The notes beneath the pieces were generated by a model that was given only the letters and a program-made list of their open reading frames with translations, did not search any database and was not told the origin of the DNA. A stretch of 64,000 bases of DNA from Gaeumannomyces sp. JS-464 (taxonomy: Eukaryota; Ascomycota; Sordariomycetes; Magnaporthales; Magnaporthaceae), in contig NGZR01000006.1 in the NCBI GenBank assembly GCA_002197995.1, forward strand, positions 620,001-684,000, in the 5' to 3' direction. Below are positions 1-64,000 of this stretch, in pieces. Within the stretch, counting starts at the first letter, position 1. The number at the start of each line of letters is the position of its first letter. The position numbers and the translations under genes were made by a program.

Positions 1-559
1 TTTTTTTAAGTATTGCAACTTAATAGTCCGGTTATCGGTTTAAAACGTCCGCCCGGCCGTTTTCCGACCTTTTCCGGTATTTAATCCGAATGTCGTAATT
101 TTGCAAAAATTTGCTTTAACGAACTTATTGCTTATTTAAGTTTTTACTTATAGTAAAATGTATTAAGTTTTTATAATTTATATATATTATAACTTAATAT
201 TTAGCTTTATAAAAGTATGGTCGCTATTTTTCGAATGCTTGGATTATTGCTAAAAGTTGTTTTATTATAAATTTAATAGTTTAATTTAAATCCATTTAAC
301 TTTTGTAAAAAGAAACGCGTAAAAGTGTAACCGTTTTTAATCGTTTCGCTGTTCGAGTTAACCGCTAATCGCGCAATTTAATGCGTTAATTTCGATTTTA
401 AAAGGGTTTTTTAAATTTAAAAATATTAACATTAATTCCTTTAATACGGCGTTTTGTAATTGTTCGAAAGCTATTTATTTTTACCCTTTTTAATAAAACT
501 AGTGGTTATTTTTAGTAAAGTTCGTAAATAATATGGCGATTTTGCTATAATTACAAATA

Positions 560-1760
560 AACCGTTTATAAAAGTTTAAAACTATTAAAAACCCTTGTAC
601 TTTCGTACCGTTTTTAAATATAAGCCATTTTTCAACTTTTTTAACTTTTTTAAAGTTTATGCAAACTTGTCCAAATGTAATTATAAGCCTTTAAAAAGCG
701 ACTTTTTGCGAATACCATTCGCATTTTTTTAGTTTAACGAAAAGCTTTACATTAAACAATTTTTAAAGCATTTTATATACGTGCTGCTTATATTTTTCCA
801 TCGTTTTCGAAAAGATTAAAGTGTTATTTAAATACGCGAAGCCGAAAACGTTAAAATATTTTCGCAATATATGGTTAATTATTTTTTAAAACGTGGCTAA
901 TGTATTAGTAAATTTAAAGGTTATTATTAAAAGCTCGTAATATTTAAGCTTTATTTTAAAAGCTATAAACCACTTTTAGCTTTTTTTAATCCGTATTAAG
1001 CTGTAAGCTTTCCGTAAGTTTAAAGCTGTAAAATATTAAGCTTTGCCGAGCTTATCGCGCAGCTCGTCGATAAAAAGTAAAAAATATCGATTTTTAATCG
1101 TAACTTTGTTTAACGGGCGGTAATTAATACATATTTGCTTCGTTCCGTTTTTTTTTTATAAAATCCCGTGTTTTATTAAAAATGGAAAGGTTTAATATGC
1201 CCTTTTTATAGGGTTTTTTCCAGCTGTTTTTTTAGCACCTTTTATTATTAAAAGATAAACTAGTACAGCTTTTAATATTTAAGTTATATTTTTAGTTTAA
1301 GCTTAATTTTAAACTTAAACGGTTTGTATTTCGAAAGCACCGTTTTTAGTTTTTTTTTAAATAACTTTTCGTATTTGTAATATTTTTTCGAAATATTTGC
1401 GAGCCGTTTTTTAATGTTAGTTTAGTCGTTTTAATCGCTTTTTATTTTAAATAATCGTGTATTCGTCGATATTAAATGCGAAAGTGGATTGCTAAATTTT
1501 GTTACCGTTATAACCTTTTTTAGTTGGTTTTTATGCTTACAGTGTAAGGTTTATAATTAGTAAACCGTTTTAATTACTTGTAACTTTTCCTATTAAACTT
1601 AACCGTTAGCTTAATTTATCCTCGGGTTATTTTTTTTAAGTTAAAAGATTCCGAAAATCACGTTTCTTTTTTTTATATCCAGTTTATCCAATATAATATT
1701 AACGTTTTCCTTATTTCGGGTGCGTAATGTTATTAGTTATGTTTTTCAGTTAATTTATTT
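560..1760 (-). pseudogene. pol reverse-transcriptase remnant of G1
   Basis: Reverse transcriptase copies the element RNA into DNA. Seen on the minus strand: [16 protein letters not shown] (about 1080-1140), IDELRDKLG (about 1043-1075) and, further downstream in the protein, the strand that normally starts with the catalytic Asp pair, here reading NNTLIFSKT, so both Asp codons appear as Asn (GAY to AAY). This is followed by QHVYKML, KLKKCEWYSQKV and FKKVKKVEKW, the palm-to-thumb region of Ty3/gypsy RT. Frequent stops and the double Asp to Asn change make it dead. The same RT block is seen in G4 at about 55980-56095. Confidence 0.72.
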
Positions 1761-2589
1761 TTTATTATAAGCGATAAGTATTTCTTTAACCGTTTTTAAT
1801 TAGTACGGTTAGTACTTTCGCTTTATAAGGATTTTACACTATTTAACCGCTTATAACGATACGTAATCGCTTTATACTTTGTAATTAATTATCATTTTAA
1901 CCTTTTTTTTTAATATTTCATTCGAAATGTTAATAAGTTATACGGTTAATTCGATTTTATTATTACGAAGGTTTTTATCGGTTTTCCTTTTTTTTTTCGT
2001 ACTTTTTGCTTAAGTGGTTTTTTTAATTTTTTAATAAAAGAAGGAGTATTATACGTTCGTTTTTTTATCCGGGTTAAACGGGATATACGTTTACGCAATT
2101 TCTTAATGCTAAATTTCCGCTTTTTATGCTATATGTTTTTTACATTTCGCAATTTCGCATTTTTTTTAATCGAGCGTTTTAATAACACATAATATCGGGT
2201 ACCGCTTGTTAAGTTTAAAAACTGCGGTAAATTTGCTAATCCGGGCTGGTTTTTACCGTAGCAATTAAAATGTTAAACGGGGTTTAACTTTAGGTTTATT
2301 TCCCATTTTTCGTGGGAAAAAATCGTGCTTAAGTTTAAATCGCAAATAAAATTTGCACTTTTTATAAATGCATTTTATTTAAAAAAGGTGCAAATGTTTA
2401 AAATGTTTTAAATCGATATTAAAGTGGTTTTCGAAAAATAGCGTAGCTTTTTTAACTCGCTTGCGTCGTTAAACTAGTAATTAACGTATTTAACCTTTTA
2501 TTAATTGTTAAACTATAATAAAGGTTAACCGTTATTTTTTTCCGCCGGGGTGGCGTGGCATAACGGGCTATTTGGGTATTTTAAATTTT

Positions 2590-2955
2590 AACGGTTTATG
2601 TTGGAATGGCAGCCAAAGGTCGCATAAGGCGATTTACGGATGCGGTGGACCCACGACTCGGGGCACCGTGACGGGAAACAACGTCTCCCCGGCACGGAGC
2701 CTCCGGCACGGATATCACCGGTCATGCCGTCATGCAAGGAGGCTGTGCAAGTTCCAGGTTAAATCCCGACTCCGGGATCTGCCTCGCACGACCGCACCCC
2801 GCGGCCTCCGGCATGGGATATATGTATCCCAAGCAAGGCTCGCACGAGGAGCCTTCCTTTGTACTTAGAAGATAGACAGCTTTTAGGATTACAATATACC
2901 CGAAAGCCTTCTCACCCCAAAGACCGGTACCGGCACGAGTGCCACGAACAGTTTA
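2590..2955 (+). mobile_element. SINE-like element 'S1', copy 1 (insert 2599-2946) with 9-bp target duplication
   Basis: A GC-rich 348-bp block interrupts AT-rich G1 and is absent from the matching point of G2 (about 7535-7560). It is flanked by AACGGTTTA (2590-2598) and AACAGTTTA (2947-2955), a 9-bp target duplication with one G to A change. It has no terminal inverted repeats. It contains possible Pol III boxes (TGGCAGCCAAAGG near its start, GGTTAAATCCC at about 2757-2767) and hairpins, for instance AAGGCTC pairing with GAGCCTT near 2838-2859. A second full-length copy lies inverted at 51144-51482 with its own 10-bp target duplication. Short size, lack of coding capacity and variable-length duplications suggest a SINE, but the promoter assignment is weak. 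Confidence 0.66.
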
Positions 2956-3454
2956 AAAGCATTTTAAAACGTTAAAAGGCGTAAAAGCGTGTTAGCCTTT
3001 TTAGTTTACCTGCTTTTCGCGAATTATAAATGTAAAGGTTTCGTCGTTCGAGCTTTTTACTCGTTTTTAAAACTCGGTCGTTCCGAGGTTTTGGCCGTTT
3101 TAATTTACCTTCGCGTCGGTGTTTAAGTTTTTAAAACCGCGAAAAAAATGGGTTTAACTTAAAAGCTTTTCGTATCGAGCTTTTCCTTTTTTTATATCGT
3201 TTTCCTTTTTTAAATTCGTCCGTTCGAAAATAACGCGCTGCTTTCCCTCGTTATTATATTCGAGCTTTATAGCTTTAAACATATAAACGCTTTAAAGTTT
3301 TTAAAGATAGCATTTAGTAACTTCCTTATTAAACTAGTATATAGCATACAATTTATTATAATAATACGTTTAGCTAAACGTTAACCCGGGGTATAATCCT
3401 TTTTATGTCGGGTTTTTTTATATTCGTTAAAAGTTAGCTATTTGGCGGTTATTA

Positions 3455-4460
3455 TCCCGCTAAAAGCAATTTGCTTTAATATAGCCGGTTTAACCGCATT
3501 TAAAGCATTCCTTATTTTTTAAGTTTTGCTTTGCTTTTTTTGCTACTTTTATTATTAATAAGCGGCTTTTACATTAAAGTTTATAAAGCTTAAATGCGTT
3601 TTATAAACCGTAATAGGTTATTATTTAGCCTTTTTTTAATTAGCTTTATTACTTTATACCGCATTTTTGGAACTATATCTTTTTCTTTTTTATTACCGTT
3701 CGTATAATTTATCGCTAATGCGAACCGCGTTTTTAACGTAATTTATAAAAAACTTTAAGCGATTTTATTTCGCGAGTTTATCTTTTACGTTTTCGCGTAA
3801 TCCGTTATAAAAGTGCAGTATTAACGTAGCGTTGCTTTAATCGAGCTTAGTATTAATTCGTTAAAAATTCGTTATATTTAACTGCGGCTTTTTGTTATTT
3901 AAAAGCTAGCAATTTTTTTTCAGCGATTCGGGTTTCGTTAACTATTTCGAACATTTTTTTAACCTTTTTTTTCGAAGGTTTTAAAATTAGCGAAAATAAA
4001 TTTGGTAATTTTTTAACTATCCTCGTATTTTTTTAAAATAGTTGCTTTAAGTTAGCTAAAACCACTTTTTTACTTTGCCGTTTAACTTGGTAATAGTATA
4101 AGCGACTTTTTATTCCTCGTTTACGAATTGCTATTCGTAAAATTTAAAATAACTATTGCATTTAGTAAAGAACGTTTTAAGTTTGCCGTTTTCCTTTTCG
4201 TAAAAATCCGGGGATAGGACTTTATACGTTTTAACCGCGATAAGCGTTTTAAAAATAACAACTTCGTGGTAAATTGCTTTACTTTAACTTAACTTTTAAC
4301 GATTTCGTTTTTCATAAATTTAAAAAGGCTGGCTTTATTAGCGGCTTTATTAAAGTCGTATTTAATACAGTTAAAAGTAAAACCGTGGTTTTTTCCTTTT
4401 TAAGTTTTTTACTACTACTCGTTATTATTGCATTATTTTTTTTAATAAGGTATTAAATAA
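3455..4460 (-). pseudogene. gag remnant of G1 with CCHC zinc knuckle
   Basis: Gag would form the retrotransposon particle and bind its RNA. The minus-strand translation, broken by stops, gives a capsid-like segment ending in INYVKNAVRISDKLYER, which is the usual Ty3/gypsy gag C-terminal helix, then a basic spacer and the knuckle CFKCG..TGYIKANC at about 3466-3511. The knuckle's His codon reads TAT (CAC to TAT/TAC is the RIP direction), so metal binding should be lost. The homologous knuckles in G2 (about 8110-8170) and G4 (about 58440-58515) show the same His to Tyr change. Nothing here is translatable as a full product. Confidence 0.7.
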
Positions 4461-4482
4461 AATTAGTTAAAATGTTAACATT

Positions 4483-4860
4483 AAAGGTTTACTTTTAAAA
4501 TAAAGCATTTTGGGGGTAAAAAGGATGGTTTCGCTAATGCTAGTAAATAAAAAAATACGTAAGTTAAAAGGACAATTTAATCGCTTACTTTAAAAAATGT
4601 TTAAAAGTTAACTTAAGTTAATTAATGCTAAAGCTTTAATTAAAACTATTTAAAACAATAGGAAATTCATTTTTTATATATACGTTATACGTTTTTAACA
4701 ATTTTTTTAAATTTGTCGCTTTATTTTTAACTATTATAAATTTATAAATCTTGTTTAAATTTGTCGCTTTGTTTTTAACTACCACAAATTTATAAATCCT
4801 GCTTAAACCACGTAATTCCACGTGTTTTAATACGGGTTAAAGCATTATTTAAAGCCTTCC
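4483..4860 (-). repeat. 5' LTR region of G1 (right boundary uncertain)
   Basis: Sequence immediately upstream of G1 gag (minus sense) recurs beside G2 (about 9085-9230), beside G4 (about 59400-59650) and inverted at 12950-13337, so it behaves as the LTR/leader of the family. On the minus strand it ends TTAACA, fitting the CA end of an LTR. It contains two tandem copies of a roughly 45-50 bp unit (about 4704-4803, TTTAAATTTGTCGCTTT...), the same minisatellite that has about four units near 12975-13105. The right edge cannot be fixed by eye. Confidence 0.5.
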
Positions 4861-6685
4861 CGTTTAATTGTTTTAAAGCCCGCATGCTGGTTATAACATA
4901 TAGCACGTTAAGTTTACAAGTGGAAGCGTTAAAAGCGTTTGTAAAACAGTTAAATAAAAAAAACCTTAATTTCTTTTAATTAATTAATTTGTTTTAACTA
5001 TCGCTAATATAAAGTAAAACTAATATTTCGCACTTTTAATGCCGGTAAAAAGCGTTTATTCGCAATTAAAATAATTGTAAACGTTTTAAAAATCGAGGAA
5101 TTCGGCTTTAAAAAAACGAAAATTAACGTTTACATTTATGCTAAAACGATTAGTAAGACGAACGGTAGCGACCTTTTGCTTTTTAACCGTAAAAAACGAA
5201 ATATAAAACAAAATAAGGAAATAAATATTACACCGAATTTCTAACGGCATTCGCCGATAAAAACCGTTTAACTTTATACTAAAATATTTAACTTTTTAAA
5301 TTAAAAAAACCCAAACCGAAATAAAACGAAATTAAAAAAGAATTTTACATATTAAAATATTGGATTTAATTTAATAAAACACGAAACGAGCGTTACAAAT
5401 TGATAAATCGGAAAAAAATAAACCAAATGTTCGACGAAAAAAAAAGTTCCCGAACTTATTAAAATAACGATTAGCGGTAAATAAAACCCGTATTAACTCG
5501 GGATTTACGGGATTAAAAACCGCATTATTTAATCCAAATGCAATGTTTCGCACATTATTAAAAAGATTAGCATAATGCTAAACATTAGCCAAAAAATTCG
5601 TAATAAACCGAAAAGTAATAACCCGTATATTGCAAAACCGTAAAACAAATAAACATATTAATTTTAATGCTTTTATATACCACTATATTTATATTAGGCT
5701 TACGATTAATATTATAACAAAGCTTAATACCGGGTAAAAAACCCGCTATTAAATGCGCTAACGCGCATTTTACATCGAACGGGTTATAAAACCGTATTAA
5801 TTAAAACACTAATAACATAGCGTTTAAAATTAATAGCAGCTTTTATTATTAACGCAAAACGGTTAAAACCGCGATCGTTACGAAAATAACGCCAGTAACC
5901 TCTTCGTAAATTGGAAATTATAATGCTAATGGTAAAAGCGGAAAATGAAAATGGTATACCGAATATCGAAACGAAATAAAAGCAGCATTAAAAAGAAAGT
6001 GCGGCTGGTTAAAAAAATGCTGGAACGGCGGAAAATAATATAACGAACGGCGGTTATATTTAATAACGCCAACGACGCCGGCGAGGAAATCGAGCTAAAA
6101 AAAAACGGTGTTATATAAAAAGCGATTAAGGTAAAAGCGACGATATTAAATCGATCGCTTGTAACGAAATTGTAAATACATCGAAAAAAAGGATAATTTT
6201 GCAACTTGTAACAAGTAAAACACCCTTTTTTATACGCAAAAAAAGACAATCGATATGATAAAAACGATATTGATAAGCGACGGAAATAACGGAAAATCCA
6301 CGTTAATTTAAATGCGCGTATAGCAATCGAATAAATAAATAATTACTTCGCGTAAAACATTAATGCAATAATAAAAAATAATGTTTAAACGACCGACTTT
6401 AAAAGCAATATAAAGGGTTATGCAAAATTGCAATATGCCGATTACATTTAATTGTATTGCAGCTTATATAGGAATGTATACATCGCGTTATTGCGATTAA
6501 ATGCGGTTTTATTTAACTATTGCGAAAATTAAACTATTACATAATAATGTTTTGCAAATTATAATAATAATAAAACCAACTTTTGCAAAACACCAATTAA
6601 CCCCGATAAACCCCACACGAAAACTAATACCACTACGAAAAAAATACTAAAACACCGCGTATTAAAGCTGTAATATTATTAATTG
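4861..6685. other. AT-rich, A-biased degraded sequence without recognisable gene
   Basis: The plus strand is purine-biased (A-rich, G-poor), as in the LINE at 24-29 kb, which suggests an old mobile element that lost G by RIP on one strand. I could not recognise any RT, integrase, transposase or capsid motif in six frames; the longest open stretches (minus 5371-5553 and 5926-6249) show nothing familiar and are best explained as chance gaps between stops. Confidence 0.5.
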
Positions 6686-9230
6686 TATTTTTTAGTTAAT
6701 TTATCCTTTGTTGTAAACGATAGGTATTTTTTCAACCGTTTTTAGTTAATATAATTAATGTTTTCGATTTGTAAAAATTACATACCGTTTAACCGTTTAT
6801 AACATTATATATATCGTTTTATATTTCGCAATTGATTATTACCGTAACTTTTTTTCCTTTATATTTTATTTAAAACGTTAATAAGTTGTACGGTCGATTC
6901 GATTTTGCTATTGCGAAAGTTTTTACTGGTTTTCGTTTTTTATTTCGTGCTTTTTACTTAAATGTTTTTTTGGTTTTTTAATAAAAGGAACGAATATTAC
7001 ACGTTCGTTTTTTTATTTAAATCGAACGGGATATACGCTCGCGTAATCTTTTAATGCTAAGCTTCCGCTTTTTATGCCATATGCTTTTTGCATTCCGAAA
7101 TTTCGCATTTTTTTTAATCGAGCGTTTTAATAACGCATAATATTAAATACCGCTCGCAAGGTTTAAAAACCGCAAATAAACCTGCCGATTTAGGCTGGTT
7201 TTTACCGTAGCAACTAAAATGCTAACGGGGTTTAATTTTAGGTTTACTTTTTATTTTCCGTTAGAAAAAATCGTGTTTAAACTTTAATTATAAATGGAAT
7301 TTGCACTTTTTATAAATGCATTTTAATTAAAAAAAAGTGCAAATGTTTAAAATGTTTTAAATCGATGCTAAAGTGGTTTTCCGGTTTTAACGCAGCCTTT
7401 TTTAACTTAATTGCGTCGTTAAACCGGTAGTTAACGTATTTAACCTTTTATTAATTGTTAAATTACGATAAAAGTTAACAGTTATCTTTTTCCGCCAAAA
7501 TGGCGTGGTATAACGGGCTATTTGGGTGTTTTAAAACCTTAACGTTTTAAAAAACATTTAAAAACGTCGAAATGCGTAAAAGCGCGTTAACTTTTCCTAT
7601 TTGCTTAATTTTAGCAAATTATAAATATAAAAGTTATATTGTTTAAGCTTTTTGCTTATTTTTAAAACTTAGCCGTTTTAAAGTTTTAACCGTTTTAATT
7701 CATTTTAAGGTTTGTATTTAAATTTTTAAATTTGCGGAAAAAATAGGTTTAATTTAAAAGCTTTTTTTTATTAAACTTCGCTTTCCCGCGTGTTATTTGT
7801 TAAGTTTGCTTTTTTTTAAATTTTTCGAAAAGCGGCGTCGTTTTTTTCCTTTTCAATTTGTAAGCCCAAAAGCGACGCGCTGCTTTTTTTTACTGTTATA
7901 CTCGACTTTTATAGCTTTAAATATAACGATGTTTCGTGGTTTTTAAAAGTATTATTTAATAGCCTTTTTATCGAATTAATATGTATATAATTATAATAGC
8001 ACGTTTAATTAAACGCCGGTTTAAAGCATAGTTTTCCCGTGTTAAGCTTTTTTACGTTTGTTAAAAGTTAGCGATTTAGCGGTTATTATCCCGTTAAAAG
8101 CAGTTTGTTTTAATATAACCGGTTTAACTGCATTTAAAACATTTCCCGTTTTTTAGGTTTTGCTTTTGCTTTTTTTACTACTTTTCCTATTAGTAAACGG
8201 TTTTCGCGTTAAAATTTATAAAACTTAAATGCGTTTTATAAACCGTAATAGGTTATTATTTAGCCTTTTTTTTAATTAGCTTTGTAAATTTATACCGCGT
8301 TGTTAAAACCATATCCTTTTTTTTCCTATTATCGTTCGTATAATTTATCGCTAATACGGATTGCGTTTTTAACGTAATTCGTAAAAAAATTTAAGCGATT
8401 TTGCTTTACGAGTTTATTTTTTACGTTTTCGCGTAATTTATTATAAAAGTGCAATATTAACGTAGCGTTATTTTAATTAAGCTTAATGCTAATTCGTTAA
8501 AAGTTTATAGCGTATTTAATTACAGGCTTTCGCTATTTAAAAATTAGCAGGTTCTTTTCGGCGATTTGGGTTTTGTTAATTATTTTAAACATTTTTCCGA
8601 CTTTTTTTTAAAAGGTTTCGAACGAAAATGATTTTAGTAACTTTTTAGTAATTTTTATACCTTTTAAAATAATCGCTTTAAATCGGTTAAAACCATTTTT
8701 TCACTTTACCGTTTAAGTTAATAATAACGTAAGCAACCTTTTATTTTTCGCTTATAATTGCTATTTGTAAAGTTTGAAATAGCTTTCGCATTTAGTAAAA
8801 AAACGTTTTAAGCTTACCGTTTTTTCTTTTCGTAAAAGTTCCAAAATAAAAACTTATACGCTCGGATTGCGATAAATGTTTTAAAAGATACCAATTTCGC
8901 AGTAATTGCTTTGCTTCGGTTTAACTTTTAGCGATTTCGCCCGTTATAAGTGTAAAAAAGCTAACCGTGTTAGCGGCTTTATTAAGGTTATATTTAATAC
9001 CGTTAAAAGTGAAAATTGTAATTCTTCCTTTTTTAAGCTTTTTATTACTGCTCGTTATAATTGCATTATTTTTTAACGGGGTTTTAAATAAAATTAGTTA
9101 AAATGTTATAATTAAAAGTTTACTTTTAAAATAAAGCATTTCGAAAGTGGATAAAATAGTATTACTGGTTTAAGTATAAAAAAACACGTAATATAAAAAA
9201 ACAATTTAATTGCTTGTTTTAAAAAACGTT
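6686..9230 (-). mobile_element. Gypsy retrotransposon fragment G2 (gag-proximal half), RIP-degraded
   Basis: Colinear with 1740-4600 of G1: the stretches at 6700-6790, 7000-7300, 7490-7530 (TCCGCCaaaATGGCGTGG versus TCCGCCgggGTGGCGTGG), 8100-8170 (zinc knuckle) and 8390-8470 (gag) all align by eye. It therefore carries leader, gag and the start of pol in minus orientation and is truncated at about 6686, in the part that would continue into RT. It lacks the S1 insertion seen in G1, which defines the empty site. The right end is cut by pogo copy P-A at 9231. Confidence 0.75.
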
Positions 9231-9232
9231 TA

Positions 9233-11093
9233 ACGTAGTTTATTAACAAGTCGCGTATATTACCAAATCGCGCATTTTCCATCGCGATACGCGTTTCCCA
9301 CTTTCAATTTTAATTTTTTAACAACCACAAATAACATCGACATCGAAAAAAGCTAGGATTGTTTTTACCATACAGGCAATCCAATTTACTCGTGGATTAA
9401 ATTTGCGTTTGGCAGTTAAAATTTACGATATTTTTAAATCTACCATACGCGACCAACGCGCCGGCCGACCTGCTCGACGCGATAACATGCCCAAATTACG
9501 AAAATTAACGGAATCCGAAAAGAAAGCGCTTGTTAAATACATATTTAAACTGGACTTTCGCGCATTTCCTCCCCGGCTTTTTAGTATTAAAAATATGGCT
9601 AACCGACTGCTCGCCGAACGCGACGCGAGCACCGTTGGTAAGTGCTAAGTCGAAAAGTTCGTTAAACGCCGCGCAAAGCTCGGCACGCGCTAAATTCGAA
9701 AGTACGATTACCAAAAAGCCAAATGCGAAAATCCCAAGCTCGTATTTGCGTGGTTTAACTTTATACGGAACATTATAACCAAATATAGCATTTTGGATAA
9801 CGACATTTACAATTTCGACGAAACCGGCTTTTTTATAAGCATAATCGCCGTTATTATAGTTATTATAACGTCGAAAGGCCGTAATAAAGCAAAGCTGGTT
9901 TAATTTAGCAATCGGAAATGGGCTATAATTATTTAAAAGGTTAACTGTTGCGGTTAAACAATTTTTCTTTTTATTATTATTAAAAAGCAATACCATTTGG
10001 CCAATTGGTATTCGGAAACCGACTTTTCACGCAACTGGGTTATCGTAATAAGCGTTAACGGGTGAATTACGAACGAGCTCGGCTTGAAATGGATTCGGCA
10101 TTTCGATAAACACATTGCGTCGCGCGCAAAAAGCCCTTATCGTTTGTTAATGCTAAACGGCTACGAAAGCCACCATTTAACGGATTTCGAGCTTTACTGC
10201 CAAAAATATAACATCGTTACGCTTTGCATGCTTTCGCATTCGTTTTACTTCCTTTAGCCGCTTAACGTTAAATGTTTTAACCCGTTAAAAAAAGCGTACG
10301 GTCGACAAATCGAAAACTTAATAAAATCGCACGTTAACCACGTAACTAAGGTCGAGTTCTTTTCGGCGTTTAAAGCGGCATTTTTGGACTTTATAACCGA
10401 GAAAAACATTTAAAAAGGTTTCCGAAAGGCTGGCTTTGCTCCTTTTAATCCGGATTTAGTTTTGGAAAAGCTGGATGTAAGGCTACGAATTTTAACTCCC
10501 CCGAAGGAGCTTTTAAGCGACGCCGAACTTTGGACCTCCAAAACGCCTTAAACAGCTAGGGACGTAACTTCGCAATCCGAACACATTAAAACTCGGATTT
10601 CCAATTACCGGAGCAGCTTTCCGACACCCATATTAGCGATTGTAAACCAGCTAACGAAAAGGGCTAGGGCAATTATGCATCGGGTTAACCTTTTGGAAAA
10701 AAAGTGCTTTAAGCTACGAAAGGCGAACGAGGCACTAAGCAAACGCCGGAGGGCTAAAAAAACACGTGTTAAGCTAGGAAGGTTATTTATTATAAACGAG
10801 GTACGAAATGTTTTAAACCAGCAAAAGCTAAATGGATAGCTATAACAAGAAATACGCGATTATAGGGGTTAAAAAAGGAGGGCGACGATAACTCGTCGGC
10901 GATGTGGCATTTGCGGCAAAACCGGACATAATGCGCGCATTTATTAGGAAAAAGTAAAAATGTTTAATATATATAGTTCCGAATAGTTTAAATGGATTTT
11001 TAGCGTTATTAGGTTAGCATGCGCATCGATGGACTGGAGGTTGGGTGTGGGTGCGCGACTCGGTAATATGCGCGACTTACTGATGGACTACGT
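9233..11093 (+). mobile_element. pogo/Fot1-like DNA transposon P-A (1861 bp), TA target duplication
   Basis: Flanked by TA at 9231-9232 and 11094-11095. Left end ACGTAGTTTATTAACAAGTC and right end ATGGACTACGT are imperfect inverted repeats; the internal tandem units are of the TCGCG class. It encodes on the plus strand the best-preserved pogo-type transposase remnant of the window (see next entry). It sits between the minus-strand gypsy leader of G2 and a plus-strand gypsy integrase, two pieces that do not belong next to each other, so a rearrangement breakpoint coincides with this element. Confidence 0.85.
9330..10960 (+). pseudogene. pogo/Fot1-family transposase remnant of P-A (HTH-CENPB, DDE, C-terminal zinc knuckle)
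   Basis: The transposase would bind the ends and cut and paste the element at TA. Seen in order: N-terminal Psq/CENPB-like helix-turn-helix (LRLAVKIYDIFKSTIRDQ, KLRKLTESEKKALVKYIF), the first catalytic block YNFDETGF (about 9810-9833), a second block reading LMLNGYESHH (about 10148-10180; family norm is D-G-H), PLNVKCFNPLKKAYG and FSAFKAAFLDFITEKNI (about 10258-10412), and at the C-terminus a zinc knuckle RCGICGKTGHNARIY (about 10900-10944). Stops (for example about 9646 and 10255), Asp to Asn and His to Tyr in DGH, and final Cys to Tyr in the knuckle are transition changes and make it inactive. The C-terminal knuckle is intact as a pattern in several copies, so it was part of the ancestral protein. 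Confidence 0.8.
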
Positions 11094-11095
11094 TA

Positions 11096-12120
11096 AGCTT
11101 ATTAAATATGCTTTATTTTTACCATATAAAAAAAGCAGCGACGTTGTAAAACTAGCGTATGTTTTTATTAAACATGTAATTAAGAAATACGGCACGCCGA
11201 ACCGTTTAATTACAAATAAAAATAAGCTATTTATAAGCAAGTTTTAAAAAAAGCTTACGAATAAGCTAAAAGTAAAACACTTTTTATTTATAACTTACCA
11301 TTTTTAAACAAATAGATAAACGAAACGAACGAATTAAATTATAAAGTAATATTTACGTTATTACGTTAATTATAAATAAAACAATTAGGTATAACTATTC
11401 CTTATAGCTTAATTCGCTTATAACAATTTAATTTATAAAAGTATACAAATTATACCGTTTTATACGAATTACGGGTTTACGCTTATAACGTATAAAAGAT
11501 TTAAAGTAAAAAAACATGCTGTAATAGCGGAAATATAAATAACGAAGTTTATTAAATTATATAAACATTTCCAAATAAAGCTAAAAAAAAAAAAAAACTA
11601 TAACACCGCATAACTATTTAAGCAAATAAAAAAAAATCGAAAAACCGACTTTTAAAAAAGGAAATAGCGTTTATTTTTTTTAACGCAATATTAAAACAAA
11701 ACGACCAAACGATAAGTTAAACTATAAAAAATTAAGCCTTTTTAAAATGTTAAAAAAAAGTTTTAAATATACATTATAAATTCCGATTACCACCGATTAT
11801 AAAATCCTACCCGGTTTTTTATATTTCTTTATTTAAACCAGCGTTACTAAGCTTTAAAAGCGACGAGTTAATAAAAGTTAACGCAAAATAAAAGTACGAA
11901 ATCGAAAAAATTTTAAACTATAAGTTAAAAAATAAGCTTAAAAAGTACTTAATTAAATGAATAAAGTACGGCTACGAAAAAAACACGTGGGAAAAAGTAA
12001 CGAACTTTAAGCATTATTAAAAAGTTTTAAAAAAAATATTAACAAAAGCATTTGCAAAAAAGTTAATAAAAGAAAAAAGCTTTAAAAAAAAGTTTAACAT
12101 CGTTAAACTTTTTTTTAAAC
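11096..12120 (+). pseudogene. Ty3/gypsy integrase and chromodomain remnant (G3)
   Basis: Plus-strand translation gives the integrase core segment VKLAYVFIKHVIKKYGTP then NRLITNKNKLFISKF (about 11140-11245), where the second catalytic Asp of the usual SDRD is Asn. About 650 bp further on is a chromodomain: YEIEKILNYKLKNK, KKYLIK, IKYGYEKNTWEKVTNF (about 11890-12015). Integrase followed by a C-terminal chromodomain is typical of chromoviruses, which target heterochromatin. The remainder of this plus-strand element (gag, RT) is missing to the left, where P-A begins. Many stops; not functional. Confidence 0.75.
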
Positions 12121-12949
12121 GGTCGTGCTAAAATTTAAACCCGAAATTTCGGCAAAAAAACTAAAACAATACTTATTATATTATAAAACCTAAAAGAATT
12201 ATTAAAAAAGTTATAATTTACCGGAATTAAAAAAGGCAAGCAAGTCCAAGTTAAGATTAACCTTAAACGATTGTTAATTAAAAGTAACGGTAAAAGCTAC
12301 GAATGGTTCGGGTTGCGAAGCAGCTTAATGAACTTCCCGGTCGGCCTTTTCCCGCTCGATACGCTTTAACTTTTCCATAGCGTTAATGCCGCGATAAATT
12401 GCACGCATTTTCTTTTTAAACCACATTTTATTTTATTTTCGCAAACGCTTAAATTTGTTATTTAAAACGCAGCGCTTTTTATAGTTTTAATTTCCGCTTT
12501 TATTTATTAGTATTAAAAACCGATAAAATAAAGCTGCTCGGGCGAAGGATTTAAAAGGTCGCAATTTATACGGTTCCAGTTAAAGCATTTTACGCACCCA
12601 GAAAAGTTTTGCGGAAAAGCTTTACACTTTTCGCGTTTTAAAATTTCGGAATAAAAAAAGCAAAAAAGCATTTCGATAGCAAAAAAAACGACTTAAGTAA
12701 GCAAGTTTTTAAGTTAAAGGGTTTTTTTTGCGAAAAGGCGTTTTTACACCCAGCCGAACATTTCGTTAGTTAAAAAAAAACGGGAAATGGTAAAAAAGGA
12801 AAGTACTTACCAATTAACAAAAGCGGGGCGGCAAAAAATGGCTAAAAGGATTTAGCTTAAAAAGGGAAACTTAATATTACGATTAGCATGCAAACTTTAG
12901 GATAATAAGGCGGGAAAGGCCCTAACCGGTGCCCCCGCCCCGCATTTAA
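12121..12949. other. unassigned degraded sequence, partly GC-richer
   Basis: Lies between the G3 chromodomain and the inverted LTR material. The part at about 12290-12420 is less AT-rich; on the minus strand it reads MRAIYRGINAMEKLKRIEREKADREV, a short basic/acidic helix I cannot assign. The stretch ending GTGCCCCCGCCCCGC (about 12930) is also GC-rich. It may be the 3' LTR or untranslated end of G3, but I see no paired LTR to prove it. Confidence 0.4.
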
Positions 12950-12969
12950 ACATACGAAGTTACGTGATA

Positions 12970-13110
12970 AGCTTATTTAAAAGGATTTTTAAATTTTTAA
13001 ATTTATAAATAAAGTTATAAATTTAAAAAGATTTTTTAAATTTATAAACGGAGTTATAAGTTTAAAAGGATTTTTAAATTTATAAGCGGAGTTATAAATT
13101 TAAAAGGTTA
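12970..13110 (+). repeat. minisatellite of about 37-bp units inside LTR-derived sequence
   Basis: Three to four imperfect tandem units containing GATTTTTAAATTTATAA(g/a)CGGAGTTATAAATTTAAAAG. Inverted, they match the two-unit repeat in the G1 LTR at about 4704-4803, so the array belongs to the gypsy LTR and differs in copy number between insertions. Confidence 0.65.
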
Positions 13111-13337
13111 TTAAAGTAAAAGCCGCGTGTATATAAAAAATGGATTTCCTACTTTTTTAAATAGCTTTAATTAAAACTTCGGCATTAATTAACTTAAGTT
13201 AGCTTTTAAGCATCCCTTAAAACAAGCAATTAAATTGTTTTTTTAAATTACGTGTTTTTTTTACAACTAAACGCAACGATATTATCTTATCCACTTTTAA
13301 AGTGCTTTACTTTAAAAGCAAACCTTTAATTGTAACA
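13111..13337 (+). repeat. Gypsy LTR/leader fragment, forward orientation
   Basis: Inverse complement of 4483-4700 beside G1 (matching blocks TTAACTTAAGTTAGC, AAAACAAGCAATTAAATTG, CTTTACTTTAAAAGCAAACC). It ends TTGTAACA at about 13337, directly abutting pogo sequence, consistent with an LTR end inserted in pogo copy R1. Confidence 0.55.
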
Positions 13338-13679
13338 TAATATAAATATCGAAAAACTGCCCCGGTAATTGGAAATCCGAATTTTAATATGTTTAAATTA
13401 CGAAATTACGTTTTTAACTATCCAAAACGTTTTAAAAATCCAAAGTTTAAAGTTATTTAAAAGCTGTTTTAAAAAAATTAAAGTTTATAACTTTACATTT
13501 AGCTTTTTTAAAACCGAATTCAAATTAAAAAAAAAAGCAAAACTAGCTTTTCGAAAACTTTTTTAAAAAGAATTTTCGGTTATAAAATTAGGAAATGCCG
13601 TTTTAAACGCCGAAAAGAATTTAATTTTAATTACGTGGTTAACGTGTAATTTTATTAAGTTTTCGATTTATTAACCGTA

Positions 13680-15515
13680 ACGTGGTTTACAAGCGAATCG
13701 CGCATTTTCCAATGCGACACGCGTTTCCCACTTCCAACCTTAATTTCTTAATAACCACAAATGAAATCGACATCGAAAAAAGCTAAAATTGTTTTCGCTA
13801 TGCAAGCAATCCAATTTAATCGGGGATTAAGTTTGCGTTCGGCGGTTAAAATTTACAATATTCCTAAATCCATATTGCGCGACCGACGCGCCGGCCGACC
13901 TGTTCGACGCGATAACATGCCCAAATTACGGAAATTAACGGAATCCGAAAAGGAGGCGCTTATTAAATACATATTTAAGCTGGATTCGCGAGCATTCCCT
14001 CCCCGGCCTTTTAGTGTTAAAAATATAGCTAACCGACTGCTCGCTAAAGACGACGCGAGCGTCGTCGGTAAAAACTAGGTCGCGACTTCGTTAAACGCCG
14101 CGCGTAAGCGGCACGCGCTAAATTCGAAAATACGATACCAAAAGGCTAAATGCGAAAATCCCAAACTTGTTTTTGCGTGTTCGACTTTATACGGAACATT
14201 AGCCAAATATAGCATTTTAAATAACGATATTTTAACTTTAACAAAACCGGCTTTTTTATAGGCATAATCGTTACCGTTATAGTTATTATAATATCGGAAA
14301 ACCGTAATAAAAACAAAACTGGTTTAGTTTAGCAACCGGGAATAGGTTATAATTATTTAAAAGGTTAATTGTTGCGGTTAAACGATTTTTTTTTTTATTA
14401 TCGTTAAAAGGCAATACTATTTAGCTAATTAGTATTTAAAAACCAACCTTTTACGCGATTAGGTTATTTTAACGAATTCCAACGGGTGGATTACGAACGA
14501 GCTCGGTTTAAAATGGATTTGGCATTTCGATAAATACATTGCAATTCGTAAAAAAAGGTCCTATCGTTTATTAGTGCTAAACGGGCATAAAAGCCACCAT
14601 TTAACGGATTTTAAACTTTATTACTAAAAATATAACATTATTACGCTTTGCATACTTTCGCATTCGTTTTATTTCTTTTAACCGCTTAACGTTAAATGTT
14701 TTAACCCGCTAAAAAAGCGTACGGTTAACAAATCGAAAATTTAATAAAGTTATACGTTAACCACGTAATTAAGGTCAAGTTCGTTTCGGCGTTTAAAACG
14801 GCATTTTTTAACTTTATAACCGAAAAAAACATTCGAAAAGGTTTCCGAAAAGTTAGCTTTGCTCCTTTTAATCCGGGTTCGGTTTTAAAAAAGCTGGATG
14901 TAAAGCTACGAACTTTAACTCCCCCGAGGGAGCCCCTAAACGACGCCGAACTTTAAACCTCCAAAACGCCGCGGATAGCTAGGAAAGCAACTTCGCAATT
15001 CGAACATATTAAAACTCGGATTTCCAATTACCGGAGCAGCTTTCCGTCACTTATGCTAGCGGCTGTAAACCAATTTGCGAAAAGGACGAGTTCGATTATG
15101 CATTAAATAGCCCTTTTTAAAGCCGAAATTGCTTCGCTACGCAAGGCGAATAAGGCATTAAGCAAACGCCGGAAGGCTAAAAAAAACACGTGTTTAATAA
15201 AAAGGGTTACATATTATCGAAAAAATACGTAATATCCTAAACCAAAAAAGCTGGATGGGTAGTTACAATAAAAAATGCGCGATTATAAAGGTTAATAAAA
15301 AAAAGCGATAACAACTCGTCGGCGATATGGCATTTGCGGTAAAACCGGACCTAATACGCGCATTTATTAGGAAAAAGTAAAAATGTCCGATGTATATAAT
15401 TCCGAGTAGTTTAAATGGATTTTTGGCGTTATTGGGTTGGTATGCGCGTCGATTAACCGGAAGTCGGTGTGGGTGCGCGATTCGCTTATGTGCGCGATTC
15501 GCTTGTAAACCACGT
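13680..15515 (+). mobile_element. pogo/Fot1-like DNA transposon P-B (1836 bp), nested in R1
   Basis: TA duplicated at 13678-13679 and 15516-15517; ends ACGTGGTTTACAAGCG and CGCTTGTAAACCACGT are perfect inverses. The right end has two 17-bp units (GCGAATCGCGCACATAA type read inward), the left end only one, so one unit has been lost on the left. The transposase frame opens at 13761 with MKSTSKKAKIVFAMQAIQ and stays open to 14078; this is the only copy with an intact N-terminus. Confidence 0.87.
13761..15390 (+). pseudogene. pogo/Fot1-family transposase remnant of P-B
   Basis: Starts MKSTSKKAKI with an ATG followed by the helix-turn-helix SLRSAVKIYNIPKSILRDR and the CENPB-like block KLRKLTESEKEALIKYIF..SRAFPPRPFSVKNIANRLLA. 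It is open for 105 codons to a TAG at 14076-14078 that replaces a conserved Trp (KNWVANF in P-I). After that, frame slips and stops interrupt the DDE region; the second catalytic block near 14570-14600 reads LLVLNGHKSHH, and the C-terminal TCGKT-like knuckle region is near 15325-15375. The intact N-terminus fixes the family start codon, about 80 bp inside the terminal repeat. Confidence 0.75.
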
Positions 15516-16579
15516 TACGCTTTTTTTAATAAATTAAAACATTTAACGTTAAACGGTTAAAAAAAGTAAAACGAATGCGAAAGTATATAAAACGTAATAA
15601 TGTTATATTTTTAATAAAAACCTTAAAATCCACCGAATAATAGCTTTTATAACGGTTTAATATTAACAAGTAATAAAACTTTATAAAACAAATTGCAATA
15701 TGTTTATCGAAATGTTAAATTTATTTTAAACCGAGCTTGTTTGTAATTTATTTGTTAAAACTCGTTAAAATAATTTAATTGCGTAAAAAGTCGGTTTTTT
15801 AAATACCAATTAACTAAATAGTTATTATTTTTAACGATAATAAAAAAATAAATCGCTTAACCGTAATAATTAACTTTTTAAATAATTTTAACCCATTTTT
15901 TATTACTAAATTAAACCAGATTTATTTTATTATAACCTTTCGATATTATAATAATTATAACAGCGGCGATTATACTTTTAAAAAAGCCGGTTTCGTTAAA
16001 ATTGTAAATATCGTTATTTTAAATGCTATATTTGCTTATAATATTTCGTATAAAGTTAAATTACGTAAAAACAAGTTGGAAATTGTCGCATTTGGTTTTT
16101 TAATAATCGTATTTTTAAATTTAACGCGTATTAAGCTTTGCGTAACGCTTAACGAAGTTCGCGATTTAGTTTTTACTAATAACGTTTGCGTCGCATTTAG
16201 TAAGCAATTAGTTAGTTATATGTTTAATATTAAAAAGCCGGGAAGGAAATACGCGGAAATCCAGCTTAAATATGTATTTAATAAACGTTTTTTTAAATTT
16301 CGTTAATTTTCGTAATTTGGGCATATTATTACGTTAAGCAGGTTAACCACGCTTTCGACGCGTTAAAATTAATTTCGCAACCGAATAAATTTTTGCAGCT
16401 TTCCGTACGTTTAGTTTTAAATTGGATTGTAAAATTTAAAAAGTAAGCATTACCCGGCTTTCGTCGTTTTTTATTAATATTGTTATAAATAAAAAAATTG
16501 CTTGCGAAAAAAAAGCATCGCGTAGTTGCGTGTTTTAACCCAGTTGTTTATATAGCCCACTTGTTTATAAACCACGTTA

Positions 16580-17451
16580 TCGAAATGCTAAATTTATTTT
16601 AAACCGAGCTGGTTCGTAATTTATTTATTAACGCTTATTACGATAACTTAATTGCGTAAAAGTCGGTTTTCGAATATTAATTAGCTAAATAGTACTGCTT
16701 TTTAACGATAATAAAAAAAGGATCGTTTAGCCGTAATAATTAATCTTTTAAATATTTATAATTTATTTCCAATTGCTAAATTAAACTAGCTTTGCTTTAT
16801 TACAACCTTTTAATATTGTAAAAATTATAACGAACGTAATTATGCTTATAAAAAAGCCAGTTTCGTTAAAATTGTAAATATCGTTATTTTAAATGCTATA
16901 TTTAGCTATAATATTCCGTATAAAGTCGATTTACGTAAAACAAGTTTAAAATTTTCGCATTTAGCTTTTTAATAATTGTACTTTCGAATTTAACGCGTGC
17001 TAAGCTCCGGGCGGCGTTTAACGAACCTCGCGACTTAGTTAGTTTTAATAATGCCCGCGTTACGTTTAGCGAGCAATTATTAGCTATATTTTTAAAACTA
17101 AAAAATCGGGAAAGGAATGCGTAAAAGTCTAGCTTAAATATAATTTAATAAGCGACTTCTTTTCAAATTCCGTTAATTTCCGTAATTTGGGTATATTATC
17201 GTATTAAACAATTCGACCGCGGCGTTAATCTTTTAATGTAAAATAAAAAAAACATTGTAAAGCTTTATTGCAACGCGTAAACTAATTTTCGAATCATTTT
17301 TAATTGCTAACAAAGCAAGGATTACTTTGGACTTTTTGGATTGCGAATTTATCGCGCAAGTGTTAAAATGTTTAGGTGGAAAATTAACGCGTCGCGTTAT
17401 AACCAAAATTAATCGACTTACTGGTTTAACCAACTCGCTAGTAAACCACGT
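16580..17451 (-). mobile_element. pogo-like transposon fragment R2 (reverse, 5' half)
   Basis: Homologous to the 5' half of the other reverse copies, starting abruptly where R1 is inserted (16578) and ending at AGTAAACCACGT, TA (17452-17453). The terminal units are of the TCGGTTAAAC/TCGATTA class, matching P-H and MITEs M1 and M3. The N-terminal transposase region, including the HTH, can be followed on the minus strand from about 17200 leftwards, broken by stops. Confidence 0.65.
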
Positions 17452-17453
17452 TA

Positions 17454-17830
17454 ACGAAATTAGTTAACTAATAATTTAAAATGAGTTTTTTATTATTTTT
17501 ATAATTATTTTTATTATATTAAATTTTATAAAAAAATTTAAAAAAAAATCTACTTTTATTTTTATTATTAACTTTTATATTTGTTTTATTAATATTGTTA
17601 TTATTGTTTTTATTAGTATTTTTTAATATTTTTATTATTATTATTTTAAAAATAAAAAAAAAAAAGGGTTTTTATGTATAAATTATACAGGAATTGTACG
17701 AAAATTATCTAAAAATGACTAAAAATTAACTAATTTAATCAGTTTAATTATTTAAAAAAAAATTTGTTAGTTAGTAGTTAGTTAAACCACTAACTAAAAC
17801 TAACTAAACTAAATTAGTTATGACTAAAAC
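17454..17830. other. AT-rich low-complexity border of island 1
   Basis: Long A/T runs and imperfect (TTA/TTTTA) repeats, then a roughly 100-bp stretch of ACTAACTAAAACTAACT-type iterations at about 17740-17840. No gene. GC content jumps at about 17845. Confidence 0.6.
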
Positions 17831-17844
17831 TAAAACCTAAAGAT

Positions 17845-18946
17845 TAAATTCCCAACCCTGGCTTTCCATGCTCTCCATTCATGGCCGTCCCCCATGGCCT
17901 CCTCGCCATGGCCTGCCTTTTATGCTGGCCAACCCGTACTTTATTTGGGGTTAGCACCGCGCCCGCCGCGTGCCAGCAGTGGTTGGGTGGTGTGGCAGAC
18001 AAAACAAACACTTGAAGAAACTTGCAGAAAAAGATACAAGTTACAAGTAGAGCCCCGAAGCCTCATTTTTAAGGAGCTGGAGCTTTTTGTCCCGCCGCCA
18101 ACTTTGGGTTTCTCCTCGCGCCAACCAGCACAAACCACTGCCGCCCAGGATTTTACACCACCCTTGCCCCCGTCCTTCATGATAACGTCGGGGACTCTGC
18201 TAGACATGTAAGGAATGCAAGGGATTTTGAACCATGGCGCAGCATATTTCAACAAGGCGAGGGTTTCGCCACAGAAAATGCTCCCTGTCCACCACCACCA
18301 CCTGCACTTTAGCGCCAACACGTCGTTGTGAGATTGCATTCGGCGAACTCAAATTAGGTCCATTGGTCGGGTGTTCGTGCCGTGTGGTCGCTTCAAGGGG
18401 GCGGCCCTTGGAGGCGACGCCGCGATGCTTTTATACCAGACGTTGGCTGGACAAGCCACTGAGGCCTAAAGGGTGCCGGGCCACACTGCGGGGCATTTCG
18501 TGGGGCGAAACTCGAAGTACCTTTTCCTCTACCATCCCAATTCGTGCGTAGCGCGCCAAGAAGATACCGAGCAGTGTGCCTTACTTTGGTCTGCAACCTC
18601 TATATTGATTTGCAGGTCGAGATGTATATTCAAGCACGACAACGATCCGTGTGCTAGGGCCATCGGTCACGGCTCGAACTTTGACCAAGTAGTTACATGA
18701 TGCTGGTTGTTGTGCAGCCGGCACGCCGATACGATATCGAACTGATAAATAGAACCGCCCCCTCTCCTCCTCAACTGTCCCGCACCACTATGTCAGATAC
18801 TCCGCGTCCCCGAGCGCCCGCATGGTCTCGGTGAGTGGGCTAACGGTAGCCTGTATCGGACCAACTGGCCCTCAAATGTTAGTTTGCGCCACGTGAGGGT
18901 CAAAACAGATGGCGTGCACAGTACCGAAGGACGGTCGATATGCGTC
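17845..18946. other. GC-rich island flank without a supportable gene
   Basis: Overlapping open frames exist on both strands (for example minus 17941-18339 and plus 18234-18551) but none shows a recognisable domain, good start context with supporting introns, or codon pattern. It contains the 3' flank of the cysteine-rich protein gene. Confidence 0.5.
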
Positions 18947-19267
18947 TTAGCCCTCGTAGTTTTCAAGCTTGGCGAGGATCTCGCTGTCCTCGAGCGGGGG
19001 CAGGCCCTGGGCGGCCCTGGCGGCCTCGAGCTCCCTTTTGGCGCAGCCGACGGGGCAACGACAGTCGGAGATCACGCCGAATGCGCGGCAGCACTGAGCG
19101 AAGGTGCTGAGCCGCTCGCTCATGGTGTTGGCGGCACAGTCGTTGCCCCTCATGATCCCGCCGGAGGTCCGGCAGCAACCCTCGGTAGCGAACTCATTTC
19201 CGCCGCACTTGCACGCCGCGGCGGCGCTGACGAAGGCGGCGAGGGTGAAGAGAACGTTGAACTTCAT
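18947..19267 (-). CDS. small secreted cysteine-rich protein (candidate effector)
   Basis: Single-exon frame of 106 codons, start ATG at 19267, stop TAA at 18947-18949. Residues 1-18 form a clear signal peptide (short basic start, LFTLAAFVSAAAA core), with cleavage expected before Cys19. The mature chain has ten cysteines, at 19, 21, 31, 32, 44, 59, 60, 69, 71 and 75, including two CC pairs and the cluster CRCPVGC; five disulfides are possible. The last 30 residues are cysteine-free and acidic. Small size, export and even cysteine number fit fungal apoplastic effectors or other secreted defence or competition proteins, but I recognise no named family and cannot state a function. A TATAAA 146 bp upstream suits the start. 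An overlapping antisense open frame is best taken as its shadow. It sits about 1.1 kb from the AT-rich repeat block. Confidence 0.75.
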   Translation of the reverse strand: MKFNVLFTLAAFVSAAAACKCGGNEFATEGCCRTSGGIMRGNDCAANTMSERLSTFAQCCRAFGVISDCRCPVGCAKRELEAARAAQGLPPLEDSEILAKLENYEG

Positions 19268-19412
19268 GATTCCGGTTGAGAGGAGTTGCTGAAGTTGAAG
19301 GGCTGTTTTGAAGGGGTTGAGTGGGCTGTTCCAGGCTTGGGTAGAGGAGAGAGCTGAAAGCCGGATGAAGACGGAGTTCTTCTTTGCGTCTTTGTCGGGG
19401 GTCGCCCTCGGC

Positions 19413-19418
19413 TTTATA
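19413..19418 (-). promoter_or_regulatory. TATA box of the cysteine-rich secreted protein gene
   Basis: TATAAA on the minus strand in the context AAGTATAAAGCCG, 146 bp before the ATG at 19267, giving a predicted 5' leader of roughly 110 bp. No other TATA-like element occurs in the interval. Confidence 0.5.
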
Positions 19419-19424
19419 CTTTTT

Positions 19425-20814
19425 CCTCCCCTTAGACAACTGGTTAACGCTCTGTGTGCCCTTTCACCTGGTCCAAGTCTGGGAGCACCTTATCCCCTCG
19501 CCTTCCTCGGCATTCCCAACCATGCCAGACATCTCTTCTTGCGCGAAGTGAGTTGGACCAGGCGGTTAGGCGCCGGCCTTGTGCCAGCATGATGCAATGC
19601 CACGCCTGCACGGATGCGGCGTATCGCAAGTGGATGGCAGCCCAGCCTTCCCTCCCTCAAGTTCCTCGAGTGAGCGTCTCCAAACATCCGAGCCAGTGCG
19701 TTTTCCAAGCTAAAGACCGGTCTGGCTTTGTGGAGTTATCAAGACTGACGCATATAAGCTGGGTGACACCTTCCGAACTCGTCCAAACTTGGCAACACGT
19801 CAGAAGTGTGGGGATGACGTGCATTGGATAAAGCCATCGCTGACGTTCCTGTTGGTTGAGCAGCTTTATCCGTACCTATCAGAAGGGAGAACGGGAACTA
19901 TTTGAATAAGTGGATTGAAGAGCTTTGAGGATCTCTTCTTAATCTTCTAACAGTCGGTAGAGTTTTTTAACAGTACTGACCCTGGGTAGTTGGGTCGTTC
20001 CCACCGTCCAAGATGGAAAGTATAATGGCAACGTTCTTATAGTAGGTACTTTGATCCTTGCAATGCATGACATGATGAAATATCCTACCTTCTCATCCAA
20101 CGACATTCCTTGTACAAAACGGTTTTTAAAAAAAAACCTTTTATTCGGACTGATTGTTCCATTCTATGCAGCTCCCAACGGGTGGACAGACAACGAAATT
20201 GCGGTTAAATGGCTAAAAGCAACGTACCATGGTAGGTCGTAAGATGAATTCCGGGCCAAATTTCTGCATGATCCCGTAGCCTTTCCGGCGGACCCAACGC
20301 TTGCCGCCAGTCGGGTCTCGGCGGTAAACCCAAATGGGGCGCAACCGAGCTCCGCGGAAGCTCTCCGCTTCGTAAGGACGTAAGGACCCGACGTAAGCGA
20401 GCCCACCTATCCACTCAACTCAACCAACCGACCATGGGTCTGCCGCCAATAATACCTTCTCGGGGAAATAAACATAAGGCTTGGTCTGCCGTGTCCCGGG
20501 GGTTTCGGCCGACCGTCTTGTCCACTTTTCTGCCGAGCATCGAGCAGGCAACAGAATGAACCGGGAGCGCGCCCACATCCTACTCTCTACTCCCTCCCAC
20601 AACAATATCGCCACCACCTGAAATCCTGCACCACGCTTCTGACCCTGTTTCCCCTCTCGGGCATTACAATTCTACCACGCTTGGCTTGCTTCCCAACATC
20701 CTCAGGCCACACATATGAGCCGCCTACGTATCTACCACCGGGCCTGATTAGGTACCTGTCTTGGGGGCTAAGCTTGACCGGCTTCCTGGTTTGGGCCTTC
20801 CCATCTTCCTAGCT
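19425..20814. other. intergenic region between divergent genes, nothing supportable
   Basis: Contains the shared upstream region of the cysteine-rich gene (minus) and the GT90 gene (plus). Several short open frames overlap on both strands without domain or splice support. The middle (about 19900-20150) is more AT-rich. Confidence 0.5.
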
Positions 20815-22430
20815 ATGCCGCCCCATCCTCCGGCTCCTGAGCGCGAGGAGACTTCCCATTGTAGCCGTGGTCGTAGCCTTGATAGCCTACAACCATTTCT
20901 CCGATGGCGCCCTGACAGACACCCTCTTTCGGTCCCCGGCGATCCCGGAGGATCCCCCAGGGGCGTGGGACGACCACCCCGTCGTGCTGCTGCACCAAAA
21001 GGCACGGGCAGAGTTCCATGCCTTCCTCGCCCGACAGTCGAAAACCCCCGATGATGCTGAAAGTGAATACAGACGGCGCTATCGCAGGGAGCCGCCTCCC
21101 GGCTTCCGCCAGTGGGTCGATTATGCCCTCGCCAACGAGTCGCCAGTCATTGACGATTTCGACATTATCGCTGAAAGTGTCCACCCCTTTTTAAAATACG
21201 GTGCGGAACAAATCGACCAAAACGTCCGCCGCGCCATGCAGCAAAGCACGACAGGCCACAGCTCGATATGCGAGTTCTCCGGCGGGAGGTTCGGGCGCGG
21301 ATGTCGAAATTGGGGGGAACCCCTAACCAGGCTGCTGGGCGACGCGCGCAGGCTCATGCCGGACCTCGAGCTGTACATCAACTTTCTCGACGAGCCGTCG
21401 GTACTGTTAGGCACAACAGGCGCGGGGCAGCAGCACGACGGTGGCGCAGAGTCCCGGGCACAGCGCATGTGGACGGATCTTTCCCACCAGTCGATAGCCA
21501 CGGCCGTGGCCGAAGCCTGCCGGGCACGAGGGGAGGTTCCGAAGGCGACAGCCGCGCTGGACGATCAGCTCGGCTCCAACGGCCCTCTAGGAAGTCGATT
21601 CGTCTCCGACGCGAAGGCACAAAAAGATCTCTGCCAAAATCCCCAATACGCTTCCCAGCACGGCTTCGTTATGTCCCCGCCGACCTTTCGCAGGCTTTCG
21701 GCCGAGGTCCCGATGCTTTCCCGTGCTGCCCCTTACCCCTTTTCCGACGTCCTCTTCCCCGCCACTCACTACTCTCTCAAATCAAGCCTGTACAGCTCCT
21801 GGTCCGACCGATCCTGGGGCGCAAAGAAGAACGCTGTGTATTGGACCGGGTCGTCGACGGGAGGGCAGTGGTCCCCAGACACGTGGCGCAAGGGCCACCG
21901 GCAGCGGCTCGTCGCCCTCGCCACCGGCAAGACCGACACCGCTGCCGCCGTCGACCAGTCGCGCTCGACGTCGCCTTCACCCGTATCGTGGGCTGCGCCC
22001 GGCCTCGGTCTGCGACGACATGTCTCGCTTCTTCTCCTCGGGCTCCAACACCGCCTTTGACCCGGAATCCCGCCCGCTGCGCTACCGGTTCGCCCTCGAC
22101 GTGGACGGCAACAGCTTCAGCGGGCGCTTTTACCGGCTCCTGGCGTCCCGCAGCGTCCCACTCAAAATAACAATATTCCGCGAGTGGCACGACGAACGCC
22201 TCCGGCCCTGGGTACACTATGTGCCCGTCAGCGTCGGCATGGAGGAGCTGCCGGAGCTGGTGCGGGTTTTGACCTCGACGGCGACGGGCCAGAGAATCTC
22301 CAAAAGCATAGCTGAAGCGGGGAGGGAGTGGTACCAGCGGGCGATGGCGCCTAAACATCAGGGCATCTACATGTATAGGCTCATGCTGGAGATGGCCAGG
22401 CTACAGGATAGGTCGCGGGAGGCTGGGTAA
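20815..22430 (+). pseudogene. GT90 / CAP10-like glycosyltransferase with three frame breaks
   Basis: GT90 (CAP10) enzymes are Golgi type II membrane glycosyltransferases, in fungi mostly xylosyl-transfer to glycans. Seen: an N-terminal anchor (RRLPIVAVVVALIAY, from about 20846), then AWDDHPVVLLHQKARAEFHA, RRRYRREPPPGFRQWVDYA and SPVIDDFDII (20970-21170), NFLDEPSVL, HGFVMSPP, FSDVLFPATHYSLKS, and the signature YWTGSSTGGQWSPDTW-R-GHRQR (21840-21905), DVAFTRIVGC (about 21970), FALDVDGNSFSGRFYRLLAS (about 22090-22147) and WVHYVPVSVGMEELPEL, ending at TAA 22428-22430. The frame changes three times: a C-run at 20818-20824 (the ATG at 20815 is in another frame than the anchor), and near 21960 and 22000, where about 15-25 residues are also missing. 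No GT..AG pair explains the last two. Coding quality is otherwise high, so decay is recent or the assembly is wrong. Confidence 0.8.
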
Positions 22431-22880
22431 GAACTTATAAACTCTAGGCTCGCAAACTCAACCAATCAAACTCGTTCCTTATTTTCTCCGCCGTCTGTTT
22501 CGAGTTCAGTCTCGTCGTTTTGCAATAAAGCTGGATCGGATTTGTGGCTGGCCAGGTCGCTGAGGGGTGTTATGTAACGACGTGCTCAATGGCACGAGGC
22601 CGGGGCGCGCACGCACCCCACTAGCAGCGGATAAGGGTGGAAAATCTCTGAGTGAGACTGGCCTGCACGCAGCAGCGTATGCATGAATGCGAAAAAGGCT
22701 GTATCTTCACCTATTGCCCGAGGTTACAGCTACCAACATCCCCAGTGGTCACCCAACTAAGTACTAGTTCGGCCCTCACTGGAGTTCTCAATGTTATACC
22801 ACTATCGTGCTATTCTTGTGTGGTCTGGCTGCTAGATAAAAGGCGTGTTCGATACTATTATGGTTTTTTGGCTTTTTTTA
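22431..22880. other. 3' flank of the GT90 gene, no gene seen
   Basis: Contains an AATAAA-like CAATAAAGC at about 22522-22530 that could serve as its polyadenylation region. GC content falls at about 22850, where the pogo element begins. Confidence 0.45.
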
Positions 22881-22882
22881 TA

Positions 22883-23618
22883 ACGTGGTCCAATAGCGAG
22901 TGGATCACATTAGCAAATGGATCACCCATACCCGACCTCCGGTTAATCGACGCGCATGCTAACCCAATAACGCCACAAATCGATTTAAACTATTCGGAAT
23001 TGTATATATCGGACATTTTTATTTCTTTTTAACAAATGCGTGTATTATGTCCGGTTTTGCCGCAAATGTTATATCGCCGACGAATTGTCGGCGTTTTCCT
23101 TTTTTAATTTTTATAATCGCGCATTTTTTGCTATAGTTATTTATTTAGCTTTTTTTTGGTTTAAAACATTTCGTACCTCGTTTATAATAAATAATTTTCT
23201 TAATTAAACACGTGTTTTTTTTCGCTTTTTGTAATTTAAAGCACTTTTTTTTTAAAAGGTTAACCCGATGCATAATTGCTTTAGCTTTTTTCGCGAATTG
23301 GTTTACAGCCGTTAATATAAATGTCGGAAAGCTGCTTTAGTAATTGGAAATTTAAGTTTTAATATATTCGGATTGCAAAATTGCGTTTTTAGCTATTTGG
23401 GGCGTTTTGGAAATCCAAAGTTCAGGGTTATTTAAAAGCGTTTTTAAAAGAGTTAAAGTTTGTAATTTTACATTTAGCTTTATTAAAACCGAATCCGGAT
23501 TAAAAGGAGTAAAGCCAGCTTTTTAAAAACTTTTTCGATTTTTTTTTTTTGGTTATAAAATTAAAAAATGCTGCTTTAAACGCCGAAAAAAAACTCGATT
23601 TTAATTGCGTGGTTAACA
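22883..23618 (-). mobile_element. pogo-like transposon fragment P1 (reverse, 3' half) at the island border
   Basis: Left end TA then ACGTGGTCCAATAGCGAG; the two 17-bp units are of the GTGGATCAC class (GCGAGTGGATCACATTA, GCAAATGGATCACC). The inverted zinc knuckle (about 23045-23095) and the C-terminal transposase blocks follow in order. It ends where MITE M1 is inserted (23619) and does not resume afterwards, so the 5' half is lost. Its left part is only lightly mutated (Trp/Cys codons remain), unlike its right part. Confidence 0.7.
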
Positions 23619-23620
23619 TA

Positions 23621-24037
23621 ACGTGGTTTATTAGCGAATCGGTTAAACTAGTAAGTCGATCACTTGTAAACGTATATAAAAAACGTCGGTGCATTTTAGT
23701 TAATTTACAGTAAAAAAATTTAAAAATTTAACCAGTTATTATTAAACCTATTTCTTATGTAAAAATATTTTTTCCGGATTTTTATTATTACTGCTTTTAG
23801 GTTAGTTTATAATACTGTATAATATACTATGTTTAAAAACCAAATTAACATAAAAAAAGTAATAATAAAAATAATAAAAATCCGGAAAAAAGATTTTTAT
23901 ATAAAAAATAAGTTTAATAATAACTGGTTAAATTTTTAAATTTTTTACTTTAAATTAAACAAAGTGCACCGACGTTTTTTATATACGTTTGCAAGTAATC
24001 GACGTACTAGTTTAACCGACTCGCTGGTAAACCACGT
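23621..24037. mobile_element. fold-back MITE M1 (417 bp) with pogo-type ends
   Basis: TA at 23619-23620 and 24038-24039; ends ACGTGGTTTATTAGCG and TCGCTGGTAAACCACGT. Nearly the whole element is a palindrome: the left arm CGTCGGTGCATTTTAGTTAA..CCGGATTTTTATTATTAC matches the inverse of the right arm, with a centre near 23830. No coding capacity. Tandem units are TCGGTTAAACTA and TCGATCACTT, the class of P-H and R2, which are the likely autonomous partners. The body is shared with MITE M2 at 56632, which has different end modules. Confidence 0.85.
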
Positions 24038-24199
24038 TAACGTTTATTAACGTTTATAAATTTATTTAATTTAATTTAATTTATATTTATTTTATTTTAA
24101 TAAATTAAATTTATATAAATTAAATTTAAAAATTTAACGCGAAAATAAGTTTAATAATTGTAAATCGATTTTTAAAATTTTTTATATAAAATAATTTTT

Positions 24200-27100
24200 T
24201 CGGAAAGTCGCTTACGATATTAAACCCTTTTAAAACGGAAAAGTTGCGAAATTAATATTAATAAAAAAAAGGGCATTGCAACTGGCCACACAGCACATCG
24301 AAATTAAAAATATGGAAACACCGGAAAATATCGACAACTAAATAAACATATTAATAAGCCAGCTAACCCTAATCGTTAACGAGCTAACACCGAAAAGGAA
24401 AACATTAACCAGCTTTAAGCCAGCACCGTATTAGAACTTAAAACTTACCAAACTCGCCAAAAAAACGAGGAAGTGCCGGCGCGCACATATAAGGCTAAAA
24501 ACACAAAACAGCCATAACGAACTAAAAGCAGCGGATAAGGCCTTTATAAAGGAAAAAAGGAAGGCGGCTAACGCGCATTGGAAAAAGTTTATTAGGAAAG
24601 CATTAAAAATAAAATAAAAAAAAGCCACCTTTTAAAACGTAAAACGATAGGCGAAACTGCGCAGCTATAAAAAACGAAATTTAACCAAACTACCGGATTT
24701 GCACCGACCAAAAAACGGCAACCAGGAACTAGCCAACACCCACGCAAATAAAGCAATAGCTTTAGCGGCCAAGTTTTACCCTAGCCCGGAAACGGATTTA
24801 ACCGATATTACAAACACCACGTTTAACGACGACACGTTTTACCACGCGTTCCCAATAAAACATATGGTAAACCCGGAAAGCGGCGACGTATTAACGGCTT
24901 TAAAAAAAACGCAAAATTAAAAAGCCCCGAAAGCGGATAACTTACTAAACGAACTTTTAAAGGCATACGGCGAACTTTGCTAAAAAGTTATATTTAAAAT
25001 AGCTAACGCCAGTTTTAACTTTAAATGTTTTCCGAAGCGCTTTCGAAACGCACTTACAGTAATACTGCTAAAACCAGGCAAAAGCATAAAAAATAGGAAA
25101 ATAACGGAAGGATGGAAACCGATCGCACTTTTTTCGTCCATTTCCAAAGTTATAAAAACTATAATAGGAAAACGGATCGCTAACGAAGCGAAAAAAAAGG
25201 ACTTTTACCGGAAAAAACAAATAAGCAATAAAAAAAACGCAGCACCGAACTTGCTATTAAATAAATAATAAACATAGTAATAACAGCGTAAAACTACGGC
25301 GTTATAACCTCGCTATTGCAATTCGATTTATTAAAGGCATTCGATAATATTAACCATATTAAACTGCTTAATATAATGCAAAAGCAAAAATTTCCACCAA
25401 AAATAGTTAAATAAATTAAAAGCTGGTTTACAAATAAAACGGCCCGGTTTTAATTCGACGGAAATACGTTAACGTTAATACTAGTAATTGCAAAAGTTTC
25501 GTAAAAATTACTACTATCACTTATATTATTTATCTTTTATATCGCGTTATTATACGATAAGCTGGAAAAAATCCCAAAAATAACAGTGGTCGGCTTTACT
25601 AATAATACTAACCTTTTAGCAATAAAAAGCATTATAGCGAAAACGGCACGACTATTAAAAAAGCTTAAAACGTATGCTAAACGTAGGTAAAAATAACAAA
25701 AATAACATTTAACGCATTAAAAACTAAACTGCTGCATTTTACCAAAGCTTTAAACCAAACCCGGGTTTGCATTAAAGCCATTTACGTATAACCATCGCTA
25801 ACGGCGAAATTCCTTAAAATTTAGCTAAATTACAAATTAAATTTTAAAGCTTATACCAAATAAGCGAAAGGCAAATAGGAAAAATAACAACTAGCGATAA
25901 TAAAACTCGCAACGGTAACGTAAAAAAGCAACCTCGCTAAAGCGAAATAATTATACGCAGTAATATGCAAAAGCGCGATAATATATAAAACCGTAACATA
26001 CCACCTTTTAACCGAACCACGGGGCCGGTTTTAAAACGCGGCCAAAAAGTTAGCGAAAAAATAGCAAATATATTTTAAAATAATAACCGAAATATATAAA
26101 ACAACGTTATTAGCCCATTTAAAAACAAAAACCTACGTGCTACTTTTAAATTTATATTTAAACGAAAAGGTAATTAATATAAAAAATAAATGGTTAAAAA
26201 TTGGAATAATACAGCGAATTAACAAAGCGATAACGAAAATAGCGGGCCGATTTAAAAAGTTAAAATACCGGGAACGGAGCAAAAAACCATACCTTTAAAA
26301 CGGCTAAATAAAAAAAGGATAAACGGAACGTTAAAACCAATTTAAAATAACCCCGAAACCAAAACGCAAACTAATCCCTCGCGAAAACGAAAAAAAATCC
26401 AAATATAAACACGCGAAACGCTAAAACTTTAACGTAATAATAAAATGGAAGTTAAAAATTGCTAATTTAATAAAAGCGGCAAAAAAAACAAACCGGTATA
26501 AAACCGCGTGCTTAGCGGATAACCCCCTATTTACGGAAAAAATAGTCGAATATTACGAAAAAATGCTAAAAGCATATAACTTAATAGCAATTTAAATTAA
26601 AACGAAAAAGCTTAATTTAAATGCTTTTCTATTTAACAAAAACGTGCCCGACGCGGTAACGCCGTTATGCAAATACGGTAGCGGATAAAAGGAAATAACA
26701 TAGCACGTGTTAACTTAATATACCCGTTAAAATAAATAACGGGATAATACCGAAATGGTATAAACGAATAGCCGAAAAGCATATTTCGAGCTATAGGAAA
26801 TAAAAAACATACCATTTAAAAAAATAACACGCATAATATTTAAAACTAAAAAACTAATAAATTTTAAAACAGCGAAAAAGGTAAAAGGAAAACGCGCAAA
26901 AAAAAAGGAAAAAAAAAGCTATTAAAAAAAAAAAACCGAACTATAAATAATTATAAAACGTTAAACGAAAATACCTTATTAAAAAACGAAAAAAAAGGAA
27001 AAGTAAACCGACGTTAACATTTTATATGCGAACCGCAACCGGAAAAAAACCGACTAAGCTAATTATTTCCATTTTTACCCATTTTTTTAACATTTCGTTA

Positions 27101-29250
27101 ATAACATCCTTTTAATATTTAATTAAAATCCGATCGAAAGTAAAATTAAAAGGATTTTGCACGAAAAACATTTAGCAAATATAAAAAGGTTAGCGAACCA
27201 GAAAAAAAACAGCGATATAAAAGGACAACATTAATAAACCCGTATTTTAGCCCGTTTTAAAATTAACGCTTTTATCCGAATACGGTTAAACGAATCCCAC
27301 GCATCGATAATTTTAAAAGCTTAACCCGATATAGCTTGCGCTAAAAGCATTATATTGCCGGAAAAAAAACGAACGAAACCCGAACCATTAAATGCAATTA
27401 TAATAATAAAAGCGCTTTTTAAACTGGAAAAAAACAAGCGCGAAAACCTAGCATTAAAAGGAACGTTAAACCGTTTCCCAATGTTTTTTACAAATCGAAC
27501 GTAACCGGTAATAACGTGCTTTAAAATAATATAATAAAGCTGGAAAAAAGCATTAGTAATAAAACATATAGCACCGAAATAAAACCGTTATAAACCTTAG
27601 CGGTATAAACGACCTTCGTTAAAACATCTTTTAAATCGGCAGCAGTTTTAAAAAAGGATTAAATATAACGCTAATAAGCACGGAAAACGCTATAAACCTA
27701 ATCCTTAATGCCAACGGGAAATTACCAAAACGAAACCGACAAATTAGCAATAAAAAAAAGCAATAAAGGAAAAAAAAAAATAACAAACCTAAACGTAAGC
27801 ACCGCGCGAAAAAGCGCATTTTATACAAATTAAAACGCGAAAAGCTAAAAACATAAATTAGCACGACTAAAACCGAGCAAAAAAAAGGCGAAGCAAATAA
27901 AAAACATACAGGTTTTATAATAGCATCCCCAAACGGCGCCGGCATTATCAATACCGTTAGCGAAACGCTAAATGCAATTAACACAAATTTTACAAACAAG
28001 CTTAAAAAATTAACGAGGCGGGATAAAAAGGGGAACGATACGGGAAATATACATTATTAAATCGTAAAAAATGTAACCCGGAAAAAACAGCGATCGCCGT
28101 TTTATACTCCTTTTAATAATACAAACAGTAAAACTAAAAAAAAAAAAAAAAAAATTAGCAAAAAAATAGGGAACGAAACGGTGTAAAACCGCACTTACAG
28201 TTTTAACGCGAAGGTTCGAAGCAACGCCGGCCTCGGAGTTGTCGTTATCGTTAAAGCTGGAAAATGGGTGCTCGTCGCGATCGCCACGAGGAAAAGCAAA
28301 CGCAAAGCCGCTACCACCACCGCTACCGTTATAGCCGCCGCGCGTATTACCGCGCGCGCCGCCGCGAGGAGAACGGGGAGTTTTATCCTTAAAAGCTATA
28401 ATGCAGGAAAACAAAAGCCGGAAAAAGAACGAAGCGCGGGAAAGCAGGTATAAAAGCGCGGGCGGGAAAATGCGAGAAAGTTAAAAGCAAAAGTGGGGAA
28501 AAAAAATTAAAAGTTGTAATAAAAAAAAGATTAAAAAAAGGCGAAAAAAAAGGCAAAACCCTTTAAAAGCAAAAGGGGAAAAAACGGTGGAAACCCGCAC
28601 CCGGAAAGAAATAAAAGCATAACCGAAAAGCACGATACAAACAAAGCAAAAGCAATACAATTACGAAAACGGCGAACTAATAAAAAGGTCGAATGCGCGC
28701 TATAAGCGAAAAAACAATCCGCAACCGGAGCATCACCTTCGAAAGCGAATAACACAATTACATCGAATTACCTAACGTTAACCACGACCCCCGAACCTTA
28801 CGGAGCAGCCACGCGACTAAGCACCGAAGCGGGACCGGGAAACCTCGAACGCGGATAACCAAACCACCGCAACCAACCGAACCAACACCACCATTACCAA
28901 TATTACCACAAAAAGAGAAAACCCGGCACCGGGGCGCTACCTAAACGCAATATGCATTTCTTATAATCTTTCTTTTACGTATTTTCCTATTATTACTATT
29001 AATTACAAAAACGCTTCCGCGATAAAACCTTTAAAAGCAATCGCAGGAATTAAGCAAACGGCATTATTATTTAACATAGTAAAAACCGTATACGAAAAGC
29101 AAACATGGTTTTTACTTTTAAGCTATTAAGCCGGATGCGAACCGCACTCGGAAACGAGTTTAAAGGTTTTTACATATATATAAAAACAGCAAAAGCACCG
29201 AGGTTTTTACAAACATAACGGCAGTATAATTAATAATAATAATATTAGTA
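24200..29250 (+). mobile_element. Tad1-like LINE (non-LTR retrotransposon), 5'-truncated, heavily G-to-A mutated
   Basis: Target-primed retrotransposon. From about 24270 the translation shows the region after the (missing) endonuclease, then RT: PIALFSSISKVIKTIIGKRIA (about 25118-25185), LQFDLLKAFDNINHIKLL (about 25315-25370), SLILFIFYIALLYDKLEK and GFTNNTNLLA (about 25592-25620), the last being the F-A-D-D box with both Asp as Asn. A C-terminal cysteine/histidine segment is near 26660-26715 (PLCKYGSG..HVLT). The 3' region 27-29.2 kb has no recognisable domain. The end is AAAACAGCAAAAGCACCGAGG..CATAACGGCAGTAT (29184-29228) plus (TAA)n. That 45-bp tail recurs with three transitions at the end of the SINE at 47440-47484. 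The plus strand has kept C but lost G, a strand-biased mutation pattern. Confidence 0.78.
24270..26900 (+). pseudogene. LINE ORF2 remnant: reverse transcriptase and C-terminal Cys/His segment
   Basis: Longest clean stretch 24699-24920 (HRPKNGNQELANTHANKAIA..SGDVLTALKKTQN) is the linker before RT; RT follows as described for the element. The catalytic Asp codons in the FADD box are AAT AAT at 25601-25606, GAT to AAT, the change expected from deamination on the opposite strand. TAA/TAG stops replace CAA/CAG, and TAG/TAA replace TGG. The C-terminal part LNAFLFNKNVPDAVTPLC (about 26615-26670) and the following Cys/His motif are typical of fungal Tad-clade ORF2. No endonuclease domain is present upstream, so insertion was truncated or the 5' end decayed beyond recognition. 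Confidence 0.75.
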
Positions 29251-29295
29251 AATATATAAAAAGCTAATAATTAATAGCTTTTTTTTTTAGTAATA

Positions 29296-31157
29296 ACGTG
29301 GTTTACCACCGAGTAAGCCAAACCACCGAGTAGGTTAAAACACGCAATTACGCGACACTTTTTCTTTCGCGACCAATTCTTTTACCTATAATAATGTTAA
29401 TAGGAAACGACGAAAGCCGGGTAATGCTTGCCTTTTAAACTTTGTAATCCAACTTAAAACTAAACGTGCGGGAAGCTGCAAAAATTTATTCGATCGCGAA
29501 ATCGACTTTAACGCGTTAAAAGCGTGGCCGACCTGCTCGACGCGACAGCGCGCTTAACTTTCGAAAGTTAACGAAATGCGAAAAAAAGGCGCTTATTAAA
29601 TACATATTTAAGCTGGATTCCCGCGCATTTCCTCCCCGGCCTTTTAGTGTTAAAAATATGGCCAATCGATTGCTCGCCGAACGTAACGCGGCTACCGTTA
29701 AAACCAACTAGGTCGCGAGGTTTATTAAACGCCGCGCAAAGCTCGATACGCGTTAAATTCGAAAGTACAACTACTAAAAAGCCAAATGCGAAAATTCCAA
29801 GTTCGTTTTTGCGTGGTTCGATTTTATACGAAATACTATCGACAAATATAGCATTTAGGATAACGATATTTACAACTTCGACGAAACCGGTTTCCTTATA
29901 GGCATAATCGCGGCCGTTATAGTTATTATAACATTGAAAAGCCGTAATAAAGCAAAGCTAGTCCAGCTTGGCAACCGGAAATGGGTTACAATTATCCAAA
30001 AGGTTAATTATTACGGCTAGGCGATTTCTTTTTTTATTATCGTTAAAAAGCAATACCATTTGGCTAATTAGTATTCGAAAACCGACCTTTTACGCGATTA
30101 GGTTATTGCAATAAATTTTAACGGGTGGATTACGAACGAGCTCGGTTTAAAATGGATTTAGCATTTCGATAAACACATTGCAGTTCGTTTTACAAGGTTT
30201 TATCGTTTGTTAATACTAAACGGCTACGAAAGCCACCATTCGACAAATTTCGAGCTTTATTGCCAAAAATATAACATTATTACGTTTTGCATATTTCCGC
30301 ATTCGTTTTACTTCTTTTAGCCGTTTAACGTTAAATGCTTTAGCCCGTTAAAAAAAGCGTACGGTTAACAAATCGAAAACTTAATAAAGTTATACGTTAA
30401 TTACGTAATTAAAATCGAATTCCTTTCGGCTTTTAAAACGGCATTTTTTAATTTTATAACCGAAGGAAACATTCGAAAAGGCTTTCGAAAGGCTAGCTTT
30501 ACTCCTTTTAATTCGGAATCGGTTTTGGAAAAGTTAAATGTAAAGCTACGAATTTCAACTCCCCCGATAACGCTTTTAAACAACCCCGAACCTTGGACTT
30601 TTAAAACGCCCAGGACAGCCAAAAAAGCAACTTCGCAATCCGAATATATTAAAACTCGGATTTCCAATTATTAAAGCAGCTTTCCGACTTCCATTTATAT
30701 AGCTGTAAACCAAATTGCAAAAGGGGCGAAGGCGATAATGCATAAGGTGGCCCTTTTCCGAGCCGAAGTATTTACGTTTAAAAAAGCGAACGAAGCATTA
30801 AACAAACGCCGAAAGGCCAAAAAAACACGCGTTCGACTAAAAGGGTTACTTATTATTAAAAAGGTACGAAATGTTTTAAACCAAAAGGAGCTAAATGGAC
30901 AGCTATAGCAAAAAATGCGCGATTATAAAGGTCCGAAAAGGAGGGCGACGACGACTCGTCGGCGATGTGGCATTTGCGGCAAAACCGGATATAATGCGCG
31001 CATTTGTTAGGAGAAAGTAAAAACGTCCGATGTACACAATTTTAAGTAGTTTAAATGCATTTTTGGCGTTATTGGGTTAGCATGCGCGTCGATTAACCAA
31101 AAGTCGGAGTAGGCGTGGCCCATTCGGTGGTTTGGCCCACTCGGTGGTAAACCACGT
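29296..31157 (+). mobile_element. pogo/Fot1-like DNA transposon P-D (1862 bp)
   Basis: TA at 29294-29295 and 31158-31159; ends ACGTGGTTTACCACCGAG and CTCGGTGGTAAACCACGT are perfect 18-bp inverses. Tandem units are of the GTRGGYYAAACCA class (CCGAGTAAGCCAAACCA, CCGAGTAGGTTAAAACA; right end mirrors them). Plus-strand transposase remnant: KKALIKYIFKLDSRAFPPRPFSVKNMANRLLAERNAATV (about 29580-29700), IYNFDETGFLIGIIAAVIV (about 29866-29920), DGH block reading LNGYESHH (about 30210-30240), PLKKAYG, and the complete knuckle pattern RCGICGKTGYNARIC (about 30962-31010). The N-terminus is deleted relative to P-B. Confidence 0.87.
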
Positions 31158-31159
31158 TA

Positions 31160-31800
31160 TAAACCTATATTTTTACTAATATAGGTTTTTTTATAACGCT
31201 ATTTTTAATAATTTGTAAAGTTTAACTAATTATAACGTAATTTTATTAATGCTGTAATTTGTAGTAAATAACCCAATTTAATTTTATACTTTTAATAAAA
31301 AAAATTAAAGCTTTAAATTTTAATAGCAATTGCGAAGTAAAGCAGTAAAACTATTAACAACATTTGCGTTATGTGCGTGGAAAAAGCGGTTATTTAAACG
31401 TCGAAAAATGAGGGTATTAAAACTAAGCTTTAAGCTTAATTTGCACTCGTTTTTTATTTTAACGGCGGTGGTCGACTTTTAAGTTCGTGGCATATATTGT
31501 GTGGAGTTAACCAAAGCCGTGGAAAAATTAAGTTACTATTTACAACCCGGGCGGGTTATTAAAATGTAACGAAGGTCGTTTATTATATTAGTTAAAATTC
31601 GAAAATGGTGATTTATACTAATTTAAAAGTTGGAAAATCATCCATTTACAAAAGCCTTTTTTCCTAATATTAAAATATAAAACTTAATCATTATTCGCAA
31701 AGCTTTTAAAATAACGTTTAAAAACGGGTATTAAATTCCTCGTTTAACATTTAATTAAAAGAAATAAGTGGTTTTATATATAAACTCGGTTAAAGGTACA
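31160..31800. other. AT-rich degraded sequence, nothing recognised
   Basis: RIP-like base composition, no conserved motif in any frame. GC content rises at about 31800, the start of island 2. Confidence 0.5.
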
Positions 31801-32102
31801 TATGCTAACATTTATCACTGTATGCTCGTGTGTCCAGACCGTTATCTTATTGGTCCTTGGAATATAAGTTGGTATGTAAGGTGGGGCGCAGCATACGGTT
31901 TTCGGACGGTAGGGGAACGCTTAGCCGGAAGCAAAAGGGAGTAGAGGAGTCCGTTTTTAAAGGCCAAAACCTCTGTTTCCAAACGCTCTGGATCCCAATT
32001 TCTCAAAATTGCCCCAAGTCCCAAAACATATGAGGGCCGAACTAGTACTCAGGTGACCACTGGGTTCTCCGCTAAGATTTAATGGGAATGGCGCCTACAT
32101 AT

Positions 32103-33697
32103 TTACACGGAAGAAGCTAAATTCGCCATAGCCTTTTCGATCTCTGCTCTTGCCGACCAGCCGTAGAGCTGGGCGTTTACATCTCCTATTATCAACTTTG
32201 CTGAAGAGAGGCGAGAAATGTCAGCAGGGCAATATAATCCATTAGGCCAGGTGCAACCAGACTTACCGATCGACCGGAGATGGATCATCACCCAGAGAAA
32301 GCAATACATGGCGTATTCCTCGATCATGCTCACGCTCCTCTTGTGGTTGTCGAATTTCCTCCCCCGCTTGGCAATTGCTGCGACCCGGGGTTGGCGTATG
32401 CTGTAAAACAGCTTTAGCGTAAGAGCCACGGCGTCGTTTTCCTTGTCGAACCACGAAGCATCCGCAGGCTGACCATCGTCGGCCTCTGCCGGGTCTGGCA
32501 CGTGTGCCTTTTTAAAGGTCTCGGCAAGGAGGAGAGAAAGCGTCTGGGCGTCCTCCAACGCCTGCGACGCACCCTGGCCCGTGGTCGGGCTCAAGGCGTG
32601 GGCGGCATCACCAATTAAGACGATGCCGTTCTCACCCCAGTGGGGTAGGTCCGGAAGAACCCAAGTGGGATAGATGGTGTCAACCTCGGCCTTGGAGACG
32701 ATGTCTCGCACGACGGGATCACCCCATCCCCCATGCCGCCGCCTCAGCTGCGCCTTAATCTCGTCAGGGTCGAGTCGAGTTCTCGAGGGAAGCGAGTCCG
32801 TCTCGAACGTCGACCACCACATGAGGGAGTTGGCCTGAGCGGGCGATCCGCTTGCGTACCCGAAAAACCCATTGCGGCCGAAGGTGAAGACCATGGCTTT
32901 GTTATCGGCTACGCGCGAAGGCAGCGGGGTCTCCATGACCCCTCCGACCCCAGAAACTCCACTATTGGGTGTTAAATTTGCAATCCATATAAAGGGGAGA
33001 CGGAAAAGGAAAAGGATACTTGCGTATAAATTGGACTGTACATACCGCCAGCTTCGTCGTCCTCCCCGAAGAGCGCCTTCCTCACGATGCTTTTGACGCC
33101 ATCCGCGCCAATCACCAAGTCGCACTCCTCTTCGTCCCCGTCCTCAAACACCACCGTCAGCGGCCGTGTCCCACCCGCCTCGGCCCGCCTCCTGATCACG
33201 CGCGAGACCTTCTTGTACTGCACCGCGTCCTTGGGGACGGCAGCCATCAGACAGGCCCAGAGCCCGTGCCGCGTCGAGCTCACGCAAACCTCGGCGCGGC
33301 CGGACGGAGGCGGACCCTCGAACCCGCCCCTGTCGCTCGTCGTCTGCATGCCCAGCGTCCATCCGTTCTGGCCCATGAAGATGAAGTTCTCGCAGGGGAA
33401 CCCTTGCTCCGCCACGGCCCGGTGGATCTCCGGGTCGAGGTCCCGCAGCACGCGCATCCCGTTCGGGGACACGCCCAGCCCGCCGCCCACGATGGCCGTT
33501 GAGGCAGAGAGGGTCTCGAAAGACTCCAAGGCATGGTCTTGTCCGGCTGCGAGGCCGCGGCCGGTGCGTGGCCGGTGGGATTCATAAATCCGGATAGAGT
33601 GGGGAGTGGCTGGAGCTGGCGGATCTGGGAGGTTCTTCTTGAGGTACAGGTACGCCGTCAGGCCGGATATGCCGGCGCCAACAACGATTACCTTCAT
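32103..33697 (-). CDS. FAD-dependent monooxygenase (class A flavoprotein hydroxylase)
   Basis: Hydroxylates a small, often aromatic, substrate with NAD(P)H and O2; the substrate is unknown. Three exons give 482 residues. ATG at 33697 begins MKVIVVGAGISGL, the Rossmann GxGxxG for FAD (residues 7-12); an ATG 43 codons upstream is in frame but adds a polar tail and is unlikely. Other motifs: DLVIGADGVKS (about 193-203), TFGRNGFFGY, MWWSTFE, and GIVLIGDAAHALSPTTGQGASQALEDA (about 331-357), the GD motif that binds FAD ribityl. C-terminal LIIGDVNAQLYGW is typical of the fungal salicylate-hydroxylase-like branch. Intron 1 is about 33041-32962 (GTACAG..ATAG) or 33045-32957 (GTATGT..GGAG); only these keep frame. 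Intron 2, 32266-32201, has GTAAGT, TGCTGAC and TTCAG, and is 66 bp without a stop, so retention would add 22 residues. No disabling changes; probably functional. Confidence 0.85.
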
Positions 33698-34126
33698 CAC
33701 GACTTGCGTAAAGACGTCTGGCGGCTCACCACAGCTAGTGTCATGTTGTCTTTCTGATTGTTTTCGATTGGGCTGGTTGGGGTTCTTGTGATAGAAAGGG
33801 TATTGCAAAATCTCAGCCGCTTTCACCTCGGGTTACGGGATTACCCGAACGTGTCTCTTGCATGCACCCGCGACGCCACTGGCGAGGTAAGCATCGTGGC
33901 AGAGCGGCCAAATGAGTTCCGCATTCGTAGCTCCGTGTTAACTCTAAATGCACACAGTGTTTGGATCGGGCTCGACCGCACTGACAGGACCCTGACAGTG
34001 CCTGGAAGAACGGCGGGGAACCCTGCACGATAAAAACAACCCAGCAAGGGCCGCATCTAGTACACTGTACATACGTACCTCGTGCACCACTGAATGATCC
34101 CACAGCGGCTCCCTCGTTGCAACCCC
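33698..34126. other. upstream region of the FAD monooxygenase, no further gene
   Basis: Spacing between the monooxygenase start (minus strand) and the decayed secreted-protein gene (plus strand). No convincing TATA box or coding frame. Confidence 0.4.
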
Positions 34127-34522
34127 CTGGCAGTCAATGGGCACCTCAGGCCATTCCTCTCCTCCACCTGCCAGTGGCCCTCGCGGCCATTGGTGGCCGA
34201 TGCGACAGCGGCTGGGGCTCGCAGTGCATCTGCTTGGACGTCAACGACTGCGCCCGCCGCGGTGGTACCTCGAAATCGGGCGGCCCGGGAACCTAGAGCT
34301 GCCCGCATGACCCGGACAACGTCCAGGGCTGCTTCATCGGTGGCTGCTTCGGCAATAAGAGCTGCTACACCTGGCGCGAGGGTTGCGGTGGGACGCAGAC
34401 GATTCGCCCTGGTAAGTCGACTTCGAATACGCATTTACGCATGCGTCTCTGACACCTGTGCGCGACTTGCAGAGCCGACCTGCCCCGGCGGCAACGACTA
34501 TGTCTGCTGCGACTACGCCTAG
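34127..34522 (+). pseudogene. cysteine-rich secreted protein, disabled by in-frame TAG and signal-peptide frameshift
   Basis: A two-exon fungal small-secreted-protein pattern: CDSGWGSQCICLDVNDCARRGG, then a TAG at 34294-34296, then SCPHDPDNVQGCF, GCFGNKSCYTW, EGCGG, a canonical intron 34412-34472 (GTAAGT, branch CTGAC at 34449-34453, TTGCAG), and a second exon PTCPGGNDYVCCDYA ending TAG at 34520-34522. The spacing C..C-C..C..GG..CP.D..NV..C..C..C.W..C.G..CPGG..(Y/F).CC is that of a common fungal secreted family with lysozyme-like C-PG..CC units. The TAG stands where the pattern wants Trp (TGG). The hydrophobic leader is split: HLRPFL is in one frame after the ATG at 34138, LHLPVALAAIGG in another, so a short indel lies near 34155. 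The final exon and splice sites are intact, so decay looks recent. Confidence 0.6.
34412..34472 (+). other. intron of the decayed cysteine-rich gene
   Basis: 61 bp with GTAAGT donor, CTGAC branch site 19 bp before the TTGCAG acceptor. Removing it joins CCT G with AG CCG and keeps the frame into PTCPGGNDYVCC, which supports the gene model. Confidence 0.7.
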
Positions 34523-35885
34523 CAGCGGCCGCTACCAAAATCCTCAGCCGCGGTTCCGCTACTGCTTGCTAGGAGAACTCTACAAAGGCATACAGCTTGG
34601 CCGCAGCGGCAATCTCTGGGGGCAAGAGCGGTTAGGAGGGGTAGGGGATTGTTGAGACCCGGCGGTGGCATCGGGACAGTATTTCATCTTCGTACTCTAA
34701 CTTTGTAAATGAACCGGATTGGACGTCGCTAGCATGGGCGTCAATACCTCCAAGTTCAGCACGTATTGGCCGCCTTATGTAGCAGACCACGTCCTGGTAT
34801 TCAACAACACCTTCTTGCCTTCTCGGCCTAAGAATAGGGACGCTATATTATCTTTCTCGCCCTCTGCAAGTTCGACACGCCTTCCCGTGGGGGAGGAATG
34901 GGTGGTTATGAAACACAGAGCACCAGTTTATGGCCATTGCGCATGCCATGTCAGAACTTGATATGCGTTTTCCCTCCACGTTTGAGGATGACCCAAAAAA
35001 CAAAGCCAGTCCAGGAAGGTCGTTAAATGCAGGTCCTCGCCAAGCCGAATGCAACACGCTCAAGGACCGGGACTGGGCTCGATCCAGGGCCCAGGCGGCG
35101 CATGATCCAGCCGAGCAATGGGTAAACCCCGCCCAAGCCCCAATTGTCTCGTCTCCCAAGCGGGCCGGCAGCAGCCAATCGGATCCGTGGAGCCCATTGC
35201 GACCGCTCAAGCACCAGCCTCATGTGGCGCTGGCCTTTGGTCACTCATGGCGTGTCGGGCGGCCAATGGATGCCGCCCTTCGTTGGAGCATGCAAATGCA
35301 GCTGGGAAGGCGGGCTCTCCCGCTCAAACGTTGGCAGCGTCGGATGGACAATGCCGATGTCACCAGAGCCTTGGCTCTCCTTCTGGCCGGTCGGTGCATC
35401 CCACACGGCCTGCCCCGCATTGCGTCGGTCGTCCGGGACGCCCATTGAATTGGTAATAGCACTCGCACCAAATGTGCGCCCTCGCAAAATGTGCTACCCC
35501 GAATACCTCCCGTGAGGCCCGCGTCGCCTCGAGGACCTTGCTCATCCGTTCCCTCTGTCCAGACCGGGTCCGTGTCCTAAGACTAATCACGCCACGACTC
35601 GGAGCTGCGGCCCCTACAGCTTCGGCAGTCTTCATCATCGGACTCGCGTCTCGGAGATAGTGGGACGCCTACGTGGACAGCCTGCAGGGTTCCCTGCCCA
35701 CCAATAGACCAGAGAGCCGAGGCCGAGATGCTCCCGTCCGGGCGGTCGCATGCCAAGCTGCCATCTCAAACCCCCCCGCCGGATTGCGACGCTTTGTTCT
35801 AGGCACCGCGGGGCCGAAGCTATTGGGATTCCAGTTGTCCTTCTTTGTCCCATTTTGTACAAGCGCATCCGCCCGAGCCCAGCCA
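34523..35885. other. GC-rich interval without a supportable gene
   Basis: Several overlapping open frames of 60-170 codons on both strands (for example plus 34930-35448) have no domain, signal peptide or intron support and look like the by-products of high GC content. Confidence 0.45.
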
Positions 35886-36560
35886 ATGCCACCCACTCCG
35901 CCCGAGTCGTCCTCTGCACGGCAACTGCAAGCGCCGCGTGCGAAGTCGCCACTTAAGAGGAGAAGACCAGGCGAAGATGAGGTGGCCGCTGATGGCTACG
36001 ACGAGGCTCCCATCGCCTCCCATATTCCCGGCCCGTTTGATCTGGACGAGACACCAAGGCCAAGTAGGACGGCCGGCTAGCAGCAGCAGCAGCAGCTTTT
36101 GGTGTTAGGCCGGCCCCCCTGCCTCCAGCAGTCTCCGTCTGGATCCCCGCGATCCGGCGCTGGCTCCCGGAAATCGCTCCAGTCTCGACCTTTACTCGCG
36201 CCTCGACTCGCGCCTCGGCGCCAACAACGATCGACGAGTCCTATAAAGCGGATCGGCCAGCTGCGAGGCCCGGCCACGCCCGTCGAGTTCACGGGGAAAC
36301 CGCTGGCGCAGCTGCCACAAGATGTAGAAGAACTGCTCGCGAACATCACAAGGATCGTGGACTACCGTTCCGGCTTTATACCCTCCTCCGTACGCGGCTT
36401 GGCCACCGCGAAGGACCCAAGCGCCCGTGGATGGCCAGACCACTTCTTCGCGCCAGACGGAGGAGGAGGAAGATGAGTGGGCGCAGCTGGCGAAGATGCG
36501 CCGGAGGGTGAAGATGAAGTGGAGGTGTTCTCAGGCCGGCAAGCTCACTACTCCGGGTAG
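35886..36560 (+). pseudogene. PD-(D/E)XK-nuclease-like (fungal PDDEXK_12-type) protein, N-terminal remnant
   Basis: Frame from ATG 35886 begins MPPTPPESSSARQL, then SPLKRRRPGEDEVAADGYDEAPIA and DLDETPRPS: the low-complexity start common to this fungal family. A TAG at 36078-36080 directly precedes (CAG)5 in the same frame, most simply CAG to TAG at the first of six Gln codons. The frame continues through SGAGSRKSL and SPIKRIGQLR..PVEFTGKPLAQLPQDVEELLANITRIVDYRSGFIPSSVRGLA, the conserved pre-nuclease helices, to about 36440, then shifts by one: TEEEEDEWAQLAKMRRRV is in the next frame (36457-36510). The nuclease core itself (D..E.K) is not found, so the gene is truncated as well. Family assignment rests on recalled motif order, not a search. 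Confidence 0.5.
36078..36095 (+). repeat. CAG trinucleotide run with terminal TAG
   Basis: TAG followed by five CAG codons within the nuclease-like remnant; codes for poly-Gln in the gene frame. Confidence 0.7.
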
Positions 36561-36616
36561 GGCGGCTTTGGGATAGCGGCGGCGGCGGCGGTGAGCGAGG
36601 GACGATCTCGGTGGAC

Positions 36617-37780
36617 ATGCGCCGCTCGGGCGGCAAGATAGTGGCGGCAGCTGGCGCGGGGGACGAGACAACAACAGCGCCGGCGTCGATCATCCCTGCG
36701 GTAAAGGCCGTACCGGACCCGCGAGCCAAGCCGATTCTTCCCAGCCAAGCGGGCTTTTCAGCTCCGGAGACCCACTCAACCCACTACTCGTAGGGTCTTC
36801 TGTTGCCGCATGGGGTGGGTCAGTTGGACGCGAATCGACTGCCCGAGCCGCTCCCTCGCGCGCCTCCGCCGTGGAGGATGATGATGATCTCCCCCCGCCA
36901 TGGAGCTCGGCCCACCCCTTGGCGTTGCATGCGCCTCACGACACGCAGGACCACCCACGTTCCACTCGCTACAGCCAGCACTCTGAGTTCCAGCCGGCAA
37001 CAATATATTCTTCAGGCGCCGCGGCCCATACACATCCCCCCGGTTCCCCTGCCGAGAAGGAAACAGAGGAGGATTACGATGACCAAACATCAGGACACCT
37101 GACTCAGCCGGCTCCTCACCTTGGACGTGCCAATGTCGCATATGGATTGGGTGGCGACGCCCAGCCGCCGCACGACGACCTGCACGAGGGCACCGCCGAA
37201 GAGCACGAAGAAGACGAAGAAGAATCAGATGGTGGCGTCGACCATTGCGCCATCCCACCTGAGCCTCCCAGCGCAGGCGCTGCGGCGAGCCTTGCTGCTG
37301 CGCCCTGACTCCCCGAAGGATACCGGACGCTCCACGTCGGGGACGGCCCGCATGCTGTGGTGTACAGGCCGAGGGAGCGCAAAGTCAACGCCCTGCAGCT
37401 CGTCGGCATACGCAAGATTTCGCGAAACTCGCTGGACATGTGCTTCGCTCGGCACCCCACGATGCGGACCGAGCGGCACAGCCGACGACACGTCGCGGGG
37501 CCCTACGTGGACTTTGACGATGCCAGGATCATCTACGAGAGCTTCCACATACCCAAGACGGTGATCGATGGTTGGAGATGGCGGCTGCGGCGGCTGCTGC
37601 CGCTGCTGCCGCTGCTGCCGCTGCTGCCGTTACTAACGGCGGCGGCGGATGCGCATTGCAAACCGAGGGCGAGGAGGCGGAAGCCGGCCCGGCTAGGGCT
37701 GTCCAGCGCAGAAAACGAGCTTCGTATAATGGACACCTTTCCCCACACCCCTCCCCCTTCCCCCTTCCCCGTTAAACCGC
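36617..37780 (+). pseudogene. putative KilA-N/APSES-like DNA-binding protein, decayed
   Basis: ATG 36617 opens MRRSGGKIVAAAG..DPRAKPILPSQAGFSAPETHSTHYS, closed by TAG 36791-36793; one frame over the sense continues as GSSVAAWGGSVGRES and AVEDDDDLPPPWSS, an acidic, Ser/Pro-rich disordered region (to 37305), then a TGA at 37306-37308 where CGA would continue the frame, then LPEGYRTLHVGDGPHAVVYRP, RKVNALQLVGIRKISRNSLDM, AGPYVDFDDARIIYESFHIP. The order (beta strand with VNALQL, helices, G-x-YV-x-F-x-x-A) resembles the KilA-N/APSES fold of fungal regulators, where VNATQL is usual. Near 37570 the frame shifts again to MAAAAAAA..QRRKRAS, a poly-Ala tract and a nuclear-localisation-like basic cluster. 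Three breaks make it a pseudogene. The fold call is tentative; it could be another DNA-binding family. Confidence 0.42.
37590..37629 (+). repeat. GCTGCTGCC iteration (poly-Ala codons)
   Basis: About four units of GCTGCTGCC, encoding Ala in the frame that also reads QRRKRAS; Leu/Pro in other frames. Confidence 0.7.
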
Positions 37781-37917
37781 GTAATGCTAACTCGCCATGT
37801 AGCTCTGTTGACAAAGTCATTCTTAAAGCTGAGCTCCTCGTCAACCCGAAGCCCGGAAAGAAAAAGTATTGCGAGCTTATGACGCGGGTCTCGATGGAAA
37901 AGCAGCAGGTTCAGGTA

Positions 37918-38524
37918 ACGTGGTTCACCAGCGAGTCGGTCAAACCAGCGAGTCGATCATTTCAAAATCCCATATTAAACACGGTTTTTAACACCCTTGC
38001 TAACTCGACCAATTTTTATCCAAATCCGATGAAATTTCGTATGCGAGATTTTAACTATAAATTTAATTTATTGTAATTATTTTGTATTTTATAACCTTAA
38101 CTTAAGCGAAATATAAAGAAATGCGTTAAAATACTCCTTGTAACGAGAACGATAAAAACCGAGGCAAGGTTACAATATACCCTTTATTATTATTACGATT
38201 TAAAGCTAAGGAAGTAAAAACAATTGCGCGTTGCAACACTTGTGTGCACAGAAATTAATATGGCATCCGATGGTTTTTAATTAAGTAACTTTAAAGCCAT
38301 CTTTGCAAACATGGCCCAAGCGCTCGTAAAAGCCGGCCATGCTATAACAATTTTTAAAAAAGGGGTTTCTTTAATATCATGCACAATTTAAATTAGTTAT
38401 ATAATTAAAAACATGCATATAAAATTTCATTAGATTTGGATAAAAATTGGTCGAGTTAGCAAGGGTGTCGAAAACCGCGTTTAATATGGGATTTTGAAAT
38501 GATCGACTCGCTGGTGAACCACGT
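37918..38524. mobile_element. MITE M3 (607 bp) with about 125-bp inverted repeats, pogo-type ends
   Basis: TA at 37916-37917 and 38525-38526. The left arm starts ACGTGGTTCACCAGCGAGTC and the right arm ends GACTCGCTGGTGAACCACGT as inverse; pairing goes on through CATTTCAAAATCCCATATTAAACACGG and CTTGCTAACTCGACCAATTTTTATCC to about 38040/38405. Tandem units GCGAGTCGGTCAAACCA and GCGAGTCGATCATTTCA are the least mutated of this module class in the window. The 360-bp centre has no coding capacity. It separates the KilA-N-like remnant from island 3 and is itself AT-rich only in its middle, so it is younger than the large RIP blocks. Confidence 0.85.
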
Positions 38525-38839
38525 TAAAGAAAAAAAAAAACAAAAAAAAAACCCTCGCTATTTAATTAACATTAGCGTTTCGCTGACTGCCACGGCGAGT
38601 TTTACCGCGCGCCACTCATAGAAATGGTTCGAGAGGCGTCGAGCACGAGCAAAAAAAAGAGAAATCCTCCAAAGTTTGAAAAGCCCCTGGCATCGGCACG
38701 TGTACCTACCATACCCTACTAAGCATTCAGCCACGGCGCCCCGCCGCCCCGCAACGAGCCACCAAGACACGTAATTTCTTTTTAACGCCGCTGCCGTCGC
38801 CAGAACCGAAAGCTGCGGGCGACGGCGGGGAAGACGGCC

Positions 38840-39720
38840 GTCAAAGATGCTATCCGGGCCCGCCACGCCCGGTGCCGCGACGCGACTCGCGCCTAGGCGT
38901 TGCTGGACTGCTACTGCTGCTGCTGCGCGCTCGAGGCGGCCCTCCACCATGGCCTCTTCCACCACGGCCTCTTCCATCATGACCTCCTCCGCCATGGCCA
39001 CCTTCACACGCAGCGGGGCCCCTCCGCCTCCCCACCACCGCCCCATTCTCCGCTCCGTCCCAGGTTCGGTCCCGGGTCGCTGCTGGATCAACACAAGGCG
39101 TTTGCGCACGGGGGCGGGGGTAGCTACTGGCGCGACAAACTACCTGCTCGACGTATGGGAGAGGTCCGAGCGGCCGTTCGTGTACCGCGGCCAGGTCGTC
39201 GGGCCCGCAGGCTTCAAGCTGCTCTATCGGCTCGGCGACTGGTGCTGGCTGACGCGGCACCCGTCCTCCCAGTACGTCCCAAAGCTATATGACGTTGCTT
39301 GCGGCTTTGTGCTGCACGTGGCTGCAACTTTAAGCTGGACCTACAGTACCACTACCTAAACGCCCGGACGCTTCCTATTCCAGCCGGTACCTCACCGTAA
39401 AGTTCCTCCCTCGCATGCATCTGGGCGACCTCGAGTTCGTGGCGCACCGGCTCGTGCGTAGCCGATGTCCGAGCCCGCACGTCGAACAGATGGTGGACTC
39501 TTTTACTCTGCCGCACCATCTCCCAGCATGGCTACCAGCGACTCATTCTCAACAGGGCCGCGGACACTGCCGTGCATACATGGACGCCGGAACGTGTACA
39601 CGCTGGAGAGAACCGCGTGCCTTGCCAACCTGAACGGCGGGTGGCCTGCGAGTGTGCTCTCAAGGGCCAGGCACACGACCGCCGTCTGAGGAGCTGCCTC
39701 TAATTTGGTCCTCCGTGCAA
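38840..39720 (+). pseudogene. unrecognised coding remnant(s)
   Basis: Two frames contain protein-like segments: 39130-39275 reads NYLLDVWERSERPFVYRGQV and GFKLLYRLGDWCWLTRHPSSQ, and 39385-39480 in another frame reads RYLTVKFLPRMHLGDLEFVAHRLV. A GTACGT donor at about 39274 and CTACAG at about 39346 could join them, but the frame is not clean and there is no convincing start. I do not recognise the family. Treat it as a possible broken gene rather than a functional one. Confidence 0.3.
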
Positions 39721-41092
39721 TGTCGGCTAACACTAGGCGCACTGTCTGCTGTCGCACGAAAGGGGCAACGTCCTGGATCCTGGCAACAAGGCCACAACCG
39801 AGCAACCCAGCCGAGTCATGATCCTGGCTGGTTCCGCATCGCCATACCCCTCCTTCCTCTAACCACCTTTTTTTTTTTTTTTTTTTTTTTGATTGGCTTA
39901 ATGCGGTCAAGCTACTCTTTCTGCGGGCTCAAAACGCCATCACGCGAACTAGCACCTCAAGTGCGGTCAAGCAATCTGACGATCTTCGAGCAGCTTGTCT
40001 GTTTCCCTCTGGAACTAGCGCAACCCGTTTGTCGCCAATCTGAACTCGGTTAAGCTATCCCTAATATGCACGAATCGTTAACTATGTACTTCAGCGTCCG
40101 CCGGAAGTCTCGCCCAAGCCAAGGTATCGAAAGAACGAAATCAGCCCAAACGCCAAATTGCTCGACCGCACTATTAGAGCCCCAAAAAGGCGCGGTTCAT
40201 GCAACTAGCGTTTTAGCCTGCACAAGTACGATGATGCTGCCGGCAGGATTCCTTTGATTCCCACGTGCTGCTTTCGCGATGGGGCAACAATTACGAGCGC
40301 CAGCATGACCCCTGATGTCAAGCGCAAGCGGTCCCCGGAATCCCTGGGCCTACATAGTCCGCCGCAGCTTCTCTTCAGCGATGTCGAAGTCGGGAAACGA
40401 CATCCCCGCCGAGTTCCTAGCAACCTCCGACGGCTAGAACTCCAGAACCTTGCGCAGATTCCTATTTTCAGTAGTTCTAGCAGTGACAGCCGCCTTACCG
40501 TCGTCCGCCGGTCTCTCGCAAAAATGCCCCATCTTTTATGCGTCGGCTTCGAAAAGCCTGGCGCCGTCTTCTCTAGGCTAGGTGGTATTGCGCCATAACC
40601 TGTTCTAGACTTGAATAAGCAGCAATGCAGCAAGGTTCAGCACGCGTGGCTTGAACTGCTAGATCTTTTTGGAAATGTAAAACACCACCACTGGGCAAGA
40701 CGTTAGAGGGACACACAGGTCTGTTCGACAACCTTGACGCCACCGTGGAAATAGGTAATTGGCAGCATTTCATCTGCATGCGTTACCCAGATAAGCGTAG
40801 ATAGTGCCTACCTCTCGATTCTAGGTACCCCGGATCTACGCGCGGATATTTCCGATCTTCAAGATTTATCGTCGCCAGCCCCTCGAAGATATGAACCACG
40901 TCGATTCCTCCTCGGATTTGCTTCTTCCAGGCGCTCCGCTAGAGCTCCGCCGATCTCTCCCTGAAGAGGCCCCTTCGCGACCGCACCACTTGGTGACCGG
41001 ACCCTCCCTCTCCCGTCGACGTACAAGCCATGCTCTAGACAGGCCGGCCCAGCCTTTACCGCAGCCCCACATAACATCGCACGTCAGACGTC
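39721..41092. other. intergenic, nothing supportable; includes a T23 run
   Basis: A run of 23 T lies at 39868-39890. Short frames on both strands (for example plus 40254-40598) lack support. The last 250 bp are the promoter region of the membrane protein gene; no clear TATA box. Confidence 0.45.
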
Positions 41093-42530
41093 ATGGCAGA
41101 CACTCCAACCCACATACGCACCGAGACCAACGGGCCGTTGGTCACCGGCATTGCCGTCGGCTTTCTCGTGGCGAACGTGATTTTCACGTCGCTTCGCTTT
41201 TTCACCCGAGTTACGATTCTGAAAGCTATAGGCAAGGATGACTGGGCCATTCTGGCGGCCACTGTAAGCTGACGATTTTCGTCTAACCCGGCCGTTTGTC
41301 GTCAAGGTTTTCGGGGGGGGGGAAAGGTTCGGCAACGAACTTGATACTGACCGAACATGGGGACCCCCAAGGCCCTGGCCATTACTTACTCTATAGCGAT
41401 GTGTTTCGAGGTTAAGTACGGCATGGGAAGGCATGTCGAAAATGTGACAGAGGCCGAGACCGTGCAACAGTTGAAGGTGCGTTTTTTTTGTCCAATGTTA
41501 TTTCCACCGTACGTTCTGGGGCCTCCCTGCTGGTTTGCGACGGGTCCCTCCCCTTCCCCGGGGCGGACAAGACTGACGTCGCTTCCAGTTCCTCATGTTC
41601 GCCATTTTCACCTACAACATGGGAATGAACGCCGTAAAATTGGGTTTCCTATTCCAGTACAGGCGCATCTTCCAAGAGAAGCTCATACAAACCATCTGCT
41701 TCTGGTCTATTATTTACGTCTGCATTTGGGCAGTCGTGCAAGCCGTCCTCCTTGGTTTCGCGTGCTTCCCCATCAGCATTATTATCCCTAGCATGGCCAG
41801 CATATGCCTTAATACCCTGCCAATTTGGTACCTTTCCGGCGGAATGAGCATGGCTACCGATTTTGCCATCTTCTGCATACCGCTGCCTTCGGTGTGGAAG
41901 CTCCAGCTCCGATTAAAGCAAAAGGTTATGGTGATAGGCATTTTCTGCTTGGGTTTCTGGTAAGCCGAAATCCCTCAGGCCGCGACCAACCCTCCGCCTT
42001 ACGCTTTGCTGATGCTGACCCCATTCCCGCCGCCCAGCGTCTGCATCGTTTCGGTTTACCGGCTTTTCACCCTTTACGCCAGCGTCATCAGCCAGGACCC
42101 GACGTGGGACAATATCGGCGCCGCGATCTGGTCCAACGTCGAGCTCAGCGTCTCCATCGTCGCATCCAGCCTGCCGACTCTCCGCCCTTTGCTCTCGCGC
42201 CTCCTGCCCGGCCTGGGCCTCTCGAGCGCCGGCGCCCGCCGCGACCGCAGCTCCTACCTGCGCTACGGCGGCCCGACCCTGGCCAGCCCGCACAGGTCCA
42301 ACTGGAACAAGTCCATCACCGCCGGCGGCCGCCGCACCACCACCCGGGCCGAAAGCATCGACACCGAGGACCTAGCCCTCAGGGAGATGGGCGGCAGCGT
42401 CGCGACCGGCATTTACGCGAACGCGTCGTCGGACGGCGCAGACAAATTCGCGCCAGACAAACAGGAGAATATGGGGCGCATTACGATGACGACCAGGATA
42501 ACAGTGAAGTCTGGGGACGCAGTAGAATAA
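41093..42530 (+). CDS. rhodopsin-domain (SAT4-type) seven-helix integral membrane protein
   Basis: Four exons, 379 residues: 41093-41263, 41372-41476, 41589-41959, 42038-42530. All introns have clean signals: GTAAGC with TACTGAC at 41345-41351 and AAG; GTGCGT with CTGAC and CCAG; GTAAGC with GCTGAC and CCAG. Removing them keeps one frame to TAA 42528-42530. Helices are visible around TGIAVGFLVANVIFTSLRFF (1), DDWAILAATALAITYSIAMCF (2), FLMFAIFTYNMGMNAVKLGFLF (3), ICFWSIIYVCIWAVVQAVLLG (4), SMATDFAIFCIPLPSVWKLQL (5), VMVIGIFCLGFCVCIVSVYRLF (6) and NVELSVSIVASSLPTLRPLL (7). GKDDW, KYGMGRH, ATD..LP.P.. and D-PTWDN are the family's signatures. The last 110 residues are a hydrophilic cytosolic tail. 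Family members are plasma-membrane proteins of mostly unknown function. No disabling changes. Confidence 0.88.
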
Positions 42531-43262
42531 ATTGGGGTCGGGTTTTTTTTTTCTTCTTGGTTGGGCGAGTGTGTCAAAGCGAGTGTGTCGCTTTGGGCTT
42601 TGAGTGTGGACGGCGGCACCAAGTAACAGCGAGGTGCGGGTTTTTTCCCTGAGAACTACCTTGAAAATAGTGGTTGGAATTCTTATAGCTTGCGCCTTTG
42701 AAAGAATGTTTTAACATGAGGGTATTAGAACTTCCCCCCCCCCCGGAATGCTCCTGCCTACAGGACTTATACTCTCGCTGCTGAAGCGAGCGATTATGCG
42801 AGGGGTCAGCAAAACCACCCGGATTGGTCATGAGTCTCGCCAGACAAAGAAAGTAGGTACTTACCTACCTTTTGAATGGATTTGAGAGAGCGCGGTTGCC
42901 TTTCCTCCATCTGCAAGTCAGTTGGAAGATTCGATTCCCTTATTGCGTGCAAAACGTCTCTTGAGGAATGCAACAACAAGTCAATGGCTTCCACACCGGC
43001 CTGCGAGGGTGAGTTAGCCGTATATATCTACGCTATCTTGTACCCGCTCCCCGTTAACCCCAAGGCCATCCACAATGCGGGAAGCATTGTCCTGCGAAAC
43101 CTGCTCGGCCAGAGCTGCTTGAAGCCCACGTTAAGATCCTCCCCCAAGTAACCCTGGCGGACCACGCCGTATCGTATCATTCTTTCTAGGCTAGCGCTGG
43201 GGCCGCAGCCAGGGTTGGCATATACGTTATTAAGTCAAGTTACCCCCGTGACTTTAACTTAA
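42531..43262. other. 3' flank of the membrane protein gene, no further gene
   Basis: Includes a C11 run at about 42735-42745 and an unsupported open frame (42876-43151). GC content collapses at about 43250. Confidence 0.45.
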
Positions 43263-43272
43263 CTTAAATGAC

Positions 43273-43363
<91 letters not shown>

Positions 43364-43365
43364 AA

Positions 43366-43457
<92 letters not shown>

Positions 43458-43481
43458 AAATAAATAAATAAATAAATAAAA
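43273..43481 (+). repeat. (TAAA)n microsatellite, about 209 bp
   Basis: About 50 near-perfect TAAA units with two slippage points (about 43363 and 43455), marking the boundary between island 2 and the AT-rich block. Confidence 0.95.
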
Positions 43482-44749
43482 ATTGTAATTATTTAATATT
43501 TAATATAATTGTTTTATTCGTCGCTATTTAATATTATTGCATTTTTTTTACAACCTTTTTTAATTCGAATAAATTTTTAAATATTTTAACTTTTTAATAA
43601 TAGTATTTTACAAGCCGTTTTTCCGTATAATTTATTACGATTTTAAGTAACGTGGTTTACCACCGAGTGGATTAAACCACCGAATGGATTACTAACACGC
43701 GTTTACGCGTTAATTAAACTTTATCCACGAATATTTTCACAACAAACAATGGTAAACACAAAAGATAAAAGCAGGATTATTTTAACTTTTTAAGCTATTA
43801 ATTCGGATTTAAAGTTAAGCATTTAAAACGCCGTTAAAATTTACGCGGTTAACTATTCGACTTTCGCCCAACGCAAAAGCAGCTAACCTGCTCGACGCGA
43901 TAACGAGCCTAACTTTTAAAAGTTACCGGAATTCGAAAAAAAAACGCTTGTTAAATATATATTCGAGTTGAATTTTCGCGCATTTCCTCCCCGGCCTTTT
44001 AATGTTAAAAATATAGCCAATTAATTGCTTTTTAAACGCGACGCGGCCACCGTTAAACCTAATTAGGTCGCGAGGTTTGTTAAACGCCGCCCGGAGCTTA
44101 GCACGCGTTAAATTCGAAAGTATAATTACTAAAAGGTTAAATGCGAAAATTTTAAGCTCGTTTTTACGTAATTCGATTTTATACGAAATATTATAACTAA
44201 ATATAGCATTTTAAATAATAACATTTATAACTTTAATAAAAACGGTTTTTTTATAAGCATAATCGCCGCCGTTATAATTATTATAACGTTAAAATGCCGT
44301 AATAAAACAAAGCTAATCCAATTTAATAATTAAAAATAGGTTATAATTATTTAAAAAGTTAATTATTACGGTTAAACGATTTCTTTTTTTATTATCGTTA
44401 AAAAGTAATACTATTTAACTAATTGGTATTTAAAAACTAACCTTTTACGTAATTAAGTTATCGTAACGAGCGTTAACAAATGAATTACGAACGAGCTCGG
44501 TTTAAAATGGATTTAGCATTTTAATAAACATATTATATCGCGCACGAAAGGCATATATCGTTTATTAATGTTAAACGGTTATAAAAGCTATTAATTTAAC
44601 GAATTTCGAAGTTTATTATTAAAAATATAATATTATTACGCTTTGCATGCTTTCGCATTTGTTTTACTTTTTTAACCGTTTAATATTAAATGTTTTAACC
44701 CGTTAAAAAAAACGTACAATTAATAAATCGAAAATATAATAAAGTTATA

Positions 44750-46608
44750 ACGTAGTTTACAAGTAAGTGGCGCACACAAGTAAATGGCGCACTTACACCC
44801 GACCTCCAGTTAATCGACGCGCATGCTAACCTAACAACGCTAAAAATCCATTTAAACTACTCGGAATTGTATATATCGGACGTTTTACTTCTTTTTGGCA
44901 AATGCGCGCATTGTGTCCGGTTTTGCCGCACGTGCCACATCGCCGACGAGTCGTCGTCGCTTTCCTTTTTTAACTTTTATAATCGCGCATTTTTTACTGT
45001 AATTACCTATTTAAGTTTTGCTAGTTTAAAACATTTCGTATTTTTTTAATAATATGTAACCCTTTTTATCGGACACGTGTTTTTTTAGCTTTCCGGCGTT
45101 TGTTTAATGCTTTGTTCGCTTTGCGTAGCGAAGCAATTTCGGCTTTAAAAAGGGCTATTTAATGCATTATTAAACTCGTCCTTTTTGCAAACTAGTTTAC
45201 AGCCGTTAATATAAATAACGGAAAGCTGCTTTAGTAATTAGAAATTCGAGTTTTAATATGTTCGGATTGCGAAATTGCGTTTTTTAACTATTTAAAGCGT
45301 TTTAAAGGTTTAAGGTTTAGCGTTTTTTAAAAGCTTTTTCGGGGGAGTTAAAGTTTGTAACCTTACATTCAGCTTTTTAAAACCGAATCCGAATTAAAAA
45401 AAGTAAAACTAGCTTTTTAAAAACCTTTTTAAATATTTTTTTCGGTTAATAAAGTTAAAAAATGCCGCTTTAAACGCCGAAAAAACTCGATTTTAATTAC
45501 GTGGTTAATATATAACTTTATTAAGCTTTCGATTTGTTAACCGTACGCTTTTTTCAACGGCCGAAGCATTTAACGTTAAACGGCTAAAAAAAGTAAAACG
45601 AATGCGAAAGCATATAAAGCGTAATAATGTTATATTCCTAGTAATAAAGTTCGAAATCCGTTAAATAATAAGCTTTCGTATTCGTCCAATATTTAATAAA
45701 CGATAGCTGCCTTTTATGCGCGACGCAATATGCTTATCGAAATGCTAAATCCATTTTAAACCGAGCTTATTTGTAGTTTACCCGTTAGCATTCGTTAAAA
45801 TAACCTAATCGCGTGGAAAGCTTATTTCCGAATACCAATTGGCTAAATGGTATTGCTTTTTAACGATAATAAAAAAGGGGATCGCTTAGCCGTAATAATT
45901 AACCTTTTGGATAACCGTAGCCTATTTCCGGTTGCCAAGCTAAATTAGCTTTGTTTTACTACGGCTTTTTAATATTGTAATAATTATAGCGGTAACGATT
46001 ATGCCTATAAAAAAGCCGGTTTCGTCGAAATTGTAAATGTCGTTATCCAAAATGCCATATTTGGCTATAATATTCCGCATAAAATCGAACCACGTAAAAA
46101 CGAGCTTGGGATTTTCGCATTTAGCTTTTGGTAGTTGTATTTTCGAATCCAACGCGTACCGAGCTTTGCGCGGCGTTTAACGAAGTTCGCGACCTAGTTT
46201 TTACTAACGGCGCCCGCGTCGCGTTCGGCGAAAAGTCGGTTAGCCATATTTTTAATACTAAAAGGCCGGGAAAAAAATGCTCGCGAATTTAGCTCGAGTA
46301 TGTATTTTACAAGCGTATCCTTTTCGAATTCCGTTAATTTCCGTAATTTAAATACGTAATTACGTCGAGCAGTTTGGCTAGCGCGTTAACGACGTAGCGT
46401 GGTTTAAAAACGTTGTAAATTTTAGCTGCCGAACGCACATTTAATATTGGATTAAATTAAATTGCCCGTATAGCAAAAACAATTTTCGCTTCGGTAAATG
46501 TCGACGTTATTTGTAGTTGTTAAGAAATTAAAGTTGGAAATGAAAAACACGCGTCGCATTAAAAAACGCGCCATTTATTTATGTGCGCCACTTACTTGTA
46601 AACTACGT
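44750..46608 (-). mobile_element. pogo-like transposon P-F (1859 bp, reverse), nested in P-E
   Basis: TA at 44748-44749 and 46609-46610; ends ACGTAGTTTACAAGTAAG and CTTACTTGTAAACTACGT are perfect inverses (both carry the same G to A change in ACGTAG). Units: GTAAGTGGCGCACACAA and GTAAATGGCGCACTTAC. Minus-strand transposase: inverted knuckle CGTCATCGxCTGCTCGGC region at about 44905-44965, PLNVKCF-type block about 45560, YNFDETGFFIGIIVTAI (about 45985-46040; the open stretch 45940-46152) and HTH upstream. Broken by stops. Confidence 0.85.
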
Positions 46609-46680
46609 TACGTTAATTACGTAATTAAAATTAAATTTTTTTCGGCGTTTAAAACGGCATTTTTTAATTTTATAATTAGT

Positions 46681-46752
46681 GCTTTCGTAGTGCAATGGTT
46701 TAGCACTTAGCGGACCTTTTCGAAGGTCGCGGGTTTAACTCCCGCCGAGGGC
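46681..46752 (+). ncRNA. tRNA-like Pol III head of SINE S2
   Basis: Folds as a tRNA: acceptor GCTTTCG with CGAGGGC (two G-T pairs), TA at positions 8-9, D stem GTGC/GCAC with loop AATGGTTTA, T stem GCGGG/CCCGC with loop TTTAACT. The anticodon arm is imperfect (GACC/GGTC around TTTTCGAA, one base too long), so it is tRNA-derived, not a working tRNA. The A box (TAGTGCAATGG) and B box (GGTTTAACTCC) are present. Closest in look to Arg (TCG) or Glu/Gln tRNAs; I cannot decide. Confidence 0.7.
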
Positions 46753-47484
46753 ATAAAGGACTTTTTATTCTTCGAACTAAAAACCCCGCCTTACCGGAAA
46801 ACGCGATTAACAGCAGCCCTTATTACGTGCTCCAAACACGTGTAACAAACGGAAAAAGCCACAAAAAATGCGACCAAAAAACAACCCCTAAGGAAAACAA
46901 GCACGAGGAACAAACGCAAAGTAACGAGCATAAGCCTTAGCCTTATTCGCCACGGTACCGGACCGCTTGCGCCACTCGTTTGGCTTGCGAAACAAGGGTT
47001 GCCGCCCCGAACCGTGCATAGGAGGTCCAGGTTGGGAATGCACGTGGGAAAAAAAAAGAGAAGAACAAGCACGAGGCCGACCGAACTGGTGCCCCGGGAC
47101 GGCGCACCGATCCGGAACCAAATCGATAAAGGTTAGCGCACGTGCACGCAGGAGATTGCCCCCTGGGATAAATGGCAGGCACACAAAGACGAAAAAACAA
47201 AATAAGGGAAACAAGAACCCGAGCAATCGCTAATAAGTACGATATCGGTAAGGCGCGTATAAACGCGCCCGTGCAGGGCTACATACAACGTGTTTGCCGA
47301 TGCTAAAAACACAAAAAAGCAGTTGTGTAAAGGAACAAGCAAAAGGGTCGGAGCGAAAAGAACAAATAGCGAAGGCCTATTAGCAAACGGAGGGTTTTCG
47401 CCCAAAACATTTAACTGTACTAAGGTTTCCCCCTTATATAAAACAGCAAAGGCACCGAGGTTTTTATAAACATAACGGTAGTAT

Positions 47485-47486
47485 GA

Positions 47487-47525
<39 letters not shown>

Positions 47526-47552
47526 GTTATTATTATTATTATTATTATATTA

Positions 47553-47638
<86 letters not shown>
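47485..47638 (+). repeat. (TTA)n tail of SINE S2
   Basis: About 150 bp of TTA/ATT units with one interruption (about 47547-47552), forming the 3' end of the SINE. Confidence 0.9.
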
Positions 47639-47643
<5 letters not shown>

Positions 47644-48565
47644 TTTATAATTAAGTAAAACATTTAAAAAGGTTTTCGAAAAGCTGGTTTTGCTTTTTTT
47701 AATTCGGATTTGGTTTTGGAAAAGTTAAATATAAAGCTACGAATTTTAACTTTTTTAAAAAAGCTTTTAAACGACGCCGAACTTTAAACTTTTAAAACGC
47801 GCGAACAATTAAAAAGCAATTTTGCAATCCGAACATATTAAAACTTGGATTTTTAATTACTAAAACAGCTTTTTAAAAAAATTTAACGGTTATAAATTAA
47901 ATTGCAAAAGGAACGAAAGCGATAATGTATAAAATGGCCTTTTTCCAAACCGAAATGTTTACGTTTAAAAAGGCGAATAAAACATTAAATAAACGCTAAA
48001 AGGCTAAAAAAACACGTGTTTAATTTAAAAAGTTATTTATTATTAACGAAGTACGAAATGTTTTAAACTAAAAAAAGCTAAATAAATAATTATAACAAAA
48101 AATGCGCGATTAAAAGGGTTAAAAAAAAAGGCGACGACGATTTGTTAACAATGTGGCATTTGCGGTAAAACCGGATATAATACGCCTATTTGTTAAAAAA
48201 AAAGTAAAAATGGTCGATATATATAATTCCGAATAGTTTAAATGGATTTTTAACGTTGTTAAGTTAATATACGCGTCGATTAATTAAAAGTTAAATGTAA
48301 ATAATCCATTCGGTGGTTTAATTCATTCGGTGGTAAACCACGTTAATAATATTAATAGCAATAAAAAATAAACTTTTTATTAAGTAAAAGTAACTGGAAT
48401 AGCTAAATACCGCCGTGCTAATATATTTATTTTAAAATGGTTTTAATTATTTTTTTTTAATTTATATCCTTTTTTTCGTCGTATAAATTTTCATTTAAAT
48501 ATATAATATATTCCTTGTTTTTAATTACCTTTTTTCCTTTAAATAATTCCGAATCGAAACTGGAA

Positions 48566-48595
48566 TTATTATTTATATTATTATTATTATTATTA

Positions 48596-48635
<40 letters not shown>

Positions 48636-48676
48636 TATTATTATTATTATTTATTATTATATTATTATTATTATTA
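48566..48676 (+). repeat. (TTA)n microsatellite
   Basis: About 110 bp of TTA units with interruptions, directly left of P-G. It could be the tail of a lost LINE or SINE, since both end in such repeats here. Confidence 0.85.
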
Positions 48677-50522
48677 ACGTGGTTTACAAGTAAGTGGAAT
48701 ATATAAGCGAGTGGAACACTTACATTTAACTTTCGGTTAATTAATACGCATACCAACCTAATAAAATTTATTTAAAATATTTAAAATTGTATATTAAACG
48801 TTTTTACTTTTTTTTAACAAATGCGCGCATTATGTCCGGTTTTGCCGCAAATGCTACATCGCTAACGAGTTATCGTTGCCCTTTTTTTTTAACCTTTATA
48901 ATCGCGCATTTTTTACTATAGCTGCCCATTTAGCTCTTTTGGTTTAAAACATTTCGTATTTTTTAACAATATGTAACCCTTTTTATTAAACACGTGTTTT
49001 TTGGCCTTTAACGTTTGCTTAGTATTTTATTCGCTTTTCGTAATTTAAAGCACTTTTCTTTTAAAAGGTTAACCCGATATATAATTGCTTTAGCCCTTTT
49101 CGTTAATTGGTTTATAACCGATAATATAAGTAACGGAAAACTGCTCCGGTAATTGGAAATCCGAATTTTAATATGTTCGAACTGCGAAGTTGCGTTTTTA
49201 ACTGTTTAAAACGTTTTAAAAGTTTAAAGTTCGGCGTTGTTTAAAGGCTTTTTCGAAGGAGTTAAAATTCGTAACCTTATATTTAGCTTTTTTAAAACCG
49301 AATCCAAATTAAAAAAAGCTAAGCCAGCCTTTCGGAAACCTTTTTAAATATTTTTTTCGGTTATAAAGTTAAAAAATGCCGTTTTAAACGCCGAAAAAAA
49401 CTTAACTTTAATTACGTGGTTAACGTGTAACCTAATTAAATTTTCAATTTATCGACCGTACGCTTTTTTTAACAAGTTAAAACATTTAACGTTAAGCGGT
49501 TAAAAAAAGTAAAACGAATACGAAGGTATGCAAAGCGTAATAATGTTATATTTTTAGCAATAAAGCTCGAAATCCGTTAAATAGTAGCTTTCGTAACCGT
49601 CCAGTATTAACAAACGATAGTTGCTTTTTATGCGCGATGTAATGTGCTTATCGAAATGCTAAATCCATTTTAAGCCGAGCTCGTTCGTAATTTACTTTTT
49701 GCATTCGTTAAAATAACCTAATCGCGTAAAAAGTCGGTTTTTAAATACCAATTGGCCAAATGGTATTGCCTTTTAACGATAATAAAAAAAAGATCGCTTA
49801 ACCGCAATAATTAACCTTTTAAATAATTATAGCCCATTTTCGATTACTAAGCTGGATTAGCTTTGTTTTATTACGGCTTTCCAACGTTATAATAACTATA
49901 ACGGCGGCGATTATGCTTATAAAAAAGCTAGTTTCGTTAAAATTATAAATATCGTTATTTAAAATGCTATATTTAACTATAGTATTTCGTATAAAGTCGA
50001 ATTAGGTAAAAACGAGCTTAGGATTTTCGCATTTGGCCTTTTGGTAATCGTACTTTCGAATTTAACGCGTGCCGAGCTTTGCACGGCGTTTGACGAAGTT
50101 CGCGACCTAGTTTTTACCGACGGCGCCCGCGTTGCGTTTAGCGAGCAATTAGTTAACCATATTTTTAATGCCAAAAGGCCGGGGAGGGAATGCTTACGAA
50201 TTTAGCTTAAATATATATTTAATAAACGCTTTTTTTCGGATTCCGTTAATTTTCGTAATTTAGGCATATTGTTGCATCGAGCAAATTAGCCGTGTTTTCG
50301 ACGCGATAAGGTGGTAAAAGCGACGGAGTAAATTTTAGCAGCGGCCCGAAAATTTAGTTTTAAATCGAATTGCAAAGTTTAAAAAGCGAGGATTAATTTG
50401 CCTTTTTTATTTTGTTTTGCTATATTTGTTAGTGGAAAAGTTAGTGGTAAAAGGAAACGCGTCGTATTATCGCGGTCGCGTGTTTTACTCGCTTATATGT
50501 TCCACTTACTTGTAAAGCACGT
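48677..50522 (-). mobile_element. pogo-like transposon P-G (1846 bp, reverse)
   Basis: TA at 48675-48676 and 50523-50524; ends ACGTGGTTTACAAGTAAG and CTTACTTGTAAAGCACGT. Units GTAAGTGGAATATATAA and GCGAGTGGAACACTTAC (GTGGAACA class, shared with MITE M2). Minus strand: knuckle inverted at about 48832-48880, PLKKAYG-like about 49440, NFDETS/F region about 49925-49950, ALKIWLTNCSLNATRAP and SRPFGIKNMVNxLLAKRNA near 50150-50200. Stops throughout. Confidence 0.83.
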
Positions 50523-50524
50523 TA

Positions 50525-51143
50525 TTATAAAAACTAGTATTTAATTTGTTAATCGATTAGTTAATATTAATATTAAAAGTTATTTCATTTGTTAATTTGG
50601 TATATTCGTATTTTAATAAATTAATTGCATTATTTTTAATAATAAGGTAAAAATATAATAATTCGTTTTTTTAAAAATGCGATAATTTATACCGTGGATT
50701 TAATATAATTAATAATAAATATGGTTTATATTTTTTATAAACGGTTAAGTTTAATTGTTTAAAATAATACCTGTTAAAATTCCAAATATTTAATGTTAAA
50801 TCCTTTTACGAATTAAAATATCTTTTAATTTATATTTTTAAAAATACGGAATATAACGATTTTAAAAAATATATATATTAAATATAACCGAATTTATAAT
50901 AATAGAAAATTTATTATTAATATTTGAAATATTTTTAAAACCTAGTATTAAATTACAAAAGCAAATTTATATTATTTTAAATATAACCTTTTTATATATT
51001 TACCGTATTTATAAAAATTTAAAAATTTAATTATATAATTTAAAAAAAGTCCCGGTTAAATAAAAATATTTACTTTAATTTATTTATATCCGCTATTAAA
51101 AAAAGAATGAGAAAATTAAAAAAGTAAAATTATTTATTTATAA
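50525..51143. other. AT-rich sequence, nothing recognised
   Basis: More than 80 percent A+T by eye, no motif in any frame. Together with 51493-51816 it surrounds the second S1 copy. Confidence 0.5.
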
Positions 51144-51492
51144 CTTTCGGCTAGTACCGTTACCGTAAAGTGAAAAAGCTTTTTCGTTTATATATTTCAA
51201 AAAGCTGTTTATTTTTTAAGTATAAAAAAGGGCTCGTCGTGCGAGCCTCGCCCGGTATATGTATTTAGTGCCGGAAGCTACGGCGTGCGATCGTACAAGG
51301 TAACTCCCGGCATTAGGATTTAACCCGCGATTTGCACAACCTTCGTGCATAACGACATAACTGGTAATTTCCGCGTTAAAGCCTTCGTACCGGGAAAACG
51401 TTATTTCCCGCTACAAAGCCCCGAGTTGTAAATCCACCGCATTCGTTAATAGCTTTGTGCGATGTTAGCTGCTTTTTTAACATTATTTATAA
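51134..51492 (-). mobile_element. SINE-like element S1, copy 2 (insert 51144-51482, inverted) with 10-bp target duplication
   Basis: Flanked by perfect TTATTTATAA duplications (51134-51143, 51483-51492). On the minus strand it starts TGTTAAAAAAGCAGCTAAC, matching TGTTGGAATGGCAGCCAAAG of copy 1, and stays alignable to the end: GCGGTGGA, CTCGGGGC, GCGGGAAA, TTTCCCGG, GGTTAAATCC, CTTCCGGCA, GGCTCGCACGACGAGCC. Relative to copy 1 it has many C to T and G to A changes. The terminal hairpin (GGCTCG..CGAGCC) is kept by a compensating shift of the stem. No TIRs, no coding capacity. Confidence 0.7.
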
Positions 51493-52330
51493 GGATTTTA
51501 TTTAATTTAAAATTATTAGGTAATTTTTTTTTCATTTTTATATTTATTAATCCTTTCGATTAATAAACCTTTTAATTTGTTATTATATTTTAAAATCGTT
51601 ATTTTACACTTTATTTTAAAAGTAATATTATTTATATTGTTATTATTATCGTTATTATTTAAAAAATTACGTAAAATATTTTTAACAACTAAATTTAAAT
51701 ATAAGCTGTATAACAAATATTGTAAAAAGCGTTAAAAATATTATATTTATAATAATTAATAAAAGTATTATTATTACTAGCGTTATTTTAAGTAATACTT
51801 AAAATATTATTATTAATAACTTAGCTTACTAGCAAGTCGGTTAAACTAGTAAATCGATTACTTATACCCGACTTTTAATTAATTAACGCGTATATTAACC
51901 CGATAATACTAGCAATTTATTTAAACTATTTAAAACTGTATATATTAAACATATTTACTTTTTTTAAACAAATGCGCGCATTATGTCTGGTTTTACCGCA
52001 AATGCCACATCGCCGACGAGTCGCCGCCGCCCTTTTTTTTAAACCCTTTTAATCGCGCATTTTTTATTATAGCTATTTATTTAACGCTTTTTAATTTAGC
52101 ACATTTCGTACCTTTTTAATAGTAAGTAACTTTTCAAATTAAACACGTATTTTTTTAAGCTTTCGGCGTTTATTTAATGCTTTAATCGCTTTTTTAAACG
52201 GAAACACTTTTGCTTAAAAAAGGGCCATTTCGTATATAATCGCTTTCGCTTTTTTTACAATTTAATTTACAATTATATTAATAAATGTCGAAAAAGTATT
52301 TTAATAATTAAAAATTTAAAGTTTAATATA

Positions 52331-54190
52331 ACGTGGTTTACAAGCGAGTCGCGTACACAAACGAATCGCGCATTTTCCAATGCGACACGCGTTTTCCACT
52401 TTTAACTTTAATTTCTTAATAACCATAAATAAAATCTACATTAAAAAAAGCTAGGATTGTTTTCGCCATGCAAGTAATCCAATTTAATTAGGGATTAAAT
52501 TTGCGTTCGGCGGTTAAAATTTACGATATTTTTAAATCCACATTACGCGACCGACGCGCCGGCCGATTTGCTCGACGCGATAGCATGCCCAAATTACGGA
52601 AATTAACGGAATCCGAAAAAAAAGCGCTTATTAAATACATATTTAAACTGGATTCGCGAGCATTCCCTTCCCGGCTTTTTAATATTAAAAATATGGCTAA
52701 CCGATTGCTCGCTAAACGCAACGCGGGCGTCGTCGGCAAAAACTGGGTCGCGAACTTCGTTAAACGCCGTACAAAGCTCGGCACGCGCTGGATTCGAAAG
52801 TACGACTACCAAAAAGCCAAATGCGAAAATCCCAAACTCGTTTTTGCGTGGTTCGACCTTATACGGAACATTATAGCCAAATATAGCATTTTAAATAACG
52901 ATATTTACAATTTCGACGAAACCGGTTTCCTTATAAGCATAATCGCCGCCGTTATAGTTATTATAACATTAAAAGGCCGTAATAAAGCAAAGCTAATCCA
53001 GCTTAATAACCGGGAATGGGTTATAATTATTTAAAACGTTAACTATTACGGTTAAGCGATCCCCCTTTTATTATCGTTAAAAGGCAGTACCATTTGGCCA
53101 ATTAGTATTTAAAAACCGACTTTTCACGCGATTAAGTTATTTTAACGAGTTTTAACGGGTGGATTACGAACGAGCTCGGCTTAAAATGAATTCGGCATTT
53201 CGATAAACACATTACAATTCGCAGGAAAAGGTCCCATCGTTTATTAGTGCTAAACGGGTATAAAAGCTACCATTCGACGGATTTTAAGCTTTATTGCTAA
53301 AAACATAACATTATTACGCTTTGCATGCCTTTACATTCGTTTTACTTTTTTTAACCGCTTAACGTTAAATGTTTTAGCCCGTTGAAAAAAGCGTACGGTT
53401 AACAAATCGAAAACCTAATAAAGTTACACGTTAACCACGTAATTAAAGTTAAATTCCTTTCGGCGTTTAAAGCGGCATTTTTTAACTTTATAACCGAAAA
53501 AAACATTCGAAAAGGTTTTCGAAGGGTTAACCTTGCTCCTTTTAATCCGGGTTCGGTTTTGGAAAAGCTGGATGTAAAGCTACGAATTTTAACTCCCCCG
53601 AGGGAACTTTTAAACGACGCCGAACCTTAAACCTTTAAAACGCCGCGGATAACTAAAAAAGCAACTTTGCAATCCGAATATATTAAAACTCGGATTTCCA
53701 ATTACCGAAGCAGCTTTTCGTTATTTATGCTAACGGCTGTAAACCAGCTTGCGAAAAGGACGAGTTCGATTATGCATTAAATGGCCCTTTTTAAAGCCGA
53801 AGTTGCTTCGCTACGTAAGGCGAACGAGGCATTAAGCAAACGCCGGAAGGCTAAAAAAACACGTGTCCGATAAAAAGGGTTACATATTGTTAAAAAAATA
53901 CGTAATGTTTTAAACCAGGAGGAGCTAAATAGGTAGTTATAGCAAAAAATGCGCGATTATAAGGGTTAATAAAAAAAAGCGATAACAACTCGTCGGCGAT
54001 ATAGCACTTGCGGTAAAACCGGACATAATGCGCGCATTTGTTAAAAAAAAGTAAAAATGTCCGATATATACAGTTCCGAGTAGTTTAAATGGATTTTTAG
54101 CGTTATTAGGTTAGTATGCGCGTTAATTAATTGGAAATCGGGTGTGGGTGCGCGATTCGCTTGTATGCGCGATTCGCTTGTAAACCACGT
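52331..54190 (+). mobile_element. pogo/Fot1-like DNA transposon P-I (1860 bp), nested in P-H
   Basis: TA at 52329-52330 and 54191-54192; ends ACGTGGTTTACAAGCGAG and ATTCGCTTGTAAACCACGT. Two units at each end, TCGCG class: GCGAGTCGCGTACACAA and ACGAATCGCGCATTTTC on the left, tandem TGCGCGATTCGCTTGTA on the right. Opposite orientation to its host P-H. Contains the longest open transposase segment in the window. Confidence 0.88.
52400..54045 (+). pseudogene. pogo/Fot1-family transposase remnant of P-I
   Basis: Open without stop from 52501 to 53034 (177 codons): LRSAVKIYDIFKSTLRDRRAG, KLRKLTESEKKALIKYIF, NWVANFVKRRTKLGTRWIRKYDYQKA, KLVFAWFDLIRNIIAKYSI, IYNFDETGFLISI (first catalytic Asp at 52915-52917). 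Upstream to the expected ATG (about 52408) the codon is ATA/ATAAA-type, and a stop separates it. Downstream, LLVLNGYKSYHS (about 53245-53285) has Asn for the second catalytic Asp, PLKKAYG is at about 53380, and the knuckle reads STCGKTGHNARIC with its first Cys as Tyr (about 53997-54040). Inactive, but good enough to reconstruct the family order HTH, CENPB, DDE, knuckle. Confidence 0.78.
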
Positions 54191-55539
54191 TATTCGGATT
54201 GCATAATTGCTTTTTTAATTATTTTAAACGTTTTAAAAGTTTAAAGTTTAGCGTTATTTAAAAGTTTTGTTAAAAGCGTTAAAATTCGTAACTTTACATT
54301 TAGCATTTTTAAAACCGAATTCGAATTAAAAAAAAAGCAAAACCAACTTTTCGAAAGCTTTTTTAAATGTTTTCCTCGGTTATAAAGTTAAAAAATGCTG
54401 TTTTAAACGCCGAAAAGAACTCGATTTTAATTACGTGGTTAACGTTTAACTTTATTAATATTTTCAATTTATTAACGTACGTTTTTTTAATAAATTAAAG
54501 CATTTAACGTTAAATAATTAAAAGAAATAAAACGAATGCGAAAGTATGCAAAACGTAACAATATTATATTTTTAGCAATAAAATTCGAAATTTATTAATT
54601 GGTAGCTTTTATAGCCGTTTATATTAAAAAACGATAAAAGCTTTTTATATGTGATATATATGTTTATTAAAATGCTAAATCCACTTTAAACCGAGCTCGT
54701 TCGTAATTTATTTATTAACGCTCGTTATAATTAATTACGTAAAAAGTCGGTTTTTAAATACTAATTAGCTAAATAATATTACTTTTAAACGATAATAAAA
54801 AAGGAATCGTTTAACCGTAATAATTAACTTTTTAAATAATTATAACCTATTCCCGATTGTTAAATTAAATTAGTTTTCCTTTATTAAAACCTTTTAATAT
54901 TATAATAATTATAATAAACCCGATTATGCTTATAAAAAAGCCGGTTTCGTCGAAATTATAAATGTCGTTATTTTAAATGCCATATTTAGTTATAATATTC
55001 CGTATAAAATCGAATTACGTAAAAATAAATTTGAAATTTTCACATTTAGCTTTTTTAATAATTATTTTTTTCGAATTTAACGCGTGTTAAGCTTTAAACG
55101 GCGTTTACCGAACTTCGCGACCTAGTTAATTTTAACGGTGCTCGCGTCGCGTTTAACGAGCAATCGGTTAGTTATTTTTTAACATTAAAAGGTTAAAAAA
55201 GGAATGCGCGAAAATTTAACTCGAATATATATTTAATAAGCAATTCCTTTTTAATTTCCGTTAATTTCCGTAATTTAAGTATATTATCGCATCGAACAAT
55301 TCGGCCGCGGCGTTAGTCGTTTAATGTAAAATAGGGAATATTATAAAGCTATGTTATATCGCGTAAACTAATTTTCGGATTATTTTTAATTGCTAGCAAG
55401 GTAAAAATCACTTTAAAGTTTTTAAATTGCAAATTTATCGCGCAAATGTTAAAAAGTTTAAATGGAAAGTTAACGCGTCGCGTCGCGATGAAAATTAATT
55501 AACTTATTAGTTTAACCAACTCGTTAATAAACCACGTTA

Positions 55540-58500
55540 TACCTTTTTAACGCTGGTAAGTACGGGTTAATTTTTAACTTTTTAAACATTTTTAAAGTTT
55601 ATAAAAACTTGTTTTAATGTAATTACGAACTTTAAAAATGCAATTATTTAAGTATATTATACGCACTTTTTTAGTTTAACGAAAAGCTTTACTTCGAGCA
55701 ATTTTTAAAATATTTATATATATATTGCTTATATTTTTCCACTATTTCGAAAAAAACCAAAATGTTATTTAAATACGCAAATGTAAAAATATCGAGGTAT
55801 TTGCGCAATAAGTGGTTAATTATTTTTTAAAACGTGGTTAATGCATTAGTAAAACCGAAAATTATTATTAAAAACTCGTAATATTTAAATCTTATTTTAA
55901 AAGCTGTTAACTTTTAGCTTTTTTTTAATTCGTAATAGGTTATAGGCTTTGCGTAAGTTTAAAACCGTAAAACACTAAGCCTTTTTAAGCTTATTTTTAA
56001 CTCGTTAATAAAAGGTAAAAAATATTAATTTTTAATAATAACCTTATTTAACGGGCGGTAATCGATGCATATTCGTTTCGTCCCGTTTTTTTTAATCCTT
56101 TATAAAATATATTTTATTAAGGAATTAAACGGTTTAATAAACCCTTTTTATAAGTTTTCCTTTAATTATTCCTTTAGCATTTTATATTACTAAGGGTTAA
56201 ATTAATACACTTTTTAATATTTAAATTATACTTTTAATTTAAACTTAATTTTAAAATTAAACGGTTTATTTGGGGAATATAATTGTTAAACTTTTCCTAA
56301 ATAACTTTTAATATTTAAAATATTTTTTCGTTACGTTTTTATTCGTATAACGAAATTCGCTTGTTTATTTAGGTTAACGTCGTTAAATAATTGCAAATTC
56401 GTTAATATCGATTACCGGGGTTAACTGTTTTACCCTACTATAGTTATAACTGCCTTTTATAACATCGCGTGTTTATTATTTAAGGTTTGTAATTGTTAAA
56501 GCTTTTTAATTACTAATAGCTTTTTTTATTAAATTAAACTAATAGTTTAATTTATTCGTAAGTTATGCTTTTTAAATTACAAAATGCTTAAAATTATATT
56601 TTCCTTTTTTATATTTATAATATTTAAAGCAACGTGGTTTATTAATAAATAAAACACATTACTAAGTGGAACATTTGCAAATGTATATAAAAACCGCCGG
56701 TGTATTTTGTTTAATTTAAAGTAAAATTTTTTAAAAATTTAAACTATAATACACAAATATATAGTTATTATAAACATAATTTTTCCGTATTTTTACTATT
56801 ATTTAATTTATGTTAATTTGCATATTATATATATATACACAGTATATTATACAATGTTACATTTAGTTTAAAAAAAGTAATAATAAAAATTTGGTAAAAT
56901 CATTTTTAAATAACTATATACTTATGTATTACTGTTTAAACTTGTAAAATTTTACTTTAAAATTAAACAAAGTGCACCGACGTTTTTTATATGCATTTGC
57001 GGGTGTTTCATTCGGTAATATGTTTTACTTATTAATGGACCACGTTAACTTAAATATTTTTTTAATAAAATTGAAATTTAAAATAATTAGTTTTTATATC
57101 GATTTTTCCGTTATTATTCGTAATTAGTTTCCTTTTTACAATATTTAAATTATACGGTTTTTTTTCCTTTATGTTTAAATGCTGTATTTTTTCGCAGCTT
57201 TTAACGAAAAATAGTTGCATTTAACCCCGTTATCGATTATAATTCGTAGTTTTCTTTTTTAATATTATAGCTTTATTACTATATGTTAATATTAATTGTT
57301 ATTTATTACGGTTAGGGTTTTTAACTATCGTTATAATTTATACCGTGCTTTTAATTCCGGTAAATTTCCTAGTTTTTTATTTCCAGTGCTTTTTTCGTAT
57401 TTGCGAGCATCCCGAACCGTATTAAGCTATCGGTTTAAACCCGTGCTTTTTTTTCTATATGCACTTTGCATTCCGGCTTTTTATAAAAGTGGTACGTTAA
57501 AAGTTTTAACACATATATTATAAAGTATAACGGCGAAAGTGCGAAGGTTTTACGAATTATTAATAGTTTATTAATTAAACTTTCCATTTCGGGAATTGGT
57601 AATTCCTTTTAAATGTTTAGCCGGCTTTTCATTTTTCCTTTTAAAAAAAGTCGCTTTTTAACTTAACCGTTAAATGCTATTAGCATTTGTTTTGTGGATT
57701 TTGCTTAAAAAAGCTCGACGTGTTTTACCGAGTTAACGCGTAAATCCGAATGGTTTATTAAATGCGTTTCGGCTTATTGTAAACCTTTTATTAACACGTT
57801 ATTATATGGTTTTCCGTAGTACGTAACGGTTTAATCGTTTTAAAACTAATCCAAAAACGAGCCGTCGTTATCGTACGTTAATTCCACGTGCATAATTCCG
57901 CTAATAGGTTTAAACTAGTTTTAAAACCATCGATTACTTTTTAACAATTTAAGCGAGGTATAAATTTTGCCGATATTAAACGCCGGGGTTAACTATTTAA
58001 ATTTTAAACTTTTTTCCTAATTTTTTATAAAATAAGTTTAACTTAATAATTTCTAATTAATTTATTATCGGTATTTAAAAACCTTTTTTTTATCGCTTTT
58101 ATTTTTTACCTAATAAGGTTTTATACTTTTCGCTTAAATTCGAATTGTTTTTTACGGTGTTTATTTTTTTAACTTCGAAAGCGATTTAAAAGGCAACGGT
58201 ATTTTTTTTTCAAATTTCGTAAGTTTAAAAATAACGCGTTATTCCCCTTATTATCGTATTCGAGTCGAATAGGGCCTTTGCTAAGCCTTTTGCGCATTAT
58301 AACCACCCTTTTTTAAAAATACCATTTCGATGCTTTTTTATCGAACTAATGCATTAAGCACAAATCGTTAAATTAATAGGTTTAATTAAACGTTACCCCG
58401 GAATATAAGTTGTCGTTATTTTTATCGTTTTTTTCAAGTTATTATTATTTAACGTTTATAGCGTTACAAGCAGTTCTTTTTAATATAGCCCGTTTGGCCA

Positions 58501-59650
58501 CATTTAAAGCACTTCCCGTTTTTAAAATCCTAAAAGCTAACCCTTTTCTTTTTTTAATGCGTAGCTCTCGTATTAAAATTTATAAGTTTAAAATGCGTTT
58601 TTAATGTTATAAACTGCTATTACTTATCTTTTTTTAAGTTAGCTTTATTTTGCATTACGGTTTTAAATTATTATCCTTTTTTTTAACTTACGCTTGTACA
58701 GCTAATCGCTAATCCTAATAGTTATTTTAACGTATTTGGCGAAAGTATTTGGTCGTTTAATTTTAGCTACTTCGTTTTTTACGTCGTTTTGTAAACCATT
58801 ATAAAAATAAGTAATTTTAATTTACTCGGTTTAGTTAAGTTTATTAACGAATCGTTAAAACTTCGAAACATAAATCGATATTACTCTTTTTTATCGAAGT
58901 TAAAATAGCTTTTTTTCGGCTATTCGCCGTTTGTTAACTTATTTAAACATTTTAACGACTTTTTTTCCAAAGCGGTTAAAGTTAGCAAATACGATTTTCG
59001 TAATTTCGTCCGATTTATTAAAACTTTTTAAATAATTTGCTTAAATGCGTTCGAATTAGTTTTTAACTTTGCTATTAAAACGGGTTACCGCGTAAGCGAC
59101 TTTTTATTCCTCTTTTTAAAATAGGCCTAATAAAACAAAAAATAGCTTTTGTATTTGGTAAAAAAAGTTTAAAGCTTACCTTTTTTCCTATTATATTTGT
59201 TAAACGTGGGGAATTTATACGTAAGTACTGTAAATTAAAACTATTTACCAGCTTTTTTTAACCCGGCTTTAAATTTAACCAGCTCGGCTTTCGTAGTTTT
59301 AAAATTCGTAATAAAAATCCAGAAAAACTCGGTAATGTTAAAATATCGTACGTTACCCCAGTATATTTCACATTAATAATGTTGCTTTTAATAGTCGCTA
59401 TAACCGTACTGTTCGTACTTTCGGTAAATGCTAAACAGGATTAATTAAATATTACAACCGGACTTTTGCTTTTAAAATAAGGCCGTTTAAAAAAGGTGTT
59501 TTTAAACAGTACGTTTGCAAAAAGGGTTTAGTAAATTTAGTAACAGTAGTTTTAATTACTTGTTTAAAAGGGCGCTTTAAAACTAACTTAAATTAATTAA
59601 TGCCGAAGTTTTAATCGGAATTATTTAAGATAATAAAAAACCTTTTCCTT
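55540..59650 (-). mobile_element. Gypsy retrotransposon fragment G4, RIP-degraded, with MITE M2 inside
   Basis: Minus-strand colinear with G1: RT strand region at 55560-55770, RT core CIDYRPLNKVIIKN (about 55980-56095), gag knuckle KTGKCFKCGQTGYIKKNC at about 58455-58510 (His as Tyr), gag capsid-like region about 58640-58870, leader/LTR-like end about 59400-59650. It is truncated at 55540 by P-H and interrupted by M2 at 56632-57044. More degraded than G1 outside the knuckle. Confidence 0.75.
56632..57044. mobile_element. fold-back MITE M2 (413 bp)
   Basis: Ends ACGTGGTTTATTAATAAG-like on the left and TTAATGGACCACGT on the right, TA on the right (57045-57046), CA (mutated TA) on the left. The body is a palindrome homologous to M1: AAACAAAGTGCACCGACGTTTTTTATATgCaTTTGC matches M1 at about 23960-23990 up to TTTGC. 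Beyond that point the ends differ: the tandem units here are of the GTGGAACA class (as in P-G), not the TCGGTTAAAC/TCGATCA class of M1. No coding capacity. Confidence 0.82.
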
Positions 59651-60150
59651 TTATACCGGCTATTTTATGTTGTAAATTAAATAATATGTTTAATATGTTT
59701 ATAATAAATATATTATTTAGCTTTAAGTATTATATTTGCTATGTTTATATTAAACATATTACCTTTTTTTTTAGCATTTTGCTTATTATATCCGTGTCGG
59801 GTATATTACTTTTAACGTTACGTAATAATAAAGTACGGGGTAAGCGTGCTTTTTTTTTTGCTAATGTGTTATTTACATTTATAAACCCCTTTTTTTTAAA
59901 ACCTGCATGCTAATTGTAATAGCATGCTAAAAGCGTGTTTAATATAAAATGGTTTTTTAATTTTTCTTATATTATTTTAAAAACCGCCGGTTTTTTTTTA
60001 CAATTTTAAACCGGTATAAACTTTGTAAAATTAATAAAAAAGAAAATCTAAATAATTAAACGTGCTTTTTTAACTAAAGCTATTTAATTTTTAGGTTTAT
60101 TTTGCAATTTAAGCATTTTTAACGGGTAAAAAACGGGTAAAAAACTAAAA
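59651..60150. other. AT-rich sequence, nothing recognised
   Basis: No conserved motif; the open frame 59686-59913 is an AT-rich chance frame (Ile/Phe/Leu only). Confidence 0.5.
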
Positions 60151-60351
60151 AACTTAAAACCCTTTTTATATTAAACACGTTTTAAGTTTCGAATTAGTTT
60201 TTAATGCTTTAATAGGAAGGATTACTTTGGATTTTTTCGGAAAGGAATTTATTACAAATGTGTTAAAATATTAAAATGGGAAGTTAACGTAGCGCGTTAC
60301 GTCGAAAAGTGTTTAATTCGCTTATATGTTTAACTCGTTTGTAAACCACGT
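60151..60351 (-). mobile_element. pogo-like terminal fragment P-J (reverse, 5' end only)
   Basis: Ends ACTCGTTTGTAAACCACGT then TA (60352-60353), with two tandem GTTTAACTCG/GTTTAATTCG units. The preceding 150 bp match the 5' leader of R2 (GGATTACTTTGGA, TTATCGCGCA-like, AATTAACGCG). The left boundary is approximate. Confidence 0.55.
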
Positions 60352-60409
60352 TATTAATAAAAATTTAAAGAAATTATTTTTATCATTTTTGTATAACTAA
60401 TTAAATATA

Positions 60410-62302
60410 ACGTAAATTATCACTTAGCGAGCCACATTACTTAGCGAGCCACATTACTTAACGAGTTACATTACTTAGCGAGCCACTTTTTTCGACCTTT
60501 TAACTTTTAACCTTTCCAACTTTAAAAAAAAAAGTGCATTTAATTTAATTTAATCGGAATTTAATAAACTATATACATTTTTTACCTTTTCGCAGGTTTT
60601 TGCATTATAGCCGGTTTTGCGGCAAATGCTACAAAACCGCGGGCTTGTTTTGCATCGCTTCGACGAACTTTGTTCCACACATTCGTCGCGTCCTTTTTGT
60701 TTAACCACGCTTTTATTTACCAAAAGCTAGCTGGCTTTTTCACTGGTAAAAGGTCCCGAATTTTGCAATCGGGTTTTTTAGCCTTTTAGCGCTTAAAAAA
60801 AGCATCGTTAACGTTTCGAAATGCTTTAACCTCCCTTATTAAAAGTGTTAAGCGGTAATTAACAACTATGATAACTTTTGCTAATTGGTTAACAAAACTT
60901 AAAATAAGTGTTAAAAAGCTTTTTTATTATTTAACCACCCGACTTTTAATTAAAGTCGCTTGCGAAAAGGCTTTGGTAGCAGTTTAAAGCGTTTAAAAAA
61001 CTTAAAGTTAACGCGGGCCGTTAAAAGGCCTAAAAGGTATTAAAGTTTGCAATTAAACATCCAGCTTGGAAATAACAGCTTCCGGGTTAAATAGGACTAA
61101 GCTAACCTTTTAAAAGCAGCTTTCGATATTTTGTTTCGTAAAAACCTTATCGAAAGCGGCTTTAAACGCAAAGAAAAAGTCGTTTTTAATAATATGCGTA
61201 ATGTTAACCCGGATAAAAGTCGAAATTTAAGCACTGTACGCTTTTTTTAAAAGGCTAAAAACACCGACGTTAAAAGGCTAAGTTAAATGCGAAAAATAGG
61301 GAGGTAAACAAAACGTAATAATATTATTAGCTGTATAATATTCGTCGAATTCGGCGTTAATATAGCTTTCGTAGCCGTCCAGCATTAACATTCGCCACGG
61401 ACTTTATTAGCGAACTTTTATTTACTAATTAAAGTGTTTAAACCATTTAAAACCCGTTTTATAATCGGTTTAACCATTTTGGGTCGTTTTAACAACCTAA
61501 TTGTTCGGAATGTACCTGTTAATATACCAAACGGCGAAATGGAATTAGCCTTTTACGTAAAAAAAAACGGAAGCACCACATGGCTATTTGCCGCAACGCA
61601 GCAAATTGCCGTTACCTATTTTTAATTTTTAAGCTAAACGGCTTTTGGTTTGCCGGCTTTTTCGAAACGCGTAACTACCATCCCGGGCTGGATTATGCCT
61701 ATTATAAACCTGTTTCGTTAAAATTGTAAAAGTCGCAATTTTAAATGCTGTATTTCGCGTATATATTAACGACCAAACGGAACCACGCGCTTAACACGTT
61801 AGGATTTTTTTACAAAGCCTTTTGGTAGTTGTAAGCGCGAGAAAAACGCGTGCAAAGTTCTGGTCGTCGTGTAATAAAACGGTCGGTCCAGCACTTCCCA
61901 ACACGCTGCGTACCGCGTTTAGCTAATAAAAAATCAGCCATATTTTGCACATCGCACCTCCGCGGCGAAAATCCTTTGGAATTTAACTGCAGGATATACT
62001 AAACAATTACTTCCTTTTTAGCTAAAGTTAACGTCCGGTTATTAATAGTCTTATCGGCTTTAGTAGCTTTTCCAGCCATTTTATGCTGCAACGTTAAACG
62101 TGGCACATGGAACTGCATTGCAAGCTTTTAAATGCTTAATTTTAATATTATTCGCTTCGCTTCAATTGCGAAAATAATTCGGCATTCGACAGCTAAAACC
62201 GCTATTATTATTGCGCGAAAAAACACGTTGTGAAATTGGGGTGGTAAGTGCCGAGAAAAAATGGCTCGCTAGTAATGTAACTCGCTAAGTAATAATTTAC
62301 GT
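60410..62302 (-). mobile_element. divergent pogo-like transposon P-K (1893 bp) with a four-unit terminal array
   Basis: TA at 60408-60409 and 62303-62304; ends ACGTAAATTATCACTTAGCG and CGCTAAGTAATAATTTACGT. The left end has four 17-bp units, GCGAGCCACATTACTTA repeated (third unit ACGAGTTACATTACTTA), 60428-60492; the right end has two. Minus-strand transposase remnant: knuckle CSICRKTGYNA (about 60604-60640), second catalytic block RMLMLDGYESYINAEF (about 61365-61400, catalytic Asp kept, His as Tyr), and upstream FDE-like and HTH regions to about 62100. Divergent in sequence from the ACGTGG copies but the same architecture. Confidence 0.78.
60428..60492 (+). repeat. four tandem 17-bp terminal units of P-K
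   Basis: AGCGAGCCACATTACTT three times and AACGAGTTACATTACTT once, in exact 17-bp phase, next to the terminal ACGTAAATTATCACTT. Expected to be transposase binding sites by analogy with tandem sites in other TIR elements. Confidence 0.8.
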
Positions 62303-62304
62303 TA

Positions 62305-62650
62305 ATTATTTAAATTCTCAAATTTTTTTATACTAAATTAGGCGAATGCACGGCCGTGCACAAACGTTTTTATAGGCGTTTTAAATGGCCCGTGTAGTGA
62401 TAATTTACGTTAGCCTAACCAATTAATTAATGTTGTTATATAACGAAAAAGACATCCATCGAGGTAATTAAATATCTGCTAATAGGTGTAATAAAAGGGC
62501 AAAGCCAGCTTAAAAGGTTAATTTTTATTGTACGATAATCTTTTTAAAAGCTTAAAAGATGCTTAAAAAGCAGGATTTACCGAAAAGTTTATAGCCGAAT
62601 GGCCCGTGCTATAAAAACGCGGAGTGGCCCGTGCGAAGTGCGTATTTACA
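62305..62650. other. degraded repeat with an orphan P-K-type end
   Basis: TAGTGATAATTTACGT then TA at about 62402-62418 matches the inverse of the P-K left end, with no partner nearby. A GGCCCGTG motif recurs at 62388, 62600 and 62628 in about 30-bp phase for the last two. No gene. Confidence 0.45.
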
Positions 62651-64000
62651 AAGTACACAAAGTTTTTGGCTTTTAATATCGGGCATTTAAAACTTTCGGG
62701 CTTTTATGCAAAACTTCGGCCTTTGTCGGCCTATATAAAGGTCCGATAAGGGTTTAATGCGGGGCCTATCCGAAGGTTTCGTGTAATATAAGGTTATTAA
62801 GTTCATTTTAAAAAGGCTATATCCCCGCACTCCTTTTTTTGCTAATAGCACTTACTTTTACCCCGATATCGGCCGGCATGTTTTTTTTTATAACGCACTT
62901 ATATAAACGAACACGGGTTTTAATGCACGGATAAAGCAAATAAAAGGGAGGTATTAAATTAAAAATTATTGCCAAATGTAAAAAAGCAGTAAATTATTAA
63001 AAACCCGGTGTTAAACCGCTAAATTGCCTAGGAAAAGTGCAAAGGCACGGCGTTAAAGCCGCCTATTTAAGGCTATAAAATTGTTTAAAAACTCGCAAAA
63101 GGATTAATAAACTCCTTTAAAAACGGCGCAGCCGCTCGCGGCGTTGTAAAAACCTTTTTGGCCGGCGTTAAAAGCAAAAAAGTGCTTAACTTTACCACTT
63201 AAACCTCGTCGGCCGAGTTCCTCTCTTGCAAAAAAAGGCCCGTTCATATTAAAAGTAATCCCGTTTGGCATTTGCACGGATACCGGTACGGGTGCTGCAA
63301 CGAGGCCTTGTTGCCAGCCGTTTTAGGGTTTCGTTAAAAGGTCCCTGCTTTAAAAAACGCCCTTTTTTCGTGCCTATTAGATCCAAATCTCGAAGAAAAG
63401 GATCCTCCGCGTCCCGGCGACCTTCCCGCAGTTAAAACGGGTGCATAAAAGTTAATTACAAGCCCGGAAAGTTGGGATTTTCGCGTTAGGCTTTATGTAA
63501 ATCTAAAAGCTCGTAAGCGCACGGCAGGCCGTACTGTTTACGCGTGGCGCCCGTGCAAAAAGTAGGGCTAAGCCTTCGGGATACGCCGGGAAAGGAACGT
63601 CGCTAACGCTTTATTTCGTATTTGCTCGAGGGTCTTAAGGCATTAAAAAAAGGCCTGCAAAGGTAACCCCTTGCCCAAGTGCGGCCGGTATATTCCTACC
63701 GGATTTTAGCCCGGAGGCCTGTTTACAGCCTTTAAAAGCAGCAATCCGGTGTAAGGTTTGTTAAAAGGTAGCCTTTTCGAATTATTGCAGCGTTAATTTC
63801 GCAAATAGCCCGTACGTTTTAAAAGAGCCGTGGTTCGATTTCGAGGGCGCCGTGTTAAAAACCCGTAATTAGGGTTATATTTAATATAGGAATAAGCCTA
63901 TTACAGCCTCGTTAGTTAAAAGGATTGTTAAAAGTAGTTTAATAAGGACTTTTACTCGTAAAACACGCTTTAAAAGCGCCCTAAGCCTGCTTATAAGTTT
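62651..64000. other. less degraded, unassigned repeat-like sequence reaching the window edge
   Basis: GC content is intermediate and CpA/TpG are less depleted than in neighbouring blocks. A TATATAAAGG at about 62731-62740 inside GGCCTATATAAAGGTCC could be a promoter of a retroelement LTR. Minus-strand frames from about 63000 to 63900 contain longer protein-like stretches (for example DVPFPAYPEGLALLFARAPR near 63540-63600) but I cannot match them to a family. Confidence 0.35.

Follow-up and report, generated by a model that had tools for sequence, protein, structure and literature searches.

Half-sites of the terminal repeats co-vary with two separate HTH domains in a pogo/Fot1-type transposon family of a fungal genome

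The elements surveyed here, from a fungal genome that shows RIP-type mutation, form a single pogo/Fot1-type transposon family. Each 17-bp unit of their TIRs comprises two half-sites that co-vary with different HTH domains of the transposase. The outer half (bases 3-5, the tail) tracks the second domain (HTH2) and the inner half (bases 12-15, the post-core) tracks the first (HTH1). Judging from the sequences, it is very probable that the units are read by HTH2, the linker and HTH1, and that exchange of 5' blocks together with switching of HTH2 amounts to combinatorial diversification. The initial annotation of the window (the whole 64-kb stretch analysed, G000:C31:620001-684000 in genome numbering) had proposed that a single recognition module co-varies with the DNA-binding domain. 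The correlation held in 47 elements and in two genome-wide joins, but the single module has to give way to two half-sites tied to two reassorting HTH domains, a relationship more specific than the co-evolution first claimed. The annotation's further proposal, that cross-mobilisation would thereby be prevented, stays a conjecture.

The elements start with TA|ACGTGGTT or variants. In the improved register, 8 bp (mostly ACGTGGTT) are followed by units of 17 bp spanning element bases 9-25 and 26-42, the usual pair per end, and both units were in register at 44 of the 47 5' ends, giving a direct 17-bp repeat pair within the TIR. Some ends with one, three or four units were also observed. The periodicity originally reported is real, as all seven quoted 17-mers were located without mismatch at eight places, all inside ends opening with TA-ACGT. 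The quoted units were, however, about five bases out of register; with the exception of that from P-K they start at unit base 6, so that the bases preceding the first CGAG fall outside the repeat. P-K has a different core phase, and the 5' end of P-B has one unit. The CGAG-like core varies, with ATGTG- or TTTAT-like cores in three GCCA-class elements. Across the 53.0-Mb genome TAACGTRRTYYA was counted 687 + 682 times, compared with 17 + 25 for the reversed control. TA preceded 46 of the 47 5' ends (one CA) and stood on both flanks of all ten two-ended window elements, counts that are partly by construction because the end search sought or preferred TA before ACGT.

Within the window, post-core CGCG is carried by two-ended elements at 9233-11093 (+; tail TTA-TCA, HTH2 helix C..EK), 13680-15515 (P-B, +; CAA-TAA, with two units at the 3' end) and 52331-54190 (P-I, +; CAA, HTH2 helix N..AN), the last being the reference for codon numbering. 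The other two-ended copies are P-D (29296-31157, +; CCA/GGGC, HTH2 helix N..AR, linker ALNF), P-E (43650-48343, +; CCA/GGAT), which is split by the nested P-F (44750-46608, -; CAA-TAA/GGCG), and an element at 48677-50522 (-; CAA-TAA/GGAA). A 5' end with a DNA-binding region and no assigned 3' end was found at 15983-16577 (-; TAA/GGGC), 16847-17451 (-; CTA-CCA, GGTT class) and 54931-55537 (-; TTA-CTA, GGTT class). Single ends without an assigned partner lie at 22883-22924 (P1, +; ATA-TTA/GGAT, with an inner flank like those of 3' ends), 57004-57045 (-; TTA/AAAA-GAAA) and 60310-60351 (-; CAA-TAA/TAAA). Two MITE-like elements, of 417 bp (23621-24037; tails TTA, CTA, CCA and CTA) and 607 bp (M3, 37918-38524; CCA, two units on the left and one on the right), carry post-core CGGT-CGAT. 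P-K (60410-62302, -) is a two-ended distant relative; one of its ends has four units, the other only two, both imperfect. Its DNA-binding region is about 40% identical to that of P-I, and P-K was excluded from most statistics (per-column scan, trees, AU tests and agreement test). It was also observed that the element copies carry mutations.

Agreement between units was scored as purine or pyrimidine at seven unit bases (4-6 and 12-15), a coding immune to RIP transitions. Units a and b of the same 5' end agreed at 0.974 (n=44) as against 0.646 with other elements, and the 5' and 3' ends of the same element at 0.979 (n=24) as against 0.670; in each case none of 10,000 permutations reached the observed value. 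The earlier statement that the tandem units and the two ends of an element match is thus confirmed, and under this RIP-immune coding the match is better than that of random pairs. Much of this agreement is family resemblance, as pairs of different elements sharing HTH1 class and tail already agree at 0.945 and 0.963. That figure speaks for shared ancestry alone, by which the module classes would be old lineages whose TIRs and transposases were inherited together without functional matching.

The outer half-site contradicts such an account. In 47 elements bases 3-5 track HTH2, and a column-by-column scan (46 elements) picked out residue 114 of the HTH2 helix as the best predictor of unit base 4. 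An A at base 4 accompanies Asn (one Ser) and C or T accompanies Lys or Arg in all 44 readable elements, the uncounted rows being L036_645 and L040_2121, where the frame is non-homologous, and the element at 13680, which has a gap in the codon. The match extends to every readable element within HTH1 classes (stratified exact p 8.4e-8, with copies treated as independent). A genome-wide join based on coordinates only gave agreement for 32/32 CAA and 7/7 TTA ends (39/39, among the matches listed). Both tail types are present in seven of the eight HTH1 classes, or six when elements whose residue 114 is unreadable are set aside, and that residue tracks the tail wherever it can be read. Because the halves reassort, ancestry alone does not account for the outer match and is, as a general explanation, improbable. 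Only five independent tail switches were countable on supported branches, though all five agree (sign test p 0.0625), and only one on the short chassis tree. Tail bases are interleaved with post-core bases along the TIR, so a single crossover would be unable to move the tails together with HTH2. Base 3 (C or T) is RIP-prone, and its part in the outer match is tentative.

A further rival reading takes the apparent classes for a single ancestral TIR and transposase in different states of C-to-T and G-to-A mutation. Seven window elements do carry a RIP signature (TA/AT 1.16-1.46, (CA+TG)/(AC+GT) 0.58-0.75). However, the Asn codons AAC/AAT differ from AAG/AAA/AGG by transversions, as does A from C/T at base 4, and the tests, which rest on purine/pyrimidine coding and transversion distances, gave results that contradict a RIP artefact; this origin of the classes is extremely improbable.

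The inner half-site tracks HTH1. Among 46 elements Asp was found in 12/12 of those with C or T at base 12 and in 0/34 of those with A or G. Residue 46 was the best predictor of base 12 and residue 45 of base 14, both in the HTH1 helix, while bases 13 and 15 had columns other than these at the top of the ranking. Since correlation with the inner half is shared by many HTH1 columns, residues 46 and 45 can be named as the most likely, but unproven, readers. Base 6 was best predicted by linker residues 61 and 58, an association with exceptions at a base that varies in just 6 of the 46 elements. The unit register of L042_8357 was moved by one base in both the scan and the stratified test. A second coordinate-only genome-wide join, for HTH1, agreed for 34/34 CGCG and 19/20 GCCA ends (53/54, among the matches listed), and the one exception appears to be a recombinant whose two ends do not match. 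The peptide searches behind the joins covered the best 150 of 456-596 candidates each, and the place listings the best 100 of 111 and the best 100 of 128. The HTH1 join was entered with 105 of 150 places; the other 45 were checked separately and none adjoins a listed end, the lists being incomplete for the second of two units at an end.

Taken on the covariation, the assignment of HTH1 as putative inner and HTH2 as putative outer reader of each repeat is supported. Most likely, one transposase molecule would bind each 17-bp unit through its two HTH domains, HTH2 (Tc5/CENPB type) reading bases 3-5, HTH1 (psq type) reading bases 12-15, and the inter-domain linker touching the unit centre (base 6, possibly also the CGAG core). 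The residue-base pairs that track each other are Asn-A and Lys/Arg-C/T for base 4, and Asp-C/T and mostly Arg/Lys-A/G for base 12; direct contacts and this orientation of the protein on the DNA are probable. A 5' block (TIR, leader and HTH1, to about nt 245) has most likely been recombined onto a common chassis of linker, HTH2 and DDE, with HTH2 specificity switched repeatedly. In the copies read, the units of both ends match each other; the 3' TIR may be corrected by conversion from the 5' TIR, and each combination may be mobilised separately.

Transversion divergence between HTH1 classes was 0.18-0.31 across nt 43-245 and no more than 0.05 across nt 245-390, and thus far greater in the cassette than in the chassis, contrary to shared ancestry alone. 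In the HTH2 helix window divergence follows the tail (0.015-0.031 for the same tail, 0.072-0.073 for different tails) and not the class. The chassis is not uniform, since beyond nt 500 pairs of the same class and different tail diverge by 0.05-0.18, above pairs of different classes. The cassette and chassis trees conflict, and AU tests (23 rows) rejected five HTH1 classes as chassis clades (p 5.7e-4 or less). Full-length alignments comprised 28 of the 47 elements, the remainder being too short or excluded by hand. The trees and AU tests were redone with 23 rows after long branches were seen in a 27-row tree, dropping L042_8357, L036_3855, L036_6072 and L041_156; L036_645 and L040_2121 were barred from both sets. 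Class clustering on the chassis exceeds random. The chassis tree of 46 short rows has just three starred branches, and weak resolution inflates its count of 25 class changes. The sharp boundary near nt 245 and the conflict between trees indicate that the 5' block was exchanged between elements. It is doubtful that rapid point mutation of HTH1 under selection, with the TIR following, took the place of such exchange: HTH1 is indeed the divergent segment, but the non-coding leader (nt 43-80) is equally divergent (0.28-0.31), the boundary and the tree conflict are as just described, and L054 (C23:2915862) seems to combine GGCG at its 5' end with GCCA at its 3' end, the latter from coordinates only. 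On the cassette tree the eight classes require seven changes, the minimum, which favours ancestry and makes the HTH1/inner-half match less independent of it than the HTH2/tail match.

HTH_psq was found above the cut-off in L059, L055 and P0001, and HTH_Tnp_Tc5 above it in P-I, P0001 and P-K and below it in L059 and L055. The open frame of L051 matched DDE_1 (PF03184, 6.9e-08) partially (15-71 of 177), with neither HTH listed at E 0.01. The homolog search returned one protein, P0001 of Gaeumannomyces tritici, which matches 89% of the 150-residue query region at 68% identity and hints at a Magnaporthales host, short of proof. From its residues (C..ER, LRR) its TIR would be predicted to have a TTA/TCA tail and an A/G-GCG-like post-core. 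Among solved structures no relative turned up by sequence, one search returning only a synthetic TPR protein (E 0.95). AlphaFold models of the L059 DNA-binding region, alone (mean pLDDT 44) or with eight sequences (55), were too poor to place residues on DNA.

Fungal pogo-type elements with tandem 17-bp TIR repeats have been described before: TremA (1850 bp) has 49-bp TIRs with an internal 17-bp direct repeat and an HTH(psq)-CENPB-DDE transposase, the repeats being proposed as targets of its HTH and CENPB domains, and Trem, Aft1 and Tan1 have TIR direct repeats, with Pot2 and Fot1 in the same figure (PMC2836289). For Sclerotinia Tc1-Mariner elements other than TcMar-Pogo, ACGT ends were noted as cleavage sites and TIR direct repeats as transposase binding sites (PMC4188875). 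Direct-repeat TIRs and the HTH(psq)-CENPB-DDE make-up are common to Trem-type elements and the present family, whereas half-sites tied to separate HTHs, reassortment and cassette exchange, as described here, do not figure in the available portions of the Trem and Sclerotinia descriptions. Sleeping Beauty repeats lie far apart in long TIRs. The 3' part of its site is read by the PAI subdomain and the 5' part by RED, which also limits use by related subfamilies (PMC7827188). Two HTH subdomains reading two parts of a repeated site with the same polarity resemble the arrangement predicted here; the Sleeping Beauty domain differs in being paired-like, and the available part of its description has no natural series of reassorted half-sites. 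CENP-B is of two-HTH make-up and its box is 17 bp long. The likeness lies in these features, and CENP-B differs in having one fixed specificity. It is pogo-derived, and Tigger-like elements are described as carrying a CENP-B box in their 5' TIR (PMC7325037). Searches found no literature on half-site/HTH reassortment in pogo elements; their coverage was limited, most subscription journals lying outside it, so that evidence for novelty is weak. In HsdS of type I restriction systems, target-recognition domains are swapped, and two half-site readers recombine independently to give new specificities. HsdS belongs to bacterial restriction, whereas in these transposons any change in the protein has to be matched by the element's own end units.

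A transposase that changes specificity has to keep hold of its own ends, which poses a puzzle, as any change in the protein calls for a matching change in the end sites. On sequence grounds it is fairly probable that this family makes new, mutually independent specificities combinatorially, by swapping 5' TIR-HTH1 cassettes, switching HTH2 separately and re-matching the end units. If so, pairs of half-site and domain would be interchangeable parts, allowing many self-recognising sub-families per genome, and an amino-acid-to-base code would become readable for HTH domains of the psq and CENPB types. With halves reshuffled among copies of one genome, the family offers a naturally occurring data set from which a DNA-recognition code could be read, and the predictions for residue 114 with base 4 and residue 46 with base 12 are directly testable. 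The finding is relevant to the way related transposons gain independence from one another and from MITEs, to host proteins of pogo origin (CENP-B, for example) and to the reading of pogo-type DNA-binding specificity.

The 53.0 Mb genome in which the window lies is assembled into 34 contigs, and the AT-rich parts of the window carry many transposon copies with a C-to-T/G-to-A signature of the type left by RIP, the fungal mutation of repeats. Because one copy gave a partial DDE_1 match and further copies gave HTH_psq and HTH_Tnp_Tc5 matches, the family is classed by sequence as pogo/Fot1-like; one relative, from Gaeumannomyces tritici, was found in the protein database. Pairing 5' TIRs with translated DNA-binding regions gave 47 elements (37 initial, 10 added later). 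A 3' end was assigned in 25 of them, with lengths of 1833-1893 bp in 23 and of 2043 and 2129 bp in the other two. Window positions 18500-22500 and 32000-43000 are GC-rich (0.577 and 0.573) and free of the RIP signature, the latter with a FAD_binding_3 match. Just outside element P-E, a tandem array at 43221-43530 has mostly 8-bp spacing (25 overlapping copies among the matches listed).

Thirty of the 47 5' ends begin with the eight bases ACGTGGTT, the remainder with variants, and two 17-bp units (bases numbered 1-17) follow directly at element bases 9-25 and 26-42. Each unit comprises a tail at bases 3-5 (CAA, TAA, TTA, TCA, CCA, CTA or CCC), base 6, which is G or C apart from transitions, a central CGAG core, altered other than by transitions in few copies, and a variable post-core at bases 12-15. 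The post-core classes, named by HTH1 peptide, are CGCG, GGCG, GGGC, GGAA, GGAT, GCCA, GGTT and CGACA. As the initial annotation had claimed, units match within elements: in purine/pyrimidine coding, agreement is 0.974 between the two units of one end and 0.979 between the two ends of one element, compared with 0.646 and 0.670 between elements.

Unit number per end varies, with four and three CGCG units in exact 17-bp spacing at C12:6077030-6077093 and C29:2179839-2179885. In the distant relative P-K (window 60410-62302), one end carries four units and its counterpart two imperfect ones; another P-K-like end lies at 62410. Three GCCA-class elements (L050:503-2352, L037:442-2297 and L036:645) carry ATGTG- or TTTAT-like sequence in place of the core and a PKT or PKN linker rather than PKL; core and linker may co-vary too. 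MITE-like elements at L040:3119-3559 and L041:8141-8581, with CAA-TAA tails and a CGACA post-core, are close to the L051 element (TAA, CGACA); the 47 include no transposase-bearing element of the CAA/CGACA combination.

The unit bases were scanned column by column against the proteins of 46 elements, P-K left out, with residues numbered from element P-I (window 52331..54190). Base 4 was best predicted by residue 114 in the recognition helix of HTH2 (Tc5/CENPB type), with Asn (22) or Ser (1) where base 4 is A and Lys (12) or Arg (8) where it is C/T, three of the 46 rows being unreadable there. P-K fits as well (C/T with Arg), giving 44 matches in the 44 readable of 47. For base 12 the best predictor was residue 46, within the helix of HTH1 (psq type); this residue is Asp in 12/12 elements with C/T and in 0/34 with A/G (Arg 25, Lys 3, Trp 2, and one each of Cys, His, Gln and stop). 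The best predictors were residue 45 for base 14 and linker residues 61 and 58 for base 6, and other HTH1-region columns ranked highest for bases 13 and 15. Helices were named from Pfam matches and general HTH architecture. Reading inwards from the element end, the order HTH2-linker-HTH1 is colinear with the unit, the same polarity as in Sleeping Beauty, according to passages of PMC7827188.

Genome-wide, HTH2-type peptide matches were paired by offset with TIR-pattern matches, and HTH1-type matches by coordinates with post-core patterns. Among the matches listed, the N type of HTH2 occurred with CAA ends in 32/32 cases and the E type with TTA ends in 7/7; four of these 39 ends belong to the 47 elements above, and C2:31685 and C34:811063 are apparent copies of one segment. 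Several place pairs on these two contigs have identical scores, which suggests a duplicated segment or assembly overlap. For HTH1, agreement among the matches listed was 34/34 for CGCG and 19/20 for GCCA (7 of 54 ends overlapping the set). The sole exception, the L054 element (C23:2915862 to about C23:2917718), combines a 5' end and an HTH1 of the GGCG type with a GCCA-type 3' end, placed from coordinates only at a computed length of about 1857 bp. With its mismatched ends it is probably a natural recombinant, and looks as one would if correction had yet to reach the 3' end; with that end known from coordinates, the GCCA-type sequence could also be a chance neighbour.

Tail and HTH1 class reassort. 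Both A and C/T occur at base 4 within seven of the eight HTH1 classes, and residue 114 tracks the tail inside classes (stratified exact p 8.4e-8, in a test that treats non-independent copies as independent). The tree of the cassette, the 5' block of TIR, leader and HTH1 to about nt 245, requires at least 10 tail changes. Residue 114 was concordant with the tail in all five independent pairs on supported branches and opposite in none (p 0.0625).

Transversion divergence between classes amounted to 0.18-0.31 in nt 43-245, a stretch that takes in the leader, fell to 0.02-0.05 in nt 245-390 and was 0.01-0.12 between nt 390 and 1760. In the HTH2 helix window (390-440) divergence followed the tail (0.015-0.031 for the same, 0.072-0.073 for different tails). 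Between classes, the 3' inner flank diverged by 0.06 and the 3' TIR by 0.18-0.22, against 0.10 for the 3' TIR between elements sharing both class and tail, a comparison in which the alignment is blurred by missing units. The chassis (linker, HTH2 and DDE) is heterogeneous in its own right, since divergence there is higher between same-class elements with different tails than between elements of different classes. Across 23 rows, HTH1 class required 10 changes on the chassis tree (nt 250-395 and 435-1760) and 5 on the cassette tree. AU tests on the chassis rejected single clades for CGCG, GGCG, GCCA, GGGC and CGACA (p 5.7e-4 or less); GGAA remains one clade. Since class nevertheless shows more clustering on the chassis tree than expected at random (shuffled mean 14.5 changes, 0/200 as low as observed), cassette exchange is repeated but not free.

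Passages of PMC2836289 report 17-bp direct repeats in TIRs of fungal elements of the same type and propose these repeats as HTH/CENPB sites. The literature searched yielded no description of a two-half-site code, of half-site reassortment or of an exchanged TIR-HTH1 cassette. A conversion step would bring the 3' TIR into line, and the sub-families arising from reassortment would be mutually independent.
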